This document shows, one piece after another, positions 1-42,424 of a DNA stretch of 42,424 bases (positions are counted from its first letter, which is position 1; each line of letters starts with the position of its first letter). This DNA comes from an uncultured bacterium (GTDB taxonomy: Bacteria; JAAXHH01), in contig CAJXCW010000012.1 of assembly GCA_913051705.1 (NCBI GenBank), forward strand, positions 1 through 42,424. Reading direction: 5' to 3'. A program made the position numbers and the translations under genes. The notes under the pieces were generated by a model. That model was not told where the DNA came from, searched no databases, and was given only the letters and a program-made list of their open reading frames with translations.

Positions 1-1322
1 GCACGGAAAAAATCATCGAAGTCGCCCGTCAGACCGGTGCCGATGCGATTCATCCCGGCTACGGTTTCCTGTCTGAAAATGCTGACTTTGCGGATCAATG
101 CGCCGATGCCGGAATGACGTTTATTGGCCCATCAGGCGATGCGATGCGGGCTATGGGCAGCAAAACCGAAGCACGAAAAACGATGCGCCAGGCTGGTGTA
201 CCGGTGGTGCCGGGCACCGAAGAAGGATTGACTGATGACACAGAAGCCCTGGAGATTGCTCGGGAAATAGGATATCCCGTACTGATTAAAGCAGCTATGG
301 GTGGTGGTGGCAAAGGGATGCGGATTGTACAAAAGAAGGACGAATTAGAAGGCGCCTTACGTGCTGCCAGGTCGGAAGCCCAATCCGCGTTCGGTGATTC
401 AACCGTGTACGTTGAGAAATACCTGGTGGACCCGCGCCACGTGGAATTTCAGGTGCTGGCCGATAACTACGGGCATGTGGTTCACCTCGGGGAACGGGAA
501 TGTTCGGTGCAGCGGCGTCACCAGAAGCTCATCGAAGAGTCCCCATCCTGTATATTGGACGAATCGCTGCGCCGTGCTATGGGTGAGATTGCGGTTCTGG
601 CTGCCAAAACTGTGGACTATGTCAATGCGGGAACGATAGAATTTATTGTGGATCAGCATCGCCACTTCTATTTTCTGGAAATGAATACCCGGCTTCAGGT
701 AGAGCATCCGGTCACGGAGATGAGAACGGGACTTGATCTGGTCAGAGAACAGATCAAGATTGCCGCCGGAAAACCGTTGCCGTTTACCCAGGAAGAGGTC
801 CCCTTACGAGGGGCGGCCATCGAATGCCGTATCTCTGCAGAAGACCCGGACGAGAATTTTATCCCTTCCGTCGGCCTGATCACCCGGTTAACTGAACCCA
901 GCGGCCCAGGTGTTCGAATCGACAGCGGATTTTATCAGGGATACGATATACCGATTTACTACGATCCGATGATCGCCAAGCTGATCGTCTGGGCGGAAAC
1001 CAGAGAGGCCGCTATCGCCCGTATGGAACGTGCCTTGAACGAATATGACATCGGTGGCATTAAAACAACCATCCCCTTTCATTTGCGTGCCCTGGCCGAT
1101 CCGATGTTTATATCCGGGGATTACTCCACCGGGTTTGTGGATCAGATGACAATCACCCCTGAAGATAGCCCTGGCGATGTTCGCATTGCGGCTGCATTTG
1201 CGGCCGTCATTAAACATCGTAGTCGACATGCCGTAAGAAAAACAGATCCCAGCCAAACCGGGCATGCGTACAGCCCCTGGAAACTATCGGGGCGCCGGGC
1301 GGCATTGAGAGAAGAATTGTAA
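1..1322 (+). CDS. accC: Biotin carboxylase subunit of an acyl-CoA carboxylase (5' partial)
   Basis: ATP-dependent carboxylation of biotin on a carrier protein, the first half-reaction of acetyl-, propionyl- or methylcrotonyl-CoA carboxylase. The reading frame is open from base 3, and the first readable residues (TEKIIEVARQTGADAIHPGYGFLSEN, in pieces) are the conserved N-terminal biotin carboxylase region, so only the first few dozen residues are missing. Visible motifs are the ATP-grasp glycine loop MGGGGKGM, ECSVQRRHQK, and the catalytic EMNTRLQVEHPVTE. The C-terminus runs to a PWKLSGRR segment, which in propionyl/methylcrotonyl-CoA carboxylase alpha chains leads into the biotin-transfer domain. 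Here the protein stops and that part is a separate gene 39 bp downstream. The acyl-CoA substrate cannot be told because no carboxyltransferase gene is in view. Confidence 0.93.
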   Translation, partial: TEKIIEVARQTGADAIHPGYGFLSENADFADQCADAGMTFIGPSGDAMRAMGSKTEARKTMRQAGVPVVPGTEEGLTDDTEALEIAREIGYPVLIKAAMGGGGKGMRIVQKKDELEGALRAARSEAQSAFGDSTVYVEKYLVDPRHVEFQVLADNYGHVVHLGERECSVQRRHQKLIEESPSCILDESLRRAMGEIAVLAAKTVDYVNAGTIEFIVDQHRHFYFLEMNTRLQVEHPVTEMRTGLDLVREQIKIAAGKPLPFTQEEVPLRGAAIECRISAEDPDENFIPSVGLITRLTEPSGPGVRIDSGFYQGYDIPIYYDPMIAKLIVWAETREAAIARMERALNEYDIGGIKTTIPFHLRALADPMFISGDYSTGFVDQMTITPEDSPGDVRIAAAFAAVIKHRSRHAVRKTDPSQTGHAYSPWKLSGRRAALREEL

Positions 1323-1361
1323 CTGCACCCTTTGTCCCTTTCCTGATGTGAGGAATCCACC

Positions 1362-1874
1362 TTGAAATATCTGGCAAATGTCGGCGAAAATACCTATCAC
1401 ATCTCCCTGGATGATCAGGATACCAGGATAGATCTGGATATCAACGGCGAACCTTTACAGATCGATTTAGTGCCGATCAACGGAGATCATACCTACTCGT
1501 TACTCATAAACGGCCGTTCTTATGTGGCCACAATGATGGATATGGATGAGTCCTGTCAGGTGATGATTGACGGAAGGGTCTATGCGGTCGATGTGGAGGA
1601 GGAAGAATTAGCCCGTCTAAGAAGCCAGGTGAAGCGGAAACATCATGCCGGAGGTGAGCAGATTAAAGCGCCGATGCCCGGTCGTATCCTCGATATAGAA
1701 GTAGCCGTGGGTGACACCGTCGAATCCGGCCAGGGCGTGGCCATTATAGAAGCTATGAAAATGGAAAATGAACTGCGAGCCCTTACGGGCGGGGTCGTTA
1801 AAGAAATACGAACCCGGGTAGGCGACGCGGTGAATAAGAATGATATCCTGGTGGTGCTGGAAGAAAAATCATGA
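1362..1874 (+). CDS. Biotin carboxyl carrier protein (acyl-CoA carboxylase type)
   Basis: 170 aa carrier that shuttles carboxybiotin between the biotin carboxylase and a carboxyltransferase. The C-terminal biotinyl domain (about residues 98-170) contains EAMKMEN with Lys133 as the predicted biotinylation site. Residues 1-95 form a beta-rich region like the biotin-transfer (BT) domain of propionyl-CoA carboxylase alpha chains, unlike the Pro/Ala-rich linker of E. coli AccB. The start is TTG at 1362, chosen because GTGAGG lies 8 bases upstream and the KYLANVGENTYHI opening fits the family. It is probably co-transcribed with the upstream carboxylase. Together they look like a PccA/MccA chain split into two genes. 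Confidence 0.9.
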   Translation: MKYLANVGENTYHISLDDQDTRIDLDINGEPLQIDLVPINGDHTYSLLINGRSYVATMMDMDESCQVMIDGRVYAVDVEEEELARLRSQVKRKHHAGGEQIKAPMPGRILDIEVAVGDTVESGQGVAIIEAMKMENELRALTGGVVKEIRTRVGDAVNKNDILVVLEEKS

Positions 1875-1878
1875 AAGT

Positions 1879-1917
1879 GGTGATTTGGTGAAGTGTTTTT
1901 TAAATCACCAATTCACC
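1879..1917. repeat. Octamer repeats forming an inverted pair between convergent genes
   Basis: GGTGATTT (1879-1886) is followed by a degenerate second copy. After a T-run its complement AAATCACC (1902-1909) and the related AATTCACC follow. This gives an 8-bp perfect stem with a 15-nt loop between the convergent carrier-protein and transporter genes. It could act as a weak bidirectional terminator, but the stem is AT-rich. Confidence 0.55.
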
Positions 1918-2794
1918 TCTCCCCTCTTTCCTGTCCTATCACCACATAAATGCCGGTCAGAACCAGCATACCTCCGATCAATGTATATCTGGTTACTTCT
2001 TCATTCAGAATGAGGTAGGCCAGGATGGTCGAGCCGATTGGTTCGGTCAGGATAACAACGCTTACCAGAACGGCCGACAGATATTTCAACGCCCAGTTGA
2101 GGGAGGAATGACCCAGGAGCTGGGGACCTACCGCCAATCCAATCAGGATAAGATAGGTGGACGGCGTATAGCCCGACATAGGCTGACCTGTTGCCAGAGC
2201 CAATCCCACAAGCCATACTGCGGCGGTGGAATATACCACGGTGATATACGGCAACAAATCAACCTGACCGCGCAGTTTACGTCCGATGACGAAGTAACCA
2301 CCGGCAGATATCGCCCCGGCGATCGCCAGCAGATCTCCGAACAACGGATCTACCCCCGTCGTGTAATCTCCATATCCAATGACCACACCGCCGGATACAG
2401 CCACCAGAATTCCTGTAAACATCCGGGCTGACAGGCGTTCCCGTAGGCCCCAGTGAGAGAGCATACCCACGAATACAGGCGCCGTGGTCACCAGCATCAC
2501 CGAGCTGGCTACCGAGGTATAAGCCAGCGAGGTAATCCAGGTGGCAAAATGAACCGCCAGCAGCAGGCCTGCCAGGCTTGACCACAGCCAAACGGAGGTT
2601 GACCATTTTAAAAAGTCATTGCCCTGTTTGATTGACGTGATCGGAATGAGGATGACGGCTGCTATCGAGACTCGGTACGCCGAAATGGCAAACGGCGTCG
2701 CTTCCGCAAGCCGGATAAGAATGGCTGCACAGGACATGCAGGCGACACCGAATGCCAGACAGGAATAGAGAGGTAGAGATGCGGGGATTTTCAT
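1913..2794 (-). CDS. EamA/DMT-superfamily transporter
   Basis: 293 aa integral membrane protein with about ten hydrophobic segments and two EamA-type halves (residues about 10-140 and 155-288). The second half has the typical AVLVSVVILTEPIGSTILAY signature region. The family exports small metabolites such as amino acids, nucleosides or drugs; the substrate cannot be read from sequence. The start at 2794 places the first transmembrane segment (LYSCLAFGVACMSCAAILI) at the N-terminus. There is no Shine-Dalgarno sequence: the ATG is directly preceded on the coding strand by CATAATTCACCA, the end of a heptamer array. It is convergent with the carrier-protein gene. Confidence 0.88.
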   Translation of the reverse strand: MKIPASLPLYSCLAFGVACMSCAAILIRLAEATPFAISAYRVSIAAVILIPITSIKQGNDFLKWSTSVWLWSSLAGLLLAVHFATWITSLAYTSVASSVMLVTTAPVFVGMLSHWGLRERLSARMFTGILVAVSGGVVIGYGDYTTGVDPLFGDLLAIAGAISAGGYFVIGRKLRGQVDLLPYITVVYSTAAVWLVGLALATGQPMSGYTPSTYLILIGLAVGPQLLGHSSLNWALKYLSAVLVSVVILTEPIGSTILAYLILNEEVTRYTLIGGMLVLTGIYVVIGQERGER

Positions 2795-2798
2795 TGGT

Positions 2799-2838
2799 GA
2801 ATTATGAATTATGAATTTTAAATTATGAATTATGATTG
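2799..2838. repeat. GAATTAT heptamer array in the divergent transporter/sbcD gap
   Basis: GAATTAT-type heptamers occur in two short runs (2799-2812 and about 2821-2836) between the divergent transporter and sbcD genes. On the transporter strand they read as CATAATT units ending 5 bases before its ATG. Confidence 0.7.
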
Positions 2839-2899
2839 AGCATTATCGAAGCCTGTAATCAGGGTGAATTGTGAACTCTATTTTATACGGAAATTACCT

Positions 2900-2928
2900 T
2901 TGACATGAGCGTATATAATCGATATATA
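2900..2928 (+). promoter_or_regulatory. Predicted sigma70-type promoter of the sbcD operon
   Basis: Consensus -35 TTGACA at 2900-2905 and TATATA at 2923-2928 with a 17-bp spacer. TATACT at 2925-2930 with a 19-bp spacer is an alternative -10. The start point would be near 2935, about 50 bases before the sbcD ATG. Predicted by pattern only. Confidence 0.6.
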
Positions 2929-2959
2929 CTAAACGCACCTTTGGTAATCTATGCACCCA

Positions 2960-2980
2960 ATCATAAATCATAAATCATAA
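2960..2980. repeat. ATCATAA heptamer array, three exact copies
   Basis: Three tandem ATCATAA units end 7 bases before the sbcD start codon and take the place where a Shine-Dalgarno sequence would be expected. Confidence 0.8.
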
Positions 2981-2987
2981 TTCAACA

Positions 2988-4259
2988 ATGCCTTTCAAAG
3001 CTCTTCATCTCGCTGATATCCATATCGGTATGGAAAACTATGGCCGGATCGATCCGGATACCGGTCTCCATACCCGGCTACAGGATTTTGTAAAATGCCT
3101 GGGTTTCGCCGTCGAGACCGCGTTGGAGGAGGAGGTTGACCTGGTGCTGTTTGCCGGGGATGCTTACCGTACCTGCGATCCCAACCCTACGCATCAACTT
3201 GCGTTCGCCGCCCAGTTCCGGCGTTTTTCGGATGCAGGCATTCCGGTGGTGATGATCGTCGGCAATCACGACAATCCGGTCTCCTTCGGCAAAGCGACAT
3301 CCATCGATATCTTCGGTACATTAAACAGAGGCGAGGTCCGGATCGTAGCCAGACCGGAACGCCTGGTTATAGACACAAAAAGCGGCAAAGCCCAGGTGGC
3401 CTGTCTACCCTGGCCGATGAAAAGTACGATCATGACACAGGAGCAATATAAAGGGCTGTCGGAAACGGAAATCAGAACGCAGATTGAAGATATATGTACC
3501 CGGATCATCCAGACTTTCGCTGATGAAATGATCCCCGATCATCCCGCCTTCCTGATGTCCCACATTACGGCGACGGACGCAACCCTGGCCGGCACGGAAC
3601 GAGCGGCGGTAATCGGTCATGATCCGACGATTCTGACCAGCGTCCTGGCCAACCCGGCCTTCGACTACGTGGCACTGGGCCATGTGCATAAATTTCAGGA
3701 TCTGAACCCGAGCGGCGAACCTCATGTCATCTATCCCGGTAGTGTGGAGCGGGTGGATTTCGGGGAAGAGCATGAAGCCTGCGGTTTTTGTATCGTGGAA
3801 TATGAGGGCAAAGGACAGACCTCCTATCGTTTTATCGAAACACCTGCCCGCCCGTTCGTCACGATTGACGTGGAGATACCACCGGATGAACCACCGACAG
3901 AGTACATGATCCGAGCTATCCGCCGCCGGAACCTGACGAATGCTGTCGTGCGGGTAATTTATACTGTGGCAGAGGAGCAACAGCATCTGGCCGATATCAA
4001 GGAAGTGCGGGAGGCACTGAAAGAGGCGTTCCTTGTTGCTTCCATCATCCGGAAAACCGAGGCTCCCGAGCGGGTTCGTCGGGCATCGGTATCGGAAGAA
4101 TTGAACATTCAGGAGGCGCTGGATAGATATTTTGAAAACAATCCGACACTGAAGCCGTTTGTCGAAGATATGAAATCCTATGCCCGGCAGTTGGAGCATG
4201 AGCTTTTCGAAGAGGAACAGGGCCGCATGCAAAACGTCGAGCCGGGAGCAAAGGAATAA
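2988..4259 (+). CDS. sbcD: SbcD-like DNA repair exonuclease subunit (metallophosphoesterase)
   Basis: 423 aa nuclease subunit of the SbcCD (Mre11-Rad50-like) complex, which trims DNA hairpins and protein-blocked ends. The metallophosphoesterase motifs are all present in order: Asp10-x-His12 (LADIHIG), Asp58 (FAGDAYR), GNHDN, the later SHI histidine and GHVHK. The C-terminal part (about residues 280-423) is the region that in the family contacts SbcC. The ATG at 2988 is the first in frame and gives the expected N-terminus, but no Shine-Dalgarno is visible and the leader is a heptamer array. The stop is 4 bases before the next gene, and sbcC follows beyond it, so sbcD, the SDR and sbcC are probably one operon. 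Confidence 0.93.
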   Translation: MPFKALHLADIHIGMENYGRIDPDTGLHTRLQDFVKCLGFAVETALEEEVDLVLFAGDAYRTCDPNPTHQLAFAAQFRRFSDAGIPVVMIVGNHDNPVSFGKATSIDIFGTLNRGEVRIVARPERLVIDTKSGKAQVACLPWPMKSTIMTQEQYKGLSETEIRTQIEDICTRIIQTFADEMIPDHPAFLMSHITATDATLAGTERAAVIGHDPTILTSVLANPAFDYVALGHVHKFQDLNPSGEPHVIYPGSVERVDFGEEHEACGFCIVEYEGKGQTSYRFIETPARPFVTIDVEIPPDEPPTEYMIRAIRRRNLTNAVVRVIYTVAEEQQHLADIKEVREALKEAFLVASIIRKTEAPERVRRASVSEELNIQEALDRYFENNPTLKPFVEDMKSYARQLEHELFEEEQGRMQNVEPGAKE

Positions 4260-4263
4260 CGCT

Positions 4264-5244
4264 ATGCCATATGTCCTGGTGACCGGCGGAACCGGTATGG
4301 TCGGCAGCACGATGGTCGATTATATATTGGCCGAACATACCGATTATGATGTGGTGGCCATGCGACGTGTCGATTCAAATTTGAAAAATATAACCCATGT
4401 CTTGGATCATCCCCGCGTGCATTGGGAAATGGGAGATCTATTGGATTTGGAGAGCCTGAAACGTATTTTGACGACCTACAAACCTGTCCGGTGTTTTCAT
4501 ACGGCAGGCATGTCCCATGTCCCGACCGCATGGCGATTTCCACAGGACTGTATGCAGGTCAATGTGATCGGCCAGATTAACCTGTTTGAGGCCATACGGG
4601 AAATATGTCCTGAATGCTGTATTCAGATATGTGGCAGCAGTGAGGAATATGGATTGGTCCTTTCGCACGAAGTGCCCATTAAAGAGACCAATCCGTTACG
4701 ACCGTTATCACCGTACGGATGTAGTAAAATCGCCCAGGATATGCTGGGTTATCAATACACCAAGGGCTATGGCATGAAGATCGTGCGTACCCGGGCGTTC
4801 AACCACAGTGGGGCTCGACGACATGAAGATTTTGCAGAAGCCTCTTTTTCAAGCCAGATCGCTCGCATTGAACAAGGGTTACGCGAACCGGTTATTGAAC
4901 ACGGTAATCTCGACGCCATACGCGATATGACCAACGTGAAAGATGTGGTTCGGGCCTACTGGATAAGCCTGGATGGCCAATGTGAGTGGGGTGAGGTGTA
5001 TAACATCTGTTCCGGTCGTGGACCACGTATTCAGGGGATGCTGGACTACCTGATCAGCCTGACGGATATAGATATAACACTCGCGCCTGATCCGACGCTG
5101 ACGAGACCTTCTGATATACCAATCTTAATAGGCGATTATACTCGATTTAGTCAGGCCACCGGCTGGGAACCCACCTATACATGGAAGGAAACCATAGCCG
5201 AATGCCTGGACTACTGGCGTCTGCAAGTGCAGAGTACAAAATGA
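4264..5244 (+). CDS. NAD(P)-dependent epimerase/dehydratase, GDP-mannose 4,6-dehydratase / RMD-like
   Basis: 326 aa extended short-chain dehydrogenase. The Rossmann motif GGTGMVG is at residues 8-14, and the catalytic YGCSK (YxxxK) follows in mid-protein. The C-terminal half (AFNHSGARR, QIARIEQGLREPVIEHGNLDAIRDMTNVKDVVRAY) matches the GDP-mannose 4,6-dehydratase / GDP-4-dehydro-6-deoxymannose reductase group. It therefore probably makes a deoxyhexose nucleotide for glycans. The open frame extends upstream into sbcD, but the ATG at 4264 is chosen because AAGGA lies just before it and the Rossmann strand MPYVLVTGG starts there. Its place between sbcD and sbcC is unusual, since those two are normally adjacent. 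Confidence 0.87.
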   Translation: MPYVLVTGGTGMVGSTMVDYILAEHTDYDVVAMRRVDSNLKNITHVLDHPRVHWEMGDLLDLESLKRILTTYKPVRCFHTAGMSHVPTAWRFPQDCMQVNVIGQINLFEAIREICPECCIQICGSSEEYGLVLSHEVPIKETNPLRPLSPYGCSKIAQDMLGYQYTKGYGMKIVRTRAFNHSGARRHEDFAEASFSSQIARIEQGLREPVIEHGNLDAIRDMTNVKDVVRAYWISLDGQCEWGEVYNICSGRGPRIQGMLDYLISLTDIDITLAPDPTLTRPSDIPILIGDYTRFSQATGWEPTYTWKETIAECLDYWRLQVQSTK

Positions 5245-5245
5245 T

Positions 5246-5290
5246 GAGTTCCGAGTTCTGAGTACTTTTCATTCACCATTCACCATTCAC
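5246..5290. repeat. Two consecutive heptamer arrays upstream of sbcC
   Basis: GAGTTCC, GAGTTCT and GAGTACT at 5246-5266 are followed within 4 bases by three exact CATTCAC copies at 5270-5290. The second array plus CATTTTCA runs directly into the sbcC ATG. The two arrays share the unit length of 7 but not the sequence. Confidence 0.8.
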
Positions 5291-5298
5291 CATTTTCA

Positions 5299-8200
5299 AT
5301 GATCCCCGTCCGTCTATCTCTTAAAAATTTCCTCAGTTACGGCGAAGAAGTGCCTCCTCTGGATTTCACGCCCTTGCATGTGGTCTGTCTGTCCGGAGAT
5401 AACGGCCACGGCAAATCCGCTTTGCTGGATGCCATGACCTGGGCCATCTGGGGCGAAGCGCGGAAGGCGGCTGGCGATCGTAAGCCGGATGAGCGGCTGT
5501 TACGGATGGGCGCTACAGATATGGCCGTTGAATTCGAATTCGATCTTGAAGGCGATAGATACCGGATTCTCCGTCAGTATCGGGCCGGTCGTGGCGGTAA
5601 AAGCACCCTGGAATTCCAGATATACAGCGCGGAATCCGAGGGCTACCATTCCCTTACACAGCCGAATATTACAGCCACGCAGCGCCGCATTATAGACACG
5701 CTGCGCATGGATTACACCACCTTTATCAATTCGGTCTTCATCATGCAGGGCCGCGCCGATGAATTTACCAATCGCAGTGCGCGGGAGCGTAAGAAAATTC
5801 TGGCGGACATCCTTGGTCTCTGGCGGTATGACGAATTGATGGAGCGTGCCCGGCAGAATGCGACGACAGCAGAAAAAGCGGTTGCAGATCATGATTGGCA
5901 TCTACAGCAGATCGATGAAGCGTTAGAGGAACAGGATACATATCTGCAATCGATTTCAACCCTGCAGACGACGATTCAGGATTTATCCGGTCAGATAGAA
6001 AAAATCGACCAGGATGTAAATGATTGGCAACTTAAACAGGCCGAACATGAAACGGCAAGGCTGCAGTGGGCGGAATGGCAGAAGGCGTTTACAGATCGGC
6101 AGAAGGAGCAAAAGGAGTTAGAGGGTCAACTTGACCGGCAGCGCAAACAGATGGCCGTTTATCAGGACGCGCTGGCTGAACGGGACACGATTGAACAAGC
6201 CTACCAGGCCTATCAGACCCTGGTACAGGAACAAGAGACTTTCAACGAAAAACTTCAGATCCTTCGACAATTGGAAAGCCAACGAGCCCAGCTTGATCGT
6301 GAGGTCAATAACGCCCGTCATGAAGTAGAAAGCCGGCAACAGGTCTGGATGACCAGGAAAGAGTCTATTGAACGAACCGTCGAAGAGACGCGGGCCCTGC
6401 TTGATCAGGATGCGGTTATCGGGAAAGGATATCAGGATTTACACCGGGCGCGCCAAGCCGATGAGAATTGGGATGAGAAAAGGCTGCGTTACGATGAACT
6501 TGATCAGCAGTTGCGGGCCCGTCAGGACAAACTGGTTCAAGCCAGTACGGCATTACAGAGTGAATTGGGCGGCTATAAACTACGAATTAAAGAGTTGAAA
6601 GCCAGAACGGCGTTGATCGATCAGCATCAGGCTCAGGCAAACACCTTTGGCGAAAAGCTGGATCAGCTCCGGCAGATTGAACAGAGACAACAGGAGATTA
6701 CAGAACACGGCCGTACGCTGAACAGCCATATTGAAGTCCTGAAAGACAAGATTAAACTATTTGAGAAAGAGGATGAGGACCACCATGCCACATTAAAAGT
6801 CCTGCGACGGGGTACAGATTCTCATTGTCCCCTTTGTGATGCCGCCCTGGATGACCGTCGTCGCGAGACCATCGAATTAAACCTGGGTGAGCATCTCCAC
6901 CAACATACGGTAGAGATTCAAAAAATGCATCGCGGTATCAAAATAGCTGATGATGAGAAGAAACAGTTGACGATCCTGTATAAAGAACAGCGACCACAGA
7001 TCAGTGAGTTGCAAGACGCACAGCAAGCGCTCGTTACAGCAGAAAACGCCGTTCAGAATGCCCGGCAGGACGCCCAGGATTTGCGAGCGTGCAGGGAACA
7101 GATAACCGCCTTGCAGACGCGCCTCGATACGAGCGCTTTCGCTCCTGAACTGCGACAACAGATCGAAATATTGCAGACGGAAAAACATACGCTGAGATAT
7201 AATCCGGAGCGGCATCAGGTTTTAAAGAATAAAATCAGGGAGTTGCAGCATTTTGAATCCGATAAAGTCCGGTTGGATGAAGCACAAAAACGACAGGAAC
7301 AGGCGACCGCTTCCTTGCCCGAGATATACGAGAAATTGACTGCCTATGAAACACAACTGGCCGATCATTCCTATGCGCCGAAAGCCTGTGCGGCACTTAA
7401 AGATATAGAGCAGCGTATTGAAGCGTTGGATTACAAGGAATCCCGCCATCAGGATGTGCAACATCGTCTGCGGAAGATAAAAGATATTGCGGACAAGAAA
7501 GAACAGTTGGATCAGGCCGTTCGCCAGTATGACACGGCAAAGGCAGCATTAACCGAGCGGGAAATGCGTGTGCAAACACTTCAAGATGAATTACACCGTT
7601 TGTCCGATCGTATAAAATCGTTTGAGGAAAATGCAAAAGAAGTCGACGGTATAGAGCGTCAACTTAAATCGCTGCGTGAAAATCGTCAGGCGCTGCAAAA
7701 GGATGTGGATCAGGCCAATCGTCGTCTGGGCGCTGAACAACAAAAGGCCGATCGCCTGAAAACCATGGCGGCGACACGGCCCGAAATCAAGGCGCTGCGG
7801 CAGCAAACCGCTAAAGATCAGCAGGTGTATGAGAAGCTCACCGTCGCCTTCAGCAAAGACGGTATTCCAGCGCTGATCATCGAGAATGCCATACCGGAAA
7901 TCGAGGAAGAAGCCAATCGTATTCTAAGCCAGTTGACCGGTAACAGGACACAGATCACCATCGAACCACTGCGTAACCTGAAGACCGGCGGTACGAAAGA
8001 AACGCTGGATATCCACATCAGCGATGAACTGGGTACGCGTCCCTATGAAATGTTTTCGGGCGGAGAGGCCTTCCGTATCAACTTCGCCCTGCGTATCGCT
8101 CTGTCGAAATTGCTTGCCCACCGGGCAGGTACCCGATTACGTTCCCTTATTATTGACGAAGGATTCGGTACTCAGGATTCCCAGGGCCTTGAATATCTGG

Positions 8201-8343
8201 TAGAGGCGCTCCAGAGTATCCAGGACGATTTTGAAAAAATCATCGTGGTGACCCATCTGGAACGCCTGAAAAATGCATTCCCCGCCCGTATTGAGGTAAT
8301 TAAGCATCCGGATATCGGGTCGCTTTATGAAGTGGTGACCTGA
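5299..8343 (+). CDS. sbcC: SbcC-like ATPase of the SbcCD nuclease (SMC/Rad50 family)
   Basis: 1014 aa. N-terminal ABC half with Walker A GDNGHGKS (33-40) and Q-loop VFIMQG. Two long Gln/Glu/Arg-rich coiled-coil arms flank a zinc-hook Cys510-Pro-Leu-Cys513, and the C-terminal half has the signature FSGGE (919-923) and Walker B LIIDE (Asp953-Glu954). This is the complete layout of the Rad50-like partner of SbcD, which tethers and opens DNA ends for the nuclease. The start gives the canonical MIPVRLSLKNFLSYG opening. There is no Shine-Dalgarno: the region just upstream is a CATTCAC array. It is the third gene of the sbcD operon. Confidence 0.95.
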   Translation: MIPVRLSLKNFLSYGEEVPPLDFTPLHVVCLSGDNGHGKSALLDAMTWAIWGEARKAAGDRKPDERLLRMGATDMAVEFEFDLEGDRYRILRQYRAGRGGKSTLEFQIYSAESEGYHSLTQPNITATQRRIIDTLRMDYTTFINSVFIMQGRADEFTNRSARERKKILADILGLWRYDELMERARQNATTAEKAVADHDWHLQQIDEALEEQDTYLQSISTLQTTIQDLSGQIEKIDQDVNDWQLKQAEHETARLQWAEWQKAFTDRQKEQKELEGQLDRQRKQMAVYQDALAERDTIEQAYQAYQTLVQEQETFNEKLQILRQLESQRAQLDREVNNARHEVESRQQVWMTRKESIERTVEETRALLDQDAVIGKGYQDLHRARQADENWDEKRLRYDELDQQLRARQDKLVQASTALQSELGGYKLRIKELKARTALIDQHQAQANTFGEKLDQLRQIEQRQQEITEHGRTLNSHIEVLKDKIKLFEKEDEDHHATLKVLRRGTDSHCPLCDAALDDRRRETIELNLGEHLHQHTVEIQKMHRGIKIADDEKKQLTILYKEQRPQISELQDAQQALVTAENAVQNARQDAQDLRACREQITALQTRLDTSAFAPELRQQIEILQTEKHTLRYNPERHQVLKNKIRELQHFESDKVRLDEAQKRQEQATASLPEIYEKLTAYETQLADHSYAPKACAALKDIEQRIEALDYKESRHQDVQHRLRKIKDIADKKEQLDQAVRQYDTAKAALTEREMRVQTLQDELHRLSDRIKSFEENAKEVDGIERQLKSLRENRQALQKDVDQANRRLGAEQQKADRLKTMAATRPEIKALRQQTAKDQQVYEKLTVAFSKDGIPALIIENAIPEIEEEANRILSQLTGNRTQITIEPLRNLKTGGTKETLDIHISDELGTRPYEMFSGGEAFRINFALRIALSKLLAHRAGTRLRSLIIDEGFGTQDSQGLEYLVEALQSIQDDFEKIIVVTHLERLKNAFPARIEVIKHPDIGSLYEVVT

Positions 8344-8444
8344 CCGTATTTTATGCTTGGTTCTTTGCGTTTGGTGTGTATTTTGTGTAAATTCCCAGTT
8401 CAGCGTGCAGCGTGCGGAGTTTAAACATATAAAGGAGGACGTAT

Positions 8445-10010
8445 ATGTTGTATCGGTTTATGCTTATAGGTTTGATTTTGTGCTGGTCTGTTTCGGTAAA
8501 TGGTCAAGAACCTGTGGATCAGCAGATGATCGCAAAAATCAAAATGGAAGGCTTTCAGCGGTCCCAGGTGATGAAAACGCTCCGCTATCTGACGGATGTG
8601 GCCGGACCACGCCTGACCGGGTCGCCGAATTGGCGTCATGCCGGCGAATGGAGCAGAGATACGCTTAAAGATTGGGGGTTGAAGAACAGCAAACTGGAAC
8701 CCTGGGGTACGTTTGGACGAGGATGGTCTATTGAGGCCTTTTCCATCGAAATGCTGGAACCGCAATACCAGCCCTTGCTGGCGTATCCGAAAGCCTGGAC
8801 GCCGAGTAGCGACGGCATCATTACAGGGGCGCCGGAGTTCATAGAAATTGCCTCCGAGAAAGATTTTGAAAAGTATAAAGGTAAGCTGGCCGGAAAGATT
8901 GTCATGAACCGGAAACCGGCCCCTGCCGGCCCCCATTTTGAAGCAGATGCCCGGCGTAATACAGACGAATTCCTGGCGGATCGGGCGGAAGCCATATCCC
9001 CGGGCGGCGCCAGTACCTTCTGGGATCTGCAAAAGCGGCGGGTTACATTTCGAAAACGCAGAAATGATCTTCGGGCCTTCTACAGAGAAGAAGGGATTGC
9101 AGCCCTGATCGAGCCCAGTGGTCGGGATCACGGCGTCCTTCGCGTGAGTTCGGAAGGGTCGCAGGATATGGATTCAGAGGATACGTATCCGGCGTTCGTG
9201 ATGGCCAAAGCGCATTATGGCCGTATCCTGCGTCTTATGGATCAAGATATCCCCGTTTCCATTTCTCTCAGATTGAAGACCCGGTTCCATACGGACGATA
9301 CCAGAGGCTACAATGTGATTGCCGAAATACCCGGTACGGATGACGAATTAAAAGCGGAGATCGTCATGCTCGGGGGCCACCTTGACTCGTGGCATTCAGG
9401 TACCGGCGCGACGGACAATGCCGCTGGATGTGCCGTGATGATGGAGGCTGTGCGAATCCTGAAGGCACTCGACATACAGCCGAGACGAACGATTCGAATC
9501 GCCTTATGGAGCGGTGAAGAACAGGGATTGCTCGGATCTATCGGATATGTCAATACACATTTTGCGGATCTGGAAACCATGGAATTGAAATCGGAACACG
9601 AGAAACTGTCCGGTTATTTTAATCTGGACAACGGCACGGGTAAAATCCGGGGGATCTACCTGCAGGGGAACGAAGGCGTACGACCGATATTCGAGGCCTA
9701 CATGAAACCGTTCGAATATCTGGGCGCCACCACGATTTCAACGCGCAACACGGGTGGAACGGACCACCTGTCGTTCAACTGGGCCGGCCTGCCGGGATTC
9801 CAGTTCATTCAGGACTCCATCGAATATGGAACACGCACCCATCATACCAATATGGACGTGTCGGAATATGTCGTCGAAGGCGACCTGAAGCAGGCGTCCG
9901 TGGTCATCGCCACCTTTGTCTATCATACCGCGATGCGGGATGAAAAACTACCCAGGATGCCGTTGCCTACGCCGCCTGAACCTGAAGAGGAGAAAATGCC
10001 GGCGCAGTAA
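8445..10010 (+). CDS. Secreted M28-family zinc aminopeptidase/carboxypeptidase
   Basis: 521 aa. The signal peptide occupies about residues 1-21 (cleavage near VNG/Q), so it should act in the periplasm or outside. The C-terminal half is the M28 catalytic domain, with GGHLDSWH (zinc His and catalytic Asp), ATDNAAG (bridging Asp), SGEEQG (catalytic and metal Glu), FNLDNGTG (Asp) and GGTDHLSF (zinc His). A protease-associated-like region lies between about residues 90 and 280. A strong Shine-Dalgarno AAGGAGG at 8432-8438 fixes the start. It likely degrades peptides. Only a weak 7-bp duplication (GCAGCGT) is seen in the 100-bp gap after sbcC. Confidence 0.9.
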   Translation: MLYRFMLIGLILCWSVSVNGQEPVDQQMIAKIKMEGFQRSQVMKTLRYLTDVAGPRLTGSPNWRHAGEWSRDTLKDWGLKNSKLEPWGTFGRGWSIEAFSIEMLEPQYQPLLAYPKAWTPSSDGIITGAPEFIEIASEKDFEKYKGKLAGKIVMNRKPAPAGPHFEADARRNTDEFLADRAEAISPGGASTFWDLQKRRVTFRKRRNDLRAFYREEGIAALIEPSGRDHGVLRVSSEGSQDMDSEDTYPAFVMAKAHYGRILRLMDQDIPVSISLRLKTRFHTDDTRGYNVIAEIPGTDDELKAEIVMLGGHLDSWHSGTGATDNAAGCAVMMEAVRILKALDIQPRRTIRIALWSGEEQGLLGSIGYVNTHFADLETMELKSEHEKLSGYFNLDNGTGKIRGIYLQGNEGVRPIFEAYMKPFEYLGATTISTRNTGGTDHLSFNWAGLPGFQFIQDSIEYGTRTHHTNMDVSEYVVEGDLKQASVVIATFVYHTAMRDEKLPRMPLPTPPEPEEEKMPAQ

Positions 10011-10036
10011 TTTAAAAGCTATAGGAAGGGGTTAAA

Positions 10037-10900
10037 ATGCGACTTGGTATTGTCGGCTTTGCACCCGGGGATCCGCGAGCAATTACAGCAGAACAGTTGA
10101 ATCGCGCCTGTGCGCTCGGGGTCACATCCGTCTGTTATCACGGTCCGGGGGACGTTCTGTTCGATTTAACCACGGCTGATTTTGAGCGCGTCAACAGTCT
10201 GTACGATGAAGCCGGTCTGGAACTGGCGCAGTTTGGGGTCGGGTATAGCGCATGTCTATTTGATCCCGACGATGAAGTGCGTGCACATGTTATTCGTACC
10301 ATCCACCACGGTATTGAAGTCGGTGTCAAACTGCGTGCCGGATGCGTCCTGATCCGCACCGGCAGCTTGAATCTGACCGGTTCGTACAATCCCTCACCCA
10401 AAAACCATGAGCCGGGACGCCTGGATACGCTCATTGATACCTTGCGCCGTGTTGCGGATAAAGCGGAACAGGAAGGCATGACCATCGTCGTGGAGACGCA
10501 TGTCCTGACGATTATGGGGTCGCCCGAAATTAATCAAGAGGTTATCGAGGCGGTGGACTCCGACCGGATGCGGGTGGTTATGGATTTTGTGAATCATTTC
10601 CAATCGCTGGAACAGGTATACAACAGCACCGAACGCCTGAACCATATTTTCGATATCATGGGTCCCATCTCAACCGTTGGCCATGTTAAAGATATTAAAA
10701 TGTCCCCCGGTTTGGTGCTGCATATCGACGAAGAGGTTCCAGGAGAAGGCGTCCTCGATGTGACCACGGCCCTGCAACGGTGGGAACAGAGCCATCCGGA
10801 CGGCTATATGCTGGTTGAACATCTGCCGGAAGAAAAAATACCCGACGCCGTCAACAATGTCCGGGTCCTTGCCCGGGATGCCGGTGTTGATATTCATTAA
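10037..10900 (+). CDS. Sugar phosphate isomerase/epimerase-like TIM-barrel protein
   Basis: 287 aa protein of the xylose-isomerase-like / AP endonuclease family 2 fold. Typical strands are MRLGIVGFAPGDPRA at the N-terminus, a mid-barrel Glu (VVETHV), VVMDFVNH, VGHVKDIK and a C-terminal MLVEHLPEE. His and Glu residues at these strand ends are the usual divalent-metal ligands. A Shine-Dalgarno-like AGGAAGGGG precedes the ATG. There is no signal peptide, so it is cytoplasmic. Members of this family act on keto-sugars or inositol derivatives; the substrate is unknown. It follows the peptidase by 26 bp and may be co-transcribed. Confidence 0.85.
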   Translation: MRLGIVGFAPGDPRAITAEQLNRACALGVTSVCYHGPGDVLFDLTTADFERVNSLYDEAGLELAQFGVGYSACLFDPDDEVRAHVIRTIHHGIEVGVKLRAGCVLIRTGSLNLTGSYNPSPKNHEPGRLDTLIDTLRRVADKAEQEGMTIVVETHVLTIMGSPEINQEVIEAVDSDRMRVVMDFVNHFQSLEQVYNSTERLNHIFDIMGPISTVGHVKDIKMSPGLVLHIDEEVPGEGVLDVTTALQRWEQSHPDGYMLVEHLPEEKIPDAVNNVRVLARDAGVDIH

Positions 10901-10995
10901 ACCTGGCAGGCGTACAATATGGCATCTGTAGGACGTGAAATTTTACGCCCCTATATTGCCCAACACCCGCGTGTCCATTCCAAATCCACCATCCC

Positions 10996-12273
10996 ATGCG
11001 TACAGTCCTGATCCTGGCCTATTATTTCCCGCCCATGGGACTGGGTGGCGTCCAGCGGCCGTTGAAATTTTCTAAATACCTGCCGCAGTTCGGATGGCGG
11101 CCTATCGTGGCTACGGTCAAGGATGTATCCTATTACAGTCAAGATACGACACTGCTTGAGGAACTGCCGGAAGAAGTCGTCGTTTCCCGTTCAGGATCTC
11201 TGGATCCCTTGCGGCTGGCCTATTGTTTAGGGAAGCAGAAAAAGTCTACTGGAAGGACACGCAGCAGGGGCAGATCGTTGGCTCCATGGATGTTGTTTCC
11301 TGATAATCAGATCGGCTGGGTGCCGTTTGTTGTCCTGCGCGCCCTTCATTTAATCCGAAGGTACGCTGTAGATGCCATCCTGACCACCTCACCGCCGGCG
11401 TCCAGCCATCTGGCCGGTTATCTGATCCATCGCTTGACCGGCCTGCCCTGGGTCATTGATTTCAGAGATGCCTGGGCAGGCGGCGAATTCGATCAGGCGC
11501 CTTCCAATGCACATCGCTGGTTAGCCTGCACTTTACAGCAGCATTTTATCCATCGTGCGACGCATGTGATCGCCGTTTCGCAAGATATTGTCGACGGACT
11601 AACAGATACCCTACCTGGTGCGCCGCCGGTCACTGTCATCCCCAACGGGTATGATTCGGCAGACTTTGCTTTCCCCGTTGGCCGGGCTCCGGCGAATAAG
11701 TTTATATTAACCTATTGCGGCGCTTTGAATGCCGCCCGTAATCCTGAACCGTTGTTTCAAGCCCTGCATCGTATGACGGCGCAGCAAGCCGACCTGGCTG
11801 ACCTGTTGGAGGTTCGATTGATCGGTGAAGATCTTGGTTTATCGGTGGAAACACTCATTCGGAAATATAAAATACAACATCTGGTAACCCACTTCGGGTA
11901 TCTTACTCATGAGAAAGCGGTAACACAAATCCTTGCGGCAAATGCGCTGGTCATGTTTATTACATCGGAATCGCACCTGGTTAAGGGCGTTCCTACGGGT
12001 AAGATCTATGAATACCTGGCATCGGGGAAACCCATACTGGCCATCGCCCCGGACGGTGCGGCATCGGATCTGATTAAACGTTATGACCGTGGACAAACCG
12101 TGCCTCCGAATGGTGTCCAACAGATAGCCTTAGTACTTGAGACCTGGATCAAGCAATATGAGACCGGCGATTTACCTGAATATCCAGTTGATGATGAACC
12201 GATCCGCCCATTCAGCCGTTTTCAATTAACCGATCAACTTGCACAGATATTAAACCATGTCGTTACTCCCTGA
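10996..12273 (+). CDS. Glycosyltransferase, GT4-like (GT-B fold)
   Basis: 425 aa. The N-terminal GT-B acceptor domain has LILAYYFPPMGLGGVQRP, a hallmark of family 4-type transferases. The C-terminal donor-binding domain has VIPNGYDSADF and PTGKIYEYLASGKPILA with the conserved Glu. It probably transfers a sugar from a nucleotide donor onto a cell-surface glycan. No Shine-Dalgarno is visible before the ATG (leader ends CCACCATCCC). It overlaps the next glycosyltransferase by 17 bp, so the two are translationally linked. Confidence 0.88.
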   Translation: MRTVLILAYYFPPMGLGGVQRPLKFSKYLPQFGWRPIVATVKDVSYYSQDTTLLEELPEEVVVSRSGSLDPLRLAYCLGKQKKSTGRTRSRGRSLAPWMLFPDNQIGWVPFVVLRALHLIRRYAVDAILTTSPPASSHLAGYLIHRLTGLPWVIDFRDAWAGGEFDQAPSNAHRWLACTLQQHFIHRATHVIAVSQDIVDGLTDTLPGAPPVTVIPNGYDSADFAFPVGRAPANKFILTYCGALNAARNPEPLFQALHRMTAQQADLADLLEVRLIGEDLGLSVETLIRKYKIQHLVTHFGYLTHEKAVTQILAANALVMFITSESHLVKGVPTGKIYEYLASGKPILAIAPDGAASDLIKRYDRGQTVPPNGVQQIALVLETWIKQYETGDLPEYPVDDEPIRPFSRFQLTDQLAQILNHVVTP

Positions 12274-13180
12274 TCCGGTTCTAATAAAAGAAGAAATCCT
12301 GCCCACAGCCCTTGATCTGTCTGTCGTTATTGTCAGTTGGAACAGCGTTGAATTTCTGGAAGAGTGCCTGGGAGCGGTATACGAGGCGGCGGATGGACGG
12401 GATGTCGAGGTCATCGTCGTGGATAATGCATCGACCGACGGCAGCACTGATTTGATCAGACGTCGATTCCCGAATGTGCATCTGATTGTCAATCCCGGCA
12501 ATATGGGCGTTTCGGTCGCGTTCAACCAGGGTTTGCAGGCCGGCAAAGGCAAATACATTCAGATGCTCTGTTCGGATACCATCGTCCAGCCTGATGCGCT
12601 GGATGCCATGACGACCTTTCTGGATACGCACCCCGATGTCGGCGCTATCGGGCCGAAACTACTCTATCCTGATGGGCGGTTGCAACCTTCCTGCCGTACG
12701 TTCCCGACCTTGTGGACGTTCGCCTGGGAATTCCTGGGACTCAGCCGACTGTTTCCAAAACACCCGGTATTCGGAAGATGGCGTATGGGAGATTTTGATC
12801 ATATGACGACGCGTGAGGTGGATCAGCCGCGCGGCTCAAGTCTTATGGTCCGGCACGCCGTCTGGGAGGAGATCGGAGGATGGGATGAAAATCTGGATAT
12901 GTTCTTTAACGACGTAGACTGGTGTCTGCGGATCAAAGAACAGGGGTGGAAGATCTTTTTTATACCGGATGCCGTTATGAATCATTACGGCGGCAGCAGC
13001 GTGAAAAAAGTACGACCGCGCATGATTCTCGCCTCACATGGCTGTTGCTATCGTTTTTTCAAGAAACATCAAAGCGGCTTTCTCCACGCTCTGGCCATCC
13101 GCATGCTCGGGGTAGCGCTACTGGTTTCTGCCGGGATACGTTATCTTCTGGCACGGCTTACGCCTTCCAGAATTGCATAG
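12257..13180 (+). CDS. Glycosyltransferase family 2 (rhamnosyltransferase-like)
   Basis: 307 aa GT-A protein. It has the N-terminal SVVIVSWNS strand, VIVVDNASTDGS with the nucleotide-binding Asp residues, NMGVSVAFNQGL, and a later FFNDVDWCLRIKEQGW containing the ED/DVD catalytic-region motif. A hydrophobic stretch near the C-terminus (LGVALLVSAGIRYLLA) may anchor it to the membrane. The start at 12257 lies inside the end of the previous gene. With its partner it likely decorates a polysaccharide or lipid-linked glycan. Confidence 0.88.
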   Translation: MSLLPDPVLIKEEILPTALDLSVVIVSWNSVEFLEECLGAVYEAADGRDVEVIVVDNASTDGSTDLIRRRFPNVHLIVNPGNMGVSVAFNQGLQAGKGKYIQMLCSDTIVQPDALDAMTTFLDTHPDVGAIGPKLLYPDGRLQPSCRTFPTLWTFAWEFLGLSRLFPKHPVFGRWRMGDFDHMTTREVDQPRGSSLMVRHAVWEEIGGWDENLDMFFNDVDWCLRIKEQGWKIFFIPDAVMNHYGGSSVKKVRPRMILASHGCCYRFFKKHQSGFLHALAIRMLGVALLVSAGIRYLLARLTPSRIA

Positions 13181-13212
13181 GCATATAGAACGGCCTCATG
13201 CTGAATGCGCCC

Positions 13213-14994
13213 TCACGTCCCCATGCTTTCTTCTCTCAGTCTATCCAGAATCACACCCCCCTCTTCATCCATTATATGTAAAACCGCATCAAGAAAATCC
13301 TCACCCAATGGGATATCTGCCGAGTAACCTGTACGTCGGACTTTTAATTCAACAAATCCATTTTTAACCCCCCGGCTTCCAATCGTCAACCGTATCGGTA
13401 TCCCCATCAGATCCGCATCATTAAATTTAACACCGGCCCGATCGTTCCGGTCATCATACAGCACATCCAGGCCGGCTTCCGTCAAGGTGTCATACAAGGT
13501 GTCCGCCACCTGTATAACTTCAGGATTGCCGCCGGCCAGGCTCACCAGCATAATCTGAAACGGGGAGACACTGAGTGGCCAGCAGATGCCGTTCTCATCG
13601 TGATTCAGTTCAATAATCGTGGCTATTAGCCGGTCAACCCCGATGCCGTAGCATCCCATAACCAGCGGATGGGATGTATTCTGCCCATCCAGGTAAGTGG
13701 CGTCCATCACGGCGCTGTATTTGGTGCCCAGTTTGAAAATATTACCGACTTCAATACCGCGTTCGGATCGCAGCCTTTCGCCACACGAGGGACAGGCATG
13801 GCCGTCGGCCGCAGCGGTGATATCCGCCACGATATCCGCCTCATAGTCCCGGCCGTAGTTAACATGAGTCAGGTGATAGTCCACCTTGTTGGCGCCTGCG
13901 ACCAGATTCGGGCTGATCGGAATCAGGTCATCCACCACCAGTAATACACGAGATCGATCGATGCCGACAGGCGATCCGAAACCCGGCTCAGCGCCGATAT
14001 CTAAAATCTCTTCAGGCGTGGCCGGACGAAGGGCCAACGCGTTGACGGCATTGCTGATTTTAGTCTCGTTGAGGTCCATATCGCCTCTGACCACCGCGAA
14101 TACAAATTGATCTTCAAGAGGTCCGCTATCGTCTGCGATCGTGGCGACCAGAAACACGGCTTTGGCTGTTTTCTCTGTTGAGATATTCAGGAATGCCGCG
14201 AGTTCATCGATGGTGGTTGTACCGGGGGTATGGATTTCTTTAAGTGGCAGCGCCGTTTCAGGAGCCGGTTTTAATTTCTGAAAAGCCGCCACCTGACGAT
14301 TTGCCTTATACCCGCAAGCGTCACACATCAGGATGGTATCCTCGCCATCCGGCGAAAGAGCCATGAATTCGTGGGCCATCGTCCCGCCCATCATGCCTGT
14401 ATCGCTGCTGACGGCGACGACGTCAATGCCGCATCGTCGGAAAATATTGAAGTAGGCCTGATAGACCTGTGGATAATACGCGTCCAGATCTTCGAAATCA
14501 GCATGAAATGAGTAGCCGTCTTTCATCGTAAATTCCCGCACACGAATCAAACCGCCGCGCGGTCTCGGTTCATCCCGGAATTTGGTCTGGATCTGATACA
14601 CCATGAAAGGCAATTGACGATAGCTCTTGATCAATCCGGCGGCTAATGATGTGACGACCTCTTCATGCGTCATCCCCAGACAAAGGTCTCGATTATGGCG
14701 ATCCTTCAGCCGGGCCATGTCACTGCCGATCTGCTGCCAGCGGCCGCTCTGTTGCCACAGTTCTGCGGGCTGGACGACCGGCAACGACACTTCCTGGCCG
14801 GTGATGGCTTCCATTTCTTCTCGAATAATCCGTTCTATACGGTGTTTAATCCGCTGACCGATCGGCAGATACGAAAAAATACCGGCGGCAACCTGTCTGA
14901 CCAGCCCCGCCCTCAGCATAAGTTGATGGCTGATCAATTCCGCTTCGGATTGTTCCTCTCGAAGCGTTTGAAAAAATAATCGGGTTAATCGCAT
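13213..14994 (-). CDS. proS: Prolyl-tRNA synthetase, bacterial type
   Basis: Charges tRNA-Pro. 593 aa class II synthetase with motif 2 (KFRDEPRPRGGLIRVREFTMKDGYSF, in part), the inserted YbaK-like editing domain (about residues 225-405), motif 3 (MGCYGIGVDRL) and the C-terminal anticodon-binding domain, i.e. the bacterial ProS layout. The frame is open upstream to 15180, but the ATG at 14994 gives the canonical MRLTRLFFQTLRE opening. GAGGAA lies just upstream and the extension would run through the preceding gene. It is 10 bp downstream of the PHP gene on the same strand and convergent with the glycosyltransferases. Confidence 0.96.
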   Translation of the reverse strand: MRLTRLFFQTLREEQSEAELISHQLMLRAGLVRQVAAGIFSYLPIGQRIKHRIERIIREEMEAITGQEVSLPVVQPAELWQQSGRWQQIGSDMARLKDRHNRDLCLGMTHEEVVTSLAAGLIKSYRQLPFMVYQIQTKFRDEPRPRGGLIRVREFTMKDGYSFHADFEDLDAYYPQVYQAYFNIFRRCGIDVVAVSSDTGMMGGTMAHEFMALSPDGEDTILMCDACGYKANRQVAAFQKLKPAPETALPLKEIHTPGTTTIDELAAFLNISTEKTAKAVFLVATIADDSGPLEDQFVFAVVRGDMDLNETKISNAVNALALRPATPEEILDIGAEPGFGSPVGIDRSRVLLVVDDLIPISPNLVAGANKVDYHLTHVNYGRDYEADIVADITAAADGHACPSCGERLRSERGIEVGNIFKLGTKYSAVMDATYLDGQNTSHPLVMGCYGIGVDRLIATIIELNHDENGICWPLSVSPFQIMLVSLAGGNPEVIQVADTLYDTLTEAGLDVLYDDRNDRAGVKFNDADLMGIPIRLTIGSRGVKNGFVELKVRRTGYSADIPLGEDFLDAVLHIMDEEGGVILDRLREESMGT

Positions 14995-15004
14995 GGCATA
15001 TTCC

Positions 15005-15931
15005 TCAGTCCTTAATCCAGAAGGGCTGTGTCCAGGCTTTCGCATGCCCGTGCCCCTGGCATTCGGCTCTGATGTAGATCGATTCAGATATATTTTCAGG
15101 TGTGCCGGCCCAATGTTGAAATTCGTCCATGGTGATGACACAGCTGCCTGACGTGAACTTTTGAGCGACGATGCCATCACGCATTATCCACCAGATCTCA
15201 TCGGCGTCACTCTGCAAGGTGATTTCCTGACCATCAGATCGAACGCCGACCTGTTGTATAGACACGCCGGTGGATGCATAAAACCGACCTGCGTGACAGG
15301 CGTCTACGATGCTCCGCCAGGATACAGGCTCATTCTCAGACCATTGCACGCAGTTCCAGGCCAGAAAGTGATCAATCGGTTCATGCTGGTCGTCTGTGCC
15401 GTGGCCATAGACCTGCCATCCCTTGCTGAGGAGCCGGTCCCAGCGATTCGTAGCATTAGCTTCGCCCGATAAACGCTCAATCACACCGGTGTATATCTCC
15501 ATGCCGCACAGGCCGGTCATGGTATCGAGAAGGGCGTCGGTTGTATAATCCGGGCGAGGCTGCCAGTTCGGATGGTCGTAGATGAACAGTCCACCCGCAG
15601 CATGCACCTCATCCATGATCTGTTTTGGTGTCAATGTTCTGGCAGGCAGTTCCCGGTCAGCGCCTAAATAGAGCAACGTCTGATTGTCAGACGAGGTCAC
15701 TTCTATGGCGGGAACCAGGCACATCGAAGTCGCCGGCTGTAACGGCCTGACATCCAGCAGGGTGTCGTGTTCTGAAAAGGCCAGATAATCATAACCTGCT
15801 TCTTCATACAAACGAACATTTTCTTCAGGAGACAGGTGTCCGTCCGAAACGGTTGAATGGCCGTGATGATTCCCACGCAACCATCGATACGGCGTGTCAG
15901 GGTCGCAATAGGACGTCACAAAACGGGGCAT
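15005..15931 (-). CDS. PHP-domain metal-dependent phosphoesterase-like protein
   Basis: 308 aa. The N-terminal PHP signature is clear: RGNHHGHSTVSDGHLSPEE gives the His-x-His pair plus Asp, followed by YLAFSEHD and later FIYDHPNW. These residues coordinate a trinuclear metal site in the CehA/YciV-type group. The C-terminal third (after about residue 215) is a beta-rich region without a known signature. No signal peptide. GGGAG precedes the ATG. The substrate is unknown; homologous PHP proteins hydrolyse phosphate esters. It is probably co-transcribed with proS, 10 bp downstream. Confidence 0.82.
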   Translation of the reverse strand: MPRFVTSYCDPDTPYRWLRGNHHGHSTVSDGHLSPEENVRLYEEAGYDYLAFSEHDTLLDVRPLQPATSMCLVPAIEVTSSDNQTLLYLGADRELPARTLTPKQIMDEVHAAGGLFIYDHPNWQPRPDYTTDALLDTMTGLCGMEIYTGVIERLSGEANATNRWDRLLSKGWQVYGHGTDDQHEPIDHFLAWNCVQWSENEPVSWRSIVDACHAGRFYASTGVSIQQVGVRSDGQEITLQSDADEIWWIMRDGIVAQKFTSGSCVITMDEFQHWAGTPENISESIYIRAECQGHGHAKAWTQPFWIKD

Positions 15932-16043
15932 AATGATCTCCCATATCTTAAAAAATAAGTGGCTATCAATATAGGTCCATGCTATATTGCAACTCTGATA
16001 AAAATAGGCAAGAAAAATAAGACAAGATACAATATACAGGGCG

Positions 16044-16078
16044 CAGGATGCGGGATAGCGGGATCACCTTGCATCCTG
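16044..16078 (+). promoter_or_regulatory. Leader hairpin before the S9 peptidase gene
   Basis: CAGGATGC (16044-16051) and GCATCCTG (16071-16078) form a perfect 8-bp inverted repeat with a 19-nt loop in the 175-bp divergent gap, about 28 bases before the GTG start. Possible roles are an RNA hairpin or an operator; nothing distinguishes them. The rest of the gap is AT-rich and a promoter could not be fixed. Confidence 0.4.
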
Positions 16079-16106
16079 TGTCGCCTCGACCAGAGGGAGA
16101 TGCACC

Positions 16107-17978
16107 GTGTCTGAAAAACAACAGGTGGCCTACGGCTTCTGGCCCAGTTCGATCTCTGCCGAAACGATGGGAGCGCAGACCCCGTTGCTTGACGTGCAAT
16201 GGAATAAGACCGGCGACAGCCTGATCTGGCTGGAACGTCGCTCGGATCGGGGCGTTCTCGTATGCCGCCGTGGTGATGAGGCGCCTTATGATCTTACCGA
16301 CGGCTATATGGTCCGCGGTAGCGTAGGATATGGCGGTGGAGATTATACCGTTTCAAAAGACAGCGTGGTCTTTGCTGAAAAAGATGGCCGGTTATATCAT
16401 CAATCCCTGACGTCGGGATCGGCGCGGCCGATTACACCGGCATTCGGCGCCGCCGCCTCGCCGGTCGTATCCCCTGATGGCCGATGGGTGTTGTATGTCC
16501 ACACGTATGAAGATACCGATGTGGTCGGACTCGTGGACAGTCAGGGGCGACACTGGCCGGTGGATCTGGTATCCGGCGCTGATTTTTACATGCAGCCGAT
16601 CTGGCATCCGGCAGGAGATCGAATCGCCTGGATAGAATGGGACCAGCCCCAGATGCCCTGGGACGGCACCCGGCTTAAAATCGCTCATCTTGATGGCGAG
16701 ACGCCAGGCGTTATTGAGACGACATTGATGGGGGGCGACAAAGACACGCCCGTCTTTCAACCGGCCTTCTCACCAGATGGGACCTGGTTGTCCTATATCA
16801 TCACCGAGGGGGAATGGGACCAACTGGTTATTCATAATATAGCCTCCGGTCAACGAAGGATTCTGGTCGAAGACGTTACACTCGCTGAACCGGCCTGGGT
16901 ACAGGGGATTCGCGTCTACGGATGGAGTCCGGGCAGTGAAAAAATCTATTATCATCAAAACGACCAGGGCTTCGGATCACTCTGGGAAGTAGATATCGAA
17001 AGCGGTCATCGTACACAGATCGATATAGCGCCCTATACCTGGATTTCACAAATCGCAGTATCACCCGCACAGGATGTCCTCGCGTGCATCGCCTCTGCGT
17101 CGAATGTCCCCGATCGTATTGTAACGATAGAGAAAAATCGCCGGACGATCCATCGCCGCAGCCGGTCCGAGATGATACCTGCTCAAGAGTTACCGGTACC
17201 GGAGGCGATCACCTGGTCGGCGTCCGACGGCGCCATCGTCCATGGCCTATACTATCCGCCGGCCAGCAGCCATTTTATCGGCGCCGGTAAACCGCCCGCT
17301 ATCCTCTGCATTCACGGCGGCCCGACCGGCCAACAGACCGCGGTCTATTCTTCGGAAGTGCCGTTTTTCACCAGCCGGGGTTATGCTTATTTGTATGTGA
17401 ATTACCGGGGAAGCACCGGCTACGGTCGTTCGTACATGACCGCTTTGCGGGAACACTGGGGCGAATACGACACGGAGGATGCCGTAAGCGGCGCCCGGGC
17501 GCTGATCGATCAGGATCTGGCTGATCCGGATCGGATCGTCATCAAAGGCGGCAGCGCCGGCGGCTTTACGGTTTTAAACGCCCTCGTGCATCATCCCGGC
17601 GTTTTCCGTGCGGGGCTCTGTCTGTACGGGGTGACCAATCTGTTTTCTCTGGCAACAGACACCCATAAATTCGAAGCGCGATACCTGGACATCATGGTCG
17701 GCATGCTACCGGAAACCGGGGCAAGGTATCAGGCCTGGTCCCCGTTTTTCCATGCAGATAAAATTCGTGATCCGGTGGCGGTGTTTCAGGGAACGGAAGA
17801 CAAAGTCGTGCCGCCAGATCAGGCTGAATCGATCGTCCAGATCCTGCAACGTAACGGCGTACCACATATATACCGGCTGTACGAAGGAGAAGGACACGGC
17901 TGGCGTAAGACGGAGACGATTGTCTCTTTTTATGATGATGTAGATCGGTTTTTAAAGCAGCATGTGCTGATTGGTTGA
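16107..17978 (+). CDS. S9-family serine peptidase (acylaminoacyl/dipeptidyl peptidase-like)
   Basis: 623 aa. The N-terminal half (about 1-350) is a beta-propeller of TolB/DPP-like blades (SPDGRWVLYV, SPDGTWLSYI). The C-terminal alpha/beta hydrolase has Ser483 in GGSAGG, Asp565 in GTEDKVVPP and His597 in GEGHGW. No signal peptide, so likely cytoplasmic peptide turnover. The GTG start at 16107 is supported by GAGGGAG 8 bases upstream and by the lack of a good later start. The stop codon lies inside two copies of a TGATTGRT octamer (17968-17983). Confidence 0.9.
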   Translation: MSEKQQVAYGFWPSSISAETMGAQTPLLDVQWNKTGDSLIWLERRSDRGVLVCRRGDEAPYDLTDGYMVRGSVGYGGGDYTVSKDSVVFAEKDGRLYHQSLTSGSARPITPAFGAAASPVVSPDGRWVLYVHTYEDTDVVGLVDSQGRHWPVDLVSGADFYMQPIWHPAGDRIAWIEWDQPQMPWDGTRLKIAHLDGETPGVIETTLMGGDKDTPVFQPAFSPDGTWLSYIITEGEWDQLVIHNIASGQRRILVEDVTLAEPAWVQGIRVYGWSPGSEKIYYHQNDQGFGSLWEVDIESGHRTQIDIAPYTWISQIAVSPAQDVLACIASASNVPDRIVTIEKNRRTIHRRSRSEMIPAQELPVPEAITWSASDGAIVHGLYYPPASSHFIGAGKPPAILCIHGGPTGQQTAVYSSEVPFFTSRGYAYLYVNYRGSTGYGRSYMTALREHWGEYDTEDAVSGARALIDQDLADPDRIVIKGGSAGGFTVLNALVHHPGVFRAGLCLYGVTNLFSLATDTHKFEARYLDIMVGMLPETGARYQAWSPFFHADKIRDPVAVFQGTEDKVVPPDQAESIVQILQRNGVPHIYRLYEGEGHGWRKTETIVSFYDDVDRFLKQHVLIG

Positions 17979-17983
17979 TTGAT
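17968..17983. repeat. Two TGATTGRT octamers spanning the S9 stop codon
   Basis: TGATTGGT then TGATTGAT; the TGA at 17976-17978 starts the second unit and terminates the peptidase frame. Confidence 0.55.
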
Positions 17984-18085
17984 TTCGCTGCGCTCAATCG
18001 AAAGTAAAGAACGCCTCTTCAAGGCTTTATTAGAACGCGCTTCGGTCGCTGAACTTTTTATTGATTTACTGATTTTGGTCCTTTC

Positions 18086-18109
18086 AATCACCAAATCACT
18101 AAATCACCA
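18086..18109. repeat. AATCACYA octamer array, three copies
   Basis: AATCACCA, AATCACTA and AATCACCA in tandem, 10 bases before the GGAGCT ribosome site of the DegT remnant. Confidence 0.75.
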
Positions 18110-18127
18110 TTTCCGAAAGGAGCTCCC

Positions 18128-18568
18128 ATGTCTCATCTCGCCATTCATGGCGGTGAACCGGTTCGTCATCCCCGCAAGTCCTGGCCGTCCTGGCCTCCTG
18201 CCGAGGTCATGGATCGGGCGGTTGAACTGGTAACAGATGCTTCGGTGTGGGAAGACATCCCCTGTGCTGTCTTTCGAAAGGCGCTCGCGGCTGAAACGGG
18301 TTTGCCGGTTAACACGACGTACGAACCACTGAATAAATCTCCCTGCTATATACCGCAATCCAAAAAGAGATATCATATTGATGAGGCATACTGGAAGGCG
18401 CTTGATCCTTCGCAATACGACTTGCCGGTATGCACCCGGGCCTATGGAAATGAAGCTGTTGTCATTCCTCATGCATTCCTTCTGGCTAATCCGGAAAATA
18501 TCGCACTGGTTTCCGATGCGGTAGAGAAGGTGTATCAGTACAGGGATGAATTGAAAGACGTGGCGTGA
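18128..18568 (+). pseudogene. Internally deleted DegT/DnrJ/EryC1-family aminotransferase
   Basis: 146 aa continuous frame. Residues 1-42 (MSHLAIHGGEPVR, WPSWP) match the start of PLP-dependent sugar aminotransferases of the DegT family. Residues 44-146 (IPCAVFRKALAAETGLPV, YEPLNKSP, EAYWKALDP, YDLPVCTRAY, PHAFLL) match the end of the same family. About 250 central residues are missing, including the PLP-binding Lys and its pocket, so it cannot be an aminotransferase. Normal length is about 370-420 aa. A good AAGGAG ribosome site and an undamaged frame remain, so the deletion was in frame and may be recent, or the product may have been kept for another role. The family assignment is from recalled motifs. 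Confidence 0.75.
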
Positions 18569-18588
18569 GCAGGTGGGCAGGAAAATTT

Positions 18589-18636
18589 GGTGATTGGGTG
18601 ATTGGGTGATTGGGTGATTGGGTGATTGGGTGATTG
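18589..18636. repeat. GGTGATTG octamer array, six exact copies
   Basis: Six perfect tandem GGTGATTG units, 48 bp, 20 bp after the DegT remnant and ending 22 bases before the AGGAGG of the next gene. The longest and cleanest array in the window. Since 8 is not a multiple of 3, TGA appears in all three forward frames. Confidence 0.95.
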
Positions 18637-18672
18637 AAAATACTGAAAATAAATCAATCAGGAGGACATTTT

Positions 18673-19818
18673 ATGCGGCGAATTTCTACTCTGGTTTTAT
18701 GCACGACCTTGCTGGCGAGTACCATGGCCTGCGGATCGGACTCATCACCTGTTGACGGCAACACATCGCGGGATCCGAGGCTCTCTCAGATAAGCCTTCC
18801 GGCCGGTTTCAGCATCGATATCTACGCAGAAGGCGTGGAGAACGCCCGGTCGATGGCGTTGGGTTCGGACGGGACGCTGTTTGTCGGATCTCGTAGTGAG
18901 GGCAAGGTCTATGCGGTAAAGGATGTGGATGGGGACTATAAGGCCGATCAGGTTTTTACCATCGATAGCGGTCTGTATATGCCGAACGGGGTGGCCTTTC
19001 GAGATGGATCGCTCTATGTCGCCGAAGTCAACCGGATTCTACGTTATGACTTTATTGAACCCCGGATCGACAACCCGCCCGAGCCTGTGGTCGTGAGCAA
19101 CGGGTTTCCCTCCGACCGCCACCATGGCTGGAAATTTATCCGGTTCGGACCGGACAACAAGCTCTATGTACCGGTCGGCGGTCCGTGTAATGTGTGTGAA
19201 CAGAATGATGAACGGTATGCCACCATCATGCGCATGAATCCGGATGGCACGGACCTGGAAGTGTATGTGAGCGGCGTGCGTAATACGGTCGGATTCGATT
19301 GGTCTCCGGGCACTCAGGAACTCTGGTTTACGGATAACGGTCGGGATATGCTGGGCAACGATATACCGCCGGATGAACTGAATCGAGTCACCCAGGCCGG
19401 TCAGCACTTCGGTTTTCCCTATCACCACGGCACGAATATCCCGGATCCCGATTTCGGCGGCAAACGGGCTAAGGATACCACCGTATCGCCGGCTCTGGAA
19501 CTCGATCCCCACGTGGCGGCCATAGGGATGCGATTTTATACCGGTACGATGTTTCCGGAAGAATACCGTAATCAGATTTTTATCGCTGAACATGGTTCCT
19601 GGAACCGCGATCAGAAAATCGGTTATCGCGTGATGCTGGTCCGATTAAACGGCAGCGACCCGGTCAGCTATGAGCCGTTTATCGAAGGCTGGCTCCAGGG
19701 AGAGGATAACTGGGGCCGTCCTGCTGATGTGCTGGTCATGCCCGATGGATCGATGCTCGTATCGGACGACCAGGCGGGGTTGATTTATCGGGTCACCTAT
19801 GATGAATTGAGTGATTGA
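18673..19818 (+). CDS. Secreted sorbosone/glucose dehydrogenase-like beta-propeller (PQQ-type), putative lipoprotein
   Basis: 381 aa. The N-terminus MRRISTLVLCTTLLASTMAC looks like a lipoprotein signal with Cys20 as the lipidated residue, though the lipobox is imperfect. The rest is a six-bladed propeller of the GSDH/sorbosone dehydrogenase group: LPAGFSIDIYAEGVENARSMALG, RHHGWKFIRFGPDNKLYVPVG, NPDGTDLEVYVSGVRNTVGFDW and FIAEHGSWNR. The His and Arg of RHHGWK and GVRN are typical of PQQ-contacting blades. It probably oxidises a sugar or aldose in the periplasm; cofactor and substrate are inferred. AGGAGG at 18660-18665 supports this start over an upstream in-frame ATG at 18634. The stop codon lies within an octamer array. 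Confidence 0.85.
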   Translation: MRRISTLVLCTTLLASTMACGSDSSPVDGNTSRDPRLSQISLPAGFSIDIYAEGVENARSMALGSDGTLFVGSRSEGKVYAVKDVDGDYKADQVFTIDSGLYMPNGVAFRDGSLYVAEVNRILRYDFIEPRIDNPPEPVVVSNGFPSDRHHGWKFIRFGPDNKLYVPVGGPCNVCEQNDERYATIMRMNPDGTDLEVYVSGVRNTVGFDWSPGTQELWFTDNGRDMLGNDIPPDELNRVTQAGQHFGFPYHHGTNIPDPDFGGKRAKDTTVSPALELDPHVAAIGMRFYTGTMFPEEYRNQIFIAEHGSWNRDQKIGYRVMLVRLNGSDPVSYEPFIEGWLQGEDNWGRPADVLVMPDGSMLVSDDQAGLIYRVTYDELSD

Positions 19819-19838
19819 GTGATTGAGTGATTGAGTGA
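19807..19838. repeat. TTGAGTGA octamer array, four copies, overlapping a stop codon
   Basis: Four exact TTGAGTGA units start inside the sorbosone-dehydrogenase-like gene; its last codons and the TGA at 19816-19818 are written by the array. Confidence 0.9.
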
Positions 19839-19850
19839 TTGGTGAGTTAG

Positions 19851-19870
19851 CCCGGTGCTTCAGCGCCGGG
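19851..19870. repeat. REP-like GC-rich palindrome
   Basis: CCCGGTGCT (19851-19859) faces AGCGCCGGG (19862-19870), a 9-bp stem with one G-T wobble and almost no loop. It resembles the CCCGGCGCT-type palindromes scattered in many bacterial genomes. It may also stop transcription before the next gene. Confidence 0.6.
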
Positions 19871-19886
19871 TGTATCGAATTGGTGC

Positions 19887-21296
19887 ATGGTGATTGATAA
19901 ATACATTGGGAAATATTGGGTGTTGCTCTGGTGGGTCGGGGCGATGGGTATGGTGACGGTGGATGCGCTGGCTGACCCTGTGGATGCGTATATTCGGCAG
20001 CAGATGGACAGGTATCATGTTCCGGGATTGGCGCTGGCCGTGGTGCAGGGTGGCAGGGTGGTCAAGCTGCAGGGGTATGGCAGGGCGAGTGTCGAACACG
20101 ATGTGCCTACCACGGTCAACTCGGTATTTGAGATCGGTTCGATCAGCAAGCAGATGACCGCGGCGGCGATCCTGTTACTGGTGGAAGAGGGGCAGGTTGA
20201 TCTTGATGCCTCTATACATACCTATATTCCCGAGTCGCCTCCGCTCTGGCAGGGCGTGACGATCAGACATCTCCTGACCCACACCTCCGGCATCAAGAAT
20301 TACACCGGGCTACCCGGCTTCGAGCTGTCACGTCGACTGAATCGGGCTGGTTTCGTTCACGAGCTGTCAACATATCCTCTCGACTTCGCGCCTGGTGAGC
20401 ATTGGGCCTACAGCAATTCAGGCTATAATCTGCTCGGGTATATCATTGGCCAGGGAAGCGGGTTGTCATACTGGTCTTTTTTAAAGAAGCGTCTCTTCGA
20501 TCCGCTTGGTATGGCCTCTACACGGGACCGGGATTTAATCGATGTCTTTCCGCATCGCGTCACGGGTTATGAATGGTATGACGAGATGCTTCAGGGCCGC
20601 GATTACAATTTGACGGATCTTTTTGCTGCCGGGGCGATGGTCTCCACGGTATCCGATCTGGTCAAATGGAATGCAGCGCTTTCTACCACGGATTTTTTAA
20701 CGGCCGACAGTATGAAAGAGATGTGGAAACCGGCGAGGTTGAATAACGGGGAGACGTATCCCTATGGATTCGGCTGGAATATTGAAGAGATCCGGGGGAT
20801 AAGACGGCTGCGTCACAACGGTCAAACCGCTGGTTTTTCTTCTAACTTTACGCATTATCCGGATCATAATCTGACCATTATTATTCTGTGTAATCTGGGT
20901 ACGATAGACTTAGCAGCCTGGATCGCCCATGGCCTGGCGAAACACTATCTTCCTGAATTCTCTCTATCCCGGGCCATCCCGATATTCGCTTCACAGCCTG
21001 CGATGACCCGGCGTTTTAAGACGGTCGTTCAGGATCGACTTGAAGGACGCATTTCCGTCGGCGAGTTCACCGTAGAAGCCCGTTCATCTCTGGTCCTTGA
21101 CCATACCGAGACGATGTATCGGCGTATTGCTGCCTATGGCGCCTTGTCAAAATTCGAATTGATTTCAGAAGAAAAAAGGCCTCAAGGCCGGCGCCTGTAT
21201 TACAGAGCCGCTATCGGGGAACGGCTGGTGCTCTTCCGTTTTGATGTAACAAATGACGCTCGTATTTCCTCCTTGATTGTCGAAGAAGAGGAATAG
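19887..21296 (+). CDS. Secreted serine hydrolase, class C beta-lactamase / penicillin-binding-protein-like
   Basis: 469 aa. Signal peptide about 1-30 (YWVLLWWVGAMGMV, cleavage after DALA). The beta-lactamase domain has the nucleophile motif Ser-Ile-Ser-Lys in IGSISKQM, Tyr-Ser-Asn in YSNSGYNLLGY, and His-Asn-Gly in RHNGQTAGF, so all three active-site motifs of the class C/DD-peptidase fold are present. A C-terminal extension of about 100 residues is beta-rich. Such proteins act as esterases, peptidases or D-amino-acid hydrolases as often as lactamases, so resistance cannot be inferred. The ATG at 19887 lacks a clear Shine-Dalgarno. Confidence 0.88.
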   Translation: MVIDKYIGKYWVLLWWVGAMGMVTVDALADPVDAYIRQQMDRYHVPGLALAVVQGGRVVKLQGYGRASVEHDVPTTVNSVFEIGSISKQMTAAAILLLVEEGQVDLDASIHTYIPESPPLWQGVTIRHLLTHTSGIKNYTGLPGFELSRRLNRAGFVHELSTYPLDFAPGEHWAYSNSGYNLLGYIIGQGSGLSYWSFLKKRLFDPLGMASTRDRDLIDVFPHRVTGYEWYDEMLQGRDYNLTDLFAAGAMVSTVSDLVKWNAALSTTDFLTADSMKEMWKPARLNNGETYPYGFGWNIEEIRGIRRLRHNGQTAGFSSNFTHYPDHNLTIIILCNLGTIDLAAWIAHGLAKHYLPEFSLSRAIPIFASQPAMTRRFKTVVQDRLEGRISVGEFTVEARSSLVLDHTETMYRRIAAYGALSKFELISEEKRPQGRRLYYRAAIGERLVLFRFDVTNDARISSLIVEEEE

Positions 21297-21310
21297 TTTT
21301 CGAACTATGG

Positions 21311-21335
21311 ATTCCCGCATAAAGTCTGCGGGAAT
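21311..21335. repeat. dRS3-like palindrome ATTCCCGC-N9-GCGGGAAT
   Basis: Perfect 8-bp inverted repeat (21311-21318 and 21328-21335) with a 9-nt spacer, followed by GACA. It matches the ATTCCC-Nx-GGGAAT type of intergenic palindrome known as dRS3 in Neisseria and seen in other phyla. Confidence 0.65.
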
Positions 21336-21387
21336 GACAGACTTTCCAATTTATGTCGTGCACTATATATTGAGGTAGGACTCTATT

Positions 21388-22125
21388 ATGTTGACAAGCC
21401 ATGAATTCCAGCAATATCGTGAAGAAGGGTATCTCATCTTTCCAGCGCTCATCTCTGGTGAATCGCTGCAACGCTATAAAGGACTTCTGGATGATCTGGT
21501 CGAGCGGGCAAGGGCGTTGAAGACCAATGAAGACGGCTTTACCTTACAACCGGATGACCAAGGCCATCTGATCGCCGGGCGTCTGTTTAAAGTGCAGGGT
21601 GTCTGTGTCGTGGAACCACACCTGCTGGATCTGGCGCGGGAGCCTGCAATTGTATCGCGTGTGACGGATTTAATCGGCGCCTCATTGCATATGTTCGGCA
21701 CCAAATTTTTCCCCATGTTGCCCCAGGGCGGTACCTCGACAGGCTGGCATCAGGACAACCATTATTTCGGCACCCGATCTCATCTGGTTCTCAGTTGCGG
21801 GATCTACCTGGAAGATACCGATCAATCAAACGCCTGCCTGCGTCTGCTGCCGAGAAGCCATGCAACCGGCGAATTGGTCGAACATACAAGCGGAGAAGGA
21901 ACGTTCGCGCATGGAAACTGGACCGAGGTGGACGAATCACAGGCCCTCTTCGTCGAATGTCCCGCCGGCACGGTGGTGCTGTTCTCTGCCAACCTGCTCC
22001 ACGGCGCGGGCACAAATACCAGCGACCGATCCCGCTACAGTACTGCCTGGCACTACATTCCTGCGGATCTGGATCTGGAACAATTTCCCTTTGGCGAGTA
22101 TAAAGACAGGCATGTGATTTGTTGA
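21388..22125 (+). CDS. Phytanoyl-CoA dioxygenase (PhyH)-family Fe(II)/2-oxoglutarate oxygenase
   Basis: 245 aa cupin-fold oxygenase. The iron triad is visible as His121-x-Asp123 (GWHQDNHYF) and His205 (LLHGAGTN); Arg214 or Arg216 of SDRSRYS is the likely 2-oxoglutarate ligand. It starts with the typical EFQQYREEGYLIFPALIS. Members hydroxylate fatty acids, ectoine, halogenated or natural-product substrates; the specificity here is unknown. No signal peptide. GAGG lies about 15 bases before the ATG. The stop TGA at 22123-22125 begins a unit of an octamer array. Confidence 0.9.
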   Translation: MLTSHEFQQYREEGYLIFPALISGESLQRYKGLLDDLVERARALKTNEDGFTLQPDDQGHLIAGRLFKVQGVCVVEPHLLDLAREPAIVSRVTDLIGASLHMFGTKFFPMLPQGGTSTGWHQDNHYFGTRSHLVLSCGIYLEDTDQSNACLRLLPRSHATGELVEHTSGEGTFAHGNWTEVDESQALFVECPAGTVVLFSANLLHGAGTNTSDRSRYSTAWHYIPADLDLEQFPFGEYKDRHVIC

Positions 22126-22146
22126 TTGTCTGATTGTGTGATTGTG
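22115..22146. repeat. TGATTGTG octamer array, four degenerate copies, overlapping a stop codon
   Basis: TGATTTGT, TGATTGTC, TGATTGTG, TGATTGTG. The first unit is in the phyH-like coding sequence and the second unit's TGA is its stop codon. Confidence 0.8.
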
Positions 22147-22337
22147 TTGCCTTACTATTGATATCTTACAAGATCATTTAATTCTGAGACACAAACGTGT
22201 TGCCTGATTTGAACCAATAAAAGTATATCCGGCACTCTGAGTTGTCTCAGACGGCGCTCATCACCCTTCCACCCTTCCACCCGGGCTTCCCCAACCCCTT
22301 GCCTGCCCACGCTAAATACGCTATATTACCTCCGTAA
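22147..22337. other. Intergenic stretch with a short CACCCTTC repeat
   Basis: Between the PhyH gene and the cohesin-like remnant. It holds two exact CACCCTTC octamers plus a partial third (22262-22282). I see no gene, RNA or clear promoter in the rest. Confidence 0.5.
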
Positions 22338-22769
22338 TCCGAAACGCCGAAGATTGATGTCACGCTGGATAATACCAACTCATTTGAGGTCGGCGGGTAG
22401 CAGTTCAACATCTACTTAGGGGATATGACCAAACCCGTATTCACCGGTCTTTCCGACACGCTGACGAGTAACGGCGGGTTTACCGTGTCGACCACGGTGG
22501 ATAATGACACACTCAGAGTCGTTGTGTTCAGCAGCATCGGCGACACGCTGGCCCCCGGCGTTCACCTGATCGGTCGACTGTGCTTTAACCTCATTGATGA
22601 CGTGGCGCATCTAAACATGGCGGTACCCATCACTTTACATGCCGTTGAAATCGGCAATGAAACAGGCGAATTGGTGGACAATAACACCAGTAATGGTGAA
22701 ATACAAATAGGCGTCCGTGGCGATGTTAATCTGAACGGGATGACATATATAGGTTTTGTCGTGCTTTGA
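22338..22769 (+). pseudogene. Remnant of a secreted cohesin/dockerin-type protein
   Basis: Reading in the frame of 22338 gives a beta-sandwich segment (IDVTLDNTNSFEVGG), an in-frame TAG at 22398-22400, then QFNIYLGD and about 100 more residues ending in RGDVNLNGMTYIGFVVL. The pattern (TLDNTNS, FNIYLGD, FSSIGDTLAPGVHLIGRLCFNL) resembles cohesin-like domains. GDVNLNG is a dockerin-type calcium loop, here degenerate and cut short right after it. There is no start codon, ribosome site or signal peptide. A downstream ATG (22425) would give 114 aa, but the homology-like region continues upstream through the stop. I read it as a decayed fragment. Confidence 0.6.
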
Positions 22770-22770
22770 T

Positions 22771-23517
22771 TTAACTATACTGTTCCAAGTCGGCTTTGTA
22801 CTTCAGGCCCAGTACCTCTTTGGACCGATTTACATTGCAGGTGGCTGCCGCTACGGGCGTGCCGACAATGTGGAATATATCAAAATCAATCGCGGTATTG
22901 ATCAGGGCCAGACGGCACGCTTCAGCCAGGTCGTGGCGGCATACGCAGCCATTACGTATATTATTCAGCGGCTCCCGGCTTTTACCGATGCCGAGCCGGC
23001 TGTCCACAATATAATCCGGTCGCAGGACGATGATCGATTGGCCATGCCCATCTTGGAACTGCCGGCACATTTCTTCCTGAAGTCGTTTGGTGACCGCGTA
23101 CAGACTCGCATCAGGGCGCCGCACATCGGAAGTGAAAAATATCCCTTCAGGATGTACCGTCTGGCAGGAGCCGATGTGAACGATACGTGAAATGCCCCGT
23201 TGCCGGGCAGCTTCCAGCACGTTCCATAGACCCTTCAGGTTCACCAGAAACGGGTCATTATTAGCAGCGTCATACTCACCGCCGTATACCGCCGCGTGGA
23301 CGATGGCATCCATGCCTTCCAACGCGTGTTCTACCACCTTGAAATCTGATATATCACCGTGCATCACCTCGCCGTCTGTCCATTCGCCCTCGATATCGCG
23401 CCAGGTATCCCACGCTTCAGGTCCATAATCGAACGCACGAACGGTGTGATCGCCGGCCAGATTCATTAAAATGGCGCGGCCTAACCAGCCTGCCGCGCCG
23501 AACACAATGATATTCAT
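22771..23517 (-). CDS. NAD-dependent epimerase/dehydratase (extended SDR)
   Basis: 248 aa. Rossmann motif GAAGWLGRAIL (residues 8-18), adenine-binding DISDFKVVEHAL region, AAVYGG, and catalytic YAVTKRLQEEM (YxxxK). It is shorter than a typical UDP-sugar epimerase (about 310 aa), with a reduced C-terminal substrate domain, so the substrate is unclear; uronate dehydrogenase-like or other small SDRs are possible. AAGGAAAT before the ATG fixes the start. It lies 23 bp after the sulfatase on the same strand and is probably co-transcribed with it. Confidence 0.83.
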   Translation of the reverse strand: MNIIVFGAAGWLGRAILMNLAGDHTVRAFDYGPEAWDTWRDIEGEWTDGEVMHGDISDFKVVEHALEGMDAIVHAAVYGGEYDAANNDPFLVNLKGLWNVLEAARQRGISRIVHIGSCQTVHPEGIFFTSDVRRPDASLYAVTKRLQEEMCRQFQDGHGQSIIVLRPDYIVDSRLGIGKSREPLNNIRNGCVCRHDLAEACRLALINTAIDFDIFHIVGTPVAAATCNVNRSKEVLGLKYKADLEQYS

Positions 23518-23540
23518 GGGATTTCCTTTAGGAATTAGGG

Positions 23541-24968
23541 TTAATCCGTATAATCCATACCATCCGGGCCGATAAGGCCCAGATCGCGTTTGGCGTGGTC
23601 GGCGACAGCATCCGGGTCGCAGATGGATCGCAGGGTTTGTTCAAAGATCTTCAGGATATCGGCATACGCCGGATCAGCGGCCAGGTCGTTCATCTCCTGC
23701 GGATCTTTGCGCATATTGAACAGAGCGGGGCGTTCTTTGACGTAATAGATGTATTTATAGTCGCCCTGAACCAGCATGTACCAGTCCTGCCGAAAAAAGT
23801 TACCGTGGAATTCTGAGAAGGCGTAGTCACACGCCGGGGAGGCGCCGCGGATGAGCGGCAGCCAGCTGTGGCCGGGCCGGTCGGGTTCGGACTTCAGGCC
23901 GGCCCAATCGAGTATCGTCGGGTACAGATCTACCAGAGACACAGGATGGTCGACCCTATGGCCTTCAGGAATATCAGGGCCGGATAGGATGAGCGGTACC
24001 CCCACCGATCCCTCATAGGCACACTGCTTGTAGTACAGGCCGTGCTCGCCCAGGGATTCTCCATGATCACTGGTATAGATGATGGTTGTACGGTCTGAAA
24101 ATCCGTGCCGATCCAGGGCGGCCATCAATTCACCGATCATATCATCCAGACAGGTGATCATGCCGTAGTAGGCGGCTACCGTCCGTCGCTGGACGTCCTC
24201 ATCGACGACGCCGAGATTCAGGGCCTCCTGGAAATGCCGGACGGACGGATGCAGGGATTCGTTCGGGAAACGAGCGTCGAACGGCAGTTCCAGATTATTA
24301 GGATAGTATAGGTCATAATATCGATCCGGAATGCGGAACGGCCAGTGGGGCAGCATGTACCCTACATACAGGCACCAGGGTTCTATTTCAGACCCTTCGT
24401 CGCGTGCCTGAAGATATTCCAGCGCCCAATCGGTAACCTGGCGGTCGTGGTCATAGCTATCGTACCGGCCGGTGATCTCCACCTGAGAGGCGACCGGACG
24501 GGGCCCTGCCTCGCGGATCAGGCGCGGTTTGTCGGCACGCGTATAGCCCCTCATGCGCGCCGACCACGGTTCAGGCGGTGGGATCTGCGACCAGGCTTGA
24601 CGATGGTGGATAATGCGATGATCCGTAAAACCACCATCCTGATAATCACCGCAGAAATCCATTTTGCCAAGCATGGTCGTCGGCATGCCGGCCTGATCGA
24701 GCCGTCGCGCCCACGTCATCTCGGCCCGATCCAGCGGGAAACCGATCATCCAGGTTCCGATCTGATGCACGTACTTCCCGGTGATAAAACTCATCCGGCT
24801 CGGGGTGCATACCGGACTGTTGCAGTACGCCCGCGTAAAATGAGTGCCTTCTTCGGCCAGCCGGTCCAGGTTCGGTGCCTGTACATACGGATGGCTGCGG
24901 TATCCGGTCATCAACGGATGATGCTGATCACTACAGATGACCAGAAGATTTTGAGGGGACGGGAGCAT
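23541..24968 (-). CDS. Type I sulfatase (formylglycine-dependent), no signal peptide
   Basis: 475 aa alkaline-phosphatase-superfamily hydrolase. It has the N-terminal metal site NLLVICSDQHHP, the maturation motif Cys54-Thr-Pro-Ser-Arg58 in NSPVCTPSRMSFITG (Cys54 would become formylglycine), YTSDHGESLGEHG and a C-terminal sulfatase tail. It cleaves sulfate esters, perhaps from sulfated sugars or choline-type substrates. There is no signal peptide, so unlike polysaccharide sulfatases it should act in the cytoplasm. The ATG at 24968 has no Shine-Dalgarno; its leader is a heptamer array plus CATAATTCAACAAT and six A residues. Divergent from the methyltransferase gene. Confidence 0.9.
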   Translation of the reverse strand: MLPSPQNLLVICSDQHHPLMTGYRSHPYVQAPNLDRLAEEGTHFTRAYCNSPVCTPSRMSFITGKYVHQIGTWMIGFPLDRAEMTWARRLDQAGMPTTMLGKMDFCGDYQDGGFTDHRIIHHRQAWSQIPPPEPWSARMRGYTRADKPRLIREAGPRPVASQVEITGRYDSYDHDRQVTDWALEYLQARDEGSEIEPWCLYVGYMLPHWPFRIPDRYYDLYYPNNLELPFDARFPNESLHPSVRHFQEALNLGVVDEDVQRRTVAAYYGMITCLDDMIGELMAALDRHGFSDRTTIIYTSDHGESLGEHGLYYKQCAYEGSVGVPLILSGPDIPEGHRVDHPVSLVDLYPTILDWAGLKSEPDRPGHSWLPLIRGASPACDYAFSEFHGNFFRQDWYMLVQGDYKYIYYVKERPALFNMRKDPQEMNDLAADPAYADILKIFEQTLRSICDPDAVADHAKRDLGLIGPDGMDYTD

Positions 24969-24980
24969 TTTTTTATTGTT

Positions 24981-25001
24981 GAATTATGAATTATGAATTG
25001 T
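24981..25001. repeat. GAATTAT heptamer array upstream of the sulfatase
   Basis: GAATTAT, GAATTAT, GAATTGT in tandem. On the sulfatase strand the array ends 12 bases before the ATG. Confidence 0.75.
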
Positions 25002-25042
25002 GATTTATGGAGAGAAGGTATAGGTAAGATATAGATTAATCA

Positions 25043-25864
25043 ATGAGAAGCTGGCTGAATATGAATGGATCGGATCAGATTGCTGCGCTCAACGAAAAAC
25101 ATTGGACCCGGGCCGTGCAGGAGGGCGCCGGATGCACGGCCCCCTGGCTGGATCTGGACCCTGCGGTTGTCCGGGCATATGCAGGGGGTACCCTGGAGAA
25201 TCCGGCAGGGCCTTTATATCAGATCTATCCCGCCCATGTACTCGCGAAGGCTCAGAATAAAGACGTGCTATGCCTGGCATCCGGCGGAGGACAGCAGTCT
25301 GCGGTGTTCGGTTTGCTTGGGGCCCGGGTGACGGTGCTTGATCTGACGCAGGCGCAACTGAATGGAGACAGGGCCGCCGCTGCGCATTACGGATATAATC
25401 TCACAACCATCCGGGGAGACATGCGGGATCTGTCCTGTCTGGCTGATACCGCATTCGATCTGGTGTATCAGGGCCATGCCATGGGCTGGGTGCCTGATGT
25501 CCAGCCAATCTACAGGGGGTTAGCGAGGGTATTGAGGCCGGATGGTATCTACCGCGTGGACTTCAGCAATCCCGCCACGGAATTTGTCGATTGGAATACC
25601 TGGGATGGAACGGGTTATCGTCTTACGGTGCCTTATGCGATAACCGAACGGGTGGAACGATTCGAATCCGGCGAAGCGCAGTGCATACAATTTCGCCATA
25701 GTATGAGTTATATTTTCAATGGGTTGATTGAAATGGGGTTGTCTATCGAGCACGTTCATGACGCACCGGATTATTTTCGTCGGAATGAGGGTGCCGAGCC
25801 GGGGGGTTGGGATCACTGGTTGACGTATGTAGGTGGCTTTGCTGTGGTGGCGAGGAAACGGTAA
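25043..25864 (+). CDS. SAM-dependent methyltransferase (class I, Methyltransf_11-like)
   Basis: 273 aa. Motif I is CLASGGGQQSAVFGLLGARVTVLDLT (SAM-binding glycine loop then acidic Asp), followed by an acidic DMRDLS loop, FDLVYQGHAMGWV and the post-motif VLRPDGIYRVDF. The methyl acceptor is unknown. The start is uncertain: ATG 25043 and ATG 25061 are in frame and neither has a clear Shine-Dalgarno. It lies divergently from the sulfatase across a 74-bp gap. Confidence 0.82.
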   Translation: MRSWLNMNGSDQIAALNEKHWTRAVQEGAGCTAPWLDLDPAVVRAYAGGTLENPAGPLYQIYPAHVLAKAQNKDVLCLASGGGQQSAVFGLLGARVTVLDLTQAQLNGDRAAAAHYGYNLTTIRGDMRDLSCLADTAFDLVYQGHAMGWVPDVQPIYRGLARVLRPDGIYRVDFSNPATEFVDWNTWDGTGYRLTVPYAITERVERFESGEAQCIQFRHSMSYIFNGLIEMGLSIEHVHDAPDYFRRNEGAEPGGWDHWLTYVGGFAVVARKR

Positions 25865-25876
25865 GCGGTTGGCGGC

Positions 25877-26058
25877 CCGGTGAGGGTTTTCCGGCGGTAC
25901 CCGTATTTGAGCCGGCCGCCTATCTGGCCGACACACCTAAGATCACCTGGAACGCCCTCAATGCCCGGGGCGTCTCCGTATCATCCGGCGTGTATCTGTA
26001 CCGGTTGACCAGCAGTACGGGTTACTCGGCCAGCCGCAGGTTGACCCTGCTGAAGTGA
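25877..26058 (+). pseudogene. Orphan FlgD-like / T9SS-type C-terminal domain fragment
   Basis: The frame ends in ITWNALNARGVSVSSGVYLYRL, TSSTGYSASRR and LTLLK, closely following the FlgD Ig-like C-terminus of secreted proteins in FCB and candidate phyla (W-N, G-x-x-V-x-S-G-V-Y-x-Y-R-L, R-R-L-x-L-L-K). Only about the last 45 residues are recognisable. There is no start, ribosome site or signal peptide, and the segment begins just after the methyltransferase stop. It is the tail of a secreted protein whose front has been lost. Confidence 0.65.
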
Positions 26059-26220
26059 CAGGATGGGGAAGTGTAGGATGGGAGGATGGAGGAATGGGGG
26101 GAGTACAGGCAGGATGGGAGGGTGGAGAGAGGGAAATTATACTCTAGCTATTGTAGAACCGGATGACACGAGTATTGGTGTCAGACAGAAGGGTAACCAT
26201 CAATATTAAACCTACAAACC
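26059..26220. other. Purine-rich degenerate repeat between FlgD-like tail and PEGA gene
   Basis: About 26059-26135 is a G/A-rich run of imperfect GGATGGGAG-like units on the plus strand. Nothing recognisable follows up to 26220. I see no gene here. Confidence 0.4.
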
Positions 26221-26655
26221 CTAAGGCGGCGCCGGAGGTGCCTCGGGTAGTTCCGGCCCGCTGCTGCCGGAGGAATTACCCGCCTGCTTTTTGATCACAG
26301 AGACAATGCCGGCCGTGGCCGCACCGATCACGGTCAGGGCCAGCACGCCCCATAGCCACGACAGTTTGCGTTTCTGACGTCGTAACGTCAGGGTGGCCGT
26401 CAGTCGTTGGTCTTCCCGTAGCTGGACATGTTGTTCCCAGAGATTATAGCCTTCTTTAGACACCCGCACCTGATACCCCCCTGCCGCAAGACGCGCGGAG
26501 AAGGGCGTAATCCCTACCCGCTTTCCATCAAGAAACACCTCTGCCTGCCCCGGTGATGACGTGATCAGGAGCCGATACGTGACGGAGTTCTGCGCCAGAA
26601 CATCAACCGTCAGGAAATTCAGTAAAACAATAAGGGTTATAAGTCGTTGTATCAT
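26221..26655 (-). CDS. PEGA-domain exported protein with C-terminal membrane segment
   Basis: 144 aa from the ATG at 26655. Signal peptide or anchor LITLIVLLNFLTVDVLAQ (1-21). One PEGA domain occupies about residues 22-95 (YRLLITSSPGQAEVFLDGKRVGITPFSARLAAGGYQV, in part). A basic stretch RRQKRKLSW is followed by a transmembrane helix LWGVLALTVIGAATAGIVSV and a Gly/Ser/Pro-rich tail ending PPAPP. PEGA domains are non-enzymatic surface modules. An upstream in-frame ATG at 26667 overlaps the stop of the preceding FG-GAP stub. A longer frame to 26811 is open but runs through that gene, so it is not used. Last of three minus-strand genes after the caspase. Confidence 0.75.
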   Translation of the reverse strand: MIQRLITLIVLLNFLTVDVLAQNSVTYRLLITSSPGQAEVFLDGKRVGITPFSARLAAGGYQVRVSKEGYNLWEQHVQLREDQRLTATLTLRRQKRKLSWLWGVLALTVIGAATAGIVSVIKKQAGNSSGSSGPELPEAPPAPP

Positions 26656-26656
26656 C

Positions 26657-26899
26657 TTAATCACCATCCAGCGTGGTGCCGCTATTCCGGAACAGGCGGT
26701 TGGCCTGTCCGCTGTTGACCAGATACAGATCAAGATCACCGTCCTGATCCGCATCACCCCAGGCGACACCCCGCCCCGGGCCGGCATCTGCAACCCCGGC
26801 ACTGGCGGCAATATCTGTAAACGGTTGGCTAAAAACGGAGAACGGCATCACGAAAACAACCCCGGCCAGCCCGATGATATGAAGAAAGCTATATCTCAC
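26657..26899 (-). pseudogene. Truncated FG-GAP/VCBS (ASPIC/UnbV-type) secreted protein stub
   Basis: 80 aa from a GTG at 26899. Signal peptide [22 protein letters not shown] is followed by one repeat, [21 protein letters not shown] and [15 protein letters not shown] with the calcium-type D-x-D-x-D-G-D loop, then a stop. Full-length ASPIC/UnbV and FG-GAP proteins carry many such repeats (often over 500 aa), so this is most likely the front of a truncated gene. It could still encode a small secreted calcium-binding protein. Its stop lies within ATGGTGATTAAG, overlapping the alternative PEGA start. No Shine-Dalgarno; an octamer array ends 6 bases upstream. Confidence 0.6.
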
Positions 26900-26905
26900 T
26901 TTAAT

Positions 26906-26929
26906 TGATTGACTGATTGACTGATTGAA
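26906..26929. repeat. TGATTGAC octamer array, three copies
   Basis: TGATTGAC, TGATTGAC, TGATTGAA directly upstream of the FG-GAP stub's GTG start (on the opposite strand orientation). Confidence 0.85.
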
Positions 26930-26998
26930 AACCTGATCTACCCTCGCCTTCTGCTTACCGCCTACCTATCTCCCCCTATCCCTCCACCCACCCATTTC

Positions 26999-28834
26999 CT
27001 AATACCTGACCAACACCCTGCCTAATCCGTTGCCCAACAACTCCGGGGTCTGTTCACGGTCCAGCAACCCCGCCTCGGTGCCTACCCGTTGTCGAACATA
27101 GATGTACAATTCCTGCATGGTAATCGTTCGATCATTATCGGCATCTGCTTCGCCCTGGAGACCAAGCATCAGAAAATACGTGAACAACCCATGTGCCTTC
27201 ACAGGGTATCCGGAACTGACCTGATTGCCGGCGGAGGCGGCCAGGACCATCGTATTTTCACCGATGCGCGCCTGCCGCGGTTGCACACCGATACCGCGTG
27301 CGCCTGCCAGCAGCATCTCCACCTGGCGACCCCGGCCTACCCGGCCGCTGAAGCAGGCATCCAGGAATACAGTCGCCTGTTTGACCGGTAACTGCTCCAG
27401 GCTGCGGTACAGTTCCGCCAGCCTGTAGCTTGTAGCAGGATAATTGGGGTCGCTGTCCGACGGCATCAGGTAGAGGTCACCCGTGGATATATCCGGGGCG
27501 CCATGACCGACATAATAGATAAACACCTCCGTCATACCAGGCGTAATCCGTTTTGCCAGCCAGCCTTGCGACGGGTCGAATATTTTTCGAAATTCACCCT
27601 GGGTCGCTTCCTGATCTATACGAAAATAAATCCGGCTGTCCGGGATGCCGAGGGTCCTTACAAAATAGTCGCGCATGCTGCGGGCGTCGTTACGGGCGAA
27701 GGTGACGTCCGGCGCGTAACGATATTCTTCCACGCCGAGGATAATCCCCAGGGCTTCCGGGCGTTGTATTTTTGAAAACGGTGCTTTATTAACATCACCA
27801 CTACCGCCGGAAAACCTGGGGGTTGGTGTAATGCTCGGGGAGGGATCCGACGCGATCGATTCCTCGCTGATATGAATACGCCATCTTCGCAGGAGGCCAT
27901 CCTCCTCTCCTGCTATTAAGGACCTGCCATCCGGGCTGAAGGCCACAGCCCAGACCGGCCGTTCCTCATCTCGCGTCAACGCCGGACGCCGACGTTCTAC
28001 ATCCCATACACGGATGGTATGATCCAGGCTGCTTGAAGCCAGCCAGCGGCCATCGGATGAAAAGTCCAGCGAGGTAACCAGATTTATATGGGCAGGGAAG
28101 GTAGCTGCCACCCGCCGCTGTTCCAAATCCCAGAGCAGAATCGAATCATCGGCGCCGGCACCGCTGGCCAACCACCGCCCGTCGGTAGAGACGGCAATAG
28201 GCGACGCCCCACCGCGTAATTCACCCACTGGTTCTTTGGTATACGGATCCCATAGCAGGATAGACCGTGAAGCGGTGGGTACAGCCAGCATATTATCTCC
28301 CGGAATGAAACGCGCCTGCCCTAAAAGGTCTGTGCGTTCAGGCACCGGGTTGGCTCGCTTCAATTGCCCGAAACTCCAGGTATGGACCGCCTTATCCCCA
28401 TTGCTACCCGTCAGCCATAATCGGTCCGAAGATATGTCTACGGAAAACACCGGGGCCGAGAGATTGAGTCGCCCGGTTTCCTGACGATCTTCGGGCGTCC
28501 ATATTCTGATCGTCTGATCTTCACTGCCTGATACAAGCGTTTTTCCGTCCGGAGACCAGGCCAGCGCCCATACCGGTCCCTGATGCCCTCTGAAGACACC
28601 CCGGTCAAGGTGCTGATTGCTGTCCCACATTGTTATGAGATGATCCGCGCCGCCGGAAACGAAGGCCTGACCATCCGGTGAAAAAGCCAGCGCGGTCACC
28701 GCCCCACTATGCCCCATCCAGGTTTCCGGCTCAGAAAACGTCATTTTCTGCGCCCGGGTGTAACCGGAAAAAAGAAGAAGACTGAGACTCCATACGCCCA
28801 TCAAACCGATCAGAATACGGGATTTGCGAAACAT
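26999..28834 (-). CDS. Secreted WD40-propeller / caspase-like (C14) protease with EF-hand-like loop
   Basis: 611 aa. Signal peptide 1-29 (LIGLMGVWSLSLLLFSGYTRAQ). Seven WD40-like repeats (about 38-321: GHSGAVTALAFSPDG, GHQGPVWALAWSPDG, AHINLVTSLDFSSDG, ending in W-D or similar) can close one propeller. A Ser/Pro linker (325-355) leads to a peptidase C14 domain (about 358-605) with catalytic His444 (YYVGHGAP) and Cys494 (FLDACFSG). Within the protease, Asp564-x-Asp566-x-Asp568-x-Thr570-Ile-Thr572 and Glu575 fit the EF-hand calcium loop. It is exported, so it acts in the periplasm, cell surface or outside. GAGGCG precedes the ATG. Targets are unknown; arginine/lysine-directed cleavage is typical of metacaspases. 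Confidence 0.88.
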   Translation of the reverse strand: MFRKSRILIGLMGVWSLSLLLFSGYTRAQKMTFSEPETWMGHSGAVTALAFSPDGQAFVSGGADHLITMWDSNQHLDRGVFRGHQGPVWALAWSPDGKTLVSGSEDQTIRIWTPEDRQETGRLNLSAPVFSVDISSDRLWLTGSNGDKAVHTWSFGQLKRANPVPERTDLLGQARFIPGDNMLAVPTASRSILLWDPYTKEPVGELRGGASPIAVSTDGRWLASGAGADDSILLWDLEQRRVAATFPAHINLVTSLDFSSDGRWLASSSLDHTIRVWDVERRRPALTRDEERPVWAVAFSPDGRSLIAGEEDGLLRRWRIHISEESIASDPSPSITPTPRFSGGSGDVNKAPFSKIQRPEALGIILGVEEYRYAPDVTFARNDARSMRDYFVRTLGIPDSRIYFRIDQEATQGEFRKIFDPSQGWLAKRITPGMTEVFIYYVGHGAPDISTGDLYLMPSDSDPNYPATSYRLAELYRSLEQLPVKQATVFLDACFSGRVGRGRQVEMLLAGARGIGVQPRQARIGENTMVLAASAGNQVSSGYPVKAHGLFTYFLMLGLQGEADADNDRTITMQELYIYVRQRVGTEAGLLDREQTPELLGNGLGRVLVRY

Positions 28835-29075
28835 ATCGGCGCCTCGCTTGAAAGTTGAAGTTTAAAGTGGGAAAGTCACAACGCATTATGCCCGATTTTT
28901 TACTTTCAAATCCTTCCAATACTTTAAACTTTAAGATTTATATCTCCTATAGTCCTAGTAGTTAATATACGTTCTATAGGAAGGATTTGTTTCACTAATT
29001 TTACTGATGTTATACAAAATTAGCGTAACATCAGAGTATTTTGCGCCTTGATGGCTAGCGGGTAAAAAAATCTGC
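28835..29075. promoter_or_regulatory. Caspase-gene upstream region with three inverted repeats
   Basis: AGTTTAAAGT (28859-28868) pairs with ACTTTAAACT (28921-28930). CCTATAG (28946-28952) pairs with CTATAGG (28974-28980). CTGATGTTA (29004-29012) pairs with TAACATCAG (29026-29034, 13-nt loop). They may be operators or RNA hairpins. No convincing -35/-10 pair was fixed. The last one also lies just past the HNH remnant's end and could be its terminator. Confidence 0.4.
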
Positions 29076-29499
29076 TCATCGTACCGGCACTGTATAATGC
29101 CCTGCGGCGATCAATTCTTCTCGCTCAAGCAAACGCTCATCAGCATTTAACTGGAGGAGATGCACAGTAGCACGGCCTTCCGGGGCCAGGCCGACAATCT
29201 CGACACCATTTAAAGAGAAGTGAGAGGACCAATCTTGTATTCGCGGATTGAAAAATGGTGTGGTTTACCCTGTTGTGGGATCAATAGAGCTGATGTCACT
29301 ACCTTTTCGTCGATTACAGGGCATGCACGATAAGGCTAAATTGTCCGGGGAGGCCGATCCGCCATGTTTCTCTGCTAATGATGTGGTCGAGATGAAACGT
29401 AATATAGGTATCCGATTGATGAACCAGACAATACTCACACCGACCACCGGCACGATCAAATACCTGACGCCGTAATGCCGTCCCTGGCCTCGGACTCAT
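29076..29499 (-). pseudogene. HNH endonuclease, broken by a frameshift and a stop codon
   Basis: The first frame (29499 down) gives LRRQVFDRAGGRCEYCLV and FHLDHIIS, the zinc-knuckle CxxC and catalytic His of HNH enzymes. Near 29380 the homologous reading shifts to another frame, giving AEKHGGSASPDNLALSCMPCNRRKGSDISSIDP (in part), with the second CxxC and the N of HNH. An in-frame TAA at 29265-29267 follows, after which the same frame continues PFFNPRIQDWSSHF, GLAPEGRATVHLLQLN, RLLEREELIAAGHY and ends at 29076. Together this is a full HNH protein of about 140 aa. The start ATG overlaps the stop of the small gene before it. Confidence 0.8.
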
Positions 29500-29636
29500 G
29501 ACGGCAACTTCTGCCGGGCACGCGCTTTAAGCATCCGGACAAGATGTTCAAGCCGTTCAAATTCGTCCAATTCACGAGATTCATCGGGCGATAAACGCTG
29601 AGGTTCACAAAGCTGAGAAGGCGTAAGCCCGATATT
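29496..29636 (-). pseudogene. Small partner gene upstream of the HNH endonuclease (start lost)
   Basis: Open frame of 46 aa reading NIGLTPSQLCEPQRLSPDES and then ELDEFERLEHLVRMLKARAR. It is charged and probably alpha-helical. The codon before it is TGA and no start exists in this frame; an ATG one frame away (ATGAAATAT, 29640-29632) suggests a frameshift at the beginning. Its TGA overlaps the HNH start as ATGA, a translational-coupling arrangement, so it was a real partner gene. Function unknown. Confidence 0.55.
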
Positions 29637-29639
29637 TCA

Positions 29640-29984
29640 TCTTAATTCATTGAACCGACAGTAAGTGCCGATATTTCTTTAGATTATCGGGTTACACTCT
29701 ATACTGTATCATTGGCCGATCTAGGGGCCAGTCCTCCTCTTGAAGTAACCCAACGAATGGGATGCTGCAGGAGGATCCCTTTGTGAACGCCATGCGCCGT
29801 ATCATAATTATAAATATGCACATCCTGTTGCGGGAACGAATGGAAATATCGGCCTGTCAAACAAACATATATCGAAACAAGTTTGCTTGACAGGGCAGCC
29901 GGTCTAGTAGATTATTAGACAGGTCCGTTTTCCCGACCTCATCCTTTTGTTCATAGCAGTTTTAACGGTTGTCTTCGGTCGTAC
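29640..29984. other. 345-bp gap with CCGATATTTC repeats and a promoter region
   Basis: The 10-mer CCGATATTTC occurs at 29629-29638 and 29668-29677 and inverted (GAAATATCGG) at 29843-29852. CACTCTATACT at 29695-29705 matches a piece of the palindromic family seen near 42.39 kb. A promoter/operator-like segment is listed separately. I see no gene. Confidence 0.4.
29853..29920 (+). promoter_or_regulatory. Predicted promoter with an overlapping operator-like palindrome
   Basis: CCTGTCAAaCAAAC (29853-29866) and GTTTGcTTGACAGG (29881-29894) form a 14-bp inverted repeat with one mismatch and a 14-nt spacer. The right arm contains TTGACA (29887-29892), and GATTAT lies 17 bp downstream (29910-29915) as a -10. 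A second short palindrome GTCTA...TAGAC (29902-29920) covers the -10. This could be a repressor site on the promoter of the phosphodiesterase gene at 29985. Confidence 0.45.
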
Positions 29985-31220
29985 ATGTCCCATTTCATCA
30001 AACCACTTTACGGCGCCCGATGTTTTTCAGATATTCCCCGGACCGTGGTGTCCATGCTGACGGGGGCTTTTCCACCTGGATTACATCCTGATCTATTTGG
30101 TGATTTGCCACAGCGCTATGACCGGGTGGTGGTCCTCTATCTCGATGCTTTTGGATGGCGGTTTGTAGAGCAGCTTCTCGAAGACGCCCCGCTTCTTCAG
30201 CGGCTGAACCGGGAAGGCGTTGTTACCAAGATCACCTCGCAATTCCCCTCTACCACCGCCGCCCATGTTACAGCCATCCACACGGGAAAAACCCCGGGGC
30301 AGAGTGGCGTGTTCGAATGGCAGTATTATGAACCCCAACTGGATAAAATGATCTCACCGCTTCTGTTTTCTTTTGCTGGAGATAAAAAGCGGGATACGCT
30401 CACACAAACCGGTATCGAGCCGGCCAGGTTGTATCCCAATCGTACCCTCTACCATGATCTCAAGGATCATGGCGTGCGCTCCACCATTTTTCAATCCAGG
30501 GAGTTTACTCCCTCCACGTATTCTCGGGTCGTCTTCAAGGGGGCCAGGGTAAAACCTTATGTCTCGCTTCCCGAAGCGCTGGTGAATCTACGCCAACGGC
30601 TGATTTCAAAAGCAACCCCGGCCTACTATTTTTTATATTTTGATAAACTCGATACCATCTGTCATCACCATGGTCCGCAATCGCCTCATGCCGCTGCCGA
30701 GACGGAAACCATGCTGACGATTCTGGATCAGCAGTTGTTCAGACCGCTGGATGGAAAATTGCAGAACACCCTGTTTCTGATCACGGCGGATCATGGCATG
30801 GTTGAAGTGGACCCGAAGACGACGATCTATTTAAATACCGATCAACGATTCGAAGGATACGAACGGTTCCTGAAGCAAAATCGCGATGGTCAATGGCTGG
30901 TGGCCGCTGGGTCGCCGAGAGATATGTTCCTGTATATATATGAAGACCGCCTTGAGGAAGCGCTGTCTTTTTTCGGTGATCGCCTCGATGGCATAGCAGA
31001 TGTGCGCCGTGTACAGGATCTGATTGATCAGGGCTATTTCGGACCACCGCCTGTTTCGGAGGTGTTTCTCTCCAGAGTGGGTAATCTGGTTATCCTGCCT
31101 TATTCGGGTGAAAGCGTCTGGTGGTATGAGAAAGGTCGGTTTGAACAGAAATTCTATGGACATCATGGGGGATTGACCCCGTCGGAGGCAGAAATTCCGT
31201 TGATATTGTATGCCATGTAA
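29985..31220 (+). CDS. Type I phosphodiesterase/nucleotide pyrophosphatase-family hydrolase
   Basis: 411 aa alkaline-phosphatase-superfamily enzyme. The first metal Asp and nucleophile region are VVLYLDAFGWRFV and SQFPSTTAAHVTAIHTGKTPGQSGVFEW (Thr nucleophile in PSTTAAH), with LFLITADHGMVEVDP and YGHHGGLTPSEAEIPL carrying the later metal Asp/His residues. It probably hydrolyses phosphodiester or pyrophosphate bonds. There is no signal peptide. No Shine-Dalgarno before the ATG; transcription may start at the palindromic promoter about 65 bp upstream. An array of GGGCARGT octamers separates it from folD. Confidence 0.85.
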   Translation: MSHFIKPLYGARCFSDIPRTVVSMLTGAFPPGLHPDLFGDLPQRYDRVVVLYLDAFGWRFVEQLLEDAPLLQRLNREGVVTKITSQFPSTTAAHVTAIHTGKTPGQSGVFEWQYYEPQLDKMISPLLFSFAGDKKRDTLTQTGIEPARLYPNRTLYHDLKDHGVRSTIFQSREFTPSTYSRVVFKGARVKPYVSLPEALVNLRQRLISKATPAYYFLYFDKLDTICHHHGPQSPHAAAETETMLTILDQQLFRPLDGKLQNTLFLITADHGMVEVDPKTTIYLNTDQRFEGYERFLKQNRDGQWLVAAGSPRDMFLYIYEDRLEEALSFFGDRLDGIADVRRVQDLIDQGYFGPPPVSEVFLSRVGNLVILPYSGESVWWYEKGRFEQKFYGHHGGLTPSEAEIPLILYAM

Positions 31221-31230
31221 GTTCGAAAGC

Positions 31231-31254
31231 GGGCAAGTGGGCAGGTGGGCAAGT
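31231..31254. repeat. GGGCARGT octamer array, three copies
   Basis: GGGCAAGT, GGGCAGGT, GGGCAAGT in tandem, between the phosphodiesterase stop and the GAGGAG ribosome site of folD. Confidence 0.85.
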
Positions 31255-31288
31255 AAAGAAATTAAAATCACTTGAGGAGCCATGTTAG

Positions 31289-32158
31289 ATGCGTGAGATG
31301 AACAAGCTGGTGGTGATGAGTGGGCGGAAGCTGGCGGATGAGATTCAGGGCAGGCTCAAAGACGAAACCGCTCAATTACGCGCGCAGGGTATTACACCGG
31401 GGCTGGCGACGGTTCTGGTGGGCGATGATCCGCCCAGCGCTATATATATTGCCATGAAGCGCAAGACCTGTGAAGAAATCGGTATCCGGTCTATCCATAC
31501 CCATCTGGAAACCCCATCCCAACCGGCTTTAATGGATACGATTCAAAGGTTGAACGAAAATCCTGAAGTGGATGCCATCCTGGTACAAATCCCGCTGCCG
31601 CCAGGTATGGATGAGGAAGCGGCGTTGCTGGCGATAGAACCAGATAAAGATGCGGACGGCCTTAATCCGATCAATCTGGGGCGTCTGGTGATCGGCACTC
31701 CGGGTCCTTTACCCTGTACGCCGAATGGGATCCATACGATGCTGGTTCATTATGGCGTACCGATAGAGGGAAAGCATGTGGTCATCATCGGGCGCGGTTT
31801 AACCATTGGACGGCCTCTATCCTTACTTCTATCCATGAAACGCCCGCATTGTAATGCGGCGGTTACAGTGCTGCATACAGGCGTGCCGAATATGGCCGAT
31901 TATACGCGTGAGGCGGATATTATCATTTCCGCTGCCGGCTCGCCGGGGGTCATCAAGAAAGATATGGTCAAACCGGGTGTGGCCATTGTCGCTGCCGGCA
32001 TTAGCCGCAGAGGAAAAACACTGCTCAGTGATGCGGACAAAAGCGTTAAAGAGGTGGCCGGATGGATCACCCCGCGCGTCGGCGGCGTAGGCCCGATGAC
32101 GGTGGCGATGCTGATGCAGAATACAGTACTTGCCGCACAGCGAAGGGCGAAAGGATGA
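31289..32158 (+). CDS. folD: Bifunctional methylenetetrahydrofolate dehydrogenase/cyclohydrolase
   Basis: 289 aa. Interconverts methylene-, methenyl- and formyl-tetrahydrofolate. Signature motifs are Tyr53-x-x-x-Lys57 in AIYIAMKRKTCEEIGI (catalytic Lys), QIPLPPGMDE, KDADGLNPINLGRL, PCTPNGI, the NADP-binding VIIGRGLTIGRPL and VGGVGPMTVAMLMQNT. GAGGAG precedes the ATG at 31289; ATG 31298 is an alternative. The NADP loop reads GRGLTIGRP where GRSxxVGxP is usual, so the Ser is replaced by Gly. The stop overlaps the next gene's start (ATGA). Confidence 0.95.
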   Translation: MREMNKLVVMSGRKLADEIQGRLKDETAQLRAQGITPGLATVLVGDDPPSAIYIAMKRKTCEEIGIRSIHTHLETPSQPALMDTIQRLNENPEVDAILVQIPLPPGMDEEAALLAIEPDKDADGLNPINLGRLVIGTPGPLPCTPNGIHTMLVHYGVPIEGKHVVIIGRGLTIGRPLSLLLSMKRPHCNAAVTVLHTGVPNMADYTREADIIISAAGSPGVIKKDMVKPGVAIVAAGISRRGKTLLSDADKSVKEVAGWITPRVGGVGPMTVAMLMQNTVLAAQRRAKG

Positions 32159-33660
32159 GAGGGAAAAACGGGAAAGGACAAAAGGAAGAGTGGAAGAGTG
32201 GAAGAGTGGAAGAAAAGAAACCGCCTGTATCGTCCTTTCGTCCTTTCATGCTTCTGACTCTCCTGCTGTGGATTTCAGCAGGATCTCCTGCCATGGCAGA
32301 GCAGGAGCAGCAGGTTTTCGCCGCGGCGCCGGACACGCACTGGCTTGAAGTTCTACCTTCCGGCGACGGTGTACCCATTCCTAATCTGGCCGGTTTTGTC
32401 TATTTCGACGAACGACTGACCGGACCGCTTGGGCAGCTTCATGATCCTATCGTTGGTATCGGTCAGCTATTCGATCTCAGAATTCCGGTGGAATATTCAC
32501 CGGATGAGGGAATACGGGCTGATTTTACCGATTTCGGCGAAGTATTGAACGGGATTACTAGAAGCGGAGTTCGCCTGGCCCTCGGGCCTGGCTTCACGCC
32601 AGAGATTTTATCACCAACGCCCTATCTTGATAATTCGTTACGAAGAAACAAACCGCCGATTTCTTATAAAGCCTGGGAAGATCTGGTTTACCAGACCGTC
32701 CGATATGTGCTCGAGGAGAAAAAGGTGCAGGTAGCCTACTGGCCTGTCTGGAATGAGCCGGACTTCGGCATGTTCTGGGATGTGGATCATCGCCGGTATA
32801 CCCACGGGGCAGCGACGGCGCGTAATCCGGAGCTATGGAATCCCTCTCCGATAAGACAGGCCGCAGCAGGACAATTAAACGAAATCGCCCGGCTTATCGA
32901 GTATATGAAGCTATATGAAGTGACGGCAAGAGCGATCAAACGGGTAGATCCTCGCGCCAGGGTCGGCGGCCCCAGCCCTTCTTCTTTCAACAGGAGATGG
33001 CTGACCGCATTTTTGAACCACAGTGCGGAACAGAATCTGCCGGTGGATTTTATCTCATGGCATTATCCCCAATACCCGGAGGAACATAAGAAAAATGTGC
33101 AATGGTTAAGAAATTGGGCGGTGCAGCGCGGTATGGTCTTACCGCCCATCGTCATCACGGAATGGAATGCGAACCGGGGTTCCGGAGGCGACCCGTGGAT
33201 CGAGGCGGTTGACCTCATTGAAATCGCCATAGGCATGATCGAAACCAACGTGGAAGCCGCGTTCTATTATACCGTGGGTAACATCGCTGATGTAGAATCC
33301 GGGATGCTCACCCCGGTCGGCCAGGCATTTAAAATCCTTGGTCAACTGCAAGGTACACGTCTGACCTGTAACACATCCTCAGAGATCATGGGGATTGCCG
33401 CAAAAGATACGACAGGTCACCTTTCCCTTGTCTTTCGTCATTGGAATCAATCCCCGACCACCCTTCAACTGCGTCTACCCGATGGCTACACAACATATAC
33501 CCTCTCCCTATTCAGCGAAAATAGGCCCCCAATCCATAGCAACGGCCTCCTGACCGCTACATCTACCACTCACCAACGCACCAACGCACCAACGCACCAA
33601 CTCCTTCATCTTTCTCTCCCCGGGCGCAGCTTCGGCCTGCTCACCCTGCCTTCACCGTAG
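32155..33660 (+). CDS. Secreted GH39-like glycoside hydrolase (clan GH-A)
   Basis: 501 aa from the ATG at 32155. Signal segment MLLTLLLWISAGSPAMAEQ lies at 32-50, after a long charged N-terminus. The TIM-barrel has the acid/base Glu201 in WPVWNEPDF and the nucleophile Glu336 in VVITEWN-like VITEWNANRG, as in GH39 beta-xylosidases/iduronidases. A C-terminal beta region ends RSFGLLTLPSP. Two starts are possible: ATG 32155 overlaps the folD stop (ATGA), while ATG 32248 begins right at the signal peptide but has no ribosome site. GGAAGAGT octamers encode residues 11-20 and CACCAACG octamers encode a stretch near the C-terminus (THQRTNAPTHQ), so both ends are built from tandem arrays. Substrate unknown. 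Confidence 0.78.
   Translation: MRGKNGKGQKEEWKSGRVEEKKPPVSSFRPFMLLTLLLWISAGSPAMAEQEQQVFAAAPDTHWLEVLPSGDGVPIPNLAGFVYFDERLTGPLGQLHDPIVGIGQLFDLRIPVEYSPDEGIRADFTDFGEVLNGITRSGVRLALGPGFTPEILSPTPYLDNSLRRNKPPISYKAWEDLVYQTVRYVLEEKKVQVAYWPVWNEPDFGMFWDVDHRRYTHGAATARNPELWNPSPIRQAAAGQLNEIARLIEYMKLYEVTARAIKRVDPRARVGGPSPSSFNRRWLTAFLNHSAEQNLPVDFISWHYPQYPEEHKKNVQWLRNWAVQRGMVLPPIVITEWNANRGSGGDPWIEAVDLIEIAIGMIETNVEAAFYYTVGNIADVESGMLTPVGQAFKILGQLQGTRLTCNTSSEIMGIAAKDTTGHLSLVFRHWNQSPTTLQLRLPDGYTTYTLSLFSENRPPIHSNGLLTATSTTHQRTNAPTHQLLHLSLPGRSFGLLTLPSP
32184..32215. repeat. GGAAGAGT octamer array, three copies plus a partial
   Basis: GGAAGAGT x3 then GGAAGAAA, within the 5' end of the glycosidase frame (or its leader if translation starts at 32248). 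Confidence 0.9.
33571..33602. repeat. CACCAACG octamer array, four copies, inside a coding region
   Basis: CACCAACG x3 then CACCAACT, in frame near the C-terminus of the glycosidase, encoding a Thr/Asn/Pro/His-rich segment. Confidence 0.9.
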
Positions 33661-33757
33661 AACGCGCTGCAAGCCCTATAACTGTGGCTGTTTAGACCGG
33701 TGGGGATCTCTATGCGACGCACGCTCACTATAAGCAGATCGACAAACGAAAATCATC

Positions 33758-33786
33758 TTGACATACACACATAGGTTTAGTATACT
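33758..33786 (+). promoter_or_regulatory. Predicted sigma70-type promoter
   Basis: TTGACA (33758-33763), 17-bp spacer, TATACT (33781-33786). A near-consensus promoter about 45 bp before the small membrane protein's ATG. Confidence 0.7.
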
Positions 33787-33830
33787 TTCGTATGGTTTTG
33801 TGGCATACTATACATTTATCGAGGTTTTTC

Positions 33831-34241
33831 ATGATCAGAAGTTCTTTATCTGTAGTTTCAGGCAGTATAGTATGGGCTCTTCTGTGGGTTACCGCAAATG
33901 GTGTTATTCAGAATATCATACCGGATATCGCCCGTGGTGACGGCCGGATAGACCGTGTATCTGTTCTCGTTTTATTTCTCATGATCAGTATTGTCCTGTC
34001 GATCCTGGCCGGCTACTTCACCGCGTGGACCATCGGGAAGAAAGAAATTCCCCATACCGTTACCCTCGGCATCGTTCAACTGCTCATCGGCATTTTAGTT
34101 CAGATGCAATATCTTGATCTATTACCGATCTGGTACCACGCTCTATTCCTTCTTTTTCTCATACCCGGCAATGTGTACGGTGGCTACCTACGCATACGTT
34201 ACAAAGATCGAACCCGCCAGGCTGTAGTGCAGACCACTTGA
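33831..34241 (+). CDS. Small membrane protein with four predicted helices, function unknown
   Basis: 136 aa. Hydrophobic segments: SLSVVSGSIVWALLWVTANGVI (about 5-26), VLVLFLMISIVLSILAGYFTAWTI (about 43-66), HTVTLGIVQLLIGILVQM (about 72-91) and ALFLLFLIPGNVYGGYL (about 104-120), then a basic tail. I do not recognise the family. GAGG lies 8 bases before the ATG at 33831; the frame is open further upstream, but that part overlaps the -10 element. It has its own predicted promoter. Confidence 0.7.
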   Translation: MIRSSLSVVSGSIVWALLWVTANGVIQNIIPDIARGDGRIDRVSVLVLFLMISIVLSILAGYFTAWTIGKKEIPHTVTLGIVQLLIGILVQMQYLDLLPIWYHALFLLFLIPGNVYGGYLRIRYKDRTRQAVVQTT

Positions 34242-34256
34242 AATTATAATTTCCCC

Positions 34257-34601
34257 ATGCCAGTCAACGCCGAATACCTCGACTACATCCTGGGACAAAT
34301 CAGCAGCCTCAGCAACGTGACCTACAAAAGGATGTTCGGCGGCATCGGCTTGTATCAGGCTGGTACTTTTTTTGCCTTGATTGACGATAACCTTCTATAT
34401 TTCAAGGTAGACGACATCACTCGCGATGATTATACAACGGTCGAGATGGAACCATTTCGCCCGTTTGGCGATCAGGGCCTCACCATGCAGTATTACGAGG
34501 TGCCGGAATCCGTGCTGACCGATACAGAAGAACTTCGGGATTGGGCTCTGAAAGCTGTAGATGTCGCGCTCCGCGCTAAAAAGAAGAAGAAAAGACGGTA
34601 A
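34257..34601 (+). CDS. TfoX N-terminal domain protein
   Basis: 114 aa. It matches the TfoX/Sxy N-terminal domain: YLDYILGQISSLSNVTYKRMFGGIGLYQ (in part), FALIDDNLLYFKVDD, and FGDQGLTMQYYEVPESVL with a C-terminal helix and a Lys/Arg-rich end. TfoX regulates competence in gammaproteobacteria, but single-domain members are widespread with unclear role. There is no C-terminal TfoX domain. No Shine-Dalgarno (leader TTTCCCC). 15 bp downstream of the membrane protein, likely the same transcript. Confidence 0.85.
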   Translation: MPVNAEYLDYILGQISSLSNVTYKRMFGGIGLYQAGTFFALIDDNLLYFKVDDITRDDYTTVEMEPFRPFGDQGLTMQYYEVPESVLTDTEELRDWALKAVDVALRAKKKKKRR

Positions 34602-34620
34602 GCTGGTCGTTGGGTTGCCA

Positions 34621-34648
34621 TTGACAAGGCCTCCTATTCTATTATACT
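34621..34648 (+). promoter_or_regulatory. Predicted sigma70-type promoter upstream of gene remnants
   Basis: TTGACA (34621-34626), 16-bp spacer, TATACT (34643-34648). It would transcribe the two fused remnants and possibly the beta-lactamase-like gene at 34998. A second TTGACA at 34652 has no matching -10. Confidence 0.55.
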
Positions 34649-34700
34649 CTATTGACACTCGTCACCTGACACGTATCACTTGTCGCTCTTCCTCGATTCC

Positions 34701-34820
34701 ATGCACGATGCCCACCCTATTCAGCAACAATATGAAACTGCGCTCAATGCCTTTGTAGAGCGGACCCGCGAAGATTGTCATGTGCCGGCCGTGATTCCGC
34801 ATGTATTTCGCGGTAAATAA
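34701..34820 (+). pseudogene. Nucleotidyltransferase-like N-terminal fragment
   Basis: 39 aa reading MHDAHPIQQQYETALNAFVE and on to a stop at 34818. The helix (IQQQYETALNAFVERTREDCHVPAVI) resembles the start of small nucleotidyltransferase-like proteins just before the GSxS strand, which is missing. Weak match. It runs straight into the VOC fragment in another frame. Confidence 0.4.
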
Positions 34821-34986
34821 TCCGGAGGTCATTTTCGAACGGGCGCAGCGGGCCGGTTGTCAACACCTTGATGAGCAGATCGTCACCCAACCGTGGGGAG
34901 AACGGTGTTTTTATGGCCGCGATCCTTTCGGCAATCCGTTTTGCATTGTTGATGAAATGACGTTGTTTACCAGTAATCAAAAATAA
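34801..34986 (+). pseudogene. C-terminal half of a VOC/glyoxalase-family protein
   Basis: 61 aa: YFAVNNPEVIFERAQRAGC, QIVTQPWGERCFYGRDPFGNPFCIVDE. This is the second beta-alpha-beta unit of vicinal-oxygen-chelate proteins, with PWGER, DPFGNP and the C-terminal Glu typical of the fold. The first half (about 60-70 residues) is absent and no ribosome site precedes the ATG. Remnant, joined by deletion to the nucleotidyltransferase-like fragment. Confidence 0.65.
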
Positions 34987-34997
34987 AGGAGTATATC

Positions 34998-36182
34998 ATG
35001 AACATACGAAAAAACCATCGCCCCAACTGCATGCTCTGGTTATTGATTTTATGTTCTGTTTTTATCCCCTATAAAATCCATGCCCAATCATCCGTCTATT
35101 ATCCTGGACCGGCGGATGCTTGGGCGCACCGGTCACCACATATGGTGGGGATGAATCCTGCCCTTGTAAAGGAGGCGGTCGATTTCGCCATCGCCAGTGA
35201 AACGCAGCAACCCAGGGAACTGGCGTTGCAGATCGCGCTGAGCTTTTCCCGCGAGCCGTATAATGATATCATTGGACCTACAAAGACACGAGGACCGGCG
35301 ACGGGATTGATTATTCGGCATGGGTATATTGTGGCGGAGTGGGGTGATCCGAAACGGGTAGACATGACGTTCAGCGTAACAAAGAGCTTTCTGTCGACCG
35401 TGACGGGCCTGGCGCTTGAAGAGGGCCTGATCCGCAACCTCCATGATCCGGTTAAAGAATATATGCCGACCGATCATTTTGACTCGGAACACAATGCGAA
35501 GATCACCTGGGATCATTTACTGAGGCAGACAAGCAGTTGGGACGGCACGTTGTGGGATAAACCGGCCTGGGGAGACCGGCCGCCGGGTAATGACCGCTGG
35601 GCCTGGCCGAATCAACCGCTTGATGAGCCGGGCGCCAAATTCAAGTACAACGATGTGCGGGTCAACCTGCTGGCGCTGGCCGCCCTGCATGTCTGGCGAA
35701 AACCATTACCGGTGGTGTTAAAAGAGAAAGTCATGGACCCGATAGGCGCCTCCAATACCTGGCGGTGGCATGGCTATCGCAATTCCTGGGTGACCATCGA
35801 CGGACAGCGGATACAGTCAGTCAGTGGCGGTGGCCACTGGGGTGGCGGGATGTTCATCAGTGCGTATGATCAGGCTCGGTTCGGATATCTGACCCTGCGC
35901 CGTGGCCGTTGGAAGGATCAACAGATTTTTTCAGAAAACTGGTATGACCTGGCGACAACACCCACTGAGGCGAACCGTGGCTACGGTTTTATGAACTGGT
36001 TCTTGAATACCGATCGCAAAGCCTTACCCAGCGCCCCCGAATCCGCCTTCCGGCATGTCGGCGCCGGCTCAAATATCATCTATGTCGATCCCGAACATGA
36101 TCTGATCGTCGTGACCCGCTGGATTCAGGGCAACAAACTGGATGGGCTGGTGCAGCGGGTGATTGCGGCGATTGAGAAATAG
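34998..36182 (+). CDS. Secreted serine hydrolase, beta-lactamase class C-like
   Basis: 394 aa. Signal peptide about 1-29 (MLWLLILCSVFIPYKIHAQ). The active-site motif Ser-Val-Thr-Lys is in MTFSVTKSFLSTVTG; the Tyr is in KYNDVRVNLLAL and the late HxG-type motif is HVGAGSNIIYVD. Likely an esterase, amidase or peptidase of the periplasm. It is distinct from the hydrolase at 19.9 kb: no C-terminal extension and Tyr-Asn-Asp instead of Tyr-x-Asn. AAAGGAG 10 bases before the ATG supports the start. Confidence 0.87.
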   Translation: MNIRKNHRPNCMLWLLILCSVFIPYKIHAQSSVYYPGPADAWAHRSPHMVGMNPALVKEAVDFAIASETQQPRELALQIALSFSREPYNDIIGPTKTRGPATGLIIRHGYIVAEWGDPKRVDMTFSVTKSFLSTVTGLALEEGLIRNLHDPVKEYMPTDHFDSEHNAKITWDHLLRQTSSWDGTLWDKPAWGDRPPGNDRWAWPNQPLDEPGAKFKYNDVRVNLLALAALHVWRKPLPVVLKEKVMDPIGASNTWRWHGYRNSWVTIDGQRIQSVSGGGHWGGGMFISAYDQARFGYLTLRRGRWKDQQIFSENWYDLATTPTEANRGYGFMNWFLNTDRKALPSAPESAFRHVGAGSNIIYVDPEHDLIVVTRWIQGNKLDGLVQRVIAAIEK

Positions 36183-36205
36183 GGGGGATGGTAGAGATAT
36201 TAGTG

Positions 36206-36240
36206 AAGAGTACAGAGTATAGAATGAGGAGCTACATCTG
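36206..36240. repeat. Dispersed palindromic repeat family, copy A (half element)
   Basis: GAAGAGTACAGAGTATAGAA followed by TGAGGAGCTACATCTG (36225-36240). The latter 16-mer is identical to 40692-40707. The right-hand arm present in copy B is not seen here. Confidence 0.65.
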
Positions 36241-36283
36241 TAAATTATTATTAATCTACTGATCTCTTCTCTTAAATTAGCCC

Positions 36284-38215
36284 ATGCCTAAATTGTCTCG
36301 TCGTGCTCTTATTATCGGTCTGCTTTTATCGATCATCGTTGCTCTCTGGGGTGAATACGCCGCGAATCATCTGGGCTATGAACTCGCTGCAACGCAGTTG
36401 CCATCGGTACTTCTCATTCCTTTTCTTCTGTTTATTGCGCTACCCAATATCCTCATCACTTCTGTGTCGTCTCGTTTTGGGTTGAATCGGTCAGAACTTA
36501 TCGTTGTTTTTGCCATGGGGCTTGTGGCGTCCATGGTACCGGATCAAGCGTTGACGAAATATCTCCTCGTGGTTATCACAGCGCCGCATTATTTCGCCAA
36601 CCAGGAGAACCGATGGGAAGCCCAGTTTTTTGACTATCTGCCGAACTGGCTGGTATTGCAAAACCAGGGGGATGCGGTCCGGCTTTTTTATGAAGGCGTC
36701 CAGCCCGGTCAATCGATACCCTGGATGGCATGGTTACCCCCTATATTCTGGTGGTTCTCGTTGATTGCCGTGTTGATGTTCATCGGAGCGTGCCTGGTGG
36801 TTATCCTGCGTAAGCAATGGATGGAGTATGAGCGGCTGCGATTTCCTCTGGGAGAGGTTGCGCTGCATTTATTAGGGACGAAAGAAGATCCAAGAAAACC
36901 CGGTGAAGCAGGCATGTTTCAATCGCCTATGTTTAAAATCGGATGTTTTTTTATGTCGATTGTCATGATTTGGAACATCCTATCCTTCTGGTCAGTTGTA
37001 CCTCCGATCCCAATCATGGGGTCTGATTCCACGTCGCTATTTATCGACCCGGCCTTCCCCCCGTTTGTCATAAGGTTGAATGTGTTCGTATTGTGTCTTC
37101 TGTTCTTCGTCAATACGGAAATATTATTTAGTCTATGGACATTCCAGGTGTTGTACAATATTCAAGCAGGCGTATTGAACACATTAGGTATTTCCTCTAT
37201 CTCTGGCACCATTGTCGCGGGGGGATTGGTTGGCATTCAGGCGATAGGTGGCTTGATTATCTTCGTGCTGTGGGGATTGTGGATGGCAAGGCAGCATATC
37301 ATTAAAGTGGTGCATACGGCCCTGGGCCACACATCTGATCTCGACGATGCGGATGAGCTTTTTTCTTATCGCACGGCGTTATTCGGCTTATTATTCGGAC
37401 TGGTTTATATGATATGGTGGCTTCATAAAGGGGGCTTATCGTTTCCTGTCATGGCCCTTTTCCTTTTTTTGTTATTCATATTTTATCTTGCACTGGCACG
37501 AGTTGTTGCCGAGACAGGCCTTGTGTCAGTGGATCTGCCCATTAATTCTCACCAATTCAGCGTGGGTATTATCGGCTCTGCAAATATCAACCCTGGTGAC
37601 CTGACGGCTCTCGGCATGGCTAATGGATTTGCACGAAACTGGCGAACATTCACCATGATTGGTACGTCGCACGTGGCCTGGTTCAGGACATTTGTGGGTA
37701 CACAAAAACAGGTGTTATTTCAATGGTGTGCAATCGCATTCGCACTTAGTCTGGTGACATCTGTCTCGTATTTAATCTATGCAGGCTATACCTTTGGCGC
37801 CCAGAATTTACGGACGGACCTGGGGAGAGGGCGTGGTGAGGCTTTTTATGGGCTGATCACCACCTGGATTAATAATGCCACGCAGATCAGTGAGATGGAG
37901 GCGCTGTTTCTCCTTTCAGGTGTGGTCATTATGATGCTGGTCACTGCCGCCAATTATCTTTTTTACTGGTGGCCGCTACATCCCATCGGCATGGTTGTGG
38001 TGATGTCCGCGCCGGTTATAAATTCGTTTTTCCCTATTGTTCTGGCATGGTTGATCCAGTGGATTCTACTACGGATCGGTGGAGGGGCTTTATACCGAAA
38101 GGCCCAACCTTTATTTATAGGCATCCTGGTGGCGTACCTTTTGGGGCAGGTGGTGGCTTTGGTGGTCGATTTGGTGTGGTTTCCGGATAGTCCACATGTG
38201 TGGGAGATGTATTAG
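36284..38215 (+). CDS. Large polytopic membrane protein, DUF6785/DUF6784-like
   Basis: 643 aa with about 12-14 hydrophobic segments distributed over the whole length (for example RALIIGLLLSIIVALWGEY, VLLIPFLLFIALPNILI, FFMSIVMIWNILSFW, GLLFGLVYMIWWL). The overall pattern (an early ELIVVFAMGLVASMVPDQAL, mid-region HSLG-like loops, a late FYWWPLHPIGMVV) is what I recall of DUF6785-type proteins found beside carbohydrate genes in Planctomycetes, Latescibacteria and relatives. These are distantly like OPT-type transporters. Function unknown. The ATG lacks a Shine-Dalgarno. It converges with the enolase-superfamily gene across 19 bp. Confidence 0.72.
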   Translation: MPKLSRRALIIGLLLSIIVALWGEYAANHLGYELAATQLPSVLLIPFLLFIALPNILITSVSSRFGLNRSELIVVFAMGLVASMVPDQALTKYLLVVITAPHYFANQENRWEAQFFDYLPNWLVLQNQGDAVRLFYEGVQPGQSIPWMAWLPPIFWWFSLIAVLMFIGACLVVILRKQWMEYERLRFPLGEVALHLLGTKEDPRKPGEAGMFQSPMFKIGCFFMSIVMIWNILSFWSVVPPIPIMGSDSTSLFIDPAFPPFVIRLNVFVLCLLFFVNTEILFSLWTFQVLYNIQAGVLNTLGISSISGTIVAGGLVGIQAIGGLIIFVLWGLWMARQHIIKVVHTALGHTSDLDDADELFSYRTALFGLLFGLVYMIWWLHKGGLSFPVMALFLFLLFIFYLALARVVAETGLVSVDLPINSHQFSVGIIGSANINPGDLTALGMANGFARNWRTFTMIGTSHVAWFRTFVGTQKQVLFQWCAIAFALSLVTSVSYLIYAGYTFGAQNLRTDLGRGRGEAFYGLITTWINNATQISEMEALFLLSGVVIMMLVTAANYLFYWWPLHPIGMVVVMSAPVINSFFPIVLAWLIQWILLRIGGGALYRKAQPLFIGILVAYLLGQVVALVVDLVWFPDSPHVWEMY

Positions 38216-38234
38216 ATATTCCGAGAAACAAAAT

Positions 38235-39305
38235 TTATCCTACCACTTCAAGATCTTTTTTAAATGCCAATCCTAAACCAGGCTTCTGCGGCACGACGAT
38301 CTGCCCGTCTTCAAGCGTCGGGGTCTCCTCGAATAAACCTAACGACCAGGGCATGTATTCTATGGTCAAACCGTTGGGCACAGCCGCAACAAGGTGTACA
38401 TGGATTTCAGGCGCAAGGTGACTGACCACCGGAATGTTGAACGCGGCGGCGAGAGCAGCGACTTTCATCCATGGGGTAATACCTCCCACCCGGAAGAGAT
38501 CTATCATGGCGATATCGATGGAACGGGATTCCAGCAATTGACGAAATGGTGTGATGCCGTAGACCAGCTCCCCGGCGCAGATCGGCATGGATAGCGCTTC
38601 AGCCACACGGGCCATCCCCTGGTAGTCGTCATGCATTACCACATCTTCGAGCCAAAACAGTTGATACTCTTCCAACAGGCGTCCGATCTGGATAGCCTGA
38701 CCGACGTCCCAGTACTGACCGATGTCACACATTAAATCAACATCGTAACCGACGGCATCACGGATGCCACGGATGCGTTCTACCTCACGAGCGGCCGTGG
38801 GTTCAGTACCCAGAAATGTCTTAATCTGATGAAAGCCCATGTCTATCAGCTTTATGCTCGCTTTCGCCAGATATTCCACGGGATACTGGCGCATTAGAGT
38901 GCCGCTTGCATAGGCCGGCACGCGATTACGGTATCCGCCCAGAAGGACACAAAGCGGCTGTTCAAGCGCTTTGCCTTTGATATCCCATAAGGCAATATCG
39001 ATCGCCGACAGCGCCAGGGTCACCATGCCCCCCGGTCCGGCACCGGTGGTCCGGTGGAGTTTATCCATAACCGCTTCAATCGGCATGGGGTCATTCCCTA
39101 TAATTTGGGATGCCATTACATCAATGGTTTCCTTCAAAGCCCGATTCAGTATCCCACCATAAAAAGTATAACCAATACCCTGAATACCTTCGTTAGTATC
39201 CAGTTCAAGGATGACAAATTCAATAGTTGAGGGAGCCTGATCTACTTCGACGAGATGTTGCACCGGAATGCGGACGATCCGAGAGGATGCGTTTGTAAGG
39301 ATCAT
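38235..39305 (-). CDS. Mandelate racemase/muconate lactonizing enzyme-family protein (enolase superfamily)
   Basis: 356 aa. N-terminal capping domain, then a barrel with metal ligands Asp (LMCDIGQYW), Glu (FWLEDVV) and Glu (ICAGELVYG). A His-Asp dyad is also present: Asp in MIDLFRVGG and His in VVSHLAPEIH. At the usual KxK site the sequence is HQIKTFLG, so the second Lys, normally the base, is Phe. Likely a sugar-acid dehydratase or epimerase relying on the His side. The frame is open upstream to 39359, but the ATG at 39305 has AGGAG 11 bases before it and gives the normal start. Confidence 0.87.
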   Translation of the reverse strand: MILTNASSRIVRIPVQHLVEVDQAPSTIEFVILELDTNEGIQGIGYTFYGGILNRALKETIDVMASQIIGNDPMPIEAVMDKLHRTTGAGPGGMVTLALSAIDIALWDIKGKALEQPLCVLLGGYRNRVPAYASGTLMRQYPVEYLAKASIKLIDMGFHQIKTFLGTEPTAAREVERIRGIRDAVGYDVDLMCDIGQYWDVGQAIQIGRLLEEYQLFWLEDVVMHDDYQGMARVAEALSMPICAGELVYGITPFRQLLESRSIDIAMIDLFRVGGITPWMKVAALAAAFNIPVVSHLAPEIHVHLVAAVPNGLTIEYMPWSLGLFEETPTLEDGQIVVPQKPGLGLAFKKDLEVVG

Positions 39306-39468
39306 GGAAAAAGTCTCCTGAGAAAAGCTGTCCCTCAAGCTATTTGACCTGGCGAACAAAGCTGCTACGTCTTGTCCAAGCTACTGTTGGCATAGTCTCA
39401 GCCAACTCGATCGACTCGTTCTCACAGTCATCAAGCAGGCCTCTGCCCTGGTGGTCCGCCCGTCTGTA

Positions 39469-40668
39469 TTATCTTCCCGCTCGTTCCACCATCTTCCGTA
39501 GGCTGACGACACACCGATCGATTTCATCAATCGTATTATAATAATGTGTGGAGATACGCATGGCCTTATGCCCGTCTTTATTATGGTCGTCGATGTGGAT
39601 TTTATCCTCTTGCATGATGGGACCGGGCCAGGATGTAGAATCCAAACCTTCCATCTCATATATTGTAGATCCCGGGGATGAAATATCATGCGATAGGGAG
39701 GTAAGTAATCGCAGGCGGGGAACCTTCATGAGGGCTTGTTTCAAATAGTCGGAGAGCATTCTCAGGCGAGGTTCGATATTGTGGATACCGATACGATTTA
39801 AAAAGTCGAGCGCCGCGCCTAAGGCGGCCCGCACCGGCAGGTCGTAGGTGCCTGAAATTTCATATCGAAGGGCATCATCTCTTGTTTCTTCCGTCGGGTG
39901 ATATAATGTTTTAAACACCGGCAGCAATGCACGTCGAACATACAGAAAACCGGTGCCGCTGGGACCGAGAAACCATTTATGCAGACTGTTGGCATATAAG
40001 TCACACCCGATATCGTGCAGATCGACATCCAGCATACCGACTGCCTGGGCTCCATCAACCGCCGTGATAATGCCTCGTTCGCGCGCCAGAGTGCAAAGTT
40101 TTTTTACCGGATATAGATACCCGCCTCGCGTTACGTGACAGAAGAACAATACTTTTGTACGTTCGTCAATGGCACCAGCTATTCGTTCTACGATATCGTC
40201 TTCACTAATTAGGGGGCTGGGCACATCCACCGTCTTGAGTTCGATGTCGTCCCGTTCCACCCTCACCGCCCAGGGCCGCATGGCACCGGGATGTTCCTGT
40301 GAGGTGATCACCACCCGATCCCCGGCTTTAAGATCGAGACCATTGACCATGTGATACATGCCTTCGGTCGCATTTCTGGCTAAGGCTATTTCCTCTGTAT
40401 CGGCTCCAAGAAATTGTGCCAGAACCGGACGAAGTTCGCCTTCTATATAGGCGGCAAACTCTTTCTTGGCGGATGTGGGATTTTCCGATAACCGGCTGAA
40501 ACCCTGAGCGACCGCATCCTGGACCGGCTTCGGCGGCATGCCCAGACTGGCATTGTTTAAATATGCATGGCCTCGTTCCAGCATAAACTGAGCGCGGACC
40601 TGCGCCCAATACGCTTCGTCGTGCGGATCGATACAGTGTGTTTGAGGGGGGGATATGTGGGTGAGCAT
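39469..40668 (-). CDS. Class V aminotransferase (cysteine desulfurase / isopenicillin-N-epimerase-like)
   Basis: 399 aa PLP enzyme of fold type I. HAYLNNASLGMPP at the N-terminus, FFCHVTRGGYLYPV, the cofactor Asp in AVDGAQAVGMLDVD and the Schiff-base Lys in YANSLHKWFLGPSG are visible, and the late ISTHYYNTIDEID region fits. The group includes cysteine desulfurases, kynureninase-like and epimerase enzymes; the substrate cannot be chosen. The ATG at 40668 has no Shine-Dalgarno and directly abuts palindromic repeat copy B. Probably read from or after the barrel-protein gene upstream on the same strand. Confidence 0.85.
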   Translation of the reverse strand: MLTHISPPQTHCIDPHDEAYWAQVRAQFMLERGHAYLNNASLGMPPKPVQDAVAQGFSRLSENPTSAKKEFAAYIEGELRPVLAQFLGADTEEIALARNATEGMYHMVNGLDLKAGDRVVITSQEHPGAMRPWAVRVERDDIELKTVDVPSPLISEDDIVERIAGAIDERTKVLFFCHVTRGGYLYPVKKLCTLARERGIITAVDGAQAVGMLDVDLHDIGCDLYANSLHKWFLGPSGTGFLYVRRALLPVFKTLYHPTEETRDDALRYEISGTYDLPVRAALGAALDFLNRIGIHNIEPRLRMLSDYLKQALMKVPRLRLLTSLSHDISSPGSTIYEMEGLDSTSWPGPIMQEDKIHIDDHNKDGHKAMRISTHYYNTIDEIDRCVVSLRKMVERAGR

Positions 40669-40734
40669 GAGTATAAGTAGAGCGTACAGGGTGAGGAGCT
40701 ACATCTGCTTATACTCTTCACTCTGTACGCTCTA
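40669..40734. repeat. Dispersed palindromic repeat family, copy B
   Basis: TAGAGCGTACAG (40678-40689) is the exact inverted complement of CTGTACGCTCTA (40723-40734). The stem can extend 9 more pairs with G-U wobbles. Nested inside, GAGTATAAG (40669-40677) complements CTTATACTC (40708-40716), giving an alternative fold. The loop holds TGAGGAGCTACATCTG (40692-40707). It lies between two minus-strand genes and touches the start codon of the aminotransferase. Confidence 0.8.
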
Positions 40735-40748
40735 CTCTGCACTGTTTA

Positions 40749-41873
40749 TTAAAACATCATGTGCAATTCCAGGGTCACGACATCCTGATTCGGATTCAGA
40801 CCGAATAAGGGGTCTGCGAAGTTGCGGGGGCGCATGACTTCATAGAAAACGCGGAGCTGCATGTATTCCGTTATCGTGGGTTCCAGGCCGATGCGGAGTC
40901 GTTTGGCCGTGGGATTGCCGTTTTTAGGATCAAAATAATCGAACGCCACTTTGCCGTTGACGCCCGGACTTAACAACACATTGGCCTCCCCATAGGCGGC
41001 TATTCTCGTCACGAAATCGTTTTTAACGCCGTCAAAAGCCCGTATGAAATGAGCTTCCCCCAGTACGGCAATCGGGCCGAGGTTGACACCGATATGCGGT
41101 CCGCCAGCCACGAAAGTACGTCGCTTACCGCCCACGGTCGGATCATCACTATTAAAGGTGAACGAGGCGCCAATACGGCCTTTTGAATGCACGGTGGCCA
41201 GCCGGGTGGTAAATTGTTTGCCGGTATTGGAATCAGTAATGGCAAACGGTTCCCCATTCGATATGGCTGCCTGGAAGGATATGGTACCCGGCTCGAATCC
41301 GATTTCGACGCCGAAATCCTGACCCAGAAATCCAGGCTGGCTGCGTGTAAACCCGAAATCCCATAACCTCCAGCCATAGGGTAAGGACATGCGACCGACC
41401 TTGAGATACCCGCTATTGGGCAGCCCTTCGAGAATACCCACCAACTCCCGATTTCTCGCGGCGCCGGGAGCAAACGCCTCGTCAACATAAAGATAAAATC
41501 GATCTTGCTTGATCGTGATTTTGGCGTACAGATTCCCTTCGTTAAACCCGAAGGTGTTGGTTGACTTGGCCCCCCCGACGTCAGGCGCCCGGGTGGTATT
41601 GGCCAGGCGTACATCACCGCCGATAGATATAAAGTCCAATATGTCCCTGTCAAGGACCCCTTCCATATCCACGGTCTCCATAATCGGCATGTCAGACTGC
41701 GTAAATTCGACGCCATAGAGTGTGCGCATGCCGATCCCTGTCTGATTGACATGGCATGCGCTGCACATCAATCCTTCACGAACGGCCAGATAGGGTTCTG
41801 CCTGTACTTTATTTGAAATAAACGTGACCAGGCCGAGTATAAACAAACCTGCCAGATGATAATACACACGCAT
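40749..41873 (-). CDS. Outer-membrane beta-barrel-like protein with an N-terminal CxxCH heme motif
   Basis: 374 aa. Signal peptide about 1-25 (LAGLFILGLVTFISNKVQA). Cys37-Ser-Ala-Cys40-His41 in MCSACHVNQTG is a c-type heme site. From about residue 75 on, alternating beta-strands with aromatic ends (NLYAKITIKQDRFYLYVDEAF, GYLKVGRMSLPYGWRLW, ending TLELHMMF) look like a porin barrel. The C-terminal Phe fits outer-membrane insertion. Such single-heme barrel proteins occur near metal- or electron-transfer genes. AAAGGAG before the ATG at 41873 sets the start; the frame is open to 41912 but without support. Confidence 0.78.
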   Translation of the reverse strand: MRVYYHLAGLFILGLVTFISNKVQAEPYLAVREGLMCSACHVNQTGIGMRTLYGVEFTQSDMPIMETVDMEGVLDRDILDFISIGGDVRLANTTRAPDVGGAKSTNTFGFNEGNLYAKITIKQDRFYLYVDEAFAPGAARNRELVGILEGLPNSGYLKVGRMSLPYGWRLWDFGFTRSQPGFLGQDFGVEIGFEPGTISFQAAISNGEPFAITDSNTGKQFTTRLATVHSKGRIGASFTFNSDDPTVGGKRRTFVAGGPHIGVNLGPIAVLGEAHFIRAFDGVKNDFVTRIAAYGEANVLLSPGVNGKVAFDYFDPKNGNPTAKRLRIGLEPTITEYMQLRVFYEVMRPRNFADPLFGLNPNQDVVTLELHMMF

Positions 41874-41905
41874 AATGTTTGCTCCTTTACAGAAGGTTCC
41901 CTGTC

Positions 41906-41934
41906 TTGACATTGCTTCTTATATGTTCTATATT
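41906..41934 (+). promoter_or_regulatory. Predicted sigma70-type promoter of the heavy-metal-binding gene
   Basis: TTGACA (41906-41911), 17-bp spacer, TATATT (41929-41934), on the plus strand upstream of the HMA gene. It implies a leader of about 175 nt before the ATG at 42119, long enough for regulation; no known riboswitch fold was recognised. Confidence 0.6.
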
Positions 41935-42118
41935 GGAAGATACGCGGGGGTACCATGTACACGACTCACGATTCGAGTTGTAGGTGTACAGTTGAGGTGG
42001 TTGTCCATATATTATTGAGCGAATGACAAATTTGAGGTCTACCGTGTTCTTACCTTGAACAAATAACATGGGATCTCAAAATAGAGCAATCATTTTCTTT
42101 AACGATAAGGGGATTTAC

Positions 42119-42343
42119 ATGTTCGGCAGAACTGAAAAACAGACACTGGCGGTAGAGGGCATGACTTGCGGACATTGTGAACAACGGGTAGAGAACGCGG
42201 TAAGTCAGATATCAGGCGTAAAAAAGGTGAAAGCCAGCCATAGCGGAAAATCCGTAGAGATATCCTACAAAAAGGACGTCCCACTCGATACATCTGCAGT
42301 GGAAAAAGTGATTGTGGATGTGGGATTTAAGGTTTTGATATAA
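42119..42343 (+). CDS. Heavy-metal-associated (HMA) domain protein, CopZ-like
   Basis: 74 aa single HMA domain with ferredoxin-like beta-alpha-beta pattern: LAVEGMTCGHC (metal ligands Cys17 and Cys20), CEQRVENAVSQISGVKKVKASHSGKSVEISY and a C-terminal VGFKVLI. It should bind Cu(I) or a similar soft metal and act as a chaperone or buffer. AAGGGG 8 bases upstream of the ATG at 42119 supports this start over 42068. Divergent from the heme-motif barrel gene with a predicted promoter in the gap. No metal ATPase is in view. Confidence 0.88.
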   Translation: MFGRTEKQTLAVEGMTCGHCEQRVENAVSQISGVKKVKASHSGKSVEISYKKDVPLDTSAVEKVIVDVGFKVLI

Positions 42344-42346
42344 ATA

Positions 42347-42401
42347 GTACAGAGTACAGGTAGGTTTTTACACGCTTCACCCTGCACTCTATACTCTGTA
42401 C
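42347..42401. repeat. Dispersed palindromic repeat family, copy C
   Basis: GTACAGAGTA (42347-42356) is the exact inverted complement of TACTCTGTAC (42392-42401). The right arm CTTCACCCTGCACTCTATAC parallels CTTCACTCTGTACGCTCTAC of copy B. It follows the HMA gene by a few bases and may serve as its terminator hairpin, though no T-run follows. Confidence 0.7.
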
Positions 42402-42424
42402 GTATCCTATCTATATCACTTCCA

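Follow-up and report, generated by a model that had tools for sequence, protein, structure and literature searches.

The intergenic gaps of this genome carry short tandem arrays that are locked to a unit of 7 or 8 bases, lie close to gene edges, and keep their G-rich strand pointing outward, away from the closest gene edge and into the gap. Inverted copies of arrays occur nearby in excess, dimer units are amplified as blocks, and a dispersed palindromic element is embedded in many arrays. Local amplification of the slippage type, with a step of 7 or 8 bases, is probably the best explanation. The arrays would then be gene-edge simple-sequence arrays like the GGGAATC and GGGGAYT arrays of Xanthomonas and Nostoc, but built from dozens of words.

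Unit length and location

The distribution of self-matches shows that the period is fixed across the genome. The analysis started from a window of 42,424 nucleotides from an uncultured bacterium, and the sequence examined was 842,424 bases of its genome, sampled by place, with 535 gaps and 114 kb of gap sequence. Self-matches of at least 13 of 14 bases were counted at each lag in gaps, genes, and shuffled sequence. The gaps have 34 such matches at lag 7 and 47 at lag 8, compared to 2 at lags 1-6 together and none at lags 9-13. Shuffled sequence gives about 0.2 per lag, and the genes of the same genome give 3 at lag 7 and 6 at lag 8. No period lock was found in 378 kb from 20 other genomes across the domain, where lags 7 and 8 have 3 and 6 matches and the other lags are similar. 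An earlier note on the window had proposed that unit length is conserved, and this holds genome-wide; unit lengths are not spread evenly over 5-12 bp.

The arrays are concentrated at gene edges. Their density is 0.61 per kb of gap and 0.012 per kb of coding sequence, a difference of about 49-fold, with borders taken from a simple codon-usage gene finder made for this analysis rather than from curated annotation. The median distance to a gene edge is 12 bp versus 27 bp under uniform placement, a value reached in 0 of 2000 simulations. The placement at gene borders that had been noticed in the window is therefore an enrichment over random expectation.

Units are identical inside one array and words differ between arrays. 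The window's genome has 38 distinct units (17 7-mers and 21 8-mers), mostly C-poor on one strand. The claim that the sequence is different each time is too strong, since several words recur: TGATTGG is found at 8 loci, TGATTTGG at 5, and TGAATTA, TGAGTTGG, and TGATTGGG at 4 each. Units of 14, 15, and 16 bases are dimers that were amplified as blocks. Together these features support the earlier proposal of local duplication of 7-8 bp units.

Arrays in the window

Tandem Repeats Finder (TRF) placed the previously listed arrays at their stated positions or a few bases away; the exception is GAGTTCY at 5246, which falls under the program's threshold but is easily read in the sequence. Among the 7-mers, TGAATTA is at the left edge of the divergent gap upstream of sbcD with its G-rich strand outward (2798..2835, plus strand), and AATCATA (outward TGATTTA) is at this gap's right edge, 3 bp upstream of the start of sbcD (2959..2984, minus strand). 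TGAATTA is also at the left edge of a second divergent gap (24980..25009, plus strand). The degenerate array GAGTTCC/GAGTTCT, identified by direct reading as GAGTTCCGAGTTCTGAGT, directly follows a stop codon (5246..5263, plus strand), and CATTCAC (outward TGAATGG) lies 4 bp before the sbcC start (5270..5294, minus strand).

The 8-mers are similarly placed. AATCACCA (outward TGATTTGG) is at a right gap edge (18086..18109, minus strand), and left gap edges carry six copies of GGTGATTG (18585..18636, plus strand) and an array of TGATTGAC (26906..26928, plus strand). Five copies of ATTGAGTG overlap the upstream gene's stop codon (19806..19845, plus strand), and the degenerate array TGATTGTG also overlaps a stop codon (22113..22147, plus strand). 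An array of CACCCTTC (TGGAAGGG on the minus strand) lies mid-gap (22262..22282, minus strand), and its unit is found again at another locus, L014. GGGCARGT lies 6 bp after a stop codon (31227..31254, plus strand). GGAAGAGT lies 25 bp downstream of the stop codon of folD (32184..32213, plus strand) and ahead of the following gene's most likely start at about 32249; the longest open reading frame covers this array. TCGTCCTT (outward AAGGACGA) lies 1 bp before the likely next start (32230..32247, minus strand) and pairs with an upstream AAAGGACAAAAGGA in the predicted fold. The observation that many gaps carry arrays holds widely, with one listed exception: four copies of CACCAACG (33571..33601, no strand assigned) lie near the 3' end of an open reading frame that has no family match.

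Strand polarity

The G-rich strand runs outward in 52 arrays and inward in 10 (52:10) in the window's genome. The ratio is 56:4 in RI_153, an unrelated genome used as the second genome for polarity and pairing, whose stretches were picked partly for containing TGATTGG; after removal of TGATTGG it is 34:2. Many arrays have words in common, so they are not fully independent; counted by distinct word, the ratios are 33:6 and 25:2. Close to the edge there are no exceptions, with 24:0 at 0-15 bp in the window's genome and 46:0 for RI_153 arrays that overlap an edge or lie at most 40 bp from one. Loci of the Chloroflexi type, a small and mixed set, commonly have period 7 and a polarity of 8:8.

The polarity is found at both kinds of gene end. 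It is 19:6 at 3' ends and 33:4 at 5' ends in the window's genome, and 33:3 and 23:1 in RI_153. With the two genomes pooled, it is 12:0 in convergent gaps and 18:1 in divergent gaps. Because neither the kind of gene end nor the orientation of the genes alters the rule, we infer a cause at the level of DNA rather than transcription or translation.

These counts bear on the improbable alternative that the arrays are functional RNA or DNA elements under selection, acting as terminator or attenuator hairpins or as leaders that favor translation, with C-rich sequence ahead of starts and G-rich, stop-bearing sequence behind stops. Arrays do lie within 15 bp of starts and stops, several gaps have perfect stems, and stop codons are commoner on the outward strand (33:7 in the window's genome and 42:4 in RI_153). 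Such a function would also agree with the one that PMC4679880 proposes for the TAACTGA repeats of Beggiatoaceae. However, polarity is present in divergent gaps, in which no gene terminates, and in convergent gaps, in which none begins. It persists in words without a stop codon on either strand (12:4 and 12:1), which also argues against stop-codon cassettes. In addition, the words change at nearly every gene, and arrays are almost missing from most related genomes. Another candidate cause of the polarity is avoidance of start codons or Shine-Dalgarno motifs; arrays that have no such motif on both strands are few, 2 in the window's genome (1:0) and 8 in RI_153 (7:0).

Neither G-quadruplexes nor hairpins are needed to account for the polarity. 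GGG and CCC are absent from 56 of the 67 arrays in the window's genome, and these arrays are still polar (45:6), as are words without GG or CC (18:2 in the window's genome and 20:1 in RI_153). Most words have no GGG, which excludes a G-quadruplex as the shared cause. Polarity is equally strong where an array has no inverted partner (30:6 and 27:1).

A telomere-like process that extends the two 3' ends of an intergenic break with G-rich units of 7-8 bases, before the ends are joined, would yield the exact strand pattern, with a G-rich 3' extension on either flank of the gap. The unit length is within the range of telomeric repeats, and the differing words at two edges would also fit. This origin is nevertheless very improbable. 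The window's genome has no reverse transcriptase domain and no Ku, and the words vary by locus and are not strictly G-rich, so that many templates would be required. We know of no enzyme in bacteria that adds such units. It is equally doubtful that a dedicated DNA-end process resembling telomere healing leaves polar gene-edge arrays in several unrelated bacterial phyla.

Searches for candidate machinery gave no support to several other causes. Ku is absent from the window's genome, its relatives, and RI_153, and end-joining of the Ku type is rejected. RVT_1 has no match in the window's genome and one in RI_153, and reverse transcription is likewise rejected. There is no match to the Y1 transposase (PF01797) in the window's genome, which argues against REP/BIME elements with a RAYT transposase. 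The genes sbcC and sbcD are present in the window, and nothing was found that ties SbcCD to the arrays, so the link once suggested is dropped. A composed heptamer query found no plasmid.

Inverted pairs and the embedded element

Inverted copies of arrays are found nearby more often than expected. They accompany 21 of 82 arrays in the window's genome (control mean 3.75, maximum 8) and 36 of 84 in RI_153 (control mean 9.87). Given this excess, a process confined to single edges is an incomplete explanation. Where a gap holds an array together with its inverted copy, the two could fold back into a near-perfect hairpin, and some gaps have strong predicted hairpins with z-scores of -5 to -10.

A palindromic dispersed element of about 83 bases is embedded in many arrays, and among the genomes searched it is known only from the window's genome. 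The window has a partial copy with 92% identity over 64 bases, flanked by TGATTG-type words (17981..18044, plus strand). Covariation is weak, with 2 of 18 pairs changed on both sides, one of these 2 in 8 sequences. Rfam has no match in the window, and the loci with the element gave one match, far under the cut-off, to a microRNA model. Work by Elhai and colleagues in 2008 reportedly found the SDR elements of Nostoc punctiforme to lie inside heptameric repeats. By that description, these would be similar in being small, foldable, dispersed elements within tandem heptamer arrays.

The pairs and the element raise the possible but unlikely explanation that the arrays are terminal inverted repeats of mobile foldback or MITE-like elements, built from subrepeats, and that whole gap-filling elements were transposed into gaps. 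The inward orientation of the pairs, the strong hairpins, the recurrence of words at many loci, and the presence of a dispersed palindrome inside arrays are consistent with mobility. The octamers flanking the palindrome partly match, and the observed match was reached in 11 of 1000 permutations. In contrast, partnerless arrays are as polar as the others, and gaps with arrays at both edges usually have different words (4 of 6 in the window's genome and 10 of 14 in RI_153). The loops or bodies between inverted arms are mostly unrelated by inspection, and the layout expected of MITE or foldback elements, a conserved body flanked by terminal inverted repeats that are conserved too, was not found. 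No hairpin is predicted in the mixed-word gap at 5245-5298 of the window, and the window's genome lacks both Y1 transposase and RVT_1.

Comparison with known repeats

Xanthomonas, Geobacter, and cyanobacteria also have repeats of this type, which is poorly understood. Rehm et al. 2015 (PMC4692102) described intergenic arrays of the heptamers GGGAATC and GGGGA(C/T)T at gene edges in Xanthomonas and Nostoc, where the G-rich strand is the non-coding one ahead of a gene and the coding one after it. In each Xanthomonas genome, 70-75 inverted pairs converge from the plus and minus strands (PMC4692102). The arrays described here share the 7-base tandem units mostly in gaps, the strand rule at both gene ends, and the convergent inverted pairs. 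They differ in having period 8 as well, in having dozens of 7- and 8-mer words, and in that divergent gaps are not avoided (17 of 67 arrays in the window's genome). Most also lack the G3 tracts that, over about four units, would make a G-quadruplex. Thus the polar layout at gene edges is already published (PMC4692102), and the version with many 7- and 8-base sequences is new. The strand polarity, the inverted pairing, the embedded palindromic element, and this prior description for one G-rich heptamer were all absent from the earlier note. The arrays behave like the repeats of Rehm and colleagues but are not G-quadruplex repeats.

The STRR heptanucleotides of heterocystous cyanobacteria are heptamer repeats comparable to TAACTGA. 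According to PMC4679880, TAACTGA direct repeats occur in Beggiatoaceae, some cyanobacteria, and Bacteroidetes, and they resemble the present arrays in being heptamers that are mostly intergenic, near start codons, and mixed with related variants. In contrast, Beggiatoaceae have one dominant word per genome, with related heptamers rarely repeated, and no octamers are described in the text examined. Paired hepta- and octanucleotide "global regulator binding sites" are annotated as predicted regulator sites in Geobacter metallireducens (PMC2700814). These are also short tandem 7- or 8-base arrays paired on opposite strands at variable distance, but they have a few fixed consensus units, and one class has a 5-base unit.

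TGATTGG arrays are present in the unrelated RI_153, and arrays are nearly absent from most relatives examined, suggesting that they are a lineage trait that comes and goes.

Origin of the arrays

Slippage was proposed for heptamers by Mrazek et al. 2007, as cited in PMC4692102 and PMC4679880. In the amplification favored here, short words near a gene edge would be copied head to tail by a slippage-like process during replication or repair synthesis, with a step of 7 or 8 bases. Neighboring variant words may sometimes be amplified jointly, giving the 14-, 15-, and 16-base units. Since neither 7 nor 8 is divisible by 3, arrays inside genes would probably be removed by selection, leaving survivors in gaps, mostly at edges. 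The polarity may come from a property of the DNA, such that the same strand grows at its 3' end or is tolerated on either side of a gap. Neither the polarity nor the near-absence of units of 5-6 and 9-13 bases follows from slippage alone.

Heptamer repeats are oddly common in bacteria, which has been noted since 2007, and to our knowledge the literature holds no tested cause. The window's genome and RI_153 separate the candidate causes, since the strand rule persists without G-quadruplexes, stop codons, or hairpins and requires no particular gene orientation. With periods of 7 and 8 and neither 6 nor 9, the question "why seven?" becomes a way to test which factor fixes the step and the strand.

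Results

The gaps between genes in the window's genome carry tandem arrays that are locked to a unit of seven or eight bases. The assembly, in which the window is contig C12, has 5.45 Mb in 405 contigs (97% complete, 5.7% contamination), and 842 kb of it, drawn by place, was sampled. Gene borders were predicted with a codon-usage script and self-matches were then tallied lag by lag, a stretch being counted when 13 or more of 14 positions matched. In the 535 gaps (114 kb), lag 7 accounted for 34 stretches and lag 8 for 47, with two altogether at lags 1-6 and none at lags 9-13, compared with about 0.2 per lag after shuffling. The stretches at lags 14, 15 and 16 (24, 8 and 14) are in part multiples of 7 or 8 and in part genuine dimers built from two variant words (TGATTGGTGATTGAC, for instance). 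Genes in the 842-kb sample had three stretches at lag 7 and six at lag 8, and a domain-wide sample (20 genomes, 378 kb) had the same numbers, with no excess over other lags. Tandem Repeats Finder recovered the window arrays listed in the earlier note, and the conserved unit length claimed there is borne out. Its statement that the sequence differs each time is only partly right: the 82 arrays comprise 17 distinct 7-mers and 21 distinct 8-mers (38 words), but several recur, namely TGATTGG (8), TGATTTGG (5), and TGAATTA, TGAGTTGG and TGATTGGG (4 apiece). Triple tandem TGATTGG occurs 28 times in this genome, overlaps counted, and is absent from the 15 other genomes that complete our 16-genome phylum set (NCBI names Latescibacterota, Gemmatimonadetes and Zixiibacteriota); the reversed control gave no match.

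The arrays lie at gene edges, as had been proposed. Their density is 0.61 per kb in gaps and 0.012 per kb in coding sequence, and the nine within genes are all 8-74 bp from a gene end. Arrays lie a median of 12 bp from a gene edge, where uniform placement would give 27 bp (0 of 2000 simulations that low). Some arrays overlap a stop codon, for example at window 19806-19845.

Array strands follow a polarity rule. Read from the nearest gene edge into the gap, G exceeds C in 52 arrays and C exceeds G in 10 (side against strand, Fisher p = 9e-8). Of the 14 window arrays that lie no farther than about 35 bp from a gene border, 13 conform, the sole exception being a 2.1-copy match at 8401. Across the sampled genome the ratio is 24:0 at 0-15 bp from the edge and mixed beyond. 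The rule is followed at both kinds of gene end (3', 19:6; 5', 33:4) and by words that lack GG and CC (18:2) or stop codons (12:4), and it persists in a tally by distinct word (33:6). Gap edges of array-free relatives have no comparable G/C skew.

Inverted partners, defined by a 9-mer match in inverted orientation no more than 250 bp away, are present for 21 of the 82 arrays, compared with 3.75 with swapped flanks (maximum 8). Arrays without a partner still show polarity (30:6). Some array-bearing gaps form near-perfect stems (z -5 to -10). The mixed-word gap at window 5245-5298 has no fold at all, and in two-edged gaps the words at opposite edges are mostly unlike; hairpins are thus one outcome and not the cause of polarity.

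Small elements are embedded between array words. An 83-base palindromic element has at least 40 copies in this genome (including window 17981-18044, a partial copy, and sampled loci L192-L221), while a search of 11 other genomes gave no copy. Copies are flanked on both sides by array words, and the flanking octamers agree somewhat better inside one copy than across different copies (the observed value was reached in 11 of 1000 permutations). There are two subfamilies, with GATT/AATC swapped for GATG/CATC, and covariation is weak. Another small hairpin element, GCATGTGTCC..GGACACGATGCGAGCCC..GGGGTT or GCATGTGTCCT..GGACACGATGCGAGCCC..GGGGTT (L192, L198, L200, L209, L009:6772-6897), is likewise embedded, judged by inspection.

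Similar arrays are found in RI_153 (WGMT01; 8.7 Mb), a genome to which a prolyl-tRNA synthetase relative led. The two genomes are not closely related: ribosomal protein S11 is 60% identical between them, compared with 85-96% within the window's phylum. TGATTGGTGATTGG has 312 matches there and its reversed control none. In a 405-kb sample of RI_153, the gaps gave 64 stretches at lag 7, 10 at lag 8 and 0-4 at other lags, multiples aside. The strand rule is followed there by 56:4, or by 34:2 once TGATTGG is removed, and 36 of 84 arrays have inverted partners (control mean 9.87, maximum 16). Many TGATT-type arrays have the inner end TGATTGAAA in the window's genome (window 18585-18650, L017:10291-10354 and others) and GATTGGG/GATTAGG in RI_153, which gives the impression of a fixed inner boundary. 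A palindrome resembling GATCNTGTNNA..GATC, possibly a further small element of the embedded kind, is present in several RI_153 loops between inverted arrays (L267:10478-10701, others in L266-L285).

The distribution among relatives is patchy. The 360 kb covered in nine genomes of the sister genus contain no exact 7- or 8-base array, and 140 kb of the nearest genus contain one. Two genomes of the same order have four in 39 kb (G014) and none in 38 kb (G015). Among 34 exact arrays in mainly Chloroflexi loci, 16 have period 7, the most frequent unit there; these loci show no polarity (8:8).

The prolyl-tRNA synthetase (window 13213-15180, minus strand) is mostly 62-66% identical to Caldilineaceae (Chloroflexota) proteins. 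S11 identity to two Chloroflexi-type genomes is about equal (61-65%), though S11 is the slower protein; the sequences may perhaps reflect gene transfer between the two groups. Elsewhere, window 26999-28834 (minus strand, 611 aa) has a predicted caspase-like domain, EACC1-associated type, from a match under the model's cut-off.

Discussion

A cause at the DNA level would need only one rule to account for the polarity. Pooled over both genomes, it is 12:0 in convergent gaps, which lack gene starts, and 18:1 in divergent gaps, which lack gene ends; a cause in transcription or translation would therefore need two separate rules.

Local block amplification of units is well supported, because units are identical within arrays and dimer units exist. 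Mrazek et al. 2007, as cited in PMC4679880, found that heptamers are the most frequent class in most genomes, and put forward slippage of a polymerase with a contact of 7 bases. Slippage may likewise amplify the present arrays, and the 7-8 step could reflect enzyme contact.

Parallels elsewhere indicate that the arrays belong to a known kind. The GGGAATC/GGGGAYT repeats of Xanthomonas and Nostoc (Rehm et al. 2015, PMC4692102), whose function was left open there, are alike in placement and strand rule, and those of Xanthomonas also form convergent inverted pairs. In Geobacter metallireducens, tandem sites with units of 7 and 8 bases come in pairs on opposite strands (PMC2700814), and Beggiatoaceae carry TAACTGA arrays (PMC4679880). 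What is new compared with these repeats is the octamer class, the large number of words, and a strand rule shown to be independent of G-quadruplexes.
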